A model generated the notes under the pieces. The model had not been told where the DNA came from, searched no databases, and worked only from the letters and a program-made list of their open reading frames with translations. A DNA stretch of 40,304 bases from a virus, in the IMG/VR virus record IMGVR_UViG_3300013772_000030, positions 1-40,304 of that record, one strand, 5' to 3'. The position numbers and the translations under genes are program-made. Each line of letters begins with the position of its first letter. Position 1 is the stretch's first letter. Below are positions 1 to 40,304 of the stretch, one piece after another.

Positions 1-42
1 GTGTAGGTGTAGGTGTAGGTGTAGGTGTAGGTGTAGGTGTAG
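1..42. repeat. GTGTAG hexanucleotide repeat, 7 copies
   Basis: Seven perfect tandem copies of GTGTAG begin the window. On the minus strand they read CTACAC and encode a Thr-Pro run at the edge of the long structural ORF, so the tract may continue to the left. Slippage could vary linker length. Confidence 0.9.
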
Positions 43-3000
43 GTGGTGCAGTGGGCGCAGACTTTTCGACACTACTAGGTGCTGTCTCTGGTACCGAAGG
101 TGTATTTGTCTCCGGACGCGCTACCTCAGATGGAGCAGGAGCGGTCTCAGAGGGTACATCCGCAACGGAAGCCTTGTTGCTGTCAGATTTGGTAAGCTGG
201 GCACCCATAACACGACGTGTTTTTCCGTCACTGTCCCACTTGACCGGAATCCATGCCCCGCCGTTAGCAGCGGTGTAGACCGATACTACCTCACCAGTAT
301 TTCCGTTGACATCAGTAACCCTATCACCGACGAGAACGCGGTTGCCGTTTTTGTCTCCGAAGCCCTTCTTGCCGGTTGCAGGATCAACAAAGCGCTCTCC
401 CGGCTTAGCTGTTGTTGGTGCTTCGACAGGCTCAGCAGCGCCAGCGTTAGGGTCTATACGACGGACGTTAGCAGCCTTAACCGACTTCTTACGTCCCGTG
501 GTAGGGTCAATGAACTCCACACGGCCAGATGCCGGGATGGTGTTGATAACCTCCACGTGCCCGAGAGTCGGGTGACCGATCTTATCTCCACGGCTGATCA
601 TATCACCATTTGCATCAGCTACAGGCAGGCCTCCAGTACCACGGGTACGGGTGCTCGGTGCTGCCGGTGTAGCTTCAGGCGCTACCGGTACTGCTTCAGG
701 GGCAGCCTCAGGTGCAGGTACAGTCGGAGCTACCCCCGGTGTCTCAGTAACCTTAGATGCCTCTGGTCCCGGTGTTGCTGCCTCAGGTGTATAGTCAGGG
801 GCAGGCTCTGATGCACGGAAATCTCCGACAGCCCTTCCGCGTCCGCGTGCCCTGCCATGGCGAATAAGCTCTTCAATCTCCTTGTCAAGGGGTGCGGTAG
901 GTTCATTAGTGTCTCCACGGTATGATGCGGCTACACGGTTCTCAAGATCGGACAAGCGGGCAGCTTCATTCGGGAGAAGGCCATCCTCATTGACTGACGG
1001 CCCGTTCAGGCGGTCATGGAGCTTACCCATCTCCGCATCAGACAGTGGTGCAGGCTTATCCTCTTTAGGAGGACCGCCGCCAAAGTCGTAAGGATCTTTA
1101 CCGAAGTCTAGACCCTTTTCCGGTGCCGAACTACCGTCATCCCCGCTCTTGCGGGAGAATGATTTGGAGTCAAGGCGCGACTGGACACTTCGGTTTAGGT
1201 CAGCAAGCTTACCACGTGCAGTGGCCTCGCGTCCACTTCGGTTCTCATGCTGTGCCCAGATAAGGTCAATACCCAGCTTCCTAAACTGTTCAGCCTCAGC
1301 AGGGGTCATATCCTCTGGACGGCTAGCTACCGCGTGGTCAAGACCGTCATTACGGCGCTCAAAAGAGATACCGAACGGTTTTGGCTTCTCCGAAATCGCC
1401 TTTTCGGGCTGTTCCGGGGCAGCATCGGGCTTAGCGGGTGCGGATTCCTTAGAGTTCTTTCCCGCTTCTGGGGTTGCCTTCGCTCCACGGGCCTCGTTGA
1501 ACCTCTTCTCCCAGCCGTCCTTTAGGCGCTGGTTACCCGACTGAGGTACCTCAGTCAGGTCGGATACAGGTACCTTGTAGCGCTCCAGCGTAGCATCATC
1601 GAGGAAGTTCCCGCGCTCAAAGTTTCCTTCAGCGGTCGGAACGGCGTAAGCTGTGTCGCCTTCCTGTCCAATAACGTAGAACTGCTTGTTTGCAGGCTGG
1701 CCCTTACGCTTTACACGTGTGCCTACAGCGAAAACTGGGGCTTTGGTAGCAGCATCAGGCTCAACCAGCGAAGGCGTTGGTGTGTCTTCTACGGGCTTAG
1801 CAGCCTCAGGGGTAGCCTCCGGTGCCTTTTCAGGCTGCGGGACGCTCTCAGGGGCCTTTGCTGGCTTCTCAGAGGGTGTAGAGTTCTTCTGATCGGCGGG
1901 AGGATTCACTTCGGGAGTAGCTGGAGCCTCTGAAGCAGGGCTTTCCTTGGATGGGGCAGCATTCTTGCGCTCATCACCCTTGGCAAGCAGTTCATCGGCC
2001 ATAGCCTTATAGCGGTCGCCCTCAGCATCCTTGAACTGGTCATAGGATCGAGTAGCAAGACGCATAGCGCCGTCTACCTGACGCTGTTCATCAACAGTCA
2101 GGCCATTTTCGTTGTAGGATTCGGGAACCGCTGGGGCTTCTGGTGCATTTACGGCTGGAGCAGAGTCCTTTGGAGCCTCAGGAGCGCTTTCCACCTTAGG
2201 CGCAGAGTTACCTTTGGCGATTGATTCAGCAAGAACACTATTCTCTTCCGAACCGATAACGTGGCTAGATGTCTCTGCCCCATTCGAGTCCTGTACGATG
2301 AAGTTCCAGTCGCCGTTTTCGTCCTGTCCCATGGTGACATGGTACTGATTCCCATCGGCAGCGGACACGTCAAAGCTGGACCCGTCGATGGTATCGGTCG
2401 TGTCCTCTGGTGACAGTGCATCCTTGGCGTTGGAGATATCCTCAGACGCCTGCTCAAGCTGGGCAAGACCATCAACGATATCATTGACAGGCGTAGCCTT
2501 AGGCTGTGGTGCCTCTTCAGGGGCCTTGGAAGTGTCCTTTACGGGCGTTTCGGGCGTCGGCTGGGCTTCCGGTGGGTTTGCAGCCTCCGGGGCGCTCTGG
2601 GGGGCTTGTGTGGCGTCTGAGGGTGCTGAAGGCTCGTTGTTAAGCTGATCCTCAGGGACTTCGCGGCCAACGTGGTCAGACTGAGCTTCAGGGGCGGTGG
2701 GTTCGACCACTTTTTCTTCGCTGGACGGGCGCTCTGCATACTTCTCATTCGAGACCTTATCGCCAAGCGCGTCCTTGAGTCCCGTTGTGGCAAGGATAAC
2801 CTGATTGGATAGGCCAACTGTTACAGTATCGGTGTGCTCATCAGGGTTGCGTCGGTCGGCAATCGTGTGAGTACCTGCCATCTGTACCACGGCGTAGCGG
2901 TTCTCGGAGATCGCAATGACCTTACCGATGATAGGACCCTCGCCGTCCTTGTTCAGACGCTCGGTTTCCTTGGTGGCCCAGTTACGGCCAATGGAGAATG

Positions 3001-3538
3001 GCTTGGTAGGGTCAGCACCGGCAGGGGCGATAAGCTCGTCCCCTACCTTCAGTCCTCGGGCAGGGCTGTAGATGGACTCGCCGTCGTGACGGGTAATGTA
3101 TGTGTGCCCGTCAGAGGTCTCCGTGATGCCGTAGTTAGCCGCAAGGTGTTGTGGACCCTTTAGCTGGTCCATGTGGTCTGAGTCGGCCTCAGCGTTCGGT
3201 CCTGCGTCTACATCGGCAACCTTTGATGGCTTTGCTACGTCAGGGGTGTGTCCAGCGGAAGGGCCACTGGGGGTTAGCGAAGCCTTCTGATCGACAACCT
3301 CAATGTTGTGAGCCGGGACGGACACAAGCGACGGCTCATTCGGATCGTTGTGGTCCTTGTTGAGGCGGACTAGGGCATTCTCGCCCTTAGTTCCGACAAC
3401 GATACCTGCCACGTCCCTCTTGAGACGGCTGGAGAACCATTTTACCCCGCCGCCCATCTCAATCCAGCGTCCGTGCTTATCTCTAAGCTGTAGCTTTACA
3501 AGCGCTCTGCGCTTGGCTGTGTCCATGTTCCATGCCAT
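1..3538 (-). CDS. Long modular Pro/Ala-rich structural protein (partial)
   Basis: The ORF is open from ATG 3538 to the left edge, 1179 codons without a stop, so its C-terminus is missing. It starts 4 bases after the portal stop, with GGAG about 10 bases upstream. The N-terminus (MAWNMDTAKRRALVKL, then RDKHGRWIEMGGGVKWF) resembles proteins encoded just after the portal in actinophages. Several 50-80 residue beta-rich, SH3/KOW-like modules follow, for example around GDKIGHPTLGHVEVINTIP and VGDRVTDVNGNTGEVVSVY. They are joined by long linkers rich in P, A, E, T and S, and near the left edge the chain ends in a TPTPTP run. Position suggests a head or tail-associated structural protein. A maturation protease cannot be shown because I see no catalytic motif. 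Confidence 0.75.
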   Translation of the reverse strand, partial: MAWNMDTAKRRALVKLQLRDKHGRWIEMGGGVKWFSSRLKRDVAGIVVGTKGENALVRLNKDHNDPNEPSLVSVPAHNIEVVDQKASLTPSGPSAGHTPDVAKPSKVADVDAGPNAEADSDHMDQLKGPQHLAANYGITETSDGHTYITRHDGESIYSPARGLKVGDELIAPAGADPTKPFSIGRNWATKETERLNKDGEGPIIGKVIAISENRYAVVQMAGTHTIADRRNPDEHTDTVTVGLSNQVILATTGLKDALGDKVSNEKYAERPSSEEKVVEPTAPEAQSDHVGREVPEDQLNNEPSAPSDATQAPQSAPEAANPPEAQPTPETPVKDTSKAPEEAPQPKATPVNDIVDGLAQLEQASEDISNAKDALSPEDTTDTIDGSSFDVSAADGNQYHVTMGQDENGDWNFIVQDSNGAETSSHVIGSEENSVLAESIAKGNSAPKVESAPEAPKDSAPAVNAPEAPAVPESYNENGLTVDEQRQVDGAMRLATRSYDQFKDAEGDRYKAMADELLAKGDERKNAAPSKESPASEAPATPEVNPPADQKNSTPSEKPAKAPESVPQPEKAPEATPEAAKPVEDTPTPSLVEPDAATKAPVFAVGTRVKRKGQPANKQFYVIGQEGDTAYAVPTAEGNFERGNFLDDATLERYKVPVSDLTEVPQSGNQRLKDGWEKRFNEARGAKATPEAGKNSKESAPAKPDAAPEQPEKAISEKPKPFGISFERRNDGLDHAVASRPEDMTPAEAEQFRKLGIDLIWAQHENRSGREATARGKLADLNRSVQSRLDSKSFSRKSGDDGSSAPEKGLDFGKDPYDFGGGPPKEDKPAPLSDAEMGKLHDRLNGPSVNEDGLLPNEAARLSDLENRVAASYRGDTNEPTAPLDKEIEELIRHGRARGRGRAVGDFRASEPAPDYTPEAATPGPEASKVTETPGVAPTVPAPEAAPEAVPVAPEATPAAPSTRTRGTGGLPVADANGDMISRGDKIGHPTLGHVEVINTIPASGRVEFIDPTTGRKKSVKAANVRRIDPNAGAAEPVEAPTTAKPGERFVDPATGKKGFGDKNGNRVLVGDRVTDVNGNTGEVVSVYTAANGGAWIPVKWDSDGKTRRVMGAQLTKSDSNKASVADVPSETAPAPSEVARPETNTPSVPETAPSSVEKSAPTAPPTPTPTPTPTPTPT

Positions 3539-3542
3539 GTAA

Positions 3543-5195
3543 TTACGGCTCCATCAGTGTAGGAGGGGCTTGTTCGCTTGTTGCAGTTGGTTCTATTGTA
3601 TCAGACTCGGCTCCCGCTGGCGGTGCTGGAGTTGCACCGGGTGCTGCTGGGTCACCGCCTACGGCATTCTGGAGTGCGTTTGCGCTTGCGGGGTCTGAGC
3701 TTGCGAGTGCCTGTTGCTTAGCGGCGTTCTTCAAGTCCTCAGGAATGAAGCTGTTGAGAAGTGTCTCAGACATTGCGTCTGAGATGATGGCGCGTTCCTC
3801 GGCCATACGCTGTGCACGCTCAAGATCTGTAGGAGCATCCTGCGGTGTGAATCCGTGGGCACGGAGTACCGCCTCGATGCCAAGTACCTTTAGCCCATAG
3901 AGTGTTACAGCAGCTTCGGCCTTGGAAGGCTTGGCTGTGATGGCGGAAGGGTCATACCATACTACGGCTCGATTAACAATATCTTCGTCCCAACCCTGCT
4001 TGCGTAGGGCTGGACGGAGGAATCCGATGGTGAGGCAGTCACAGATAAGGAGCACAAGCGGCTCGATGTGGGCCTTATATAGCTGCTCCTCGATGACGAT
4101 AGCGTTAGCGTACTTGACGTTGGACATACCCGCCGCAACATCCTTGGGAACATCAAGACCGGAGAGAATACGGTCAAGAATACGGTCAGAACGTAGCTCG
4201 TGGCGCGGGTCAACATGGCGCTCAAAGGTTATGTGTCGGATCTTATCACCAAGATCGTGCGGGCCACGGATGATTGTCGGTACAAGTGTGGCTCCCGAAG
4301 ATACATCCTCAACCGGGGTAACAAGCCCAGCAACTAGCTCTTCTTCGAAGGACTCATCTACAATCTCAGCAGACTGGCCGTCATTTACCGTCTCTGAGTC
4401 AGACTCGGTACTATTGGACAATCCGTCTGGCACGAACAAAAGTCCAGCGTTCATGCGGGACTTCGTGGATGCTGAGGCAGCGCGGTCCTCTAGGAGAAGC
4501 TGGTCGCACATATCCAGAATACCACGGAGAGATGAATCGGCCTCATCAGAGAAGCGAGGGTGGTTTCTCCAGATACGGGAAGCGTATCCGTTTGTTGGCA
4601 GCGGGATGTACTCAGACGGCTTGGCATCACGGCGCGGCTTGATAGAGACCTGTGCATTCTTACCGCCAGTAGCAGTGATCTCTTCAACAGACCTGATCTG
4701 GTACTTGGACGGCTCTCCGGTTGAGAATCGGGCAGGCTCATTGACCAGCCAGCACTCACCTGTGATGAACATGTTCAGTGCGGCGCTACGGAGGAGACCA
4801 GCAGTCCCACCGCTACCGGATTCAAGAAGGTAGAGGATATCCTGAGCTTGCTGCTCAAACTCGGGATCGAGCTTCTCGACAGTGCTAATATCTGAGGGGG
4901 CGTTTGACGACTTCTCCACATACCCCACGTAGAGGTTGACACGGGAAGTAACAGATGCTATGAGGTTGGCAACGTACTTGATCTCACCAATGAGGTCGTA
5001 GTATTCCCATGCCTCTTGCTGCCACTTGTCCGACTGTCGGCGCTTGTTAATAGCGTCCACTTCTTTTTTATTCTTCATATCAACACGGGTGGCTGATGCA
5101 GTCAGGGCACGCGGAGCATTATAGGCTAGGACAGCAGGGGAGAGTGCACCCGTGGCTGACGAAGAGGGAAGTTTCGAAAAGATTGATTTTGGCAT
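3543..5195 (-). CDS. Phage portal protein
   Basis: A 550-residue protein with portal-like size, layout and position. An acidic/polar N-terminus is followed by a helical clip-like region (NLIASVTSRVNLYVGYVE), a FITGECWLVNEP segment typical of portal cores, and a long helical region with HVDPRHELRSDRILDRILSG and EEQLYKAHIEPLVLLICDC. The C-terminus is low-complexity, rich in A, P and E. Portals form the dodecameric ring at the head vertex through which DNA is packaged. The ATG at 5195 has GGAGAAG 5 bases upstream. The next gene begins 4 bases after the stop, so the two are translationally coupled. The call rests on recognised family texture, not on a single diagnostic motif. Confidence 0.72.
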   Translation of the reverse strand: MPKSIFSKLPSSSATGALSPAVLAYNAPRALTASATRVDMKNKKEVDAINKRRQSDKWQQEAWEYYDLIGEIKYVANLIASVTSRVNLYVGYVEKSSNAPSDISTVEKLDPEFEQQAQDILYLLESGSGGTAGLLRSAALNMFITGECWLVNEPARFSTGEPSKYQIRSVEEITATGGKNAQVSIKPRRDAKPSEYIPLPTNGYASRIWRNHPRFSDEADSSLRGILDMCDQLLLEDRAASASTKSRMNAGLLFVPDGLSNSTESDSETVNDGQSAEIVDESFEEELVAGLVTPVEDVSSGATLVPTIIRGPHDLGDKIRHITFERHVDPRHELRSDRILDRILSGLDVPKDVAAGMSNVKYANAIVIEEQLYKAHIEPLVLLICDCLTIGFLRPALRKQGWDEDIVNRAVVWYDPSAITAKPSKAEAAVTLYGLKVLGIEAVLRAHGFTPQDAPTDLERAQRMAEERAIISDAMSETLLNSFIPEDLKNAAKQQALASSDPASANALQNAVGGDPAAPGATPAPPAGAESDTIEPTATSEQAPPTLMEP

Positions 5196-5260
5196 GTCTT
5201 CTCCGTGGAAGATTGAGAGCTATTCCCTCAATTCTACCACGAAGATAGACTACCACGGCT

Positions 5261-5548
5261 TTACCTATCAAGGCCTTTAGTGTACACTACGCCCGTAACA
5301 GCAGATGCGGCAAGCGCTCCGGACACGATGTTGGCTGTTTCAGGGCTGATACGGCGCAAGGCGAAGATGGTCAGCCCTGCCCAGACGGAGATACACCATG
5401 GGCACCCGATCAAATAGGACAGTTTGGAGTCCCTCGGGAACTTGGAATAGATCAGGTTCCGGAGGTCTTCCGTAACCCTGTCCTCCATGACGAGCCGTGT
5501 GAGCCTGTAGGAGGCCGCAATATCCATCAGGACAGTGACGGCGCTCAA
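5261..5548 (-). CDS. DUF1360-like small membrane protein
   Basis: The core MDIAASYRLTRLVMEDRVTE, then LSYLIGCPWCISVWAGLTIF and a C-terminal hydrophobic segment (IVSGALAASAVTGVVY), matches the pattern of DUF1360 proteins: a CxxC next to a Trp inside a membrane helix. Function is unknown. The start is taken as TTG 5548, which overlaps the TGA of the upstream gene, a junction style common in this phage. ATG 5527 is the alternative, and neither has a strong ribosome-binding site. The reading frame stays open upstream to 5671, but that part shadows the next gene. Confidence 0.6.
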   Translation of the reverse strand: MSAVTVLMDIAASYRLTRLVMEDRVTEDLRNLIYSKFPRDSKLSYLIGCPWCISVWAGLTIFALRRISPETANIVSGALAASAVTGVVYTKGLDR

Positions 5549-5745
5549 ATGGTACTCTGGGGGCTTAGAGCGGCCTTCAGGTGCTTCCCACAGTATGATG
5601 TGCCCTGATAGAAGTACGCCACGTGGTTCTCTGCGGGGGCGGACAGGCCTTCGGAGAGACAGTAGATACACCCAGTCTGAACGGCGTCACCAGTCTGGAT
5701 GTGCCCCTGAAGGGATGAGTTGAAATTTGGTGCTTTTGGCGGCAT
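5545..5745 (-). CDS. Small Cys/His protein, possible zinc binder
   Basis: A 66-residue protein with CIYC and YCGKH spaced about 30 residues apart (C26, C29, C52, H55 approximately), a plausible CxxC...CxxH zinc site of the kind common in small phage proteins. AAAAGGAATC precedes ATG 5745. Its TGA overlaps the start of the DUF1360-like gene. Specific function is unknown. Confidence 0.6.
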   Translation of the reverse strand: MPPKAPNFNSSLQGHIQTGDAVQTGCIYCLSEGLSAPAENHVAYFYQGTSYCGKHLKAALSPQSTI

Positions 5746-5760
5746 GATTCCTTTTCTTGT

Positions 5761-6099
5761 TTATCTTGGGTGGACTTCTGGAACTCCCGCAAAAGGGAAT
5801 AGTCCTCGGATGCGAGAACCACAGCCACAGTTAGGGGCGCGTGTGATGAGGAAGATTTGATCCGGGGTAGTTACAGTGTACCCTGTCTTGTTCGAACCTT
5901 CAAAATTGACAGTAGGTTCAGCCACAATAGCCTTAGGGCCGTAAAGCGTGTCATCAATGATGTAGAAGTAGGTGTCGGTGACGATTACCCTGTATTCCTC
6001 ATGGACGGGCTGGAAGAGTCCTTCTACGGTCGTGATGGCAGCAGGGAAAAGGTCAAGCCAGACTTCGTTTGCTGGTTCCACGTCGAGCGTGAATGCCAT
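5761..6099 (-). CDS. Hypothetical protein, probable beta-rich
   Basis: A 112-residue protein I do not recognise. Alternating hydrophobic and polar residues (EYRVIVTDTYFYIIDD, GYTVTTPDQIFLITRAP) suggest beta strands. A CGCGSR motif lies near the C-terminus (about residue 92), and the fold might bind ligand or metal. The ATG is embedded in the stop of the upstream HTH gene (TAATG), so the two genes are coupled and probably co-regulated. Confidence 0.6.
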   Translation of the reverse strand: MAFTLDVEPANEVWLDLFPAAITTVEGLFQPVHEEYRVIVTDTYFYIIDDTLYGPKAIVAEPTVNFEGSNKTGYTVTTPDQIFLITRAPNCGCGSRIRGLFPFAGVPEVHPR

Positions 6100-6593
6100 T
6101 ATGCGTGCTTCCTGAGTCGCTGCTTAATGGAGGAATCGGACACTCCACAGTATTTGGCAAGCTGAGTGCGGGACACGCCCTGATCACTATACTCTATGAG
6201 CTTTACTTCTAGCTCTGTGGCAGCTTTACGTGACGCTGCGTTACGGTCAGTGTATCGTCTGACTCCGGATGCGAGGGTGGCTAGGTATTGAAGCTCTTGG
6301 ATCTGCTCTAGCTGGAGTGTGTATTTCTTTGAACTGTTCTTTCTCTCCTGTCTGGGGGCCAGCGGGAGAGTCGGGACTTCGGGTAGAGGCGTCCCTTCCT
6401 CATATTTCTTTTCCCATCCCTGTGCGGCTGTCCGCGAGACTGAGAAGGGTTCTGCTATGGCCCTCAAGGGCCAGCCTTCAATCCGTAGCGCTTTGACTAG
6501 CGCATAGAAATCTTCCGTGCTGGTTCCCTTGAGGCCCACAAGCTGGTCTGTGGTCCCTTGAGGCAGGCACGGAAGCTTATTATCATTTGACAT
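6099..6593 (-). CDS. Two-HTH DNA-binding protein
   Basis: A 164-residue protein with two recognisable helix-turn-helix units: LRAIAEPFSVSRTAAQGWEK (about residues 43-62) and SRTQLAKYCGVSDSSIKQRL (about 141-160). They are joined by a charged helical linker. The two different HTHs in a small protein suggest a transcription regulator or a replication or packaging initiator that reads a bipartite site. AAAGGAGTTTAT precedes ATG 6593. It is a natural candidate to bind one of the repeated boxes at 24-35 kb, but nothing in the sequence links them directly. Confidence 0.75.
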   Translation of the reverse strand: MSNDNKLPCLPQGTTDQLVGLKGTSTEDFYALVKALRIEGWPLRAIAEPFSVSRTAAQGWEKKYEEGTPLPEVPTLPLAPRQERKNSSKKYTLQLEQIQELQYLATLASGVRRYTDRNAASRKAATELEVKLIEYSDQGVSRTQLAKYCGVSDSSIKQRLRKHA

Positions 6594-6622
6594 ATAAACT
6601 CCTTTTGCCTCTAGTATACCAC

Positions 6623-7432
6623 TTATTTCTTGATGTTGTCAAGCTCCTCTATGCGTTTCTTGGCCTCATCGAAGTTGAACCGCATGCAGAAGTTGTTGAC
6701 AGGTGCGAGACCTTGATGCAGCCCTCTTACATCACCTAAGGTGTGTTTTTCATCACCGTGGACGTATGTTCCGTACATGCTCATGTGGTAATGACCATGG
6801 ATCAAGATACGCGGTGTGGTGACATCGGTAACACGCTGCAACATCTTCCGGTGCTCAGTACAGGTGGCCACCATCTCAGCACCGAAGTACCTGATGGCGT
6901 CTAACTGGCCTCGAAAGTCATCCGTGACCGAGTTGGGGGCACCGTAGGGTGAATCATGCGTGAACATGATGTCTACGGGGCCACCAGACTGGGCGGTGAG
7001 GACATCCTCTTCCGTCAGAAACTCCCCAGACCACCACGAGTAGCCCTCACGACGGTGTTTCCGGTCGATGGATGCTGCCCCACCTAGGGCAAGGAAGGAC
7101 AGACCGTGCCAGTCCCAGCGGTAGCCACGCGGTATGTACGTGATGTTGTTACGCACATACCGCGTTCCGTCTTCCAGAATCTTCTTCTCATAAAGTCTTG
7201 GGAAGTTTTCATGGTTTCCGTCGATGAAATAGAGTTGAATATCCCACTGCTCCAGAAGATGTTGCTGCTGGTTCAGGAAAGGCTTGTCATTTTCCCAGAT
7301 TCCGTAGTCCCCGACCTGAAAGATGGTGTCAAGGCCGAGTTCCTTGGCGTGACGGATTGCCTTATCCATCTGGGAGAAGCTGCCATGGACATCACCGACA
7401 ACCAGAACGTCAGTCTGGGGTTCTCTGAACAT
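6623..7432 (-). CDS. Calcineurin-like metallophosphoesterase
   Basis: A 269-residue protein carrying the full metallophosphoesterase signature in order: GDVHG (about residue 13), GDYG (42), GNHE (73), FTHDSP (156) and HGHYH (212). These residues bind the two-metal centre, so the enzyme should hydrolyse a phosphoester. The substrate is unknown and could be a nucleotide, protein or RNA end. Its ATG lies in the stop of the NAMPT-like gene (TAATG), which couples the two genes. This suggests a nucleotide or NAD-related substrate, although lambda-like protein phosphatases share the motifs. Confidence 0.88.
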   Translation of the reverse strand: MFREPQTDVLVVGDVHGSFSQMDKAIRHAKELGLDTIFQVGDYGIWENDKPFLNQQQHLLEQWDIQLYFIDGNHENFPRLYEKKILEDGTRYVRNNITYIPRGYRWDWHGLSFLALGGAASIDRKHRREGYSWWSGEFLTEEDVLTAQSGGPVDIMFTHDSPYGAPNSVTDDFRGQLDAIRYFGAEMVATCTEHRKMLQRVTDVTTPRILIHGHYHMSMYGTYVHGDEKHTLGDVRGLHQGLAPVNNFCMRFNFDEAKKRIEELDNIKK

Positions 7433-8922
7433 TAGGAGAGGATACCGTTTCGGGTCAGGAGGGCAGTGTGGGCCTTCAGGGTGGACCGGACCTCAGCGTA
7501 GGTCTGTTCCTTGAGGAACTTTCCGTTCTCCCAGACAGGCTGGATGACGCTGAGAGCGATCTGTTCTGGGGTTGCTTCCTGAACTAGGTACAGGTCTCCA
7601 GAAGCGTACTGGAGAGCCGCCAGACGGCCCGTAGCGGACTTCTTGGTGCCGTCGTCAGTCTCCGGGTCCTTCTGAATGTTGCGATCTTCACCGTCTACGG
7701 TAACGAAGGTTGCCTTGACGGCAGAACCGAAGGTGTCTCGGGTCACCATCTGGTAGGAGTAGGAGCCGATGCCAGCAACCCAGTTGATGGAAGCGAAGCC
7801 CTTGGCACGCAGACGGGCATTGATGTCTTCAATGCGCTCCTTGTACATCCCATCTCCGTAGATCAGTCCGATCTTGGACGACAGAACCTTGAATCCCTCC
7901 GCATTGGTGTGTCCGCCGAAGAGGTCCCACAGGGCTTCGATTGCGCCCTTTTCGTAGAAGGTCTTGCCGTGAAGCTCACGGTCGGTGCCGCAGATGATGT
8001 CAGCCGGGTCACCAGAGTCCGGACGGATGACGAGCTTTCCGTCACGCTTGATGATCTTCTCGTACAGGGCCGGAAGGAAGTCCTCAATAACCTGACGAAG
8101 GCTGTAGGTGTCCGCAACAACAGACAGAATTCCCACAGGGAAGAGATCAAGCTGGTGTTCGAAGGCACCAATCTCGTTTGCACGACCAAAGGCACACATT
8201 ACGGAGTGCTCGGTGGCCGGAACGGATGCGGCGATCAAGCCGTTGTTCTCTCCGGGGTAGTAGTAATTCACCCACGGAACGACCGGAACAGCGTCCGAAC
8301 CGTAGAAGGACAGAAGGTGTGCGGCACCTGAGGACATTGCTGCCTCGCGGTTGACCTGTCCACGGTAGGAGAAGTCGTGAAGCTGGAAGTCTACGCCTTC
8401 AATAGGCTCTCCGGTTGCGATAGCTGCCTTCTCGAAGACACGGCGCAGACTGTGGGCAATGGTCGCCACGGTGGACGGGTGCCAGATTCCAGCGGACAGG
8501 TCGGACTCGACGTAGTTGACGAGCCATGCGAAGTCCTCGTGAGTGGCGCGGATCAGCATGGAGGGTACACCGATGGGTACGAGCGTACCTTCCGGAACCT
8601 GAGCGAACTGGAGAGGCAGGTAGCCCAGATCGTGCAGGTCTTCGATGTGCTCCAGCGTGAAGCCGGGTGAAACGAAGGTGGACACGGCGTCCTTGTACTC
8701 CTGAACGACCGTGGCCTTGTCAGCAGCGAAGAAACGCTCATAGGCTTCCGTCAGATCCTTGAGCCATGCCTGAAGACCGAACTGAACGACGTGGTTGATG
8801 CCCTCAACACGGGACTTACGGGACGTGAAGTTGGATTCCACGTAGGTCAGACCCTCTGGATACATGATCCGGTGGGAAAGCTTGTAGCTGTCGGTATTCA
8901 GGAGCGGGTTAATGGTGAACAT
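7432..8922 (-). CDS. nadV: Nicotinamide phosphoribosyltransferase-like (NAMPT/NadV or Namat)
   Basis: A 496-residue protein of usual NAMPT length. Hallmarks in order are NPLLNTDSYKLSHRIMYPEG at the N-terminus, LHDFSYRGQ (equivalent of HDFGYRG), ATEHS with the catalytic-region His, LVIRPDSGDP (PRPP/phosphate loop), IYGDGM and GIGSYSYQMVTRDT. NAMPT makes NMN from nicotinamide and PRPP. Phage homologues paired with a Prs-like gene have been shown to act as Namat, which makes NAD+ directly from nicotinamide and ADP-ribose pyrophosphate. AAAGGAACTAA precedes ATG 8922, and a TTGGAT-17-TAAGCT promoter lies just upstream. Sequence reading cannot separate NMN-forming from NAD-forming activity. Confidence 0.93.
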   Translation of the reverse strand: MFTINPLLNTDSYKLSHRIMYPEGLTYVESNFTSRKSRVEGINHVVQFGLQAWLKDLTEAYERFFAADKATVVQEYKDAVSTFVSPGFTLEHIEDLHDLGYLPLQFAQVPEGTLVPIGVPSMLIRATHEDFAWLVNYVESDLSAGIWHPSTVATIAHSLRRVFEKAAIATGEPIEGVDFQLHDFSYRGQVNREAAMSSGAAHLLSFYGSDAVPVVPWVNYYYPGENNGLIAASVPATEHSVMCAFGRANEIGAFEHQLDLFPVGILSVVADTYSLRQVIEDFLPALYEKIIKRDGKLVIRPDSGDPADIICGTDRELHGKTFYEKGAIEALWDLFGGHTNAEGFKVLSSKIGLIYGDGMYKERIEDINARLRAKGFASINWVAGIGSYSYQMVTRDTFGSAVKATFVTVDGEDRNIQKDPETDDGTKKSATGRLAALQYASGDLYLVQEATPEQIALSVIQPVWENGKFLKEQTYAEVRSTLKAHTALLTRNGILS

Positions 8923-8957
8923 TTAGTTCCTTTCGTAGTCTTTGACTTAATAATTAG

Positions 8958-8986
8958 AGCTTAGCAGGGATGGAGAATTAATCCAA
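8958..8986 (-). promoter_or_regulatory. Promoter for the NAMPT-like gene
   Basis: TTGGAT (8981-8986), 17-bp spacer, TAAGCT (8958-8963). The -35 uses the last codons of the upstream acidic gene, giving the NAMPT-like gene its own transcription. Confidence 0.6.
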
Positions 8987-9166
8987 ATCGTCGTCGTCGT
9001 CGTCGTCGTCGTCATAGAGGTCGTCCCAATAATCACAGTCGCAACCACAGCAGACACAACAGCCACATGATAGGTAGTCGTCGGCGTACTCGTCTTCGTC
9101 GTAGTCGTCGTCTAGTTCGTCGTAGTCGTCCTCTAGTTCAAGGTCGAGATCTTCGTCCGGTTCCAT
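8978..9166 (-). CDS. Extremely acidic Asp-rich protein with a Cys cluster
   Basis: A 62-residue protein, over half Asp or Glu. An acidic N-terminal half is followed by CGCCVCCGCDCDYWDD and a terminal run of nine Asp. The six-Cys cluster (about residues 34-43) could bind zinc or an iron-sulphur cluster, and the acidic tails look like DNA mimicry or metal buffering. ATG 9166 overlaps the TGA of the upstream gene (TGATG); a TTG three codons earlier is possible. The Asp run comes from a GAC repeat on the minus strand. I know no family for it. It could be an anti-restriction DNA mimic, which is inference only. Confidence 0.6.
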   Translation of the reverse strand: MEPDEDLDLELEDDYDELDDDYDEDEYADDYLSCGCCVCCGCDCDYWDDLYDDDDDDDDDLD

Positions 9167-9459
9167 CAGCCCCAAACCTCATCGTAGGCTTCGGGCATCA
9201 AGTAGCCGTCGTGCGGGTAGAATTCACCCTGAACACCCTGAATGAGGAAGTCGCCGTCCTTTACGCCTACCCACGTGTCGTGCAGGTAGTCATACACTTC
9301 AGCCGTGATGACCGAATCCTCTACATCCTTGATATCGCGGACGCGGAAGTGCTCACCGATAAACTCGGTGATTTCCGAAAGGGTAGACAGGTCCTGAGAA
9401 CCCTTGTACTGGATCGCTCGAATGGAGAGGGGCTTCTTACGGTACGTCTTTACTGGCAT
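9166..9459 (-). CDS. Conserved small phage protein (GVxGEFYP family)
   Basis: A 97-residue protein. The N-terminus MPVKTYRKKPLSIRAIQYKG and the C-terminal GDFLIQGVQGEFYPHDGYLM match a widespread phage family that usually starts KYRKKPV-IEAVQ and ends [20 protein letters not shown]. Function is unknown. It lies between the Prs-like and acidic genes. The ATG is 7 bases after the Prs stop, with AAAGAAGAA as a weak ribosome-binding site. It looks like cargo in the Prs-NAMPT operon. Confidence 0.75.
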   Translation of the reverse strand: MPVKTYRKKPLSIRAIQYKGSQDLSTLSEITEFIGEHFRVRDIKDVEDSVITAEVYDYLHDTWVGVKDGDFLIQGVQGEFYPHDGYLMPEAYDEVWG

Positions 9460-9468
9460 ATTCTTCTT

Positions 9469-10353
9469 TCAGTACTTGATCTGGGACATGAGGAAACGGA
9501 TGACATCGAACTTCCAGAACACAGGGTACTGGTCGAGATCGGGTCCGTTGAGTAGGCGGCGCGGCGCGTAGGAGTTGGTGGTGAAGACGTAGCCGAACTT
9601 CTCGGGCAGGTTCTTCAGTGCGTCCTTAGAGAATACCCCATGGGACACGTAAAGGTCAAGCTGGCCCTTAGGCAGGCCGATTGCGTCAGCCAGACCAAGG
9701 AAGGTTCCGCCACCGTCGCAGATGTCGTCCACGATGAGGTAGTGGCCGTCCGTGGGAAGACCCTCTAGGGAGAAGTTGGAGAGGCGTCCGGTCTCTTCGT
9801 CGCGGGATTTGGTGGCCGTGTAGACCGGCAGACCGGCGAGGTCAGCCATGGCGGTTGCACGGTCCACAGCGCCCTTGTCGGGGGCAATGATACCCGTGTA
9901 CCCGTTCAGGACGGCTTTCATGTGGGGAAGGGCGAAGAGTTCGCTGGAGTACTGAACCGAGAGGGTTTCGTACGCGGACAGGTACTGCGCGGTGACCTCA
10001 GAGTGCGGGTCGAAGATGATGATCTGGTCGATCATCATGGAGTTGATGAACTCAGCGTAGATCTCCAGACCGAACGGCAGTCCACGGTCAGCGCGTGCGG
10101 CTGGCATGTACGGCATGATTAGGACGGACTTGACCTCGTGGTCTTCACCGGCGAGATAGTCTGCCCACATAGCCAGTTCGAACAGGTCATCGTGGATCGA
10201 CGTGTGGTCGGGCTGAAAGATGGCGATCTCGACGGGCTGGAGGATTCGGTCGTAGTTGCGCTTGATGTGCTTCTCCCCAGCGGGGAAGGTGAATGCGGAC
10301 AGGGCGGAATTGAGGATCTCGCCGTTGGATTCTTTTGCTTTGAAGGTAATCAT
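9469..10353 (-). CDS. prs: Ribose-phosphate pyrophosphokinase-like (Prs or Adps)
   Basis: A 294-residue protein, a little shorter than bacterial Prs (about 310). Motifs are MPYMPAARADR (ATP/ribose-5-phosphate region), IFDPHSE (equivalent of the VDLHAE active-site His), TKSRDEE (catalytic Lys-x-Arg loop) and LIVDDICDGGGTFLG (PRPP-binding loop). Canonical Prs makes PRPP from ribose-5-phosphate and ATP. In phage NAD+ reconstitution the homologue Adps pyrophosphorylates ADP-ribose instead. It sits with the NAMPT-like gene, separated by two small genes. A strong TTGACA-17-TAGACT promoter places the RNA start about 3 bases before ATG 10353, so the message is nearly leaderless and needs no Shine-Dalgarno. 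Confidence 0.92.
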   Translation of the reverse strand: MITFKAKESNGEILNSALSAFTFPAGEKHIKRNYDRILQPVEIAIFQPDHTSIHDDLFELAMWADYLAGEDHEVKSVLIMPYMPAARADRGLPFGLEIYAEFINSMMIDQIIIFDPHSEVTAQYLSAYETLSVQYSSELFALPHMKAVLNGYTGIIAPDKGAVDRATAMADLAGLPVYTATKSRDEETGRLSNFSLEGLPTDGHYLIVDDICDGGGTFLGLADAIGLPKGQLDLYVSHGVFSKDALKNLPEKFGYVFTTNSYAPRRLLNGPDLDQYPVFWKFDVIRFLMSQIKY

Positions 10354-10362
10354 TATGCTTGT

Positions 10363-10391
10363 AGTCTAGTCCTTTTCTTGGAGAGTGTCAA
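10363..10391 (-). promoter_or_regulatory. Strong promoter of the prs-nadV module
   Basis: TTGACA (10386-10391), 17 bp, TAGACT (10363-10368). The predicted RNA start is near 10356, three bases before the prs-like ATG. This is the best consensus match in the module. Confidence 0.75.
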
Positions 10392-10392
10392 A

Positions 10393-10851
10393 TCAGAGAA
10401 CCCAGAAGGTCCCAAGGAAGATGATGGCCGCTGTGTTTATTGCCAGATGAACCGCGTTGTCTGCAATTATCATGACCCAAGTGGCGAGCCATGCTGGGGT
10501 TTCGGCCGGAAAGCCGGTGGTCTTCATGGTCTCGCGGGACGGACGGAATTCCTTTGGGGCGAACTGGTTTTTGAACCACATCAGGTGACGTGCCAGCCGG
10601 TAACGGTCAATGATGATGTGGGTTACCACGATGACCAGCAGTGCTGCTACGGAGTGCGTAGCCACGATGAACGGGATTCCGTACGTGACGCCATGGAGGA
10701 TGGCGTACTTCCAGCTTGAGGTTTTCTGAGTCGCCATGGCATGGGTTTGCAGGATGTAATCGCCAAAAAGGTGCGCGATCAGGGACAGGATGAGTGCTAG
10801 TTCGAGTGTGATGGGTTTACTTCCATTTCCAGAAGAACATGACGGGGCCAA
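10393..10851 (-). CDS. DUF3307-like integral membrane protein
   Basis: The segment ELALILSLIAHLFGDYILQT with QKTSSWKYAILHGVTYGIPF, and later membrane helices, matches the DUF3307 pattern (LLxHLLGDFxLQ). Four helices are likely. The start is unclear. The natural family N-terminus begins at about 10812, where the codon is ATC preceded by TGGAAG. The nearest conventional in-frame start is TTG 10851, used here, and ATG 10923 would swallow the upstream small gene. Function is unknown; other members are unannotated membrane proteins of bacteria and phages. Confidence 0.68.
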   Translation of the reverse strand: MAPSCSSGNGSKPITLELALILSLIAHLFGDYILQTHAMATQKTSSWKYAILHGVTYGIPFIVATHSVAALLVIVVTHIIIDRYRLARHLMWFKNQFAPKEFRPSRETMKTTGFPAETPAWLATWVMIIADNAVHLAINTAAIIFLGTFWVL

Positions 10852-10972
10852 AGGCCACGCCGATCTTCTTATCGTTTTCGTAGAGAGGGCGGGGCTTGTA
10901 CCCGCCCGGCCAGTAGCGTACATGGTCCCAGTCCCAGCGGAAGCCGCACTCGGTGGTTAGTTTGAAATTCAT
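10817..10972 (-). CDS. Small basic/aromatic protein, 51 residues
   Basis: ATG 10972 lies 2 bases beyond the stop of the upstream membrane protein gene. The product starts MNFKLTTECGFRWDWDHVRY and ends FGPVMFFWKWK. It is rich in Trp, Tyr and Lys and unlike chance translation. It is unrecognised and has no Cys pair. It fills the gap between two membrane protein genes exactly, supporting reality. Confidence 0.55.
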   Translation of the reverse strand: MNFKLTTECGFRWDWDHVRYWPGGYKPRPLYENDKKIGVAFGPVMFFWKWK

Positions 10973-10974
10973 AA

Positions 10975-11556
10975 TTATACCTCTACTCGTGTGATCGGGA
11001 AGCAGTGTTCGGTGGTGGGTTTGCAGAGGTCCAGCCCTTCGTCCCAGTGGCCCTCTTCGGGGTTGCGGAAGGTTGCGTAGAGATGGCCGACAGACTTCTC
11101 AAGGTCGCTGTACCGGGACACGATCTCCTCATCTTCGGTGACGTTCCGGACGATGGTGCGCAGGGCCTGTAAGAACTCGGCCTCACTGACGTGCCCATAG
11201 GCTACCCATACTCCGGGGTCCAATTCGATGATCGGAATATCCGTGTAGGCAGGGTATCCGTGGAAAAACTCTTTGATGTGGGCCTCGCGCTCTTCGAAGT
11301 GCTGGACCGTGGGATACTCCGTGTAAAACAGCTTGATGGTGGTGATGGCAATGATCAGTGCAAATAGTCCGGAGATACCTAGGCTGGCGATCCACCCGAA
11401 CAGCGGGACTCCAGTGAGGAACGTCAGGGCAACCACTGCGGCTGGGATGACAATGGCGATAACCCGGCTGACCCAGATGACCCACTTGTCCTCGCTGTAG
11501 ACTTGCGGCCAGCGCCATGCTGTGCGGTAAGCCTTGATTAGGGCGTGATCCTTCAA
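10975..11556 (-). CDS. Membrane protein with cytoplasmic C-terminal domain
   Basis: A 193-residue protein. Two adjacent membrane helices (about residues 29-50, VSRVIAIVIPAAVVALTFL, and 52-75) are followed by a 115-residue soluble domain with EREAHIKEFFHGYPAY and a CKPTTEHCF end. Function is unknown. The start is TTG 11556 with AGGAGAGAAA immediately upstream, a clear case of a TTG start. A TTCCAT-17-TAAACT promoter precedes it. Confidence 0.7.
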   Translation of the reverse strand: MKDHALIKAYRTAWRWPQVYSEDKWVIWVSRVIAIVIPAAVVALTFLTGVPLFGWIASLGISGLFALIIAITTIKLFYTEYPTVQHFEEREAHIKEFFHGYPAYTDIPIIELDPGVWVAYGHVSEAEFLQALRTIVRNVTEDEEIVSRYSDLEKSVGHLYATFRNPEEGHWDEGLDLCKPTTEHCFPITRVEV

Positions 11557-11586
11557 TTTCTCTCCTGAGTTTGTCGTTGTTTCATC

Positions 11587-11615
11587 AGTTTACCATAATG
11601 TGAGAGAGAATGGAA
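11587..11615 (-). promoter_or_regulatory. Promoter before the membrane protein gene
   Basis: TTCCAT (11610-11615), 17 bp, TAAACT (11587-11592). The -35 is weak and the -10 is good. Confidence 0.4.
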
Positions 11616-11625
11616 GTGACGGGTG

Positions 11626-12696
11626 TTACATGTTTTCGAACGCGGTACCCCGCCAGAAGCTTGTCTCCTTCGCGCTGATACTCATGTAGTGGTCGTACTG
11701 TTCTTGGACCCTAGCAATTTCGGATCGGGTTACATTATCTGGGGGCGTAGTGCTTTCCAAGACCCTTTTGTTGGCCAGTTGATTCTCGCGCCTCTGGTCG
11801 GACATCTCCTGCACAATCAGGCCCTGAAGACGTGAAGGTTCCGAATGTTCCATGATTACCTGCCCCATGGCGTTCTTCATTGTGAAGGAGTCACCTTCAG
11901 TCGCCCAGTGGTTCAGGTTCTCCAGAGCGGAGGTTGCCTTGCTGTTGACACCGCCTGACCAGATCCATCCCTTGCCGTCGGCCAGACGGAACCAGATCGG
12001 ATTACCCTTGACTTCCTCATAGGAGATCCAGCCATTGACCGTGACCCACGAGTTGTTCTCAAGGTTATCCACGATACGGGAGTATTTGGTCGGAAGCTTG
12101 CGTACGTAGAGTCCATGGACGTTGACCAGCCGGTGTGCGTTGGCCGGGTTTGCAGGCCCACCTACATGATGCGCTGAGAGGGCCTGTATGTCGTTCTCCC
12201 GGCTTTGCAGGAGTGCGGTGGCCTTCCGGTCCTCAGCGGCCTTTATATACGCTTGTTCGGCATTGAAACGCGCTAGACGGGCCTTCTCGTTGACAGTCCA
12301 GACCTCCATCCCCTTTGCACGCTTGGCAGCGGCTATCTTCTCTGCTGCTGCGGCTTTACGGGAGTCCTCTGCGGCTGTGATTGCCTTGAAGTGGTCTTCC
12401 CACTCCTTAATTTCCATCCAGTGCTTGTCTCTGTTCTCCAGACGGTTGTCTTCAATGGCCTTGTCAATAGCCTTAGTGACCTCAAGGCGCTTGCTCGTGA
12501 AGGTTTCGAGCTTTCGCTTGGCTTCGATCTCTCGGGCCTTGACGTTGGAGTATCGGTGGATACTCTGGGCGCGGGCCAGAGTCGGGTACTTCAGGTGGTC
12601 GATCTGCTTGGTCCCGAGTAGGTACGGGTTGACGAACTTACGCCCTACCATGTACGAGATGATGAACAGGGGCAAGAGGATAATGAGGAATTCCAT
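11626..12696 (-). CDS. Membrane-anchored coiled-coil protein with SH3-like domain
   Basis: A 356-residue protein. An N-terminal membrane helix (MEFLIILLPLFIISYMVGR) is followed by a long Lys/Glu/Ala coiled coil (about residues 50-175). A bacterial SH3-type module comes next (VHGLYVRKLPTKYSRIVDNL, then WVTVNGWISYEE and GKGWIWSGGV), then a charged tail. Such SH3 modules often bind cell-wall material. The architecture suggests an envelope-spanning phage protein, perhaps acting on host wall or superinfection. ATG 12696 follows AAAGGAACC; an upstream in-frame ATG at 12708 has no ribosome-binding site. The gene has its own operator-containing promoter. Confidence 0.72.
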   Translation of the reverse strand: MEFLIILLPLFIISYMVGRKFVNPYLLGTKQIDHLKYPTLARAQSIHRYSNVKAREIEAKRKLETFTSKRLEVTKAIDKAIEDNRLENRDKHWMEIKEWEDHFKAITAAEDSRKAAAAEKIAAAKRAKGMEVWTVNEKARLARFNAEQAYIKAAEDRKATALLQSRENDIQALSAHHVGGPANPANAHRLVNVHGLYVRKLPTKYSRIVDNLENNSWVTVNGWISYEEVKGNPIWFRLADGKGWIWSGGVNSKATSALENLNHWATEGDSFTMKNAMGQVIMEHSEPSRLQGLIVQEMSDQRRENQLANKRVLESTTPPDNVTRSEIARVQEQYDHYMSISAKETSFWRGTAFENM

Positions 12697-12705
12697 GGTT
12701 CCTTT

Positions 12706-12760
12706 CACGGAGAGGCTACGTTGTTGTCTTTAGTGTATAGCCTCTCCGTGCGGGTGTCAA
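12706..12760 (-). promoter_or_regulatory. Promoter with perfect 13-bp operator palindrome
   Basis: TTGACA (12755-12760), 17 bp, TACACT (12732-12737). The arms CACGGAGAGGCTA (12706-12718) and TAGCCTCTCCGTG (12738-12750) flank the -10 and the predicted RNA start. One arm lies in the spacer and is not transcribed, so this looks like a DNA operator and not an RNA hairpin. Confidence 0.7.
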
Positions 12761-12761
12761 C

Positions 12762-12956
12762 TCACCGGGAGGGCGGGATGTCCTTCTGCATCGTCACATC
12801 GGGTCGGGCACAGAGGGCCGCGTACTCGTCGTGATCTGCCTGTGCCAGTGCGAGCCACGTGGGATTACCTGACCGCTTAGCTTGCCCAAGGATTCGGGCC
12901 TTGTGGAGCAGGGTGGAGTAGAAGACATAGGTCTTAGTGGGCAAGAGCGTCCACAT
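12762..12956 (-). CDS. Small hypothetical protein, 64 residues
   Basis: Starts MWTLLPTKTYVFYSTLLHKA and continues with ARILGQAKRSGNPTWLALAQ and a polar tail. It is basic and helical, and unrecognised. ATG 12956 overlaps the end of the upstream gene by 23 bases; GAGTGG is a poor ribosome-binding site, so translation may depend on coupling. It could bind nucleic acid given its Lys/Arg content, but no motif proves it. Confidence 0.5.
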   Translation of the reverse strand: MWTLLPTKTYVFYSTLLHKARILGQAKRSGNPTWLALAQADHDEYAALCARPDVTMQKDIPPSR

Positions 12957-13122
12957 CCCACTCGAATTCGATCTCGCGGACCTCATCGGCGTGGAGAACT
13001 ACGACGGGTCGCTTGTCCTCATCAATGAAGATAAGGTGGTGGTTTTCGAAGAGGCAGTCATCTGCCCCTATGTCATCGACCTCGCCGTTGGGACGGGTGA
13101 CGTAGTAGCGGTGGTTAGCCAT
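12934..13122 (-). CDS. Small acidic hypothetical protein
   Basis: A 62-residue protein that alternates strands (HRYYVTRPNGEVDDIGADDC, LIFIDEDKRPVVVLHADEVR), so a small beta barrel is likely. ATG 13122 overlaps the macrodomain gene stop (TAATG) and follows AAGAGGAG. The coupling suggests stoichiometric expression with the macrodomain protein, perhaps as a partner. No family is recognised. Confidence 0.6.
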   Translation of the reverse strand: MANHRYYVTRPNGEVDDIGADDCLFENHHLIFIDEDKRPVVVLHADEVREIEFEWDVDALAH

Positions 13123-13643
13123 TACATGATCTCCTCTTGCTGGACAAGAACAAAATGGACCTCTGAGTCGTCAAAGACCTGCTTGAAGATGTGCTCGACG
13201 TTGTGCTTTTCCAGCCCTGCAATGCCACAGCCGATCCACGGGAGGCCTACGGACTCGAATTCCATTTCCTCAGCATCGAACAGGGTGGTGATTGCAGCCT
13301 GCTGGAGTAGGCGATAGTCCCCGTTCCGTCCGGGCATGATCTGGGAGAACATGTTGTAGATCGTCATGCCGTTGATGGAGATATCGATCTCGTAGAGGCC
13401 ATCCCCATCGGGTGTAAAGGTGATCTGGTGGTCCTCCGGACGGTAGATATGCACCAGACCACCAAGGGACGGGCCGAACTTCTGGCACCTTTCCTTGTAC
13501 TCTTCGTACATGTCAGGCCAGTTGTTCTTGAAGGGTACGGCGATACCGGCTCCCATGAGGCCCTGAGTGTTGACACCCTGTGCGAGTGCGTCGAACTTGA
13601 ATTCGGGGTCGAAGAGGTCGCCCTGAATAATCTGGAAAGTCAT
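13122..13643 (-). CDS. Macrodomain (ADP-ribose-binding) protein
   Basis: A 173-residue single macrodomain. The first strand is IIQGDLFD, followed by DALAQGVNTQGLMGAGIAVP (about residues 18-37), whose N-x-x-G-x-M-G-x-G-I-A is the ADP-ribose distal ribose and pyrophosphate loop. VGLPWIGCGIAGLE (about 137-150) is the second phosphate loop. The family binds ADP-ribose and often removes it from proteins, nucleic acids or ADPR-1''-phosphate. The pattern is closest to the Poa1/TARG1-type group. In a phage it could reverse host ADP-ribosylation defence or feed free ADP-ribose into the NAD+ module 3-6 kb downstream. AAAGGACAAAA precedes ATG 13643. Confidence 0.9.
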   Translation of the reverse strand: MTFQIIQGDLFDPEFKFDALAQGVNTQGLMGAGIAVPFKNNWPDMYEEYKERCQKFGPSLGGLVHIYRPEDHQITFTPDGDGLYEIDISINGMTIYNMFSQIMPGRNGDYRLLQQAAITTLFDAEEMEFESVGLPWIGCGIAGLEKHNVEHIFKQVFDDSEVHFVLVQQEEIM

Positions 13644-13652
13644 TTTTGTCCT

Positions 13653-13958
13653 TTACTTTTTCGTGAGTGTAAGTGTTGCGCGGAAGATGTAGTCGTGGCC
13701 CTCAAAGGGCGTGATGTCGTGGAGTTCCGCGTCCACGAGGTCTACTGCCGTATGCGCTTCGTCACATCCAAGTACCTTATGGCCGTAACCGTAAATGGCG
13801 TCGTCGATGATGTCCTGCTGATCAGTCTCCACAAGTGGGTCGGAGAAGAACGTCACAACGTCTGCCCCTGCATCGGTAAGGGGGACGTAGGTCTTCATGA
13901 CGCCAATGGTGGGAAATACTTCTACGAGACCGAGAAAGAATTCGCTAGGGGCTTCCAA
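13653..13958 (-). CDS. Hypothetical protein, 101 residues
   Basis: Begins at TTG 13958, seven bases after AAAGGAC, with residues MEAPSEFFLGLVEVFPTIGV. Alternating hydrophobic stretches (KTYVPLTDAGADVVTFF, YIFRATLTLTKK) suggest an alpha/beta fold, and a C-D-E-A-H segment lies mid-protein. It is unrecognised and sits directly upstream of the macrodomain gene in the same operon. Confidence 0.6.
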   Translation of the reverse strand: MEAPSEFFLGLVEVFPTIGVMKTYVPLTDAGADVVTFFSDPLVETDQQDIIDDAIYGYGHKVLGCDEAHTAVDLVDAELHDITPFEGHDYIFRATLTLTKK

Positions 13959-13966
13959 TTTGTCCT

Positions 13967-14170
13967 TTAATTGTTGTGGATGTGCGTGATTTTAACGATA
14001 CCGCGCTCAAAGAGATGGTATCCGAAATGCTCTGAGCCGGGGTCAAGCTCCAGCCTGACGTAGCGTCCGATGGCGGATTCCCCACCGAAGTATCGCATGA
14101 ACCGGTACAGGTTCGATCCGGGAAGTACACTGGCGATTTTGATAAAGCCAAAGCCCTTGGTGAAGGACAT
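13967..14170 (-). CDS. Small hypothetical protein, 67 residues
   Basis: From ATG 14170: MSFTKGFGFIKIASVLPGSN, then YFGGESAIGRYVRLELDPGS and a beta-like C-terminus ending in HIHNN. The frame is open further upstream, but that part overlaps the next gene and reads as shadow. No strong ribosome-binding site is present (GTAGATACCAATTT). The GFGFIK start and strand pattern hint at a small RNA-binding-like fold, which is weak evidence. Confidence 0.5.
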   Translation of the reverse strand: MSFTKGFGFIKIASVLPGSNLYRFMRYFGGESAIGRYVRLELDPGSEHFGYHLFERGIVKITHIHNN

Positions 14171-14187
14171 AAATTGGTATCTACCCA

Positions 14188-14415
14188 CTACTTCCACGAT
14201 CCTTGGTTGTAGTAGTGTTTCTTGGCATGGATTTCGCCGTTTTCGAAGTAGAACCTGCCGCCAGTGAAGGGCTTTCCGGTGATTTCCTTGCCGAGACCCG
14301 CCTTTTCGACCAACTGGGGCAGGTACTCGGGTATCTGGGAGGAGGATTGGAGCCACATATCGGCTACGGGTTCGGCGCGTGGGTCGTGGTAGGCCTGAAG
14401 GTGCCAGTCGCTCAT
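14188..14415 (-). CDS. Hypothetical protein, 75 residues
   Basis: Begins MSDWHLQAYHDPRAEPVADM and ends KHYYNQGSWK; mixed alpha/beta, unrecognised. AAGGAGAAAAC gives a strong ribosome-binding site and a consensus promoter (TTGACA-17-TATACT) lies just upstream, so this gene heads the 14.4-to-12.8 kb minus-strand operon that includes the macrodomain gene. Confidence 0.6.
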   Translation of the reverse strand: MSDWHLQAYHDPRAEPVADMWLQSSSQIPEYLPQLVEKAGLGKEITGKPFTGGRFYFENGEIHAKKHYYNQGSWK

Positions 14416-14441
14416 TGTTTTCTCCTTAGTTTGTCGGTGCG

Positions 14442-14479
14442 CGTAAAATCAGTATACCGTTTTACGGCGTACGTGTCAA
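14442..14479 (-). promoter_or_regulatory. Consensus promoter of the macrodomain operon
   Basis: TTGACA (14474-14479), 17 bp, TATACT (14451-14456). CGTAAAA (14442-14448) and TTTTACG (14460-14466) form a palindrome around the -10, the same layout as at 12.7 kb. Confidence 0.72.
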
Positions 14480-14725
14480 CCAATTAATAACTTTCATACC
14501 CTTTTGGTAGACAAGGCCTTGTGCTTCGACCTGCTCACGGACAAGATGGTCGTGCTTGTGGCAGGTCATCTTGCCGGTTGTGGGACGCTCCGGATCATTA
14601 TACATGGTGTACTCTCCGGTTTCAAATCCGGCGAACATCTCGCCACAGCCCGGAAAGGGGCAGGGCAGGTAGAAGTAACCGGTGCTGTTGGCAAGCGCTT
14701 TAGCTGCGTAGCGCGGTAGGGGCAT
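14462..14725 (-). CDS. Zinc-binding-type small protein
   Basis: An 87-residue protein with CPFPGCGEMF (about residues 22-31) and MTCHKHDH (about 53-60), a C-x4-C ... C-x-x-H zinc-site pattern, followed by a helical tail. ATG 14725 is nested in the stop of the upstream 28-residue gene (TGATG), with GAGGCAGAC before it. Probably a nucleic-acid- or protein-binding adaptor; no family is known to me. Confidence 0.62.
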   Translation of the reverse strand: MPLPRYAAKALANSTGYFYLPCPFPGCGEMFAGFETGEYTMYNDPERPTTGKMTCHKHDHLVREQVEAQGLVYQKGMKVINWLTRTP

Positions 14726-14811
14726 CAGTCTGCCTCATATTCAGAGCCGTTTTCGAGTACGGAGTAGAGATTGGTGGAGTTTGCGTACAGATCTGCATCA
14801 TTTTCCGGCAT
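14725..14811 (-). CDS. Micro-protein, 28 residues
   Basis: ATG 14811 follows AAAGGCCGAC and is chained to both neighbours: it overlaps the 3' end of the upstream 45-residue gene, and its TGA overlaps the next ATG. The product begins MPENDADLYANSTNLYSVLE and is acidic. Chained starts favour real translation, if only as a coupling ORF. Confidence 0.45.
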   Translation of the reverse strand: MPENDADLYANSTNLYSVLENGSEYEAD

Positions 14812-14935
14812 GTCGGCCTTTCAGAGTGTGTTTGTGCCACGGACGCTTGTTTGAGTCTTTTTCGGCCTGCTGTTGCGTGGCCATACGCTGGATACGGGCA
14901 AGTATGGCCCTGATTCCGGTGGCATTATCCGCCAT
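14798..14935 (-). CDS. Small basic protein, 45 residues
   Basis: From ATG 14935: MADNATGIRAILARIQRMAT, then QQQAEKDSNKRPWHKHTLKG. Strongly basic and helical, so nucleic-acid or membrane binding is possible. It overlaps the upstream coiled-coil gene by 11 bases. The longer ORF in this frame reads as low-complexity shadow upstream of this ATG. Confidence 0.5.
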   Translation of the reverse strand: MADNATGIRAILARIQRMATQQQAEKDSNKRPWHKHTLKGRHAGK

Positions 14936-15218
14936 TTTTCTGCTCCAGTTGGCGTTTGAGGTCCTCGATTTCGAAATCCTTGGCGAAGATTTCAGTTTCG
15001 AGTTCGTCCCGGAGGTTGGTGGTGAAGTGGAAAAGCTGCCAGAAGTTCTCGGCCTTGTGATACAGGTAGCGCCAGTCGGCCTCTTGGGAGATGCCCTGTT
15101 CATGGCGCTCCAAAATAGCGTCAAGAAGGGCACGCTTCCGCTCGAAGATGGGATTATCCGGGTCGGTGGGCCAGCTATCGTAATCGGGCTGGCGAGGATG
15201 GATGTACTGCTCGGGCAC
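14925..15218 (-). CDS. Charged helical protein, 97 residues
   Basis: Starts at GTG 15218, which overlaps the TAG of the upstream gene and has GGAGCG 6 bases before it. The body ERKRALLDAILERHEQGISQ and the C-terminus DELETEIFAKDFEIEDLKRQ form a coiled coil. A Trp/Tyr-rich middle (DWRYLYHKAENFWQLFHF) may pack against a partner. Function is unknown. Similar small coiled-coil proteins recur at 18.2-18.8 kb. Confidence 0.6.
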   Translation of the reverse strand: MPEQYIHPRQPDYDSWPTDPDNPIFERKRALLDAILERHEQGISQEADWRYLYHKAENFWQLFHFTTNLRDELETEIFAKDFEIEDLKRQLEQKNGG

Positions 15219-15577
15219 TAGTTGCGCTCCCGGAGGGACAGGATGCCGAGGGAGATGGACGTAAGCAGAGCGAAAGCGGCGATGGTGAGGACCGATACGA
15301 CACCAATGGTGATACCTACTGCAAGGCATACGAGGGCTACGATAAGGTTGCCGAGTGCGAAGAAGATCAGGTAGAAAGACCACTGGGCGAAGCGGGAAAC
15401 TTCCTGCTTCGGTGCTGCCGGAAGGGTGGGTTTGTTTGCGGTGTTCGTGGTATTTGTGGTCATGATCTTCCTGTTCTCGTAGGTGTCCCCACATATGGGG
15501 CAAAATATTTCGTGGGTGCTGTTCGTTTCGAAGTGCATGGTATGCATGTGGCCGAACTGCCATAGGAAGTATCTCAC
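15218..15577 (-). CDS. Two-helix membrane protein with Cys/His N-terminus
   Basis: The frame from GTG 15577 (nested in the upstream TGA as GTGA) gives 119 residues. These are a His-rich start with a CPICG knuckle (about residues 26-30), a polar Thr/Asn linker, and two membrane helices (WSFYLIFFALGNLIVALVCL and VVSVLTIAAFALLTSISLGI). A second start, ATG 15463, has the better ribosome-binding site (AGGAAGATC) and would give an 81-residue form without the Cys/His part. Both products may exist. Holin-like size and topology, but no lysis neighbour confirms it. Confidence 0.58.
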   Translation of the reverse strand: MRYFLWQFGHMHTMHFETNSTHEIFCPICGDTYENRKIMTTNTTNTANKPTLPAAPKQEVSRFAQWSFYLIFFALGNLIVALVCLAVGITIGVVSVLTIAAFALLTSISLGILSLRERN

Positions 15578-15864
15578 AGGGCCGGTGCGCCCATGTAGTA
15601 TCGTACCTCAAAGTCGAGGAAAAGGGAAAGCGTGGGGCGGGAGACTTCGGTGAAGTAGAAGGTCTCGTACGCGTTCTCGCCCTCTTCAACGAAGAGTTCA
15701 GGAAGGGACTGGCCCTCTTCGGGACCGGCGAGTTCGATGGTGGAGATGAAGTCTTCAATGGCCTCGGGAGTGTCCGACTTGACAATGACGTTCTGTGTGT
15801 TGGGTACCGGCGTGAAGTCGTAGCCGTGGTCAGGAGTCTGAAGGATGTACGTATCGTTGATCAT
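15574..15864 (-). CDS. Hypothetical protein, leaderless start
   Basis: A 96-residue acidic alpha/beta protein (MINDTYILQTPDHGYDFTPV; later FYFTEVSRPTLSLFLDFEVR). It is unrecognised. A TTGTGT-16-TAGAAT promoter ends exactly 6 bases before ATG 15864 and there is no Shine-Dalgarno, so the message should be leaderless. The -35 uses the T-tract of the terminator of the gene upstream. Confidence 0.62.
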   Translation of the reverse strand: MINDTYILQTPDHGYDFTPVPNTQNVIVKSDTPEAIEDFISTIELAGPEEGQSLPELFVEEGENAYETFYFTEVSRPTLSLFLDFEVRYYMGAPAL

Positions 15865-15870
15865 GCTTCT

Positions 15871-15898
15871 ATTCTAGCACCATTGTCCGGAAACACAA
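15871..15898 (-). promoter_or_regulatory. Promoter fused to a terminator, leaderless gene
   Basis: TTGTGT (15893-15898), 16 bp, TAGAAT (15871-15876), then 6 bases to ATG 15864. The -35 lies in the T-run of the terminator at 15901-15927. Confidence 0.6.
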
Positions 15899-15927
15899 AA
15901 CGCTCCTCTCGGGTTGTGAGAGGAGCG
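15897..15927 (-). terminator. Rho-independent terminator
   Basis: Perfect 10-bp stem CGCTCCTCTC (15901-15910) with GAGAGGAGCG (15918-15927) and TTTT on the minus strand, just after the membrane protein gene at 15940. Confidence 0.85.
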
Positions 15928-15939
15928 TTGCTGTGTTGG

Positions 15940-16401
15940 TTAGCCTACTACGTTGTCTTCTTTGATGATCTGTACCGGCTCGGGGCTGGCCTGCTCTGTG
16001 GAGGTTGTCACAGAGACGGGAGGGCTGGCTTGGATCGGGCTACCGGAGTTGGAAGAAATCGTGGCGTCCGTGGTGATGTCAACCTTGCCCTCAGTCTGGG
16101 AAGGGGAGACAACAATCGAACCCGGAGTAGTGATCGCTTCGAACTTCGTGGCAATGTTCTTCACGAGGAAGATATAGATTGCCTGACCATAACCGTAGAT
16201 GGCAGGTGCCGCAAGGAAAAGCTGGTAAATATTTGCGATACCGCCTGTAAATAGCACATATGTGAGTGCAATGGCAATTGCTACTCCCCATGCCACAAGG
16301 GACTTGACTTTAGGCGACCAGTTTACACGGTTGATTCCGGCGTTGATAAACGGGGAAATGATGACAAAGAAGGCGATTGCGCCTAGAGTGATGGGTTCCA
16401 T
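15940..16401 (-). CDS. Three-helix membrane protein with Ser/Thr-rich tail
   Basis: A 153-residue protein. Helices lie at about residues 5-22 (TLGAIAFFVIISPFINAG), 35-52 and 55-80, followed by a 70-residue polar tail rich in S, T, P and V. It is holin-like in size, and the neighbour at 17.3 kb is a membrane/coiled-coil protein, so a lysis or envelope role is possible. AAGGAACATCA precedes ATG 16401. A strong terminator follows the stop. Confidence 0.6.
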   Translation of the reverse strand: MEPITLGAIAFFVIISPFINAGINRVNWSPKVKSLVAWGVAIAIALTYVLFTGGIANIYQLFLAAPAIYGYGQAIYIFLVKNIATKFEAITTPGSIVVSPSQTEGKVDITTDATISSNSGSPIQASPPVSVTTSTEQASPEPVQIIKEDNVVG

Positions 16402-16410
16402 TGATGTTCC

Positions 16411-17313
16411 TTACGGTACTTTTACTAGTGGGGCGGTTGTTGCGGTTGGTGCTGGCTTGGCTGCGGCAGTGTCCGGGGTACAGTCAACCGTGGTGGAGAG
16501 GGACGAACCGTCAGCCATCGTAATAGTAAGTGTATCACTCTGACAGGACAGCTTGGTGATCGTGTTAACAATAACGCGACCGGCTGGCTTGACATCACCG
16601 TTGCTGTAGGTCACCTGAACGTATCCGGCATTATCGACCTTCAGGTCAATGACCGAGATACCGTCAGCGCCTTTCGCGCCGGTCGGTCCTGCTGGGCCGG
16701 TGGCACCTGTCGCGCCATCCTTTCCGGAGGGGCCAACAACCATGCCGACATTCTGCGTGGTGCCGTCCGTGAACCGGATGATCAGGTTACCGGAGTCGAG
16801 ACCGGCAGAGAGAATTCCCCTGCCGTCCGTTCCGTTGATACCGTTGATGCCGCTGGCTCCCTCTTTACCGACGACTTTGCCGACGTTTTCCGTGGCTCCG
16901 TCAGTAAAGTTGACCAGAAGGGCACCATCGGGCGAGATATTGAACGATGTTACTCCTCGTCCTGACTCCCCCTTGGCCCCTGCTGAGCCTGTGAGGCCGG
17001 TAGCGCCGTCCGTACCGTCTTTGGGGATCACAGCCACCGTTGGGTTGGCGGCAATCTTACGGGCCAGCACGCAAAGCTCTTGGTCCGGGTAAATCTTGCA
17101 GGTGTCAGAATCTTTCGTCTGATCTGCCTGAACTTGGGAGTTGGAGATAGCAGCCTTTTCGTTCTGCTTCACCGTCCCGATATACATAAACAGCAGTGCA
17201 CATAGTGCGAGAACCCCTAGGAGTCCTAGTGTAACGTATCTAGTTACCTGCTTTAGCCTTAGTTCAAGGGCAGATTCTTTAGATAAGTTATCTATGTTAT
17301 CCTCTTGCATCAT
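16411..17313 (-). CDS. Membrane-anchored collagen-like protein
   Basis: A 300-residue protein. A cytoplasmic start and one membrane helix (YVTLGLLGVLALCALLFMYI, about residues 26-45) are followed by three Gly-x-y collagen blocks (DGTDGATGLTGSAGAKGESG; GKEGASGINGINGTDGRG; GPSGKDGATGATGPAGPTGA). Each is followed by a beta-strand repeat of the type LLVNFTDGATENVGKVVG. The C-terminus is Ala/Thr/Pro-rich. Collagen repeats usually sit in tail fibres. Here the N-terminal anchor suggests a trimeric rod exposed from the host membrane instead. AGGAGTTA precedes ATG 17313 (or the next codon). Confidence 0.82.
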   Translation of the reverse strand: MMQEDNIDNLSKESALELRLKQVTRYVTLGLLGVLALCALLFMYIGTVKQNEKAAISNSQVQADQTKDSDTCKIYPDQELCVLARKIAANPTVAVIPKDGTDGATGLTGSAGAKGESGRGVTSFNISPDGALLVNFTDGATENVGKVVGKEGASGINGINGTDGRGILSAGLDSGNLIIRFTDGTTQNVGMVVGPSGKDGATGATGPAGPTGAKGADGISVIDLKVDNAGYVQVTYSNGDVKPAGRVIVNTITKLSCQSDTLTITMADGSSLSTTVDCTPDTAAAKPAPTATTAPLVKVP

Positions 17314-17596
17314 TAACTCCTAGTCTGGCTTCAGCCGCCTCTGCTCGACGCCTTTGCTGGTCTTCTCGGTCCTCAGCTTCCCTACGTTCTCTACGTAGGG
17401 TGTCTACTAGATCTTCTTTCTCTTGGAGTTCATCCTTAAGATCAAGATTTTCGGCAGTCAGTCGTTGGAGCGAACCATTGATGTCCGTTCGCACCCCTGA
17501 CTCCTGCTTGCGTAGGTAGAACAGGAGCATTAGGACAATCCCTACGATGCCGCTGGGGTATCCTGCGGTGCCTAGAATATCTAAAAACTTGTCCAC
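17297..17596 (-). CDS. Membrane-anchored coiled-coil protein
   Basis: A 99-residue protein. A short N-terminus and one membrane helix (GYPSGIVGIVLMLLFYLRK, about residues 12-30) are followed by a long Glu/Arg coiled coil (LTAENLDLKDELQEKEDLVD and beyond). Holin or spanin-like proteins have this layout. It overlaps the collagen-like gene by 17 bases, and the two may act together at the membrane. The start is GTG 17596 with AAGGAGGGT upstream. Confidence 0.65.
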   Translation of the reverse strand: MDKFLDILGTAGYPSGIVGIVLMLLFYLRKQESGVRTDINGSLQRLTAENLDLKDELQEKEDLVDTLRRERREAEDREDQQRRRAEAAEARLGVNDARG

Positions 17597-17627
17597 CTTA
17601 GATACCCTCCTTATCTATCTGCAAAAA

Positions 17628-17663
17628 AGAAAAGACGTAGCCTTGGTTGGCTACGTCTTTTCG
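17628..17663. terminator. Bidirectional terminator
   Basis: Perfect 12-bp stem AAAGACGTAGCC (17631-17642) with GGCTACGTCTTT (17649-17660), T-rich on both sides. On the minus strand it ends the 17704 gene. Confidence 0.85.
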
Positions 17664-17703
17664 GGTGTTCTTACAGTATAGCAGATGGGGAATGTGGGCT
17701 GGG

Positions 17704-18201
17704 TTACTCAGGGACGCGGAGTGCTACCCAATTCCATGCAGAATTGGCCTTATTGTGCTCTTCTGCGGTAAGTTTTGCGGACTCCTCATCCAACATTACG
17801 GAGACGGGTACACCTACAGCTTCGTTCTGGGGATAGAGAGGTACAACAATCCACTCCTTGGGCTTCGGAGGGAGTTGGAGCGTGGTCCAGTCGGCCTTGG
17901 AGAGGAAGGTAAGGGTGTCGAAGACAATTGCGCTGGCTGCGGCGGAATCGTAGTCATCGATGTAGCCGTCTCCGTCAAAGGAGCCGGTGACTGCCTCATT
18001 GGCGATCAGGGCCTTGTCGATCTCCTGATCCCAGCCAGAATTACCGAATGGGCGCTTTCCGGAGAAGCCTTCCGTCTCGATGAAGAGGGTATGCAGGAGG
18101 GCGGTGAAATACTGGCCGATGGTGGCTGCGTTTGCATCATTCTTCCCCATCGGGAGGGAAAGGATCTGCTGCGGGGTGTAATCTCGGGTCTTGGAGGTCA
18201 T
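17704..18201 (-). CDS. Hypothetical protein, 165 residues
   Basis: Begins MTSKTRDYTPQQILSLPMGK and contains ANAATIGQYFTALLHTLFIE and an acidic GSFDGDGYIDDYD loop that could bind calcium or another metal. Globular and soluble; no family recognised. GGAAGAAGCG precedes ATG 18201, and the start is directly after the upstream stop. A terminator follows, so this is the last gene of the operon running from 20.2 kb. Confidence 0.65.
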   Translation of the reverse strand: MTSKTRDYTPQQILSLPMGKNDANAATIGQYFTALLHTLFIETEGFSGKRPFGNSGWDQEIDKALIANEAVTGSFDGDGYIDDYDSAAASAIVFDTLTFLSKADWTTLQLPPKPKEWIVVPLYPQNEAVGVPVSVMLDEESAKLTAEEHNKANSAWNWVALRVPE

Positions 18202-18489
18202 TTACGCTTCTTCCGGGGTTAGGTCGTGGATGATATGGGCCAGACGGTTGATTTCGTCGTGGAGATCAAGGTTCTGGTGGCTCAGTGATTCGTTCTGGGA
18301 CTGCTGGAAGCGGATCAGATTGGATGAGGCCCGTTCAAGGCTGTCGAAGGTGTCACGAAGGCGATTGGCAGTGCGTGCCTGCTCAATCAGATACTCCATG
18401 TCCTCGTCAAGGGTGCCTCTATCGTTGGCGTCCTCTTCGATGGCATTGATGCGGTCGATATGCTCCTGAATCTCGGGCGTGTTGGTCAA
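18202..18489 (-). CDS. Small coiled-coil protein
   Basis: A 95-residue, almost entirely helical acidic protein (EIQEHIDRINAIEEDANDRG; QSQNESLSHQNLDLHDEINR). The start is TTG 18489 with AAAGGAC 6 bases upstream. It overlaps the next coiled-coil gene by 4 bases; the pair may be paralogues or partners (both contain a Q/N-rich centre and a LEIE/LHDEI-type heptad). Function is unknown. Confidence 0.62.
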   Translation of the reverse strand: MTNTPEIQEHIDRINAIEEDANDRGTLDEDMEYLIEQARTANRLRDTFDSLERASSNLIRFQQSQNESLSHQNLDLHDEINRLAHIIHDLTPEEA

Positions 18490-18767
18490 TTCTTGTCCTT
18501 TTCTTGCGAGTGGTCGGTGAAATTGAAGATTTCTATTTCCTTGAGGCAGATTTCTATCTCCAGATCGGAGACGATCTGGTCCGAGATGGCTACGGCGTGG
18601 CGTAGGCGCTCATTCTGGGAAATTAGCTGGTTGCAGGCGACCATAAGCTGCTGGAAAGACTGGGAAGCCTCTGCGGCAGGCATTTTTATGCCGTTCCGCT
18701 GGCACTCCCGAAGCCGATGATGGATGTGCAGGTAAATGGAGGCCGGATCTGGCGGGTTAGTCTGCAT
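18486..18767 (-). CDS. Small coiled-coil protein
   Basis: A 93-residue protein with a helical core ASQSFQQLMVACNQLISQNE and RHAVAISDQIVSDLEIEICL. ATG 18767 has no visible ribosome-binding site and overlaps the upstream gene by 11 bases, so translation is probably coupled. It could form a hetero-coiled-coil with the product of the overlapping downstream gene. Confidence 0.6.
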   Translation of the reverse strand: MQTNPPDPASIYLHIHHRLRECQRNGIKMPAAEASQSFQQLMVACNQLISQNERLRHAVAISDQIVSDLEIEICLKEIEIFNFTDHSQEKDKN

Positions 18768-18933
18768 TTAGTGGGGGTTGGGTCGGGTCAGGGTAGCGGG
18801 TGTCGAAGAAATTGGCGTAATTTTCTCGTGCGGTGGCTTCCGAGACCATTTGGGCGTAGATCGGGGTGTCGTGGAGTGGGATTTCAGGCAAAGTAGGTTG
18901 CCTTCCGTACTCCGTAGGAGGATGCCTTGCCAT
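18757..18933 (-). CDS. Small polar protein, 58 residues
   Basis: From ATG 18933: MARHPPTEYGRQPTLPEIPL, then TPIYAQMVSEATARENYANF. Pro-rich and mostly disordered with one helix. It overlaps the upstream gene by 50 bases; GAAGAG is the nearest ribosome-binding-like sequence. Unrecognised. Confidence 0.5.
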   Translation of the reverse strand: MARHPPTEYGRQPTLPEIPLHDTPIYAQMVSEATARENYANFFDTRYPDPTQPPLNAD

Positions 18934-19234
18934 GTGCAGTCTCTTCAACCCAATATTCAATAGCGTCGATGGCTGCTTCCTCGGAATCGAAGAGCCTTTC
19001 GCGGAATTGGGCTGTAGGCCATCCGGTCATGTTCGCAACCACGACGTAACCGGCTGTTCTGGGGATTGCGGGCATGGGAGTGGAGATTGTGAACTGGTTC
19101 AGGAACTCATCGATGATGTCTGAAGACAGTTCAGCGCTGGGAGGGAAGCCAGCATTGATGAGTAGCATGTTTGCGGCCATCAGGCTGGCAAATTTGTCTT
19201 TGAAGTCGGCACGGTCGGTGATTTCGAGGGTCAT
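18884..19234 (-). CDS. Hypothetical protein, 116 residues
   Basis: An alpha/beta protein: MTLEITDRADFKDKFASLMA, RTAGYVVVANMTGWPTAQFR, and a C-terminal LFDSEEAAIDAIEYWVEETA. The last helix and strand resemble a small domain seen in several phage accessory proteins (SFDSEEEAIEALEY-type). The ATG is nested with the upstream TGA (ATGA overlap). Function unknown. Confidence 0.6.
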   Translation of the reverse strand: MTLEITDRADFKDKFASLMAANMLLINAGFPPSAELSSDIIDEFLNQFTISTPMPAIPRTAGYVVVANMTGWPTAQFRERLFDSEEAAIDAIEYWVEETAHGKASSYGVRKATYFA

Positions 19235-19629
19235 TTAGTGCTTTCTGTGGGCTGGGAGAGGGTGACCTCTATGATGTAGTAGGTTTTGCCCCAGTAATCG
19301 GGCGATTTGGGGTCTGCGGACAGGTGCGGGTGGCGGTCTAGGATGTGCTCACGGGTGTGGTGTCGGTTTACGTAGAACGCGTCGTGCAGGATTTCTTTGT
19401 TTTCGATGTGGTAGACCGCGAAGGCCTTGCCCTGCTCGGCCCGGTTGTCCTTGTCCAGCCAGCAGTGACACTGGCCATCAGCCATGGAGGCCGCGAATCC
19501 GAAGGTTCCTGCGTGATCCTTGGGCAGCGAGAAGGCTACACAGGTGGGTTCGTGGAGCTTGTTGGCCTTGATGATGTCGGTGAGGAAGGCAATTTTCTCG
19601 TGAATGTGGTCGAGTTCGTTATAGTGCAT
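19231..19629 (-). CDS. Hypothetical protein, 132 residues, near-leaderless
   Basis: Contains HIHEKIAFLTDIIKANKLHE, a QCHCWLD motif, and KAFAVYHIENKEILHDAFYV. His/Asp-rich alpha/beta protein; the CHCWLD word recurs as CNCWLS and CDCWLS in the 20 kb gene, so these may be related. TTGCGA-17-TAAAAT ends 5 bases before ATG 19629, so the AAAAAGG before it would not be transcribed and the mRNA is probably leaderless. Confidence 0.62.
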   Translation of the reverse strand: MHYNELDHIHEKIAFLTDIIKANKLHEPTCVAFSLPKDHAGTFGFAASMADGQCHCWLDKDNRAEQGKAFAVYHIENKEILHDAFYVNRHHTREHILDRHPHLSADPKSPDYWGKTYYIIEVTLSQPTESTK

Positions 19630-19634
19630 AAGCT

Positions 19635-19663
19635 ATTTTACCTTTTTCTGCCGGGTTTCGCAA
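19635..19663 (-). promoter_or_regulatory. Promoter, near-leaderless gene
   Basis: TTGCGA (19658-19663), 17 bp, TAAAAT (19635-19640), 5 bases before ATG 19629. Confidence 0.55.
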
Positions 19664-19664
19664 A

Positions 19665-20561
19665 TCATCCCTGCTCCATGAACTGGGCGCGGAGTTCCTT
19701 GGCCTTGTTGCGGTTGGCTGTGAGTTTGATGGGATCGCCCTGCTCGTCTGCCTTGGCGAGTTCGGCTTCTGCACGGGCAAGCTGGGCCTTGAGACGTTCG
19801 ACCATGGCGGCTTTGTCTGCGGTCCTCTTGGTGGCTTCCTTGGCCTTGCGTTCGGCCTGCTCTGCTCGGTAGGCGGCTTTGAAGGTCTGCGGGTTCTCCA
19901 CGAAGGCGAAGGGCAGGCTCATGGTCGGCGTGGTGTACTCTCCGTAGGTGTACTGCTGCTCGCCCTCGATGTAGAAGGTCTCGTTATCGACCTCCTCGAA
20001 GGTCTCGACCACAAAGTTCTCGAACTCCCGGTAGCCGGTGACGTTCTCCTCAACAATGAAGGCGGCGTAGTCTTTTGCGAAGGGTGTGAGGAAGTTGTGG
20101 ATATCGCGCTTGGCCTGCTCGAATCGCTCGGCAAAGGTTACGGCTCGGGAGAGGTCTGACATTGTGTGGTCCTTTCGTTGGTCGGTTTTGTCTGAGTCTA
20201 CAGGAGAGTCGGGGCGCATGTCAACACTGAGCCAGCAGTCACAGCCGTAGCGGAGGGTCTCGGGACGGCTCCGGTAAGTGATTGGCGTGGTCTTGAGCCG
20301 CGAACAGGCTCCGGAATGCAGGCCGAATCTGAGGGAGAGATCCCGGAGCGCTTCGAACTTGCGTGCGAGGGTGAGGTCTTCCCAGTTGATGGAGAGCCAG
20401 CAGTTACAGTGCTGGATAATGTGCACGTCATAGGTCTCGCCTGTGCGGTTGTTGCGTGGTACTTGGTAGGGCTGCTGGGTGTTGCACAGGGACTCGTGGA
20501 CCTGACAGCTGTAGTATTCGTCGGCCTTGGACTCGATGTAAGCTGCGTAGACGTGGCTCAC
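19665..20561 (-). CDS. Two-part protein with internal promoter (full-length and short forms)
   Basis: The frame is open without a stop from GTG 20561 (nested in the upstream TGA as GTGA) to 19665, 298 residues. The first 133 carry paired motifs HIIQHCNCWLSINWED and RYGCDCWLSVDMRP, possibly a metal site. The last 165 residues, from ATG 20162, form an independent protein: MSDLSRAVTFAERFEQAKRD, a beta-rich centre, and a Lys/Ala/Glu coiled coil. A TTGACA-18-TAGACT promoter and AAAGGACCACACA precede ATG 20162 inside the frame, so a short form is certainly plausible. Either this is a real nested gene or two genes whose separating stop was lost. Confidence 0.62.
   Translation of the reverse strand: MSHVYAAYIESKADEYYSCQVHESLCNTQQPYQVPRNNRTGETYDVHIIQHCNCWLSINWEDLTLARKFEALRDLSLRFGLHSGACSRLKTTPITYRSRPETLRYGCDCWLSVDMRPDSPVDSDKTDQRKDHTMSDLSRAVTFAERFEQAKRDIHNFLTPFAKDYAAFIVEENVTGYREFENFVVETFEEVDNETFYIEGEQQYTYGEYTTPTMSLPFAFVENPQTFKAAYRAEQAERKAKEATKRTADKAAMVERLKAQLARAEAELAKADEQGDPIKLTANRNKAKELRAQFMEQG
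20195..20224 (-). promoter_or_regulatory. Internal promoter for the short form
   Basis: TTGACA (20219-20224), 18 bp, TAGACT (20195-20200), about 33 bases upstream of ATG 20162 and its ribosome-binding site. Confidence 0.65.
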
Positions 20562-20758
20562 AGGCTGCAACCGTCCCCGCCACAGAGGACGATCTCAAAC
20601 AGGTTGCCCCAGAAGTAAGGGTGGTCTGGGTTGGCGCTGATCAGCGGATTGGAGGTAAGGGTGTCTAGGGCAGCTTCGTAGGTTGCGAAGGTGGTCTCAG
20701 TAGCTAGGGTACCTGCCCGCTTGGTGAGGATTTCGAAGTGGAGTGGGTTCGTTGTCAT
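20558..20758 (-). CDS. Hypothetical protein, 66 residues, leaderless
   Basis: From ATG 20758: MTTNPLHFEILTKRAGTLAT, then FATYEAALDTLTSNPLISAN and a C-terminal WGNLFEIVLCGGDGC. Its PYFWGNLFEIV end echoes DYWGKTYYIIEV of the 19.2 kb gene, suggesting paralogy. TTGTAA-17-TACAGT ends exactly 6 bases before the ATG and no ribosome-binding site exists. The longer frame upstream of this ATG crosses the promoter and is not used. Confidence 0.62.
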   Translation of the reverse strand: MTTNPLHFEILTKRAGTLATETTFATYEAALDTLTSNPLISANPDHPYFWGNLFEIVLCGGDGCSL

Positions 20759-20764
20759 GGGAAT

Positions 20765-20793
20765 ACTGTAGCAGAGAGGGAGGAGGTTTACAA
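20765..20793 (-). promoter_or_regulatory. Promoter, leaderless gene
   Basis: TTGTAA (20788-20793), 17 bp, TACAGT (20765-20770), 6 bases, ATG 20758. First minus-strand promoter left of the divergent region. Confidence 0.6.
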
Positions 20794-20989
20794 GTTGACA
20801 AAGGGGTATGTTATGTTTAAATTTAGCTATTCTGGTAAAGGGGCTAGTGCTGTCCTCCAGAACCGATTGCCAAAAGTTTCGAGAATGCCTCCGCATACAT
20901 CATACCACTACCCTTCAAGGTGGGCCAAACTTTTGTAAGCCCCTAAGCACAGAGGCACTTCACTAGATGAAAGTTCAAACAATTTGATT

Positions 20990-21055
20990 GTGTTTGTGTT
21001 TGTGTTTGTGTTTGTGTTTGTGTTTGTGTTTGTGTTTGTGTTTGTGTTTGTGTTT
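20990..21055. repeat. GTGTTT hexanucleotide repeat, 11 copies
   Basis: Eleven perfect tandem GTGTTT units in noncoding DNA between the divergent gene blocks, 16 bases upstream of a plus-strand promoter. The unit is one step from the GTGTAG repeat at the window start. No open frame uses it. Confidence 0.92.
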
Positions 21056-21067
21056 GTGTAGTGACTC

Positions 21068-21099
21068 GTGTTGACAACACAACTTACATACACTAGTGT
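21068..21099 (+). promoter_or_regulatory. Promoter with palindromic -35
   Basis: TTGACA (21071-21076), 17 bp, TAGTGT (21094-21099). The -35 is the centre of the perfect palindrome GTGTTGACAACAC (21068-21080). Confidence 0.7.
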
Positions 21100-21139
21100 C
21101 ATACATATCAAGCAACACCAGCCCTACATAGGAGTCACG

Positions 21140-21643
21140 ATGACCTACCTCATCAGCCTACTGGTCGCCCTCTCACTGCTCGTTACAGGCTCACCAGCCC
21201 CTGCCTCACAGCCCAGCACAGAGGCCCACACAGTGGCCACACAGACACACACAGAGGTAAGCAGTGACCTTGCTACAGAGGACACTACAGACCCAGCAGT
21301 AAACAGTGTGGCTCAGGGTAAGCGCTGGGCAGGCGTGATGCTGGCGTACGCTGGCATAGACCTCAAGGCCAACGTACAGTTGATCTTCAGTAACACATCC
21401 AACTGTGGTGCTGATATCTCCACTGTCCACCTTGGAGGTTGTACCTACAACCTAGGTGATGGGAACTACGCTGTAGTGATCTCTCCCGAACTTGCATGGA
21501 CAAAGGTAGGCAATCACATTCTGTTCCATGAACTAGGGCACACTGTAGGGCTGGACGAATGCGGAGCCGAAGCATTCGCCCACCAGTACGAGGAGGTTGC
21601 ACTCTGGAGCTACCCGAACTGTGAAACTACAGGCAAGCCGTAG
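21140..21643 (+). CDS. Predicted secreted zinc metallopeptidase
   Basis: A 167-residue protein. A signal peptide (MTYLISLLVALSLLVTGSPA) is followed by a polar Thr/Ala linker and a C-terminal catalytic-type domain. Its HILFHELGHTVGLDE supplies HExxH (His, Glu, His), and AEAFAHQYEE may give the third ligand. Two Cys pairs (NCGADI, GGCTYN, DECGAE, PNCETT) suggest disulfides, fitting an exported protein. Targets could be cell-surface or wall proteins. AGGAGTCACG precedes ATG 21140. An exported protease from a phage accessory region is uncommon. Confidence 0.78.
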   Translation: MTYLISLLVALSLLVTGSPAPASQPSTEAHTVATQTHTEVSSDLATEDTTDPAVNSVAQGKRWAGVMLAYAGIDLKANVQLIFSNTSNCGADISTVHLGGCTYNLGDGNYAVVISPELAWTKVGNHILFHELGHTVGLDECGAEAFAHQYEEVALWSYPNCETTGKP

Positions 21644-21662
21644 TTACAAAACTTTCATAGCC

Positions 21663-21697
21663 TATGGGTTGCAACCGCAGCCCATATAGCCTATGCT
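21663..21697 (+). promoter_or_regulatory. Promoter with inverted repeat over -35
   Basis: TTGCAA (21669-21674), 17 bp, TATGCT (21692-21697); TATGGG (21663-21668) pairs with CCCATA (21681-21686) around the -35. Confidence 0.62.
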
Positions 21698-21732
21698 TGA
21701 GTTATCAGCCCCTCCCGAACAAAGGACACACA

Positions 21733-21981
21733 ATGGAAAACATCAAGGCAGCTATGGCGCAGGCCTTCAATATCGAAGATGACTTCAGCGCAGACACAGT
21801 ACAGGAATTCGCTGTACGTGGTGACGGCAAGCTCTATCTGATCGATCGCGGCACCGTAGAGTTCAGCCGCAGCACCACCATTGAGGCCTATGTCTACATC
21901 GTGTATCCGGACGGTGAGACCGTAGCCGAGAAGCTCACACAGCCCGGTGAAGTGGAACTCTGGACGACACACCTAGCCTAG
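21733..21981 (+). CDS. Hypothetical protein, 82 residues
   Basis: From ATG 21733 (AAAGGACACACA upstream): MENIKAAMAQAFNIEDDFSA, then strands LYLIDRGTVEFS, TIEAYVYIVYPDGETVAEKL and VELWTTHL. Acidic, probably a small beta sheet with one helix. Unrecognised. It has its own promoter and 3' hairpin, so it is a single-gene unit. Confidence 0.62.
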   Translation: MENIKAAMAQAFNIEDDFSADTVQEFAVRGDGKLYLIDRGTVEFSRSTTIEAYVYIVYPDGETVAEKLTQPGEVELWTTHLA

Positions 21982-21987
21982 GCGAGT

Positions 21988-22007
21988 GGCCCCCAGCAAT
22001 GGGGGCC
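21988..22007 (+). terminator. 3' hairpin, repeated copy 1
   Basis: GGCCCCC and GGGGGCC with AGCAAT loop; the same 20-base sequence recurs at 22343. No T-tract follows, so it may be a stabilising 3' end or a weak terminator. Confidence 0.6.
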
Positions 22008-22029
22008 ATTCCCACCAAAAAATTGTAAG

Positions 22030-22058
22030 TTGCATTCTTCAATAGAGTATGAGACGAT
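22030..22058 (+). promoter_or_regulatory. Extended -10 type promoter
   Basis: TTGCAT (22030-22035), 17 bp, GACGAT (22053-22058), preceded by an AAAAAATTGTAA box and TGA before the -10. Same family as minus-strand promoters at 25.9, 26.3 and 28.7 kb. Confidence 0.5.
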
Positions 22059-22090
22059 TGATTTATCAGCAACCGACCGAAGGAAATAAA

Positions 22091-22336
22091 ATGTTCAAGC
22101 TCACCGAAGGCCAGATCATCAAGCTCAACGTCGAACTCGAATTCTGGCAGGCAGATGATTCCCGCGTAGACCGCTCCGACCGCTGGGACTCAGCCCGCGT
22201 AGTCGCTATCTGCGACGACGTACAGGAACTGGACAACGGCACCAAGTACCAAAACGTAGACCTCGTTATGGTGGACGGAATGGCAGCAGGATGGGAAGGA
22301 AACTTCGATATCGAAGAATCCATGATCGAAGCTTAG
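22091..22336 (+). CDS. Hypothetical acidic protein, 81 residues
   Basis: From ATG 22091 (GAAGGAAATAAA upstream): MFKLTEGQIIKLNVELEFWQ, then RWDSARVVAICDDVQELDN and VDLVMVDGMAAGWEGNFDIE. Beta-rich and acidic, likely a small OB/SH3-like barrel. Unrecognised. A 20-base hairpin identical to that after the previous gene follows. Confidence 0.62.
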   Translation: MFKLTEGQIIKLNVELEFWQADDSRVDRSDRWDSARVVAICDDVQELDNGTKYQNVDLVMVDGMAAGWEGNFDIEESMIEA

Positions 22337-22342
22337 GCGGAC

Positions 22343-22362
22343 GGCCCCCAGCAATGGGGGCC
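22343..22362 (+). terminator. 3' hairpin, repeated copy 2
   Basis: Identical in sequence to the hairpin at 21988-22007 (GGCCCCC/GGGGGCC, AGCAAT loop). No T-tract. Confidence 0.6.
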
Positions 22363-22370
22363 AGTCTATT

Positions 22371-22487
22371 GCCCACCGCAGGCCCTACAGCAGCCCTCAC
22401 AGCCCCTAGAACACCCACACAGCCACCCACGCCCACAGCCCACGCGTTAGGCCCGCACAGCCCCAGCAAACAGCCCACGCGCAGGGC
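22371..22487. repeat. ACAGCCC-rich noncoding island 1
   Basis: A C/A-rich stretch with about five or six ACAGCCC-type words and no credible ORF. It shares GCCCACCGCAGGCCCTACAG with the second island near 23.8 kb. Confidence 0.7.
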
Positions 22488-22517
22488 TTGACACTGCCCA
22501 AAAATTGATGGTACTGT
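22488..22517 (+). promoter_or_regulatory. Promoter
   Basis: TTGACA (22488-22493), 18 bp, TACTGT (22512-22517). GGGC and GCCC flank the -35. Confidence 0.65.
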
Positions 22518-22548
22518 ATCTACATAACCACCAATCAAGGAGAACAAA

Positions 22549-22845
22549 ATGTACATTGCAGAGGTTGGCTTCTACCACAACAGCATCGGAATCTTCAAGG
22601 TAGTAGAGAATCAGGGCACCGGTCGCCGCTACGCTAAAAAGCTCGAAGTCTTCGAAGGCTCCCCTAGCTGGGAATTCGCCCAAGGCGCAGTGACCAAGCT
22701 CAAGGCTAACACCAAGCTCTCAGAGGCCACCGCAGCCCGTTTCGGAGCACTCTACGGAACTTGCATCTGCTGCATGCGACTCCTCGACAATGAGGAATCA
22801 ATTGCACGAGGAATCGGCCCAGTCTGCTTCGCAAAGTATTTCTAA
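22549..22845 (+). CDS. DUF6011-like treble-clef/zinc protein
   Basis: A 98-residue protein. The C-terminus ARFGALYGTCICCMRLLDNE, then SIARGIGPVCFAKYF, matches the phage/actinobacterial motif RYGxxxGxCxxCGRxLTDPxSxxxGIGPxCxxKF, a Cys-rich zinc-binding unit of unknown function. The N-terminus GFYHNSIGIFKVVEN and RYAKKLEVFEGSPSWEFAQG are beta-rich. CAAGGAGAACAAA precedes the ATG. A strong terminator follows. Confidence 0.78.
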   Translation: MYIAEVGFYHNSIGIFKVVENQGTGRRYAKKLEVFEGSPSWEFAQGAVTKLKANTKLSEATAARFGALYGTCICCMRLLDNEESIARGIGPVCFAKYF

Positions 22846-22850
22846 AGGTC

Positions 22851-22875
22851 AAGGGCTTCGGCCCTTTTCTTTTGC
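22851..22875 (+). terminator. Rho-independent terminator
   Basis: AAGGGC-TTCG-GCCCTT followed by TTCTTTT; a compact UUCG-tetraloop terminator after the DUF6011-like gene. Confidence 0.85.
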
Positions 22876-22975
22876 CCAAAATTCCCCAAAAAGTTTTTGC
22901 CGTCCTCTAGTGACCCAGCCACGTCCGCTTCATGCCTCAAGCCTCTCACACAATCCAGCCAAACACAAGCCCAAA

Positions 22976-23022
22976 ACAAAACTTTTGTAAGACTTGCGCC
23001 CAGCGCAGATATGCCATAGACT
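22976..23022 (+). promoter_or_regulatory. Promoter with complete ACAAAACTTTTGT box
   Basis: TTGCGC (22994-22999), 17 bp, TAGACT (23017-23022). The palindrome ACAAAA-C-TTTTGT lies just upstream of the -35; this is its clearest complete copy. Confidence 0.68.
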
Positions 23023-23051
23023 ATCTACATAACCACAACCAAGGAGTCAAA

Positions 23052-23171
23052 ATGCTTTCAGCCTCATTCACCAACTGGGTAGCCACTCTGGACCCGCGTG
23101 AGCGCGTACTCGTTCCCGCTAAGCGCAACGAATCCCTCCGCGAATTCTTCGCTAACCGCTCCAGCAAGTAG
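23052..23171 (+). CDS. Small basic protein, 39 residues
   Basis: ATG 23052 has CCAAGGAGTCAAA upstream and a good promoter. The product starts MLSASFTNWVATLDPRERVL and ends EFFANRSSK. Basic, one helix; nucleic-acid binding is possible. Too short for a family call, but promoter and ribosome-binding site support a real gene. Confidence 0.55.
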   Translation: MLSASFTNWVATLDPRERVLVPAKRNESLREFFANRSSK

Positions 23172-23174
23172 GAC

Positions 23175-23203
23175 TTGACACAGCCCAGCAATGGGCATAG
23201 AGT
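23175..23203 (+). promoter_or_regulatory. Promoter with spacer inverted repeat
   Basis: TTGACA (23175-23180), 17 bp, TAGAGT (23198-23203); GCCCAGCAATGGGC forms a hairpin-capable repeat in the spacer. Confidence 0.68.
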
Positions 23204-23248
23204 ATCTACATAAGCAGTTCACAACTCAACAGAGAAATGAGAAACACA

Positions 23249-23473
23249 ATGTCGAAACTCATCAACGACGAAACCTTCATCTGCGAAGACTGCTACTTCG
23301 ATCACCACGAAGGCCGCGCAATGAAAGACAACTCCGTTAGCTGGACAGATAACAACACTGACCCGGACGATGACGAAGAACTCCGGACGATTGAATTCTC
23401 CGCCAGCCCCTGCGGATGCTGCGGAACTACTCTCGCTGGTCACCGCTACCAGATGGCAATCTGGGAACTCTAG
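23249..23473 (+). CDS. Small Cys4 zinc-ribbon-like protein
   Basis: A 74-residue protein with CEDC (about residues 12-15) and PCGCCG (about 54-59), giving a CxxC...CxxC zinc-ribbon pattern around an Asp-rich loop (NNTDPDDDEELRT). ATG 23249 is preferred to 23237 because GAGAAATGAGAAACACA gives better spacing. Likely a nucleic-acid or protein adaptor. A strong terminator follows. Confidence 0.62.
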   Translation: MSKLINDETFICEDCYFDHHEGRAMKDNSVSWTDNNTDPDDDEELRTIEFSASPCGCCGTTLAGHRYQMAIWEL

Positions 23474-23485
23474 CCCAGAGGATAA

Positions 23486-23515
23486 AGGCCCCTACTCCGG
23501 TAGGGGTCTTTTTCT
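23486..23515 (+). terminator. Rho-independent terminator
   Basis: Stem AGGCCCCTAC with GTAGGGGTCT followed by TTTTTC. Confidence 0.85.
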
Positions 23516-23543
23516 TTGCTCTAAACTTTCTCAGTTTGACCTA

Positions 23544-23572
23544 TTGACTCCCATACACTATGGGCGTAGATT
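23544..23572 (+). promoter_or_regulatory. Promoter with spacer inverted repeat
   Basis: TTGACT (23544-23549), 17 bp, TAGATT (23567-23572); CCCATA and TATGGG pair within the spacer. Confidence 0.65.
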
Positions 23573-23603
23573 GGTACTTACCAACCCACCCACGGAGGTC
23601 ACA

Positions 23604-23696
23604 GTGAAGAAGAATCAGCCTAAGCCAGTCGCCCAGCCGGTTAAGCCGGTAGCACCACTGCCCAGCTTCACGAATCTAGGCCCCTTCGACCGCTAG
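23604..23696 (+). CDS. Micro-protein, 30 residues, Pro/Lys-rich
   Basis: GTG 23604 with CGGAGGTCACA upstream, dedicated promoter and terminator. The product starts MKKNQPKPVAQPVKPVAPLP and ends in NLGPFDR. Its basic, Pro-rich extended chain could bind an SH3-like surface or nucleic acid. The tidy single-gene unit makes translation credible despite the length. Confidence 0.55.
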   Translation: MKKNQPKPVAQPVKPVAPLPSFTNLGPFDR

Positions 23697-23703
23697 CAAG
23701 TAC

Positions 23704-23728
23704 AGCCCCGCATAGGGGCTTTACTTTT
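23704..23728 (+). terminator. Rho-independent terminator
   Basis: AGCCCC-GCATA-GGGGCT followed by TTACTTTT, right after the micro-protein gene. Confidence 0.75.
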
Positions 23729-23739
23729 GCCCTCTCTCA

Positions 23740-23870
23740 AAGTCACAGCAGCCCCTCTAAGGCCCTAACAGCCTCACAGTGGCACCAGCACCCACACAGC
23801 CCACCGCAGGCCCTACAGGCCCCCGCACAGCCTCGCACAGCCCCCACCAAATGCCAGCAGCCTACGCGCT
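23740..23870. repeat. ACAGCCC-rich noncoding island 2
   Basis: Repeats CACAGCCC/CACAGCCT words as in the 22.4 kb island and shares the 20-mer GCCCACCGCAGGCCCTACAG. No ORF on either strand looks real. Confidence 0.65.
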
Positions 23871-23894
23871 CACGGCTACCCACGCCGCGCCGAA

Positions 23895-23973
23895 CCAAAA
23901 GTGCCCACAATTGGCGAAGACCTCACAAGCGGGGAATTTATCGCGCCGCCTGCAAGGTCTTCGGTTACTGCTA
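23895..23973 (-). ncRNA. Candidate hairpin RNA downstream of an orphan promoter
   Basis: A TAGATG-17-TATACT promoter starts a minus-strand transcript near 23973 with no ORF. It would contain a long stem: CGAAGACCT pairs with AGGTCTTCG across about 30 bases. Alternatively this is only the 3' structure of read-through from the 23986 gene. Confidence 0.4.
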
Positions 23974-23979
23974 ACTAAG

Positions 23980-24008
23980 AGTATATCACTGCCCTAGCAG
24001 TGCATCTA
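23980..24008 (-). promoter_or_regulatory. Orphan promoter with spacer inverted repeat
   Basis: TAGATG (24003-24008), 17 bp, TATACT (23980-23985). CACTGC and GCAGTG pair inside the spacer. No gene follows. Confidence 0.45.
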
Positions 24009-24177
24009 CCAGCTTCGGAACTCCACCTACTACCAAGAACAGCAGCGCGTAGAACACAACCACACAAGCCCCCGGAAACAACGGCGAGCGCACTACAAAA
24101 TTTTGCAGATCTCCGAGTGCCTGCGCCTGCTGTTCGACTCGTGCAATCTTCGCTGCGCTCCACGGTTTACGTGCCAT
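23986..24177 (-). CDS. Small membrane protein, 63 residues
   Basis: From ATG 24177 (AGGAG 9 bases upstream; ATG 24183 is too close): MARKPWSAAKIARVEQQAQA, then a membrane helix (GACVVVFYALLFLVVGG). A basic cytoplasmic part and a single C-terminal helix. Function unknown; such tail-anchored mini-proteins in early phage regions often target host membrane complexes. Confidence 0.6.
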   Translation of the reverse strand: MARKPWSAAKIARVEQQAQALGDLQNFVVRSPLFPGACVVVFYALLFLVVGGVPKLVDALLGQ

Positions 24178-24215
24178 GTTCATTCACTCCTAAGTTGTTC
24201 GGACTTGATACCTCA

Positions 24216-24257
24216 ACACTACAGCAGTGGGCGACTCATTGCAAGCCGCCCACTGCT
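24216..24257 (-). promoter_or_regulatory. Promoter with 11-bp inverted repeat
   Basis: TTGCAA (24239-24244), 17 bp, TAGTGT (24216-24221). Arms 24223-24233 and 24247-24257 are perfect complements; the -35 is in the loop. Confidence 0.7.
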
Positions 24258-24264
24258 TACAAAA

Positions 24265-24510
24265 TTACTCCTTAATCGGAGTCAGGCTCACGAACCTGTC
24301 GAAGTCCCGCACAACGTCGCTCAACTGCTCTTGGTACTTGTCAGACTCTCCGAAGAGCCTGCCACCGTCCAAGTACACGCGCTGGTGGACGTTGGAGCTA
24401 CCGTCTTCCTGCTTGAGCCACACAGAGTACGGCTCGAAGTCGAAACGCTCATCTGAGTTACGCACAGAGGCCGGAACGTTCAGAACCAGTGTGTACATTT
24501 TGCGAGCCAT
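24265..24510 (-). CDS. Hypothetical protein, 81 residues
   Basis: Begins MARKMYTLVLNVPASVRNSD and continues with FDFEPYSVWLKQEDGSSNVH and a helical QEQLSDVVRDFDRFVSL. Small alpha/beta fold, unrecognised. The leader holds GAGTTC-AACCG-GAACTC, then the AGGAGG inside a GTCC-TAGGA-GGAC hairpin 5 bases before the ATG. Confidence 0.62.
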   Translation of the reverse strand: MARKMYTLVLNVPASVRNSDERFDFEPYSVWLKQEDGSSNVHQRVYLDGGRLFGESDKYQEQLSDVVRDFDRFVSLTPIKE

Positions 24511-24556
24511 GGTGTCCTCCTAGGACTTGGGGAGTTCCGGTTGAACTCATATACAT

Positions 24557-24597
24557 AGACTACAGGCAAGAGGGCCAGCCGTCAAGCTGACCCTCTT
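24557..24597 (-). promoter_or_regulatory. Promoter with 12-bp inverted repeat
   Basis: TTGACG (24580-24585), 17 bp, TAGTCT (24557-24562). Arms 24568-24579 and 24586-24597 differ at one G-U-compatible position; the -35 is the loop. Confidence 0.72.
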
Positions 24598-24605
24598 ACA
24601 AAATT

Positions 24606-24860
24606 TTAGCGTCCGATAGTGCGAACCAACCACGTGTGCGAGTTGTGGACCGTGCTCATTTTCGTGTCCCATGCAGCCGCGCCACGTGCCTTCAGGACTA
24701 CTGTGGTGTGAGTCTCGGACGGTGTGCCCCACATGTCGCAGTGCTTGACTTCTACGACTTCGCCCTGCTGGTGGACCTCAATGCCCTTGCAGTTCGGAAG
24801 GTCCATCATGTGAGCCGCCCAGTCTCCGACTTTCAGTTCGTTGGTCTTTACCGTGTTCAT
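24606..24860 (-). CDS. Hypothetical protein, 84 residues
   Basis: From ATG 24860 (GGAAGGCAAGACA): MNTVKTNELKVGDWAAHMMD, HQQGEVVEVKHCDMWGTPSE, HTTVVLKARGAAAWDTK. The LKVGDWAAH plus GEVVEVK pattern is that of a small KOW/SH3-like barrel. Function unknown. A TCGG-AACAAG-CCGA hairpin lies in the leader. Confidence 0.62.
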   Translation of the reverse strand: MNTVKTNELKVGDWAAHMMDLPNCKGIEVHQQGEVVEVKHCDMWGTPSETHTTVVLKARGAAAWDTKMSTVHNSHTWLVRTIGR

Positions 24861-24896
24861 TGTCTTGCCTTCCGTTCGGCTTGTTCCGATATACAT

Positions 24897-24939
24897 ACTC
24901 TACAGCAGTAAGGGCCGGGACACAAGTCCCGACCCTTAC
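24897..24939 (-). promoter_or_regulatory. Promoter with 14-bp inverted repeat
   Basis: TTGTGT (24920-24925), 17 bp, TAGAGT (24897-24902). Arms 24908-24921 and 24926-24939, one wobble mismatch; the loop is at the -35. Confidence 0.72.
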
Positions 24940-24945
24940 AATTTT

Positions 24946-25266
24946 TTATGAGACCTTGACCCAATCAGTGGAGTCTACGCGCTGACCGTTCACGTGAGGC
25001 TCCCGGCCCTTGATGTTGAATGAACCATCAGTGAGCTTGTTCAAGCGGTTAGCAGTGGTGCTAGTGGACCAGCCTGCCCAGCTAGCGTACACGCCTTCGT
25101 CGCTGTAGGAGACGATTTTGTTGCCGTGGTACGTCGCGTGGATATCACCGTGTCCGCCAGCCTCCAAGCGCGTGTTGTGGCCGATTGTCATTGACTCGCG
25201 ACCGTCTAACGCCTTGAGGGCAGCTTCGTAGGACTTCGGGCTGTGCTTGAGGGTGAGGTTCGACAT
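24946..25266 (-). CDS. Hypothetical protein, 106 residues
   Basis: From ATG 25266: MSNLTLKHSPKSYEAALKAL, then HNTRLEAGGHGDIHATYHGN and VYASWAGWSTSTTANRLNKL. Gly/His/Ser-rich beta structure, unrecognised. The ribosome-binding site GGAGGACAAA sits in GTCC-TTGGA-GGAC, and GGAGC-AACCG-GCTCC lies upstream in the leader. ATG 25278 in frame is inside that hairpin and unlikely. Confidence 0.62.
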   Translation of the reverse strand: MSNLTLKHSPKSYEAALKALDGRESMTIGHNTRLEAGGHGDIHATYHGNKIVSYSDEGVYASWAGWSTSTTANRLNKLTDGSFNIKGREPHVNGQRVDSTDWVKVS

Positions 25267-25311
25267 TTTGTCCTCCAAGGACTTCGGGGAGCCGGTTGCT
25301 CCAATAACTAA

Positions 25312-25340
25312 AGACTATCATCATTCCAGCCCACGCGCAA
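25312..25340 (-). promoter_or_regulatory. Promoter
   Basis: TTGCGC (25335-25340), 17 bp, TAGTCT (25312-25317), preceded by a TTTGTAAAG box. No long inverted repeat here. Confidence 0.6.
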
Positions 25341-25349
25341 CACCAAACT

Positions 25350-25472
25350 TTACAAACTTTCGCCTTGACTTCCAGCGTTCAAGGGCTTAAGCTTGAGGTA
25401 TGAAGCAACCGATTGAAGCTGGGTCACCGGGAGACCCCAAAAATAGTTAGGACTCGTTTGGAAAGTAGGCAT
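25350..25472 (-). CDS. Candidate leaderless 40-residue ORF
   Basis: A TTGACA-18-AAGAAT promoter ends exactly 6 bases before ATG 25472. The product begins MPTFQTSPNYFWGLPVTQLQ and ends AGSQGESL. It lies antisense to the plus-strand leaderless peptide at 25400, so the two units transcribe through each other. It could be a regulatory antisense RNA and not a coding gene. Confidence 0.4.
   Translation of the reverse strand: MPTFQTSPNYFWGLPVTQLQSVASYLKLKPLNAGSQGESL
25365..25393 (+). promoter_or_regulatory. Plus-strand promoter of a leaderless peptide
   Basis: TTGACT (25365-25370), 17 bp, TAAGCT (25388-25393), then 6 bases to ATG 25400. CCTTGA and TTCAAGG flank the -35. Confidence 0.62.
25400..25450 (+). 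CDS. Leaderless micro-peptide, 16 residues
   Basis: MKQPIEAGSPGDPKNS then TAG. ATG is 6 bases after TAAGCT in the context GAGGTATGAAG, which is shared with the minus-strand peptides at 25977 and 30072 (AAGGTATGAAG, TAGGTATGAAG). The 3' end shares GACCCCAAAAATA with the 30 kb copy. It could instead be a small structured RNA. Confidence 0.42.
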   Translation: MKQPIEAGSPGDPKNS

Positions 25473-25478
25473 CACTCC

Positions 25479-25508
25479 ATTCTTTCACACTCCAAGCCCC
25501 ACTGTCAA
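25479..25508 (-). promoter_or_regulatory. Convergent minus-strand promoter
   Basis: TTGACA (25503-25508), 18 bp, AAGAAT (25479-25484), facing the plus-strand promoter at 25365. Confidence 0.55.
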
Positions 25509-25514
25509 GCCCAT

Positions 25515-25547
25515 TTCGGACAAAAAGAAAGGGCCTTTCGGCCCCTT
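25515..25547 (-). terminator. Rho-independent terminator
   Basis: AAGGGGCC-GAAA-GGCCCTT followed by TCTTTTTG on the minus strand, after the 25551 gene. Confidence 0.85.
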
Positions 25548-25550
25548 CCC

Positions 25551-25826
25551 TTACTTGTCTAGCGCGGTCTGGATGCTACGGGAGACCTCCCACGAGGGGT
25601 ACAGTGTCTTCATGTTCTTTACCGCGTTACGCATGCCAGCGGGCTTTGTAGTCCGTCCAGCGGGCAGCAGGCCCTGCGCCCTGCATGCGTCCAGTCCGGA
25701 GCCGCCACGGCTCAGCACCATGCCTGTCACGATCTCGATTGCCAGCCCGCGCAATGCTGCGTTGCGCTGGAAGAAAACGATACCTTCGCCAGTAAGGACG
25801 GTTCCGGCTGCTGTGTTCTCCGACAT
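25551..25826 (-). CDS. Hypothetical protein, 91 residues
   Basis: MSENTAAGTVLTGEGIVFFQ, then ALRGLAIEIVTGMVLSRGGS and a basic C-terminus with MRNAVKNMKTLYPSWEVSR. One Cys in LDACRAQGLL. Helical, basic; unrecognised. The ribosome-binding site lies in a 5-bp hairpin GAACT-TAGG-AGTTC, a compensatory variant of the GTCC/GGAC hairpin of other genes; the leader also holds CAAGC-AGAGA-GCTTG. Its terminator is one of the few classical ones in this block. Confidence 0.62.
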   Translation of the reverse strand: MSENTAAGTVLTGEGIVFFQRNAALRGLAIEIVTGMVLSRGGSGLDACRAQGLLPAGRTTKPAGMRNAVKNMKTLYPSWEVSRSIQTALDK

Positions 25827-25871
25827 GTGAACTCCTAAGTTCTTTTCTCAAGCTCTCTGCTTGATAAATCA

Positions 25872-25900
25872 ATCTTCTCACGTTCCAATAGACTATGCAA
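25872..25900 (-). promoter_or_regulatory. Extended -10 type promoter
   Basis: TTGCAT (25895-25900), 17 bp, GAAGAT (25872-25877) preceded by TGA. Confidence 0.5.
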
Positions 25901-25923
25901 GTGTTACGCCAAACTTTCTTTTG

Positions 25924-25977
25924 TTACGGCCCAATAGTTTTTCGGCTCCTCTGGTTTCCCTGCCTCCGGAGCTTCAT
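25924..25977 (-). CDS. Leaderless basic micro-peptide, 17 residues
   Basis: MKLRRQGNQRSRKTIGP then TAA. ATG is 6 bases after TAAGCT. Shares the GNQR(S/T)-x-K core and the nucleotide run GGCAGGGAAACCAGAGGA with the 30.07 kb copy. Very basic; RNA binding is plausible. Whether the peptide or the RNA is the product is open. Confidence 0.45.
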   Translation of the reverse strand: MKLRRQGNQRSRKTIGP

Positions 25978-25983
25978 ACCTTG

Positions 25984-26013
25984 AGCTTACGCGAAAGGGG
26001 CCAGCCCTGTCAA
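25984..26013 (-). promoter_or_regulatory. Promoter of the 17-residue peptide
   Basis: TTGACA (26008-26013), 18 bp, TAAGCT (25984-25989); GGGGC/GCCCC arms flank the -35. Confidence 0.65.
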
Positions 26014-26037
26014 GGCCAGCCCCTTACATTTTTTCGC

Positions 26038-26301
26038 TTAGTCGCAGCAGTCGCGGCTAGTGCACCAATGGTTGTGTGTGGAGCAGCTAGGGTCTGTCTC
26101 CTGCCCTTCGTGGCGCTCCGTGCGCTCTACGGACTCCATCATGATAGGCTCGTCACCGTCTCCCTTGCACTTGGGGCACTCGCCGCCAACCAGTGCCACG
26201 TACTCGCAGTTCGTGCACTCGAACAACTCTTCACAGTCGCACTCGTTGCCGTACGGCTCCATGTTTTCGTAGGCTCGCTGTGCTGAAGCAAATCCGCGCA
26301 T
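26038..26301 (-). CDS. Cys-rich zinc-binding-type protein, 87 residues
   Basis: Three Cys groups: CDCEELFECTNC (about residues 21-32), GGECPKCKG (39-47) and a C-terminal PSCSTHNHWCTSRDCCD (71-87). CxxC pairs at 29/32 and 42/45 make a rubredoxin-like zinc knuckle likely. Asp/Glu-rich elsewhere. Unknown role; possibly a protein- or RNA-binding adaptor. GACT-TTAGG-AGTC encloses its ribosome-binding site. Confidence 0.66.
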   Translation of the reverse strand: MRGFASAQRAYENMEPYGNECDCEELFECTNCEYVALVGGECPKCKGDGDEPIMMESVERTERHEGQETDPSCSTHNHWCTSRDCCD

Positions 26302-26343
26302 CTTGACTCCTAAAGTCTTTCAAGCTCCCTGCTTGATAAATCA

Positions 26344-26391
26344 ATCCTCTCACACAAAGATCCCCGCCACAAGTTCTGTGACGGGGACTTT
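26344..26391 (-). promoter_or_regulatory. Promoter with long inverted repeat
   Basis: TTGTGG (26367-26372), 17 bp, GAGGAT (26344-26349). AAAGATCCCCGCCAC pairs with GTGACGGGGACTTT across 26357-26391. Confidence 0.6.
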
Positions 26392-26398
26392 CGAAATG

Positions 26399-26605
26399 TT
26401 ACAGCGGGTAGTCGCCGTACTCATCTTCGTACGCGGTGAAGGGGCGATCAATTCGAGCCTCCACAAGCTCCTTAGCGAGCGAGGAAACTTCCTGCTTCCA
26501 TTCATACACTGCGTCTCCGTTGCCTGCGTCCTGCGCCTTGAAGAGTTCGTTACGTGCGTTGCTGAGTTCTGCTTCGAGTTCTGCGATACGCTCGGTCTTC
26601 GACAT
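26399..26605 (-). CDS. Small coiled-coil protein, 68 residues
   Basis: MSKTERIAELEAELSNARNE starts a coiled coil that runs to about residue 50 (QEVSSLAKELVEARIDRP), with an acidic tail YEDEYGDYPL. Unrecognised; probably dimeric. Shine-Dalgarno GTAGGAGTCAAA is present, but the hairpin around it is weak here. Confidence 0.62.
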   Translation of the reverse strand: MSKTERIAELEAELSNARNELFKAQDAGNGDAVYEWKQEVSSLAKELVEARIDRPFTAYEDEYGDYPL

Positions 26606-26642
26606 TTTGACTCCTACTGTTTCGGCTTGTTCCGATATAGAT

Positions 26643-26685
26643 AGACTACAGCAGTAAGGCCACCGTGTCTAGTCGGTGGCCTTAC
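26643..26685 (-). promoter_or_regulatory. Promoter with perfect 12-bp inverted repeat
   Basis: TAGACA (26666-26671), 17 bp, TAGTCT (26643-26648). GTAAGGCCACCG (26654-26665) and CGGTGGCCTTAC (26674-26685) enclose the -35. Confidence 0.72.
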
Positions 26686-26690
26686 AAAAT

Positions 26691-26942
26691 TTAGCGCTGG
26701 TGTTTGATCTCGCCGTTGATGATCAAGATCGTGTAGTGTGCTGTGATCGGCCCGAACCGTGCACCGTCCTTAGTGGGCAGGTACTCTACCGTTGCCCAGA
26801 ACAGGTTCATGTTCTGGTATCCTGCCTTGAACTCGAACCACTCGATGTCCCCGGCCTCAAGACGCTCTGTGTAGTGCGGTGTGACGTTCTCCTGTATGCG
26901 CTTGAGGTCGGCTTCCACGTTCTCCGGGTTGTACAGTTCCAT
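26691..26942 (-). CDS. Hypothetical protein, 83 residues
   Basis: MELYNPENVEADLKRIQENV then GDIEWFEFKAGYQNMNLFWA and ITAHYTILIINGEIKHQR. One helix and a beta meander; unrecognised. Leader: TATCGG-AACAAG-CCGATA hairpin followed by GACT-TTAGG-AGTC around the ribosome-binding site, so all three structural elements of this block are present. Confidence 0.62.
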   Translation of the reverse strand: MELYNPENVEADLKRIQENVTPHYTERLEAGDIEWFEFKAGYQNMNLFWATVEYLPTKDGARFGPITAHYTILIINGEIKHQR

Positions 26943-26981
26943 CTTGACTCCTAAAGTCTATCGGCTTGTTCCGATATAATG

Positions 26982-27010
26982 AGCTTAGCCTATATAAGCT
27001 GGCCGCGCAA
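26982..27010 (-). promoter_or_regulatory. Promoter
   Basis: TTGCGC (27005-27010), 17 bp, TAAGCT (26982-26987). AGCTTA and TAAGCT form a palindrome across the -10. Confidence 0.62.
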
Positions 27011-27014
27011 GTCC

Positions 27015-27242
27015 TTACAAAACTTTGTGGTTCAGGACCTGCACAAGTTTCCCGTCCGCGTTGTGAAACTGGTATTCTCCGTTGTCTTTCAGCGAGTCGA
27101 GCGCGTACGCCATGTGTGCGTCTGGTGAGCCTTCCATGGTCTTACAAACGTCCTCCCACGCGAGATTAGCCACGATGGACTTTTCTGCCGGAACGCCGAA
27201 CTGAGAATCTACTGCGAATGAGGTAACCTGAAACTTTGCCAT
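27015..27242 (-). CDS. Hypothetical protein, 75 residues
   Basis: MAKFQVTSFAVDSQFGVPAE, then KSIVANLAWEDVCKTMEGSP and a YQFHNADGKLVQVLNH hairpin. Ferredoxin-like alpha/beta pattern; unrecognised. GGAAGGTTAGTC precedes the ATG and a perfect TATCGG-GACAAG-CCGATA hairpin is in the leader, but the Shine-Dalgarno is not in a hairpin. Confidence 0.6.
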   Translation of the reverse strand: MAKFQVTSFAVDSQFGVPAEKSIVANLAWEDVCKTMEGSPDAHMAYALDSLKDNGEYQFHNADGKLVQVLNHKVL

Positions 27243-27286
27243 GACTAACCTTCCTATGCTTTGTATCGGCTTGTCCCGATATAACT

Positions 27287-27330
27287 ACTCTACACTAGAA
27301 CGGCTCCGGTGTCTATTCCGGAGCCGTTCT
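27287..27330 (-). promoter_or_regulatory. Promoter with perfect 13-bp inverted repeat
   Basis: TAGACA (27310-27315), 17 bp, TAGAGT (27287-27292). Arms 27297-27309 and 27318-27330 are perfect complements enclosing the -35. Confidence 0.73.
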
Positions 27331-27338
27331 TACAAAAC

Positions 27339-27578
27339 TTAGTGGCAGGTGAGCGACTTACCGACGTTCATGCAGCCGTGGCTTGCCGTGCTGCCTGACA
27401 GTTCCGGCATAGGGATATGAATGCCAACCACCGTAAGCAGTCCGCCTATGAGGCAGTAGACGGCTCCCAGCATCCCAAGACCTACCGCGATACCAAGGAC
27501 CCAAGCAACGGCTAGGAACGCGTACCATGTCGCCATGTCGAAGAAACGAGCGGTCGGGGTTGCGAGATTGGATTTCAT
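27339..27578 (-). CDS. Small two-helix membrane protein, 79 residues
   Basis: From ATG 27578 (AGGAGCCACC): MKSNLATPTARFFDMATWYA, then one long or two short membrane helices (FLAVAWVLGIAVGLGMLGAV and YCLIGGLLTVVGIHI), and a periplasmic-side tail with HGCMNVGKSLTCH (two Cys). Envelope-directed; function unknown. The longer frame from 27617 overlaps the promoter. Confidence 0.62.
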   Translation of the reverse strand: MKSNLATPTARFFDMATWYAFLAVAWVLGIAVGLGMLGAVYCLIGGLLTVVGIHIPMPELSGSTASHGCMNVGKSLTCH

Positions 27579-27615
27579 GGTGGCTCCTATGTCATTCGGA
27601 TTGTTCCGATAAAAC

Positions 27616-27661
27616 AACTATAGCCTAGAACTTATCCGGAGACAAGTCCTAGGCTATAGTT
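27616..27661 (-). promoter_or_regulatory. Promoter with perfect 13-bp inverted repeat over -10
   Basis: TTGTCT (27640-27645), 17 bp, TATAGT (27617-27622). AACTATAGCCTAG (27616-27628) includes the -10 and is the complement of 27649-27661. Confidence 0.72.
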
Positions 27662-27669
27662 AAGTTTTG

Positions 27670-27966
27670 TTACGCTACTGCGTACTCTCGGATCAGGGCT
27701 GCGCTGCCCTTCACAATGCGCTGTACGCGAGCGTTAGGCAGGATACGCCTAGCGATAGCATCAAGCGTCGAGAGCGGCTGTACGGGGACGCCAGACGGTG
27801 CCAGCGTGGCGATTCGAACCATCCGCTTGCCGGTCTCAGTGTCGAGAATCTGCTTCACGGTCACGCGCTTTTCCGGCTTGCCCTTGAGTTCCAGCTTGAA
27901 CGGTGTTTCCGTCCACGTCTTCTCTTCGTGGATGGGAGCAAGTGCGGTGATTACTGATGCAGTCAT
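27670..27966 (-). CDS. Hypothetical protein, 98 residues
   Basis: MTASVITALAPIHEEKTWTE, then FKLELKGKPEKRVTVKQILD and RMVRIATLAPSGVPVQPLST; basic C-terminal helix (ARRILPNARVQRIVKGSAAL). Alpha/beta; unrecognised. GTCC-TAGGA-GGAC contains the ribosome-binding site. The promoter lies inside the 3' end of the neighbouring 28019 gene. Confidence 0.62.
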   Translation of the reverse strand: MTASVITALAPIHEEKTWTETPFKLELKGKPEKRVTVKQILDTETGKRMVRIATLAPSGVPVQPLSTLDAIARRILPNARVQRIVKGSAALIREYAVA

Positions 27967-28003
27967 TTTGTCCTCCTAGGACATTGTTTTGGTTGGTAAT
28001 GAA

Positions 28004-28032
28004 AGTCTAGCGTAGTTGCTAGATGAAAGCAA
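28004..28032 (-). promoter_or_regulatory. Promoter inside the upstream gene end
   Basis: TTGCTT (28027-28032), 17 bp, TAGACT (28004-28009); overlaps the last codons of the 28019 gene. Confidence 0.6.
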
Positions 28033-28222
28033 GCTCTCGGACGTAGGATTCTGCTTCAGCCGTTGCAGCGGCCTCGGACTTGAACCACTCCGTCCGACGT
28101 TCCAGCGAGTCATCCCACTGTGTAACGAGTACAGCGGACTTTCCGCCACGTGTTGCGACATACACGCCGCTGTTGCCGTTGATCTGGTTGAGCTTGTAGC
28201 CGTTATCGATCCAGAAAAGCAT
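28019..28222 (-). CDS. Hypothetical protein, 67 residues
   Basis: MLFWIDNGYKLNQINGNSGV, then YVATRGGKSAVLVTQWDDSL and FKSEAAATAEAESYVREL. Pattern of a beta hairpin sheet followed by a helix, as in small phage proteins with a C-terminal A-A-E-x-Y helix. AAGGGGACAAA precedes the ATG without the usual hairpin. Confidence 0.6.
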   Translation of the reverse strand: MLFWIDNGYKLNQINGNSGVYVATRGGKSAVLVTQWDDSLERRTEWFKSEAAATAEAESYVRELAFI

Positions 28223-28264
28223 TTTGTCCCCTTAGTTAGTTGGTTGTTTGAAGCTGATATGTAA

Positions 28265-28303
28265 AGCTTATGCTGCGGTGAGAGCTTTGTCAACTCCCAC
28301 CGC
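28265..28303 (-). promoter_or_regulatory. Promoter with 10-bp inverted repeat
   Basis: TTGACA (28288-28293), 17 bp, TAAGCT (28265-28270). Arms 28275-28284 and 28294-28303, one mismatch; the -35 is in the loop. Confidence 0.72.
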
Positions 28304-28313
28304 TTACAAAAGT

Positions 28314-28649
28314 TTAAGCGAATTCGTAGCGCGTGATCTCGTGGAATTTGGATTCCGACTTGTACGCTCCGAACGTGAGAGAGTTGTCGAGTTCGAACAG
28401 TTCAACAATGAACCATCCCCACTCCTGCCAAGTGGCCGCGTAGTTCTCTCCGTTCATGCAACGACGCTTGTGGATGCCGTCCGCGTACGTGGAGCCAAGC
28501 CGGATTTCGAAGCCGTTAGCGCGGCTCCTGCTGGCCTGCTGCTCCAGCATGTAGGTGTCGATGCCTCCGGTGATCCTGCCCTTGCGACGAGCCGTGGCGA
28601 GTGCTGCGCGGATATCTGAGACGGTCAGGGTGTCTGAGTGAAGCTTCAT
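28314..28649 (-). CDS. Conserved actinophage-type protein (SRSRANGFEIRL family)
   Basis: A 111-residue protein. VSDIRAALATARRKGRITGG, then QQASRSRANGFEIRLGS, a NYAATWQEWGWFIVELFELD segment and YKSESKFHEITRYEF match a conserved actinophage pattern (SRSR-AFEV-L ... AATWDEWG-FL ... DP ... FH--T). Function is unknown. Its ribosome-binding site is in GTTCT-TAGG-AGAAC, a covarying variant of the hairpin. Confidence 0.72.
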   Translation of the reverse strand: MKLHSDTLTVSDIRAALATARRKGRITGGIDTYMLEQQASRSRANGFEIRLGSTYADGIHKRRCMNGENYAATWQEWGWFIVELFELDNSLTFGAYKSESKFHEITRYEFA

Positions 28650-28688
28650 GATGTTCTCCTAAGAACTTGGTGGCTTGCTGATGAATCA

Positions 28689-28717
28689 ATCTTCTCACAT
28701 ACTCATAGACTATGCAA
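28689..28717 (-). promoter_or_regulatory. Extended -10 type promoter
   Basis: TTGCAT (28712-28717), 17 bp, GAAGAT (28689-28694) preceded by TGA. AACTTTTGTAGG box upstream. Confidence 0.5.
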
Positions 28718-28751
28718 GTGTTACGCCTACAAAAGTTTTATTACTTTGGGC

Positions 28752-28780
28752 TTGCGCATGCTGCCGTTATGCCCTAAGCT
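28752..28780 (+). promoter_or_regulatory. Plus-strand promoter of candidate ncRNA A
   Basis: TTGCGC (28752-28757), 17 bp, TAAGCT (28775-28780). The spacer shares GCTGCCGTT with the 29.9 kb copy. Confidence 0.62.
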
Positions 28781-28786
28781 TGTCTT

Positions 28787-28859
28787 AGACGCAAAGACGC
28801 GTAGATAGGTGCCCTACCGAGGGGTACCGATACGAAGGGCAAGTGTGGGACTATTTTTT
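28787..28859 (+). ncRNA. Candidate small RNA A
   Basis: Predicted start 6 bases after the -10. The 5' end AGACGCAAAGACGCGTA is identical to candidate B at 29948 and can fold as ACGC-AAAGAC-GCGT. A second stem, GGTGCCC with GGGGTACC, replaces CGGCCC/GGGGTCG of B, so the stem is kept while its bases change. The transcript ends at a T-run (28853-28859). No ORF. It faces the terminator of the minus-strand 28905 gene. Confidence 0.5.
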
Positions 28860-28865
28860 AGGCTG

Positions 28866-28896
28866 GCAAAAAAATAAACCAGCCCGTAGGCCGGTT
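28866..28896 (-). terminator. Rho-independent terminator
   Basis: AACCGGCC (28889-28896) with GGCTGGTT (28877-28884), then TATTTTTTT on the minus strand, after the 28905 gene. Confidence 0.85.
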
Positions 28897-28904
28897 TACA
28901 ATTT

Positions 28905-29201
28905 TTAACGCTTGAGCAGATTCACCGCAGCTTGTGCAAGGTCTTCGTAGCTTGCAAAGTTGTTCATGCCTCCCGTATAGTCGCGAGTGTCCTTGGCGGT
29001 CCTGTAGAGCGCGGTGGTGTTCGTGTAGTGGTTGTGGTCCGTGCACACATACACGTCCTTACCCGTTCGCGGATCTGTGATGAATCCGGAGCAACCGAAC
29101 TTGACTCCATTAACGCTGATATTCTTCAGCGACACAATCAGAACCGGATCAATCGCAAGGATCTGATTCTTCAGTTTGGTGGAAAGCAGGGGCTTGAACA
29201 T
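28905..29201 (-). CDS. Hypothetical protein, 98 residues
   Basis: MFKPLLSTKLKNQILAIDPV, VSLKNISVNGVKFGCSGFIT, KDVYVCTDHNHYTNTTALYR and a C-terminal helix NNFASYEDLAQAAVNLLKR. Alpha/beta with a C...C...DHNH group that might bind metal. Unrecognised but clearly protein-like. GTCC-TAGGA-GGAC contains the ribosome-binding site and a strong terminator follows. Confidence 0.64.
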   Translation of the reverse strand: MFKPLLSTKLKNQILAIDPVLIVSLKNISVNGVKFGCSGFITDPRTGKDVYVCTDHNHYTNTTALYRTAKDTRDYTGGMNNFASYEDLAQAAVNLLKR

Positions 29202-29236
29202 TTGTCCTCCTAGGACTGTTGGACTTGCTTACAAAT

Positions 29237-29283
29237 ACAACGATACCGGACTCACATACTCTATGCAAGTCCGGTACCATTGT
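29237..29283 (-). promoter_or_regulatory. Promoter with 15-bp inverted repeat
   Basis: TTGCAT (29263-29268), 17 bp, TATCGT (29240-29245). Arms 29237-29251 and 29269-29283, two wobble-type mismatches, covering both promoter elements. Confidence 0.68.
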
Positions 29284-29292
29284 GAAGTTTTG

Positions 29293-29802
29293 TTACGCCG
29301 CTACCAGCTTGCCAGCGCGGATAGGTTCAAGATCCAAGCTACCGTTGGCCGCTACGTCGTAGATTGCCAGTTCGCCGCGCTCCAGACCCCATGTAACGGC
29401 CTCGCTGTAGTCTGCCGTCCAGTTGCACGCATCGATGAAAATGAGGCCGCTATCGGCCCACGTGCCGATGTAGCGTTCACGCAACGGCGAACCATCGTGA
29501 CCGTTTTCGATCTGTTCACGTGTCAAGTGGTCCGCGTACATTTTGCCGAATGCCCGACGCATGATGGAAAGTGTGAAAGTGTCCTCCGGAACGATCACAG
29601 TTTCAAGCTGCGCTCCGTTCCAGCCGGTTGCCTTGCCGACGAAATATCCGTCCGTCTTAGCAGGAACCTTGAACGTTGTAAGGTCTACCGTTGTGCCACC
29701 GTTGGCAAGGGTAGCCATGTACATGGCGCGGGTTGCTACGTCGCCGTACGTGCGCAGTGCTGCCGGAACTGAAGAGTTTTCGCGAACCATCTGACGAGCC
29801 AT
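29293..29802 (-). CDS. Hypothetical protein, 169 residues
   Basis: The second-largest product of the small-gene block. MARQMVRENSSVPAALRTYG, then ATRAMYMATLANGGTTVDLT, TDGYFVGKATGWNGAQLETV, and a C-terminal half with SGLIFIDACNWTADYSEAVT and ERGELAIYDVAANGSLDLEP. Mixed alpha/beta, soluble; no recognised motif. Leader: GGAGC-AACCG-GCTCC and GTTCT-TAGG-AGAAC around the ribosome-binding site. Confidence 0.66.
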   Translation of the reverse strand: MARQMVRENSSVPAALRTYGDVATRAMYMATLANGGTTVDLTTFKVPAKTDGYFVGKATGWNGAQLETVIVPEDTFTLSIMRRAFGKMYADHLTREQIENGHDGSPLRERYIGTWADSGLIFIDACNWTADYSEAVTWGLERGELAIYDVAANGSLDLEPIRAGKLVAA

Positions 29803-29849
29803 GATGTTCTCCTAAGAACTTTTGGGAGCCGGTTGCTCCGATAAGTAAG

Positions 29850-29878
29850 ACTCTACCGGAGTTAGATAGACTATGCAA
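29850..29878 (-). promoter_or_regulatory. Promoter
   Basis: TTGCAT (29873-29878), 17 bp, TAGAGT (29850-29855); ACTC-CGGTA-GAGT across the -10. Confidence 0.65.
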
Positions 29879-29912
29879 GTGTTACGCCTACAAAAGTTAT
29901 GTGACTTTCCGC

Positions 29913-29941
29913 TTGTATTCGCTGCCGTTGTGTGCGAGAAT
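29913..29941 (+). promoter_or_regulatory. Plus-strand promoter of candidate ncRNA B
   Basis: TTGTAT (29913-29918), 17 bp, GAGAAT (29936-29941). Spacer shares GCTGCCGTT with copy A. Confidence 0.52.
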
Positions 29942-29947
29942 TGATTT

Positions 29948-30030
29948 AGACGCAAAGACGCGTATATATCGGCCCTGTAGCGGGGTCGGGGGGAAGGCAT
30001 GCTCCGAGCTAAGCTCTAGGTTATTTTTGG
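29948..30030 (+). ncRNA. Candidate small RNA B
   Basis: Starts AGACGCAAAGACGCGTA, as in A, 6 bases after the -10. The second stem is CGGCCC-TGTAGC-GGGGTCG. Near the end GAGC-TAA-GCTC precedes TAGGTTATTTTTGG. It converges with, and overlaps by some bases, the minus-strand peptide unit at 30072. Confidence 0.48.
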
Positions 30031-30072
30031 GGTCCTCTGGTTTCCCTGCCCGCCGTTCCGGCCCCGCTTCAT
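30016..30072 (-). CDS. Leaderless basic micro-peptide, 18 residues
   Basis: MKRGRNGGQGNQRTPKIT then TAG. ATG 30072 is 6 bases after TAAGCT. It shares GNQR-T/S-x-K and its surrounding DNA with the 25.9 kb copy, showing a duplicated unit. Highly basic. Confidence 0.45.
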   Translation of the reverse strand: MKRGRNGGQGNQRTPKIT

Positions 30073-30078
30073 ACCTAA

Positions 30079-30108
30079 AGCTTATAAAAAATAAAGCCGC
30101 CCTGTCAA
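30079..30108 (-). promoter_or_regulatory. Promoter of the 18-residue peptide
   Basis: TTGACA (30103-30108), 18 bp, TAAGCT (30079-30084); GCCGTCCTG and CAGGGCGGC flank the -35. Confidence 0.65.
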
Positions 30109-30129
30109 GCAGGACGGCCTTACAATTTT

Positions 30130-30381
30130 TTACTCTTTTGCGTCTTCGATGTACGCTTGCGCATCGGCCAGCGTCTCAAACAGGACGGCCCCAAACGATC
30201 CGATGCTAAGGATTCGGTCCTTGATGTACGTTGCGCGGTACAGGTCATCGCTGCCGGTGTCCACGATCAACATGGACCCGAAGCGCGTCTCCACGGGCTG
30301 TACAGCTATGCTCTGGCCGCTGTACAGGTATGCGGGTATGATTCGCATGTTCTCTGCTTTACCGCCGACTACTACGAACAT
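30130..30381 (-). CDS. Hypothetical protein, 83 residues
   Basis: MFVVVGGKAENMRIIPAYLY, then SGQSIAVQPVETRFGSMLIV and a C-terminal helix ETLADAQAYIEDAKE. Several strands then a helix ending in AxAYI, the same shape as the 28019 and 18884 products. Unrecognised. GGGAAC-AACC-GGTTCCC in the leader and GTCC-TAGGA-GGAC at the ribosome-binding site. Confidence 0.62.
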   Translation of the reverse strand: MFVVVGGKAENMRIIPAYLYSGQSIAVQPVETRFGSMLIVDTGSDDLYRATYIKDRILSIGSFGAVLFETLADAQAYIEDAKE

Positions 30382-30428
30382 GTGTCCTCCTAGGACTTAA
30401 GGGGAACCGGTTGTTCCCTCTAATAGAT

Positions 30429-30471
30429 ACTTTACCGTAGTAAGGGGCTGGACGCAAGTCCAACCCCTTAC
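30429..30471 (-). promoter_or_regulatory. Promoter with 14-bp inverted repeat
   Basis: TTGCGT (30452-30457), 17 bp, TAAAGT (30429-30434). Arms 30440-30453 and 30458-30471, one wobble; loop of four bases within the -35. Confidence 0.73.
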
Positions 30472-30478
30472 AAAAGTT

Positions 30479-30796
30479 TTAGCGTGGCATGAAGTTTACG
30501 GACATGGCGTCCGTTACTCGGTAGATGAACTCCGCCACCGATTCGACTTCTGCGAACTGGTCGGTCTGGTCCTTGCCAAGGTCCCCGAACTCGTAGACCG
30601 CGTACGTGACCTGCTCCGGACGGAACCAGTCACCGCTTACAGCGTCGTAAATGGTGATCACCTTGTCACCTACCGTGATGGTGTACTGTGTGGCGTCGTC
30701 GTCACCGTAGTATTCGGTCTCGTACCCAAGCTCTGCAAGCTGGTCCTCAATCTCTGAGATGGGCAGTTCAAGCGCGGTTGCGGTTGCTACAGTCAT
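30479..30796 (-). CDS. Hypothetical acidic protein, 105 residues
   Basis: MTVATATALELPISEIEDQL, LGYETEYYGDDDATQYTITV, DKVITIYDAVSGDWFRPEQV, and a helical acidic end (QFAEVESVAEFIYRVTDAMS). Strongly acidic beta-sheet protein; unrecognised. GTCC-TAGGA-GGAC hairpin around the ribosome-binding site. Confidence 0.64.
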   Translation of the reverse strand: MTVATATALELPISEIEDQLAELGYETEYYGDDDATQYTITVGDKVITIYDAVSGDWFRPEQVTYAVYEFGDLGKDQTDQFAEVESVAEFIYRVTDAMSVNFMPR

Positions 30797-30832
30797 TTTG
30801 TCCTCCTAGGACTTGGTGGGTTGGTACTTACT

Positions 30833-30869
30833 ACTCTAGTGTATGAGAGCCGCGCTGTCAACACGGCTC
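30833..30869 (-). promoter_or_regulatory. Promoter with 8-bp inverted repeat
   Basis: TTGACA (30856-30861), 17 bp, TAGAGT (30833-30838). GAGCCGCG (30847-30854) and CACGGCTC (30862-30869) enclose the -35. Confidence 0.74.
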
Positions 30870-30880
30870 CCTTACAAAAT

Positions 30881-31273
30881 TTAGTCTTCCTCGAACTCCG
30901 GAACACCGGCCCACTCCAGAAGTTGCACGTCTCCCGGTTCGATGTACTCGGTCAACGATTCCAGTTCCACAATCTCCCACGTGCTGATGCTCTCGGCGTT
31001 GATCTGTGACCGCAGGTATTCCAGCCGGTGCTTGTTCACGGCTTCGTTGATTGCTTTGTCCTGCTCTTGGTAGTTCACGTCCGTTCGCTCGACAGGGCAC
31101 TCCACGCGCACTTTGTCGCCGTAGCCTAGGTCGATCATGTAGCCGTCACCTTTGGGAAGCGAGAACCCTTCGCCCTCGTAGGTTGACATGAATGAGCCGG
31201 ACCAGAGCATGATGCGCTTGCGCTTGTGCGTCAGGTTGTATTCATGGTCTACAGTGATTCCGTAGTGAGTCAT
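30881..31273 (-). CDS. Hypothetical protein, 130 residues
   Basis: MTHYGITVDHEYNLTHKRKR, then MLWSGSFMSTYEGEGFSLPK, GDGYMIDLGYGDKVRVECPV, a helical middle (KAINEAVNKHRLEYLRSQIN) and an acidic end (EWAGVPEFEED). Alpha/beta, acidic tail; unrecognised. The ribosome-binding site is in GGCT-TAGGA-GGCC. Confidence 0.64.
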   Translation of the reverse strand: MTHYGITVDHEYNLTHKRKRIMLWSGSFMSTYEGEGFSLPKGDGYMIDLGYGDKVRVECPVERTDVNYQEQDKAINEAVNKHRLEYLRSQINAESISTWEIVELESLTEYIEPGDVQLLEWAGVPEFEED

Positions 31274-31311
31274 GGTGGCCTCCTAAGCCGTTGTGCTTGG
31301 TTGATACTCAT

Positions 31312-31354
31312 ACTCTACCGTAGTCCAGCCCCCGATGCAACTGGACTACGGTAG
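31312..31354 (-). promoter_or_regulatory. Promoter with perfect 14-bp inverted repeat
   Basis: TTGCAT (31335-31340), 17 bp, TAGAGT (31312-31317). CTACCGTAGTCCAG (31315-31328) and CTGGACTACGGTAG (31341-31354): the longest perfect pair in the block. Confidence 0.75.
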
Positions 31355-31367
31355 AAGTTTTTGTAAG

Positions 31368-31604
31368 CTAGTTCCAGTCTACCGCGAGGTAGTGGCGCAC
31401 TTCCCGAACGTTTGTCATGTTGTGATCGCCACGGTTCGAAAGCTTAGACATGAGCCGAACCGGAACAACGAACATACCCGATGCCAGCGAGTCCGCTTTC
31501 TGGTAGCTGATAGCGTCGTTGATGATCTCTACCGTGACCGTTCCAGCTTCCTTGTCCCGCGATACTTCGTAGGACGGTTCTTTCAGTTCACCGATGGTGC
31601 TCAT
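31368..31604 (-). CDS. Hypothetical protein, 78 residues
   Basis: MSTIGELKEPSYEVSRDKEA, TVTVEIINDAISYQKADSLA, FVVPVRLMSKLSNRGDHNMT. Beta strands followed by a short helix and basic loop; unrecognised. GCC-TAGGA-GGC encloses the ribosome-binding site. Confidence 0.62.
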   Translation of the reverse strand: MSTIGELKEPSYEVSRDKEAGTVTVEIINDAISYQKADSLASGMFVVPVRLMSKLSNRGDHNMTNVREVRHYLAVDWN

Positions 31605-31635
31605 TGCTGCCTCCTAGGCTTTGTTGGTAAGTACT

Positions 31636-31674
31636 ACTCTAGTGTATGGGAGCCGTGCTGTCAACACGGCCCCC
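31636..31674 (-). promoter_or_regulatory. Promoter with 10-bp inverted repeat
   Basis: TTGACA (31659-31664), 17 bp, TAGAGT (31636-31641). Arms 31648-31657 and 31665-31674. Almost a copy of the 30833 promoter. Confidence 0.73.
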
Positions 31675-31684
31675 GCTACAAAAG

Positions 31685-32032
31685 TTAGTCGATGGTGACT
31701 ACTGCGTTCCCGATATGCTCAATCACCTTGAGCGCATCTTGAAACGTGATGCTGTAGGCCTCAACCAGTTCATCCGCCATGCCCGGACGGGTACGGGAGC
31801 CGTTGGAGTGAATCCAACTGCGTGCGTGCCGCTTCAGGATGTCGTCCGCGAAGTCCGCGTCTTGGACGTTGTTCCAGAAGACGTTTTCCGCTACCTGCCA
31901 GCCGAAGTCGTCTTGGAATGCTACGGTGTCCGTATCCCCTAGGATCAAGATACGTCCGTCCGCTGCCTTGAACACGGTACCGCCTTCGATAAGCTGCCCC
32001 AGTGTGTCCGGTCGCAATTCTTCCTGCTTCAT
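31685..32032 (-). CDS. Hypothetical protein, 115 residues
   Basis: MKQEELRPDTLGQLIEGGTV, FKAADGRILILGDTDTVAFQ, then a helical DADFADDILKRHARSWIHSN and DALKVIEHIGNAVVTID. Alpha/beta; the N-terminal hairpin GGTVFKAADGRILILGD resembles small beta-barrel binding domains. Function unknown. GTCC-TAGGA-GGAC at the ribosome-binding site. Confidence 0.64.
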   Translation of the reverse strand: MKQEELRPDTLGQLIEGGTVFKAADGRILILGDTDTVAFQDDFGWQVAENVFWNNVQDADFADDILKRHARSWIHSNGSRTRPGMADELVEAYSITFQDALKVIEHIGNAVVTID

Positions 32033-32070
32033 GGTGTCCTCCTAGGACGGTTGGTGTGGCTGATAAAACA

Positions 32071-32114
32071 ACAATACCCTACCCAAGCTGCAACCGCAAC
32101 TCGGTAGGGTATTG
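32071..32114 (-). promoter_or_regulatory. Promoter with 12-bp inverted repeat
   Basis: TTGCGG (32094-32099), 17 bp, TATTGT (32071-32076). CAATACCCTACC (32072-32083) and GGTAGGGTATTG (32103-32114) are perfect complements. Confidence 0.7.
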
Positions 32115-32125
32115 AAGTTTTGTAA

Positions 32126-32839
32126 CTACTTGGCGGGAGTCTGAGTGGTCGTCGGCTGGGGTTCCGGTGTAACTACCGGAAGCATGTCAGAAGCGTGGCA
32201 GATGCCTACGTTGTGCATGTCTGCATCACCGGGCTGCATGTGCTTGCATGCCTCTGCAATCTCATCCTGCGTACGGTTGAACTCGTACATGAAAGCCGGG
32301 TTGATTACTGACGTTACGCCTCGGTAGGTAATGTCCAGACGGCGAGTAGGGTAGGTTCCTACGTACATCTGACGGAACAGACGGAAGTCTGTGTAACCGG
32401 ACAAGGCAAACGCTTCATTGAGTCCGCAGATACGGTTACCCATTGTTTGGCAGTCCCAGCACGGTTCATCTTCCAGACAGTCATGTGCGAGGACGGGAGC
32501 CGTAGCCGTAGCCGTTGGGGATGCAGTCGCCGTAGGCGTCGGGGTCACCGTGACGTTAGGAGACGGTGGCGGGGCCGGATAGGTGTCCGCTGGCGCTGTT
32601 GCTGTTGCTGTTGCCGTTGCCGTTGCCGTTGCCGTAGGGGCCGGTGTGGCGGTGTCCGTAGGTGTGGGAGCCGGTTCCGTGGTGACCGTTACGGTATCAA
32701 CCGTAAGCACCGCATCCGGAGCCGTGATTGTTGAGATAGCCGATACTGGTTCGGCTGGCAGTGTGTCTGCCGTAGCTGGTTGGAACGAGAACATGGCCGC
32801 GACCAGCATAGCCGATCCGATGGCGAATACCTTCTTCAT
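32126..32839 (-). CDS. Predicted secreted protein with Thr/Ala/Pro stalk and Cys-rich domain
   Basis: A 237-residue protein. Signal peptide MKKVFAIGSAMLVAAMFSFQ with an ATA-D cleavage-like site is followed by an about 85-residue Thr/Ala/Pro stalk (PTPTDTATPAPTATATATAT and more). A compact domain comes next with CLEDEPCWDCQ, NRICGLNEAFALSGY and two later Cys (EACKH, GICHAS), and the chain ends in a Thr/Pro tail. Six to seven Cys suggest disulfides. It is probably exported or surface-displayed during infection. A superinfection or wall-related role is guesswork. AAGGAGGAAACA precedes the ATG. Confidence 0.72.
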   Translation of the reverse strand: MKKVFAIGSAMLVAAMFSFQPATADTLPAEPVSAISTITAPDAVLTVDTVTVTTEPAPTPTDTATPAPTATATATATATATAPADTYPAPPPSPNVTVTPTPTATASPTATATAPVLAHDCLEDEPCWDCQTMGNRICGLNEAFALSGYTDFRLFRQMYVGTYPTRRLDITYRGVTSVINPAFMYEFNRTQDEIAEACKHMQPGDADMHNVGICHASDMLPVVTPEPQPTTTQTPAK

Positions 32840-32876
32840 TGTTTCCTCCTTGATGGGGTTGAATTTGATACTCTAA

Positions 32877-32912
32877 GAGTAACATACTTCTGGCGGGACC
32901 GTCAAGCCCCGC
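32877..32912 (-). promoter_or_regulatory. Promoter with inverted repeat over -35
   Basis: TTGACG (32900-32905), 17 bp, TTACTC (32877-32882, weak). GGCGGG (32892-32897) and CCCGCC (32907-32912) flank the -35. Confidence 0.5.
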
Positions 32913-32926
32913 CTAAAGTATTGTAA

Positions 32927-33142
32927 TTAGAACTTGGCTACCGCAACCGCAAGAGCTTCGGCTTCGAGCCGCCTACGGGTAACCTTCGCCGCTGTCAACT
33001 CGATGATCCGTGCGGTAAGCGGATCGGGATCTTTCTCGAACTCCGCGTTCTCGTACGCGAGTTTGCTCTCCAGTGAAGCGGTGTCGATCTGTGCGGTATC
33101 CCGCATCTGGGTCAATACGGTAAGTGCTGCTTTGTTGTCCAC
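32927..33142 (-). CDS. Small helical protein, 71 residues
   Basis: Start GTG 33142. DNKAALTVLTQMRDTAQIDT, ESKLAYENAEFEKDPDPLTA, RRRLEAEALAVAVAKF. Two amphipathic helices; probably a small helical bundle. Ribosome-binding site AGGAGG lies in AGCC-GTAGGA-GGCT, another covarying form. Confidence 0.6.
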   Translation of the reverse strand: MDNKAALTVLTQMRDTAQIDTASLESKLAYENAEFEKDPDPLTARIIELTAAKVTRRRLEAEALAVAVAKF

Positions 33143-33179
33143 GGTAGCCTCCTACGGCTGTTGTTTGGCTGGTAGTAAA

Positions 33180-33224
33180 AGCATACCGCACTTCTGTAGA
33201 CTATGCAAGTTTACAAAAGTGCGG
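33180..33224 (-). promoter_or_regulatory. Promoter with 8-bp inverted repeat
   Basis: TTGCAT (33203-33208), 17 bp, TATGCT (33180-33185). CCGCACTT (33186-33193) and AAGTGCGG (33217-33224). Confidence 0.65.
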
Positions 33225-33234
33225 GAAACTTCGG

Positions 33235-33558
33235 CTACTGCTCGGATAGCGGAAGGGTTGTTTTGGCTCGCCGTTCCTGCTGTATCCGGAAGGTGTAGAA
33301 GACATTGACCGCAGCCAACAGGAGACGGTACTGGTCCGTGCTGGTCATCTTGTAGGTGAACTCCGGAATGAACCGGTCGTAGCCGTGGACGTAGTTGCCG
33401 TCCGGACCCTGCACCATGACGGTAGCTGAGATTCCGTTGCTGATGCTCCCGGCGCTGTAGACCAACTTGTGGTCATCGGGCAGGATACCGGCTACTCGTG
33501 CTTCCATCTCAAGGGTAGCAACGATGGGACGGATTTCTTCTTTGGTGTAGCGGGCCAT
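33235..33558 (-). CDS. Hypothetical protein, 107 residues
   Basis: MARYTKEEIRPIVATLEMEA, HKLVYSAGSISNGISATVMV, GPDGNYVHGYDRFIPEFTYK, TSTDQYRLLLAAVNVFYTFR. Helix, beta sheet, helix; basic end. Unrecognised. AGGAGG is in GTCC-GTAGGA-GGAC, 4 bases before ACCATGG. Confidence 0.64.
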   Translation of the reverse strand: MARYTKEEIRPIVATLEMEARVAGILPDDHKLVYSAGSISNGISATVMVQGPDGNYVHGYDRFIPEFTYKMTSTDQYRLLLAAVNVFYTFRIQQERRAKTTLPLSEQ

Positions 33559-33595
33559 GGTGTCCTCCTACGGACTAGGTTTGGTTGGTAGTAAA

Positions 33596-33634
33596 AGCAT
33601 ATCCTGCTCCCATAGTGTATGTCAATACGGGAGC
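33596..33634 (-). promoter_or_regulatory. Promoter with 9-bp inverted repeat
   Basis: TTGACA (33620-33625), 18 bp, TATGCT (33596-33601). GCTCCCATA (33606-33614) with TACGGGAGC (33626-33634). Confidence 0.7.
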
Positions 33635-33648
33635 GGAATAAACTTCGG

Positions 33649-33897
33649 CTACTTCAGGAGACGGTCATCGAAGTCATCCAGCCACGTCACCGCGAGCTTC
33701 CGCAGCTTGGATGTGGTCAGGAACTGACCGGGGAATTGCTGAAGGTCCGCGCTGCTGATGGTGTCTACCTCTTCGCCCTCGGCGTTCTCCACGTACACAC
33801 GACCGCCGCGCTGTTGGAAGGTGTACCCGCTGTAGTGCCGGATGGTGGGCAGTTCGGTGAAATACATCTTTGCTGCTTTGGGCTGGCTGCTTGCCAT
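33649..33897 (-). CDS. Hypothetical protein, 82 residues
   Basis: From ATG 33897: MASSQPKAAKMYFTELPTIR, then YSGYTFQQRGGRVYVENAEG and a helical KLRKLAVTWLDDFDDRLLK. Upstream in-frame codons cross the promoter and were rejected. A beta hairpin and C-terminal helix; unrecognised. AGGAGG in GTCC-TGAGGA-GGAC. Confidence 0.62.
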   Translation of the reverse strand: MASSQPKAAKMYFTELPTIRHYSGYTFQQRGGRVYVENAEGEEVDTISSADLQQFPGQFLTTSKLRKLAVTWLDDFDDRLLK

Positions 33898-33936
33898 GGT
33901 GTCCTCCTCAGGACTAGCGGTTGACTTGATACTCAT

Positions 33937-33965
33937 ACTCTACAGGAGTTTTGCTCCGGTGTCTA
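33937..33965 (-). promoter_or_regulatory. Promoter overlapping a stop codon
   Basis: TAGACA (33960-33965), 17 bp, TAGAGT (33937-33942). The TAG stop of the 33963 gene is the first half of the -35. Confidence 0.65.
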
Positions 33966-34097
33966 CTTGGCGGCGCTGATATCCATGTGAGCGATCTTGA
34001 CATGTGCCAGACCGTTGAGGAATGGGACTAGATCCGATTCACTGACGCTTACCTGCGTGAGTTCGCCGCTGGTCCACTTGATCTTGATGGTCCGCAT
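33963..34097 (-). CDS. Small hypothetical protein, 44 residues
   Basis: ATG 34097 lies 2 bases after the upstream stop with GAGGAAG as ribosome-binding site. MRTIKIKWTSGELTQVSVSE, then SDLVPFLNGLAHVKIAHMDI. Two strands, helix, strand: a minimal beta-beta-alpha-beta fold. Co-transcribed with the 34100 gene. Too short for the usual ORF cut-off, yet codons and start look real. Confidence 0.6.
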   Translation of the reverse strand: MRTIKIKWTSGELTQVSVSESDLVPFLNGLAHVKIAHMDISAAK

Positions 34098-34099
34098 GA

Positions 34100-34363
34100 T
34101 TACTTCCTCGCTGCTAGGGATTTGAAGACCGGAAAGATTGTAACGGTGTCGTCCGTCTCCTCGTGGAAGGACGGCTCCGCGCTCACCTTGAAGCCGTGGT
34201 GGGATTCGTGGCTCCCGGTGAAGGCGGCAAGAGCTTCCTGAGCAATGGCCCGGAGTGCACCGTTCGGGATGGAGCCGGTGCCCTTGATGGTGACGCCGAC
34301 CGGGGTCAGGTCCGTACCGGATTGAGTGATTACGGTGGCTTCGATGGTGAGGTCTGCTGACAT
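34100..34363 (-). CDS. Hypothetical protein, 87 residues
   Basis: MSADLTIEATVITQSGTDLT, then GVTIKGTGSIPNGALRAIAQ and DDTVTIFPVFKSLAARK. Beta-sheet protein with one helix (ALRAIAQEALAAFTGS). Unrecognised. AAGGAGCACAAA precedes the ATG without a hairpin; the first of a two-gene unit. Confidence 0.62.
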   Translation of the reverse strand: MSADLTIEATVITQSGTDLTPVGVTIKGTGSIPNGALRAIAQEALAAFTGSHESHHGFKVSAEPSFHEETDDTVTIFPVFKSLAARK

Positions 34364-34403
34364 TTTGTGCTCCTTATGAGTTGGTGAGTGGGCTGATACT
34401 CAT

Positions 34404-34432
34404 ACTCTATCAGAGTTATAGCGACACCGCAA
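34404..34432 (-). promoter_or_regulatory. Promoter
   Basis: TTGCGG (34427-34432), 17 bp, TAGAGT (34404-34409); ACTCT-GAT-AGAGT palindrome over the -10. Confidence 0.65.
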
Positions 34433-34433
34433 C

Positions 34434-34682
34434 CTATTTCTTGATGAGGTTGTAGCAGGTCACTTTGGTGCTGTCCGGTATATTTCCGGGCACCGCAAAG
34501 TATGTGTCGCACGCTGCACTGAGGAGACGGTACTGGGACTGGTACTGGTATTGGTCCCGCTCCGCATCCTGTGTCTGCGTCTGCTTGACGGTATCGAAGT
34601 GGCTGTTCACGGCACTGATGCCGAACCATGTGGATACCAAGAGGAACGGTATGGCAACGGCAGCGGTAATGATTTCTTTCAC
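34434..34682 (-). CDS. Small membrane-anchored protein, 82 residues
   Basis: GTG 34682 with AAGGAGTACC. An N-terminal membrane helix (EIITAAVAIPFLLVSTWFGI) is followed by a polar, Gln/Tyr-rich domain (TQDAERDQYQYQSQYRLLSA) with two Cys (AACDTYF, VTCYNL). A signal anchor with an outside domain is likely. Unrecognised. Confidence 0.6.
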   Translation of the reverse strand: MKEIITAAVAIPFLLVSTWFGISAVNSHFDTVKQTQTQDAERDQYQYQSQYRLLSAACDTYFAVPGNIPDSTKVTCYNLIKK

Positions 34683-34701
34683 GGTACTCCTTGAGTGGTG
34701 G

Positions 34702-34746
34702 GCCGGTTGATATCTATAGACTATCAGAGATCAACCGGCACCGCAA
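34702..34746 (-). promoter_or_regulatory. Promoter with perfect 10-bp operator
   Basis: TTGCGG (34741-34746), 17 bp, TAGTCT (34718-34723). GCCGGTTGAT (34702-34711) and ATCAACCGGC (34730-34739) flank the -10, as in the 12.7 and 14.4 kb promoters. Confidence 0.7.
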
Positions 34747-34757
34747 GCCTACCGACC

Positions 34758-34865
34758 CTATAGTGAATTTATGTAATCGCGGATCACCGCATCAGATTCA
34801 ACCGCATCAGCATTACCTAGTAGCAGCCGCACCATGTCTTGGACTGACCGCAACCGCATTATCAT
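34758..34865 (-). CDS. Micro-protein, 35 residues
   Basis: ATG 34865 (or 34859) with GGAAG upstream, 13 bases after the neighbouring stop. MIMRLRSVQDMVRLLLGNAD, then AVESDAVIRDYINSL. Amphipathic helix; the repeated D-A-V codons create TGATGCGGT words. It explains most of an otherwise empty 130-base gap. Confidence 0.5.
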   Translation of the reverse strand: MIMRLRSVQDMVRLLLGNADAVESDAVIRDYINSL

Positions 34866-34878
34866 TTCTTCCACTTGA

Positions 34879-35214
34879 TCACCGCATCGACATTGTTCTT
34901 ACGGGACTCCTGTCCCCTCTTACAAAAACTCCTTGCCGCACACCGTACCGCACGGTCTGTAGCTCTACACTATATACGGCAATACGGTAACCGGCATCGG
35001 CAAGCTGATCTTCGTACCCGGTAAACCAGTCCTCCAGAGAACACAGGGTAGGGAAGCCGCATACCTCATCCGGATAGATCCCATCCAGCATGGGATCGTC
35101 AAACGGATCAAGGTGGTCCGCATCACCGTGCACGGCAAACATGTGCGCAAGCTCTGGGTTGTCTTCATTACCCGCATACGGCCCCGCGCCGTTGGGGGTT
35201 TCTACTCTAAACAT
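34879..35214 (-). CDS. Conserved small phage protein (FRVETPNGxGPY family)
   Basis: From ATG 35214, since AAGGTCTCA is a good ribosome-binding site; ATG 35226 is possible. FRVETPNGAGPYAGNEDNPE, then GIYPDEVCGFPTLCSLEDWF and LADAGYRIAVYSVE resemble actinophage proteins that start YRVEHxxTGxGPY and contain an FxSLEQLxxWF-type helix. The last about 25 residues (RYGVRQGVFVRGDRSPVRTM) are unusual. They read through a TTTTTGTAAG element, so an ancestral stop may have been lost. Function unknown. Confidence 0.66.
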   Translation of the reverse strand: MFRVETPNGAGPYAGNEDNPELAHMFAVHGDADHLDPFDDPMLDGIYPDEVCGFPTLCSLEDWFTGYEDQLADAGYRIAVYSVELQTVRYGVRQGVFVRGDRSPVRTMSMR

Positions 35215-35282
35215 TGAGACCTTCATACTATCTTGTCATGCCCCCTATTAAATTACAGCCGTGTAACTCAGACCGGGACAAG

Positions 35283-35312
35283 AAAAAAGGCGCACCGGTA
35301 GATAGGTACGCC
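35283..35312 (-). terminator. Rho-independent terminator
   Basis: GGCGTACC (35305-35312) with GGTGCGCC (35289-35296), then TTTTTT on the minus strand, after the KOW gene. Confidence 0.88.
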
Positions 35313-35366
35313 TCACCGCATCCGCTTGTCCCTTACAGATACAGCTATGTAGTTATCCGCACCGTA

Positions 35367-35576
35367 TTACTTACGGAGCAGTAAAGCCTTACCCGGTTGC
35401 TTCGGAAGCGGCAACCGCATCATGCTCTCTATGAATGCATACGCCGCACCTTGCTTGGTATGTACTCGCACCGCATCACACGCTGGCTGGAGGTCTTCTA
35501 TGACCCCTTCCGCATCCTTATAGGACCCAGACGTGATTCGCACCGCATCACCTGTTGTAAAACTTGCTTGGTTCAT
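35367..35576 (-). CDS. KOW-domain protein, leaderless
   Basis: From ATG 35576, 69 residues. FTTGDAVRITSGSYKDAEGV plus VIEDLQPACDAVRVHT is the KOW/NusG C-terminal signature (GDxVRVxxGxxxGxxGxV), known to bind RNA or RNA-polymerase partners such as S10 and Rho. It could act in antitermination. TTGATA-17-TAGGGT ends exactly 6 bases before the ATG with no real ribosome-binding site, so a leaderless mRNA is likely. A strong terminator follows. Confidence 0.72.
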   Translation of the reverse strand: MNQASFTTGDAVRITSGSYKDAEGVIEDLQPACDAVRVHTKQGAAYAFIESMMRLPLPKQPGKALLLRK

Positions 35577-35582
35577 ACCCAA

Positions 35583-35611
35583 ACCCTACCCGGCACTACT
35601 TGGGTTATCAA
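35583..35611 (-). promoter_or_regulatory. Promoter, leaderless KOW gene
   Basis: TTGATA (35606-35611), 17 bp, TAGGGT (35583-35588), 6 bases, ATG 35576. Confidence 0.6.
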
Positions 35612-35689
35612 GTCGGAGTACTTGGTTTGACTTACCGCACTACTTGTGTTTGAGGAAAGATCCGCATGATCTAGGGAAATCGGCACCAC

Positions 35690-35743
35690 TACAAAAGTTT
35701 TTATTAGAAACCTCTTGCGCTTGTTACGGTACCGGCGTAATGT
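35690..35743 (+). promoter_or_regulatory. Promoter of the DGQHR gene with ACAAAAGTTTTT box
   Basis: TTGCGC (35715-35720), 17 bp, TAATGT (35738-35743). GGTACC lies in the spacer and the ACAAAAGTTT box is about 20 bases upstream. Divergent from the KOW gene. Confidence 0.65.
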
Positions 35744-35822
35744 TTGAGACATGGAAAGCAGCCAACCAAGGAGGCCTACCACAGACAACCATCCGCATCA
35801 CAACCGAAAGGACACAAACATC

Positions 35823-37226
35823 ATGGCTACTCAGACTCTCACCCGAGGACAGAAGGCAGCAGCAACCCGCAGGGCCAACCTCGAAAAGGCAGCAGCCGAA
35901 GCGGCAACCACCGAATCCATCTCGGAGCTTCTTCCGAAGGTAGAGGCACCCGCAGTCGATCCAATGTTCTCGGACGGCATCGATCCGAACGAAACCCTCG
36001 ACACGGAGGGCCTGCCCGCACCGGAAGAGATCGTCCTCGTGGAGAACGAGGTCGAAGAGGCCGCAGCCGTCAAGAAAGAACGCCGCATGCACATCCAAGC
36101 GGAGTTCGTTCCCGGCAAAGCGGCACTGGCCACGGTCACCGCAGACGCCCTGAAGGAACTGGCGTTCGTCTCCACCTACAACACGGTGGATGAGCAGTCC
36201 TCCAGCCCACGGCAGCACGGCTACCAGCGTGACCCGATGTCCGCACGGTTCCCCGCAATCGGTCGGTACTTCGCACAGGAACAGGGCGACGGCACGCACA
36301 CCCACGCCCACCTGATCACTCCCATCGTAGCATCCGTCCGGGTCTACAACGACAAGGAACGGGAAGAGTTCGTCAAGCTCTTCAACGCTGGGGACATCAG
36401 CGGCATTCACGACAAGTTCGGGAAGTCGGCAGTGTCCATCGTGGACGGCCAGCACCGCTCCGGGGGCCTGTTCTGGGCTTGGGAGCGGGAGCACGCCTTC
36501 AACCCGGACATCCCGATCATGCTCTACTTCGGCCTGCGGTACGCAGATGAGGCAACGCTGTTTGATGACATCAACACCAACCAGCGCAAACTCCCGAAGG
36601 CTTTGATCGAAGCCACGAAGGTGCACATGGAGGCTGGAGAACCCAGCCACCAGCAGACCATCCGCGAGGTAGCGTTCGCGCTGGCTCAGGACGGCGACAG
36701 CCCGTGGCACGGCATGGTCAACATGACCGGCGCACGTGATCCGGAGAAGCCGGTCACGTACGAAGGCCTGCGGCGAGCCACCGGCAACATGCTTCAGGAG
36801 AAGCTGATCGCCCGTCTGGACCGTCAGGGCCTCGTGCTGGACAAGGTTGCCAAGAAGTACTGGGAACTGGTCTCACGGGCCTGTGCACCGGCTTGGCAGG
36901 AACGTCCACGGCTGGTCAAGGGCAGCGACGGCGAGAACGTGGAGGAGACGGTCAAGTACCGCCTCAAAGATCTGGCCGGTGTGGCCTCGGTGTCCCGTCT
37001 GGGCGCGGACATCCTTGGCACGGCACTGGATCAGAGCCGAACGGACGAAGAGTTCTGGTCATCCGTGGCCTCGATGGTCTCGAAGATGGGAGTGGTGGAC
37101 TGGGAGAAAAAGCCAGGAAACCCGTGGACGAGCTACGGTGCAGGTTTCGCAGGGATGACAGGGTTGTACGCGACCCTATACGACCTCACCTACTTGGACA
37201 AGTCGCCCGGTGTTGCAGCCGATTGA
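35823..37226 (+). CDS. DGQHR-domain (DndB-like) protein
   Basis: A 467-residue protein. The N-terminal 100 residues are Ala/Glu-rich and likely disordered. The core contains AVSIVDGQHRSGGLFWAWER (about residues 207-226), the hallmark DGQHR motif, and LFDDINTNQRKLPKAL (about 248-263), the second conserved F-x-x-I-N-x-x-Q/R motif. The family includes DndB, regulator of DNA phosphorothioation clusters, and related ParB-like proteins; its exact chemistry is unsettled. ATG 35823 follows AAAGGACACAAAC. Base composition is clearly more GC-rich than the flanking genes, suggesting separate origin or strong selection. It may touch host modification or plasmid-partition-like functions. Confidence 0.85.
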   Translation: MATQTLTRGQKAAATRRANLEKAAAEAATTESISELLPKVEAPAVDPMFSDGIDPNETLDTEGLPAPEEIVLVENEVEEAAAVKKERRMHIQAEFVPGKAALATVTADALKELAFVSTYNTVDEQSSSPRQHGYQRDPMSARFPAIGRYFAQEQGDGTHTHAHLITPIVASVRVYNDKEREEFVKLFNAGDISGIHDKFGKSAVSIVDGQHRSGGLFWAWEREHAFNPDIPIMLYFGLRYADEATLFDDINTNQRKLPKALIEATKVHMEAGEPSHQQTIREVAFALAQDGDSPWHGMVNMTGARDPEKPVTYEGLRRATGNMLQEKLIARLDRQGLVLDKVAKKYWELVSRACAPAWQERPRLVKGSDGENVEETVKYRLKDLAGVASVSRLGADILGTALDQSRTDEEFWSSVASMVSKMGVVDWEKKPGNPWTSYGAGFAGMTGLYATLYDLTYLDKSPGVAAD

Positions 37227-37241
37227 GTGACCGGCTGAGGT

Positions 37242-37287
37242 ACCCTATCATCTAATAGAGGGGCTGTCAATGCAGCCTCTCTATTAG
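37242..37287 (-). promoter_or_regulatory. Antisense promoter in an inverted repeat
   Basis: TTGACA (37265-37270), 17 bp, TAGGGT (37242-37247) on the minus strand, aimed at the DGQHR 3' end. The -35 is in the loop of a 15-bp imperfect repeat (37252-37266 with 37273-37287). Confidence 0.55.
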
Positions 37288-37289
37288 TG

Positions 37290-37298
37290 TGATATAAT
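37290..37298 (+). promoter_or_regulatory. Extended -10 promoter of the HNH gene
   Basis: TGATATAAT, then 7 bases to ATG 37306; no -35 and no Shine-Dalgarno, so leaderless. Confidence 0.55.
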
Positions 37299-37305
37299 AT
37301 AGTTT

Positions 37306-38013
37306 ATGAGTATAACACATGACCCAAAGTTTTGGGATAGAGTATCGAAGACAGACAACTGCTGGAACTGGACCGGCGCTAAGACTACTAAGGGCTTCGG
37401 CAAGTACAAGACTGCTGAAGGATTTAGGTCTCCGCACCGTCTCACCTATGAAGAGTACGTTGGACCCATCGGCAAAGCCACACCAATCGTGCAGACCTGT
37501 GGGAACCAGCTTTGTGTAGCACCTGAGCACCTAGAAGTCAAGTCAGTACACGTGGCCGACTGGACGGACAGGTTCTGGGAGAAGGTGGAGAAGACAGACG
37601 ACCACTGGCTCTGGAATTCCTACACGGATGATAAGGGCTACGGCAGGTTCAACATCAAGAACACTCCGCGTCTCGCTCATAGACTATCATATAGTCTGCT
37701 CGTAGGTGAAATCCCTGACGGCCTTGGACTAGACCACCGCTGCAACACACATGCCTGTGTCAAACCAGAGCACCTACGCCCTGCCACCCAGAAGCAGAAC
37801 GTGGAGAATCAGGCACGCCCACCGGCACACAATAAGTCCGGGGTTCTGGGAGTTAGCTGGAGCAAGTCTACCGGCAAGTGGCTGGCCCGTGTGCAACATA
37901 ACGGCAAGGCCCGTGACTTCGGGTACCACGAGACCATTGAGGCCGCTGCTGAGGCTGTCAAGGCTGGCCGCATCCAACTGTTCACCTACAACGACAGGGA
38001 CCGGGCGTCCTAG
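37306..38013 (+). CDS. Tandem HNH endonuclease with AP2-like tail
   Basis: A 235-residue protein. Two diverged HNH-type halves: HRLTYEEYVGPIG with NQLCVAPEHLEV (about residues 45-85) and HRLSYSLLVGEIPDGLGLDH followed by RCNTHACVKPEHLRPAT (about 126-165). Each is preceded by FWDRV/FWEKV-x-K-T-D-x-x-W-x-W. A C-terminal AP2-like DNA-binding unit follows (SGVLGVSWSKSTGKWLARVQ). The second half keeps the classic LDH...N...H; the first lacks it and is probably degenerate. Typical of free-standing phage homing or packaging-associated nucleases. Likely leaderless start. Confidence 0.88.
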   Translation: MSITHDPKFWDRVSKTDNCWNWTGAKTTKGFGKYKTAEGFRSPHRLTYEEYVGPIGKATPIVQTCGNQLCVAPEHLEVKSVHVADWTDRFWEKVEKTDDHWLWNSYTDDKGYGRFNIKNTPRLAHRLSYSLLVGEIPDGLGLDHRCNTHACVKPEHLRPATQKQNVENQARPPAHNKSGVLGVSWSKSTGKWLARVQHNGKARDFGYHETIEAAAEAVKAGRIQLFTYNDRDRAS

Positions 38014-38021
38014 GGACAGCA

Positions 38022-38053
38022 AGACCCCCGGCCAATGCGGTCAGGGGTCTTTC
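38022..38053 (+). terminator. Rho-independent terminator
   Basis: AGACCCC (38022-38028) with GGGGTCT (38044-38050) followed by TTCT, after the HNH gene. Confidence 0.7.
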
Positions 38054-38073
38054 TGTGCGACAGCCCTACAGGA

Positions 38074-38093
38074 AGTTGGGCAACTGCTATGAT
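38074..38093 (+). promoter_or_regulatory. Promoter element with palindrome
   Basis: TATGAT (38088-38093) preceded by palindrome AGTTG-GG-CAACT (38074-38085); the -35 is weak (CCTACA). Confidence 0.45.
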
Positions 38094-38123
38094 ATCAGCA
38101 CCCTACAGGAAAGGAAAGGCCAA

Positions 38124-38354
38124 ATGGCTAAGCAACAGGTTATCCAGAGCATCTGTGATCGGTGCCACACGGAGGATATAGTACCGTTGATGAGGAAGAA
38201 GTACGAACGGAGTACGCTGGACCTTCCGATTGGCTGGCTCCACGTCTCCGGGGTCACGGCAACCTCTACGGTATTTGAGATGGACCTCTGTAGGGACTGC
38301 AAGGGGATCGTCATGGAAGCTGCTGGTAAGGCTGAGAGGCTTCTGAACGCCTGA
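38124..38354 (+). CDS. Small Cys4 zinc-finger-like protein
   Basis: From ATG 38124 (AGGAAAGGAAAGGCCAA), 76 residues. MAKQQVIQSICDRCHTEDIV and DLCRDCKGIVMEAAGKAERL give CxxC ... CxxC about 47 residues apart with a beta region between (YERSTLDLPIGWLHVSGVTA). Resembles phage and bacterial Cys4 proteins that bind zinc. Function unknown; lies between the HNH gene and the small terminase block. Confidence 0.65.
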   Translation: MAKQQVIQSICDRCHTEDIVPLMRKKYERSTLDLPIGWLHVSGVTATSTVFEMDLCRDCKGIVMEAAGKAERLLNA

Positions 38355-38362
38355 CGGCAAAG

Positions 38363-38410
38363 AGAAGCCGGGTAGGTTGGGACAAGCAATCCTACCCGGC
38401 TCCTCTTTTT
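38363..38410 (+). terminator. Strong terminator
   Basis: AGCCGGGTAGG (38366-38376) with CCTACCCGGCT (38391-38401), then CCTCTTTTT; ends the plus-strand block. The next 80 bases show no gene. Confidence 0.88.
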
Positions 38411-38493
38411 CCCCAACTGGCGAGGGTTCCGACTCCCTCTACTTACCTCCACATAGGGCCGTTCGCTTCCACAATGTGTTGGCAGTCACAAGT

Positions 38494-38862
38494 CTACGCT
38501 GTTCTGGCCGTTCCCGCAATAGGACGCCATGAGGGGATTTGCTCCTCGACAAAGGCGGTGACATCTGGTATACTGCCGGGGCCTTGGTTGTAGTTCCCGC
38601 GCCAACCGTTCTTGGCCTTGGACGGCTCTAGTGTATTGGCCTTTTTCTCCTCGTGGCCGCGCAGTTCCTGTGTTACCTGAGATGTCGCGGGTGCCCGTGT
38701 CGCGTAGGGTCCGTATGCTCGGGACGTGTGGTACTGGTACTCGACTCCATCTGCTGTAGTGTATGTCTTTATCGGCAGGTTGTGGACTCCGGGGTACAGG
38801 AACAGTACCAGCCCTCGGAAGGACTTGGAGTCATCTAGGTCAACGCCTATGTTTCTAGCCAT
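38494..38862 (-). CDS. Hypothetical protein, 122 residues
   Basis: MARNIGVDLDDSKSFRGLVL, FLYPGVHNLPIKTYTTADGV, EYQYHTSRAYGPYATRAPAT, and a polar Lys/Asn-rich C-terminus. Starts with strands, then disordered. Unrecognised. No good ribosome-binding site before ATG 38862. TTGACC-17-TAGACT abuts the ATG itself, which would put the RNA start inside the gene, so translation probably uses the transcript from 39.05 kb. Confidence 0.58.
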   Translation of the reverse strand: MARNIGVDLDDSKSFRGLVLFLYPGVHNLPIKTYTTADGVEYQYHTSRAYGPYATRAPATSQVTQELRGHEEKKANTLEPSKAKNGWRGNYNQGPGSIPDVTAFVEEQIPSWRPIAGTARTA

Positions 38863-38865
38863 AGT

Positions 38866-39021
38866 CTATACTACTTTCTCTTGAAGGTCAATTCCGCGAT
38901 CTGTACACATGACCCGCAGAAGGTCGGCGCATGTCTGCCATTCTGGGAAGAAGGCCCCCGCCATTGCTCGGTCTTCCGCGTAGCTGATCGCAGTGGCGAT
39001 TGCTTGGGCCTCAGTATCCAT
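38866..39021 (-). CDS. Small hypothetical protein, 51 residues, leaderless
   Basis: TTGACA-17-TAAGAT ends exactly 6 bases before ATG 39021; no Shine-Dalgarno. MDTEAQAIATAISYAEDRAM, then FFPEWQTCADLLRVMCTDRG. Helical with two Cys. The TAG is 3 bases before the 38862 ATG, so the two form a unit. Confidence 0.55.
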   Translation of the reverse strand: MDTEAQAIATAISYAEDRAMAGAFFPEWQTCADLLRVMCTDRGIDLQEKVV

Positions 39022-39027
39022 AGTCCT

Positions 39028-39056
39028 ATCTTAATGTATCATTGTTGGGTTGTCAA
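39028..39056 (-). promoter_or_regulatory. Consensus promoter, leaderless gene
   Basis: TTGACA (39051-39056), 17 bp, TAAGAT (39028-39033). GAACTTTTGTAAA box directly upstream, as in the 24-33 kb block. Confidence 0.7.
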
Positions 39057-39093
39057 GCTTTACAAAAGTTCATGTCCGGATGGTGGACGGGGG

Positions 39094-39121
39094 TTGACAA
39101 AAGGGCAGAAGTCGGTATGTT
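39094..39121 (+). promoter_or_regulatory. Possible antisense promoter
   Basis: TTGACA (39094-39099), 16 bp, TATGTT (39116-39121) on the plus strand, pointing into the 3' end of the terminase-like gene. Confidence 0.4.
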
Positions 39122-39734
39122 AAGTTACAGAGTTGACGTGGAGAGGGCCGTTTGCTTGCTCTTCAGGCTCATCAATGATGTTTTCATCCTTCTCACCAAG
39201 GTCTTCGATCTTAGGAGCCGAACGCTCCCGCATGGTCTGAAGCTTCTTCAGGATATCCTCAGACGGGTTGGCAGTGTGGTTGATCTCAACCTGAATCTCC
39301 ATCCCACCTTTGAGTCCAGAGCGGTCAAGGATCTCGGTAGCTGCCTTCAGCTTCACGTTCTCGGCAGTGGCATTCTCGGCCAAGTCCAGTAGTGTATCTA
39401 GAGCCAACGGGAGGGCTTGGATCAATCGCATACGGGCACTCAGTACATGAGCCTCAGCCTTAGCCTTGACAGACGGCAGAGAGCCACCGTGAATAAAGCA
39501 CATAGCAGGCATGTCTAGGCCCGTACCCCTTATTCCAAACTTCTTGCAGCGCGTCCCATCGTCTCGCTCATGCGTACAACGCAGAGCGGGAACAGGTCGA
39601 TCAGTTGTAGGCTTGAAGTCATCGGGAATGCTCTCGTATCCCTCGGCACTGGGGAACTTGTAAACGGCTTTCGTACCATCTAGCGGTGGTGGTTCTGGCA
39701 TGACGTTGAAGTCATTGTCGAATGGATTTTCCAT
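39120..39734 (-). CDS. Probable terminase small subunit
   Basis: A 204-residue protein. A polar N-terminus is followed by a Cys/His cluster RCTHERDDGTRCKKFGIRGT with CFIHGG (about residues 52-80), which may bind zinc, and a helical core ARMRLIQALPLALDTLLDLA, TAENVKLKAATEILDRSGLK. The core is the pattern of phage small-terminase-like proteins (AxxxLxDLAENA...VRLKAAExILDRAGLKGG). The C-terminus is acidic and disordered. It would recognise packaging sites and regulate the large subunit. No large subunit is in the window. AGGGAAAAC precedes ATG 39734. Confidence 0.58.
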   Translation of the reverse strand: MENPFDNDFNVMPEPPPLDGTKAVYKFPSAEGYESIPDDFKPTTDRPVPALRCTHERDDGTRCKKFGIRGTGLDMPAMCFIHGGSLPSVKAKAEAHVLSARMRLIQALPLALDTLLDLAENATAENVKLKAATEILDRSGLKGGMEIQVEINHTANPSEDILKKLQTMRERSAPKIEDLGEKDENIIDEPEEQANGPLHVNSVT

Positions 39735-39799
39735 ATCTGTTTTCCCTATCTAAGAGTTACCTATCTTAGAGTAAGTATACCACTCTTTGCATAACAATA

Positions 39800-39828
39800 C
39801 ATTAATCTATACAACACCCATTTGTCAA
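39800..39828 (-). promoter_or_regulatory. Possible promoter of the terminase-like gene
   Basis: TTGACA (39823-39828), 17 bp, TTAATG (39800-39805). The leader contains CTAAGATAGG and CTTAGATAGG direct repeats. Confidence 0.42.
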
Positions 39829-39848
39829 CCTACAGCCCTTCAGCCTTC

Positions 39849-40151
39849 TTAGCGATCCACAGGACCACTGCCACTATCACCAGTGGCAACAGGATCTCCA
39901 CTCTCGCCCTTCAAAAGTTTTGTAAACTCGGGACTCAAGTTCAAAAGCTTTAACGATACCGTCTTCTCCTGCATCGTCTTCAGGATCTCCGCATCAAGTG
40001 TGGCGACCCGATCATAGTACATGTTCTTCACGTAGTGTATCATCGTATAGCTCTCAGCACTGCCGTCCACCGGCTTGCCTTCGGCATCAAGCCGTACAAG
40101 GCGCATCTTGGCCTGAGCCTTCTCTGCCTCGCTCCACTCCCGCTTATCCAC
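39849..40151 (-). CDS. Hypothetical protein, 100 residues
   Basis: GTG 40151 overlaps the TAA of the preceding gene. DKREWSEAEKAQAKMRLVRL, SYTMIHYVKNMYYDRVATLD, then KTVSLKLLNLSPEFTKLLKG and a Gly/Ser/Asp tail. Mainly helical and charged; unrecognised. Coupled with the membrane protein gene to its right. Confidence 0.6.
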   Translation of the reverse strand: MDKREWSEAEKAQAKMRLVRLDAEGKPVDGSAESYTMIHYVKNMYYDRVATLDAEILKTMQEKTVSLKLLNLSPEFTKLLKGESGDPVATGDSGSGPVDR

Positions 40152-40304
40152 CGTTGATGATCCGGATCAGGCGGTTCTCTACTCGATTACCGACCGGAGT
40201 CATCCAGAAGATGACCCACACCGCTATGAAGATGATGTTAGCCCATGGGAAGACAATACCCAAGAATGCAGCTAACGGTGCCCACACAGCCATCACACTA
40301 ATGG
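40144..40304 (-). CDS. Small membrane protein (5' end uncertain)
   Basis: The frame is open to the window edge. From ATG 40293 it gives 49 residues: MAVWAPLAAFLGIVFPWANI, a second hydrophobic segment (IFIAVWVIFW), then a basic tail NRVENRLIRIINGG. Two short membrane helices. It may start further right, outside the window. Confidence 0.5.
   Translation of the reverse strand, partial: ISVMAVWAPLAAFLGIVFPWANIIFIAVWVIFWMTPVGNRVENRLIRIINGG

Follow-up and report, generated by a model that had tools for sequence, protein, structure and literature searches.

Why does gene after gene in one block of a viral genome carry a tiny RNA hairpin directly at its ribosome-binding site? In the window analysed here, the whole 40,304 nt stretch of IMG/VR virus record IMGVR_UViG_3300013772_000030, such a hairpin stands just 5′ of the start codon in 17 of the 25 minus-strand genes between 24.2 and 34.4 kb. 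Its stem comprises 4–6 bp, part of the Shine-Dalgarno sequence (SD) is shown in the loop of 3–6 nt, and the 3′ arm usually stops 2–4 nt ahead of the start. A previous sequence-only reading had described the structure at about 15 genes. All leaders listed there were found at the given gene starts, and the hairpins at 33897, 33558 and 25266 are new. The 17 hairpins are:

33901..33914, minus strand, SD hairpin GTCCT-gagg-AGGAC, 3 nt 5′ of gene start 33897
33562..33575, minus strand, SD hairpin GTCC-gtagga-GGAC, gene start 33558
33146..33159, minus strand, SD hairpin AGCC-gtagga-GGCT, gene start 33142 (GTG)
32036..32048, minus strand, SD hairpin GTCCT-agg-AGGAC, gene start 32032
31609..31619, minus strand, SD hairpin GCCT-agg-AGGC, gene start 31604
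31277..31289, minus strand, SD hairpin GGCTT-agg-AGGCC with one G-U pair, gene start 31273
30800..30812, minus strand, SD hairpin GTCCT-agg-AGGAC, gene start 30796
30384..30396, minus strand, SD hairpin GTCCT-agg-AGGAC, gene start 30381
29806..29819, minus strand, SD hairpin GTTCT-tagg-AGAAC, gene start 29802
29204..29216, minus strand, SD hairpin GTCCT-agg-AGGAC, gene start 29201
28653..28666, minus strand, SD hairpin GTTCT-tagg-AGAAC, gene start 28649
27969..27983, minus strand, SD hairpin TGTCCT-agg-AGGACA, gene start 27966
26946..26958, minus strand, SD hairpin GACT-ttagg-AGTC, gene start 26942
26305..26317, minus strand, SD hairpin GACT-ttagg-AGTC, gene start 26301
25829..25842, minus strand, SD hairpin GAACT-tagg-AGTTC, gene start 25826
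25270..25282, minus strand, SD hairpin GTCC-ttgga-GGAC, gene start 25266
24514..24526, minus strand, SD hairpin GTCCT-agg-AGGAC, gene start 24510

At the other eight genes (34363, 32839, 28222, 27578, 27242, 26605, 24860 and 24177) the hairpin is absent or weaker. The AGGAG core had been considered fixed, and AGGAG does occupy the SD position of the window leaders, with 25266 (TTGGAGG) as the exception; the register, however, is not fixed: loops have 3–7 nt, and depending on the leader the SD is half in the stem or entirely in the loop.

The significance of the complementarity was assessed by re-dealing the 3′ flanks among AGGAG leaders in 2,000 trials and counting leaders in which the flanks of the core form at least four Watson-Crick pairs. 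Complementary flanks were present in 15 of the 21 AGGAG leaders of the window, compared to a mean of 4.6 in the permuted sets (maximum 11). Across six genomes the count was 66 of 132 versus 24.6 (maximum 39), a value never reached in the 2,000 shuffles. A covariation test on rigid columns gave a score of 0.214 versus 0.157, reached in 2 of 500 shuffles, and the count of pairs with double changes was not above the shuffles; as it mixes three registers, it supports the structure less strongly than the register-free test does. There are 20 distinct compensated stems, and GTCCT/AGGAC is by far the commonest (29 of 67 hairpins). The dominance of this one type would fit leaders that have no structural role and either descend from a single strong SD that recombination has copied around, or serve as sites for DNA binding. 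We regard this as very improbable, since the excess survives the removal of duplicates and of the commonest GTCC..GGAC type (28 of 93 versus 8.0, maximum 17), orthologs carry differing compensated stems, and apart from the SD no common DNA sequence is left. The matched changes of the stem letters show that selection maintains the fold itself. The same had been proposed in the sequence-only reading, and the permutation tests, the compensated stems of orthologs and covariance model matches in further phages all support it: the model, trained on the window and Racecar leaders, recovers leaders at gene starts of three other phages.

The relatives of the window are the Arthrobacter phages Racecar and Atuin, in which the SD-hairpin leaders sit inside exact terminal repeats of 20,468 bp and 17,312 bp, respectively. 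AGGAG leaders elsewhere in the genomes of this group showed no excess of complementarity. The pairing is conserved, varies in a compensated manner, keeps its position at the start and is restricted to this gene block. Orthologous genes have differing, compensated stems; in one protein family the stem is GTTCT/AGAAC in the window, GTTCCT/AGGAAC in genome G008 and GTCCT/AGGAC in Atuin and G003. Often, the hairpin is replaced in orthologs by an unstructured, A/C-rich leader. Phages of the SPO1 type keep host-takeover modules in their terminal repeats, and the gene block resembles these in having many small genes of unknown function within a long terminal repeat; we know of no SD hairpins in SPO1-type repeats.

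The same or similar SD hairpins are also present in phages of unrelated groups. No excess of hairpins was found in the Microbacterium relatives Pumpernickel, A3Wally and Cece or in phage DSL-LC01, none in the examined parts of Microcystis phage LMM01, and only scattered single matches in 80 portal-related contigs. A pattern search of IMG/VR with GTCCTAGGAGGAC followed by ATG yielded mostly loci with the seed match alone, at about chance level, and a few with several hairpins (L023, L077, L055, L059, L046, L068 and L072). Searches against 4227 Rfam models gave no match at the gathering score (one chance miRNA match had an E value of 0.34), and Pfam assigned no function above cut-off to the 20 scanned proteins of the region.

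Many leaders contain, upstream of the SD hairpin, a second compensated hairpin, with the loop AACCG or, in two cases, another loop. Together with an inverted repeat embedded in the promoter, of which one example is given, these elements are:

30402..30418, minus strand, second leader hairpin GGGAAC-AACCG-GTTCCC, directly after the predicted transcription start
29825..29839, minus strand, second leader hairpin GGAGC-AACCG-GCTCC
25288..25302, minus strand, second leader hairpin GGAGC-AACCG-GCTCC
24532..24548, minus strand, second leader hairpin GAGTTC-AACCG-GAACTC
25848..25864, minus strand, second leader hairpin with another loop, TCAAGC-AGAGA-GCTTGA
26320..26336, minus strand, second leader hairpin with another loop, TCAAGC-AGGGA-GCTTGA
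24566..24599, minus strand, promoter-embedded inverted repeat GTAAGAGGGTCAGCT-tgac-GGCTGGCCCTCTTGC, with the −35 element TTGACG spanning the loop and inner arm

Inverted repeats of 8 bp or more were found in 18 of the 24 genes tested, compared to 4.9 in shuffled sequences, and in many genes the −35 element lies in or beside the loop of the repeat. The layout of the cassette is an own predicted promoter, the second hairpin and the SD hairpin. The constant AACCG loop hints at a specific reader.

Predicted folding energies bear on how the SD hairpins might act. Their stability is about −1 to −6 kcal/mol (median −5.2), most predicted folds leave AGG unpaired, and pairing of the SD with the anti-SD at 28 °C (−7.4 to −12.9 kcal/mol) is stronger, so the hairpins should not act as locks. 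Temperature had been named as a possible control, and a hairpin that covers the SD is indeed what an RNA thermometer would look like. But for these perfect short stems the predictions give about 88–100% folding at 37 °C and melting at no less than about 50–65 °C, outside the growth range; they are therefore not thermosensors, and we give that explanation practically no credence.

On balance, we think that the SD hairpin is probably a selected cis-acting RNA element of the 5′ leader that both displays and insulates the SD. The genes bearing it appear to be small and individually promoted, in a large phage of the Arthrobacter type. The first SD bases, AGG, would be held single-stranded in the loop and the remaining SD in a weak stem; AGG could then offer the anti-SD of the 16S rRNA a toehold, and the stronger pairing of the anti-SD would open the stem. 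Folded on itself, the ribosome-binding site would be insulated against misfolding with other parts of the mRNA, and therefore each cassette of promoter, leader and gene would be translated well, whatever its coding sequence. The A/C-rich leaders of hairpin-less orthologs represent another way of keeping the ribosome-binding site open, which supports the insulator reading. In relatives the genes are part of the long terminal repeats, so they probably enter the cell, and are expressed, before all others. Early expression, the toehold and insulator mechanism and strong translation are what we infer for these genes. Translation could just as well be lowered by a stem that takes up some of the SD, and compared to a hairpin a leader without any structure would seem the simpler solution, so that a regulatory use would seem conceivable as well.

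One such use, possible yet rather doubtful in our estimation, is that of a shared operator, in which a phage or host RNA-binding protein, a ribosomal protein or an sRNA reads the AGG or UAGG loop and switches the early genes together. A fixed loop core on freely varying paired stems fits a reader of shape plus loop, the elements are limited to one gene block, and the second hairpin has its constant loop. CsrA-type regulators, as is generally known, recognise GGA displayed in the loop of a hairpin that covers the SD, and the CsrA/RsmA operators resemble the window leaders in this display, but the window consensus differs and its loop size is variable. Indeed, with a loop of 3–7 nt and the SD shifting between loop and stem, the elements are too variable for a typical protein operator, and orthologs often lack them. 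Moreover, no CsrA, CSD or S1 homolog was detected in the phages with working controls: CsrA (PF02599) was absent from 9 phage records and matched the Escherichia coli, Bacillus subtilis and Thermotoga maritima controls, not Corynebacterium glutamicum, and the CSD and S1 families were not found in relatives. The earlier suggestion of a single control over the whole gene set, by a helicase, an RNA-binding factor or ribosome supply, thus did not gain support. It is unlikely that the hairpins instead set mRNA lifetime, either by shielding the SD against a nuclease that cuts there or by presenting GGAG for early-mRNA clearance as in T4. There, RegB cuts GGAG in early SDs and RNA structure protects, while RegB on its own cleaves efficiently at sites with an unpaired GGA and a constrained last G (PMC3014915), a shape close to GTCC-TAGGA-GGAC. 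RegB targets, too, are early phage transcripts that carry their mark at the SD; unlike the window leaders, they yielded no shared structural motif in SELEX (PMC3014915). The RegB profile (PF10715) had no match in relatives, which weighs little as it matched no control genome either, and the occurrence of such hairpins in unrelated phage groups also speaks against this role.

The nearest known element is the Start-Associated Sequence (SAS) of cluster K mycobacteriophages, GGGATAGGAGCCC, i.e., GGG-ATAGGAG-CCC (Pope et al. 2011, PMC3203893). It is located at the ribosome-binding site of 11–19 non-structural genes, 3–7 bp 5′ of the start and beside larger intergenic gaps; its authors noted the outer symmetry without proposing a hairpin for it, and found some conserved bases unable to pair with 16S rRNA (PMC3203893). 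Both elements place an AGGAG core between complementary arms a few nt from the start of many non-structural genes, but the SAS arms (GGG/CCC) are nearly fixed around the loop ATAGGAG, whereas those of the window group vary freely in compensation around loops of 3–7 nt. The window leaders do not match GGGATAGGAGCCC with up to two mismatches, the arms being GTCC/GGAC, GTTCT/AGAAC, GACT/AGTC and others. About half of the SAS form an ESAS with an upstream promoter and inverted repeat (PMC11373665); the window promoters are likewise overlapped by an inverted repeat just upstream, with arms that, unlike those of ESAS, differ from gene to gene. Microbacterium cluster EF phages have an SAS-like motif, GGGAAAGGACCCC (PMC7302621), again with GGG and CCC on either side of the SD core at gene starts and a conserved motif upstream, yet its arms are nearly invariant (one genome).

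These parallels suggest the SD hairpin as a candidate explanation of the mycobacteriophage SAS, which have been without one since 2011; a hairpin with compensated arms would explain the SAS bases that do not pair with 16S rRNA. We propose complementary arms as the true defining trait of SAS. More tentatively, and somewhat short of being probable, mini-hairpins with the SD in the loop and free compensated stems might be a general class of phage translation elements, one that SAS represent and that emerged repeatedly in unrelated lineages: in large Arthrobacter phages, in an LMM01-related, cyanophage-like contig of 252 kb, in cluster K and perhaps in EF siphophages. With the AACCG-loop hairpin they might then make up a portable leader through which early genes are given priority in translation or are switched together. 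For expression in actinobacteria, an insulated and compact cassette for ribosome binding would be useful as well. The hairpin reading predicts variants that a consensus search with two mismatches misses. Among cluster K sites departing from the consensus, 5 had at least four pairs versus 0.95 expected (P 0.0004), many departures were unpaired, and the covariation score was reached by 0 of 500 shuffles. Phage Aminay has variants of the predicted kind, CGCAG-ATAGGAG-CTGCG and CGGCC-ATAGGAG-GGCCG.

A hairpin with the Shine-Dalgarno (SD) core within or beside its loop precedes 17 of the 25 genes of the window block. All of the hairpin leaders listed in the sequence-only reading were found, and we added three further ones. 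The permutation test, in which the 3′ flanks were re-dealt among leaders in 2,000 trials, considered AGGAG cores and Watson-Crick pairs only, and required at least four pairs. By this measure, 15 of 21 AGGAG leaders in the window were paired (permuted mean 4.6, maximum 11). When the window was combined with the Arthrobacter phages Racecar and Atuin and three IMG/VR contigs, 66 of 132 leaders were paired vs 24.6 after permutation; with duplicates and the dominant GTCC..GGAC type taken out, 28 of 93 remained vs 8.0, and the observed value was never reached. Among AGGAG leaders outside the block in the same genomes, hairpins occurred in 3–10%, with no excess over permutation. The hairpin signal is confined to this gene block.

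The 67 hairpins counted comprise 20 different stem sequences, such as GATTC/GAATC, GTTCC/GGAAC, GATCT/AGATC, AGCCT/AGGCT, TGACT/AGTCA and GTTCCT/AGGAAC. Compensated stems differ between orthologous genes: one family has GTTCT/AGAAC in the window, GTTCCT/AGGAAC in contig G008 and GTCCT/AGGAC in Atuin and contig G003, and another has GTCCT/AGGAC in the window and GTTCC/GGAAC in Racecar. Other orthologs lack a hairpin, many of them having an A/C-rich leader instead. In a more rigid test, every TAGGAG leader was forced into a single register and compared with 500 shuffles. The covariation score was 0.214 vs 0.157 (2/500 shuffles) and the number of double-change cells 29 vs 20 (2/500 shuffles), P values that serve only as guides because the sequences are related; double-change pairs and further pair types were no higher than in shuffles. 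The earlier claim of paired substitutions is supported by the permutation excess and the compensated ortholog stems; under a single register the support is weaker, though it persists. Part of this weakness arises because three registers are mixed.

Upstream of many SD hairpins lies a second hairpin, in which the loop AACCG is constant and the paired stem varies (GGGAAC/GTTCCC, GGAGC/GCTCC, GAGTTC/GAACTC, CAGCTC/GAGCTG, CGGTTC/GAACCG, GGCTC/GAGCC), directly preceded by the predicted transcription start:

Window 30402–30418: second leader hairpin, AACCG loop
Window 29825–29839: second leader hairpin, AACCG loop
Window 25288–25302: second leader hairpin, AACCG loop
Window 24532–24548: second leader hairpin, AACCG loop
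Loci L123 (Racecar), L134, L142 and L272: second leader hairpin, AACCG loop

In early regions, 15 of 199 AACCG occurrences have a stem of at least 4 bp, where about 0.8 would be expected with random flanks, and 13 of these 15 are located 18–22 nt upstream of an AGGAG. Other leaders have second-hairpin loops AGGGA/AGAGA or ACAA in place of AACCG. A covariance model trained on seven two-hairpin leaders from the window and Racecar matched 14 places at E <0.001 in contigs G001, G003 and G008, each in a leader-bearing locus and on its coding strand; outside the leader regions of these contigs and in the other phages searched, nothing was found at E <0.1. On the minus strand of window 24000–34400, 18 of 24 genes had an upstream inverted repeat that reached at least 8 bp when G-U pairs were allowed, vs 4.9 in shuffles. 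These repeats are 8–20 bp long with different arms in each gene, and for many genes a TTGACA-like −35 hexamer lies in or beside the loop, so that the promoter that follows overlaps a terminator-like hairpin. Together with the second hairpin, this means that most of these small genes have a hairpin-promoter-leader cassette of their own. The sequence TTTGTAG/TTTGTAAG is repeated after many stop codons of this strand, with 14 copies on the coding and 2 on the other strand of 24000–34400, and 2 copies on each strand elsewhere in the window.

Predicted hairpin energies have a median of −4.1 kcal/mol at 37 °C (−5.2 at 28 °C), with none of the window-group hairpins under −6 at 37 °C, whereas the SD:anti-SD duplex is predicted at −7.4 to −12.9 at 28 °C; the ribosome should therefore win over the hairpin. 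In most predicted folds AGG is wholly unpaired and the next AG lies inside the stem, which suggests a toehold: the anti-SD would pair with the loop AGG first and the stem would then be opened. Temperature, previously put forward as a control, does not fit, as the stems are perfect and predicted to melt only at about 50–65 °C or above, and hence are not RNA thermometers.

That a common trans-acting factor reads the hairpins appears rather unlikely to us. Variable loop size, variable SD register and the frequent swap for unstructured leaders all count against a dedicated operator, and searches for CsrA, cold-shock and S1 domains in the relatives yielded none, although the controls worked. A RegB search in the relatives gave no match either, which is uninformative since the control genomes gave none. 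We consider a role of the hairpins in mRNA lifetime improbable. The negative homolog searches and the evidence against an operator favor, by a modest preference, the reading that the hairpin displays and insulates the ribosome binding site in cis.

Cluster K mycobacteriophages carry the Start-Associated Sequence (SAS) GGGATAGGAGCCC at 11–19 gene starts; its authors noted that the conserved outer bases lack a partner in the 16S rRNA and remarked on their symmetry, but did not put forward a hairpin (PMC3203893). The same consensus, with two mismatches, also served as the main criterion in a 2025 survey covering 188 genomes (PMC12699233). Without using the SAS arms in selection, we gathered every start-associated ATAGGAG site from the right arms of eight of the cluster K phages, yielding 65 distinct sites. 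Their covariation score was 0.172 vs 0.084 (0/500 shuffles) and dropped once partners were slid. Of the 30 sites departing from GGG/CCC, five had at least four pairs vs 0.95 expected (P 0.0004): CGCAG/CTGCG, CGGCC/GGCCG, (A)TCGG/CCGA(C), (G)GTAC/GTAC(A) and (A)CTGG/CCAG(A). Because many other departures are unpaired, support for paired arms in the cluster K SAS is moderate. The window elements deviate from the SAS consensus and are not classed as members. They agree with the SAS in position and SD core and in the inverted-repeat promoter upstream, and their complementary arms have a counterpart in the GGG/CCC arms of the SAS.

The same SD hairpins were found in G002 (loci L147, 11242–14383, and L148), a 252 kb cyanophage-like contig with a tail sheath similar to the one of Microcystis phage LMM01. 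In G002, 10 of 50 leaders have them vs 3.7 expected (P <1/300), and their stems are of several kinds, among them GTCCT/AGGAC, ACCCT/AGGGT and TAGCCT/AGGCTA. The parts of the LMM01 genome examined contain no such hairpins, which suggests an independent origin. Several SD hairpins with differing stems were also seen in each of the IMG/VR contigs L046, L055, L059, L068 and L072.

The window, a 40.3 kb fragment of a virus record, encodes a portal protein with 61–65% identity to those of the Arthrobacter phages Racecar, Mimi, Talia1610 and Atuin (192–194 kb), which were also the only matches to its ParB-like gene (35.8–37.2 kb). Between the ParB-like gene and the portal, its genes are arranged as at the left ends of the Racecar and Atuin genomes. 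In these two phages, the first 20,468 bp and 17,312 bp, respectively, recur exactly at the right end as direct terminal repeats, and the repeats contain leaders homologous to the window hairpin leaders. By homology, the 24–34 kb block of the window, itself a fragment, would thus represent terminal-repeat material. Within it, the gene at 32126–32839 (minus strand) encodes a Thr/Ala/Pro-rich protein of 237 aa that has a hydrophobic stretch at its N terminus; the gene has a repeated ACGGCA tract, and its leader has a strong SD without a hairpin. Genes for nicotinamide phosphoribosyltransferase, ribose-phosphate pyrophosphokinase and a metallophosphoesterase-like protein at 6623–10353 (minus strand) likely constitute a phage NAD salvage set.
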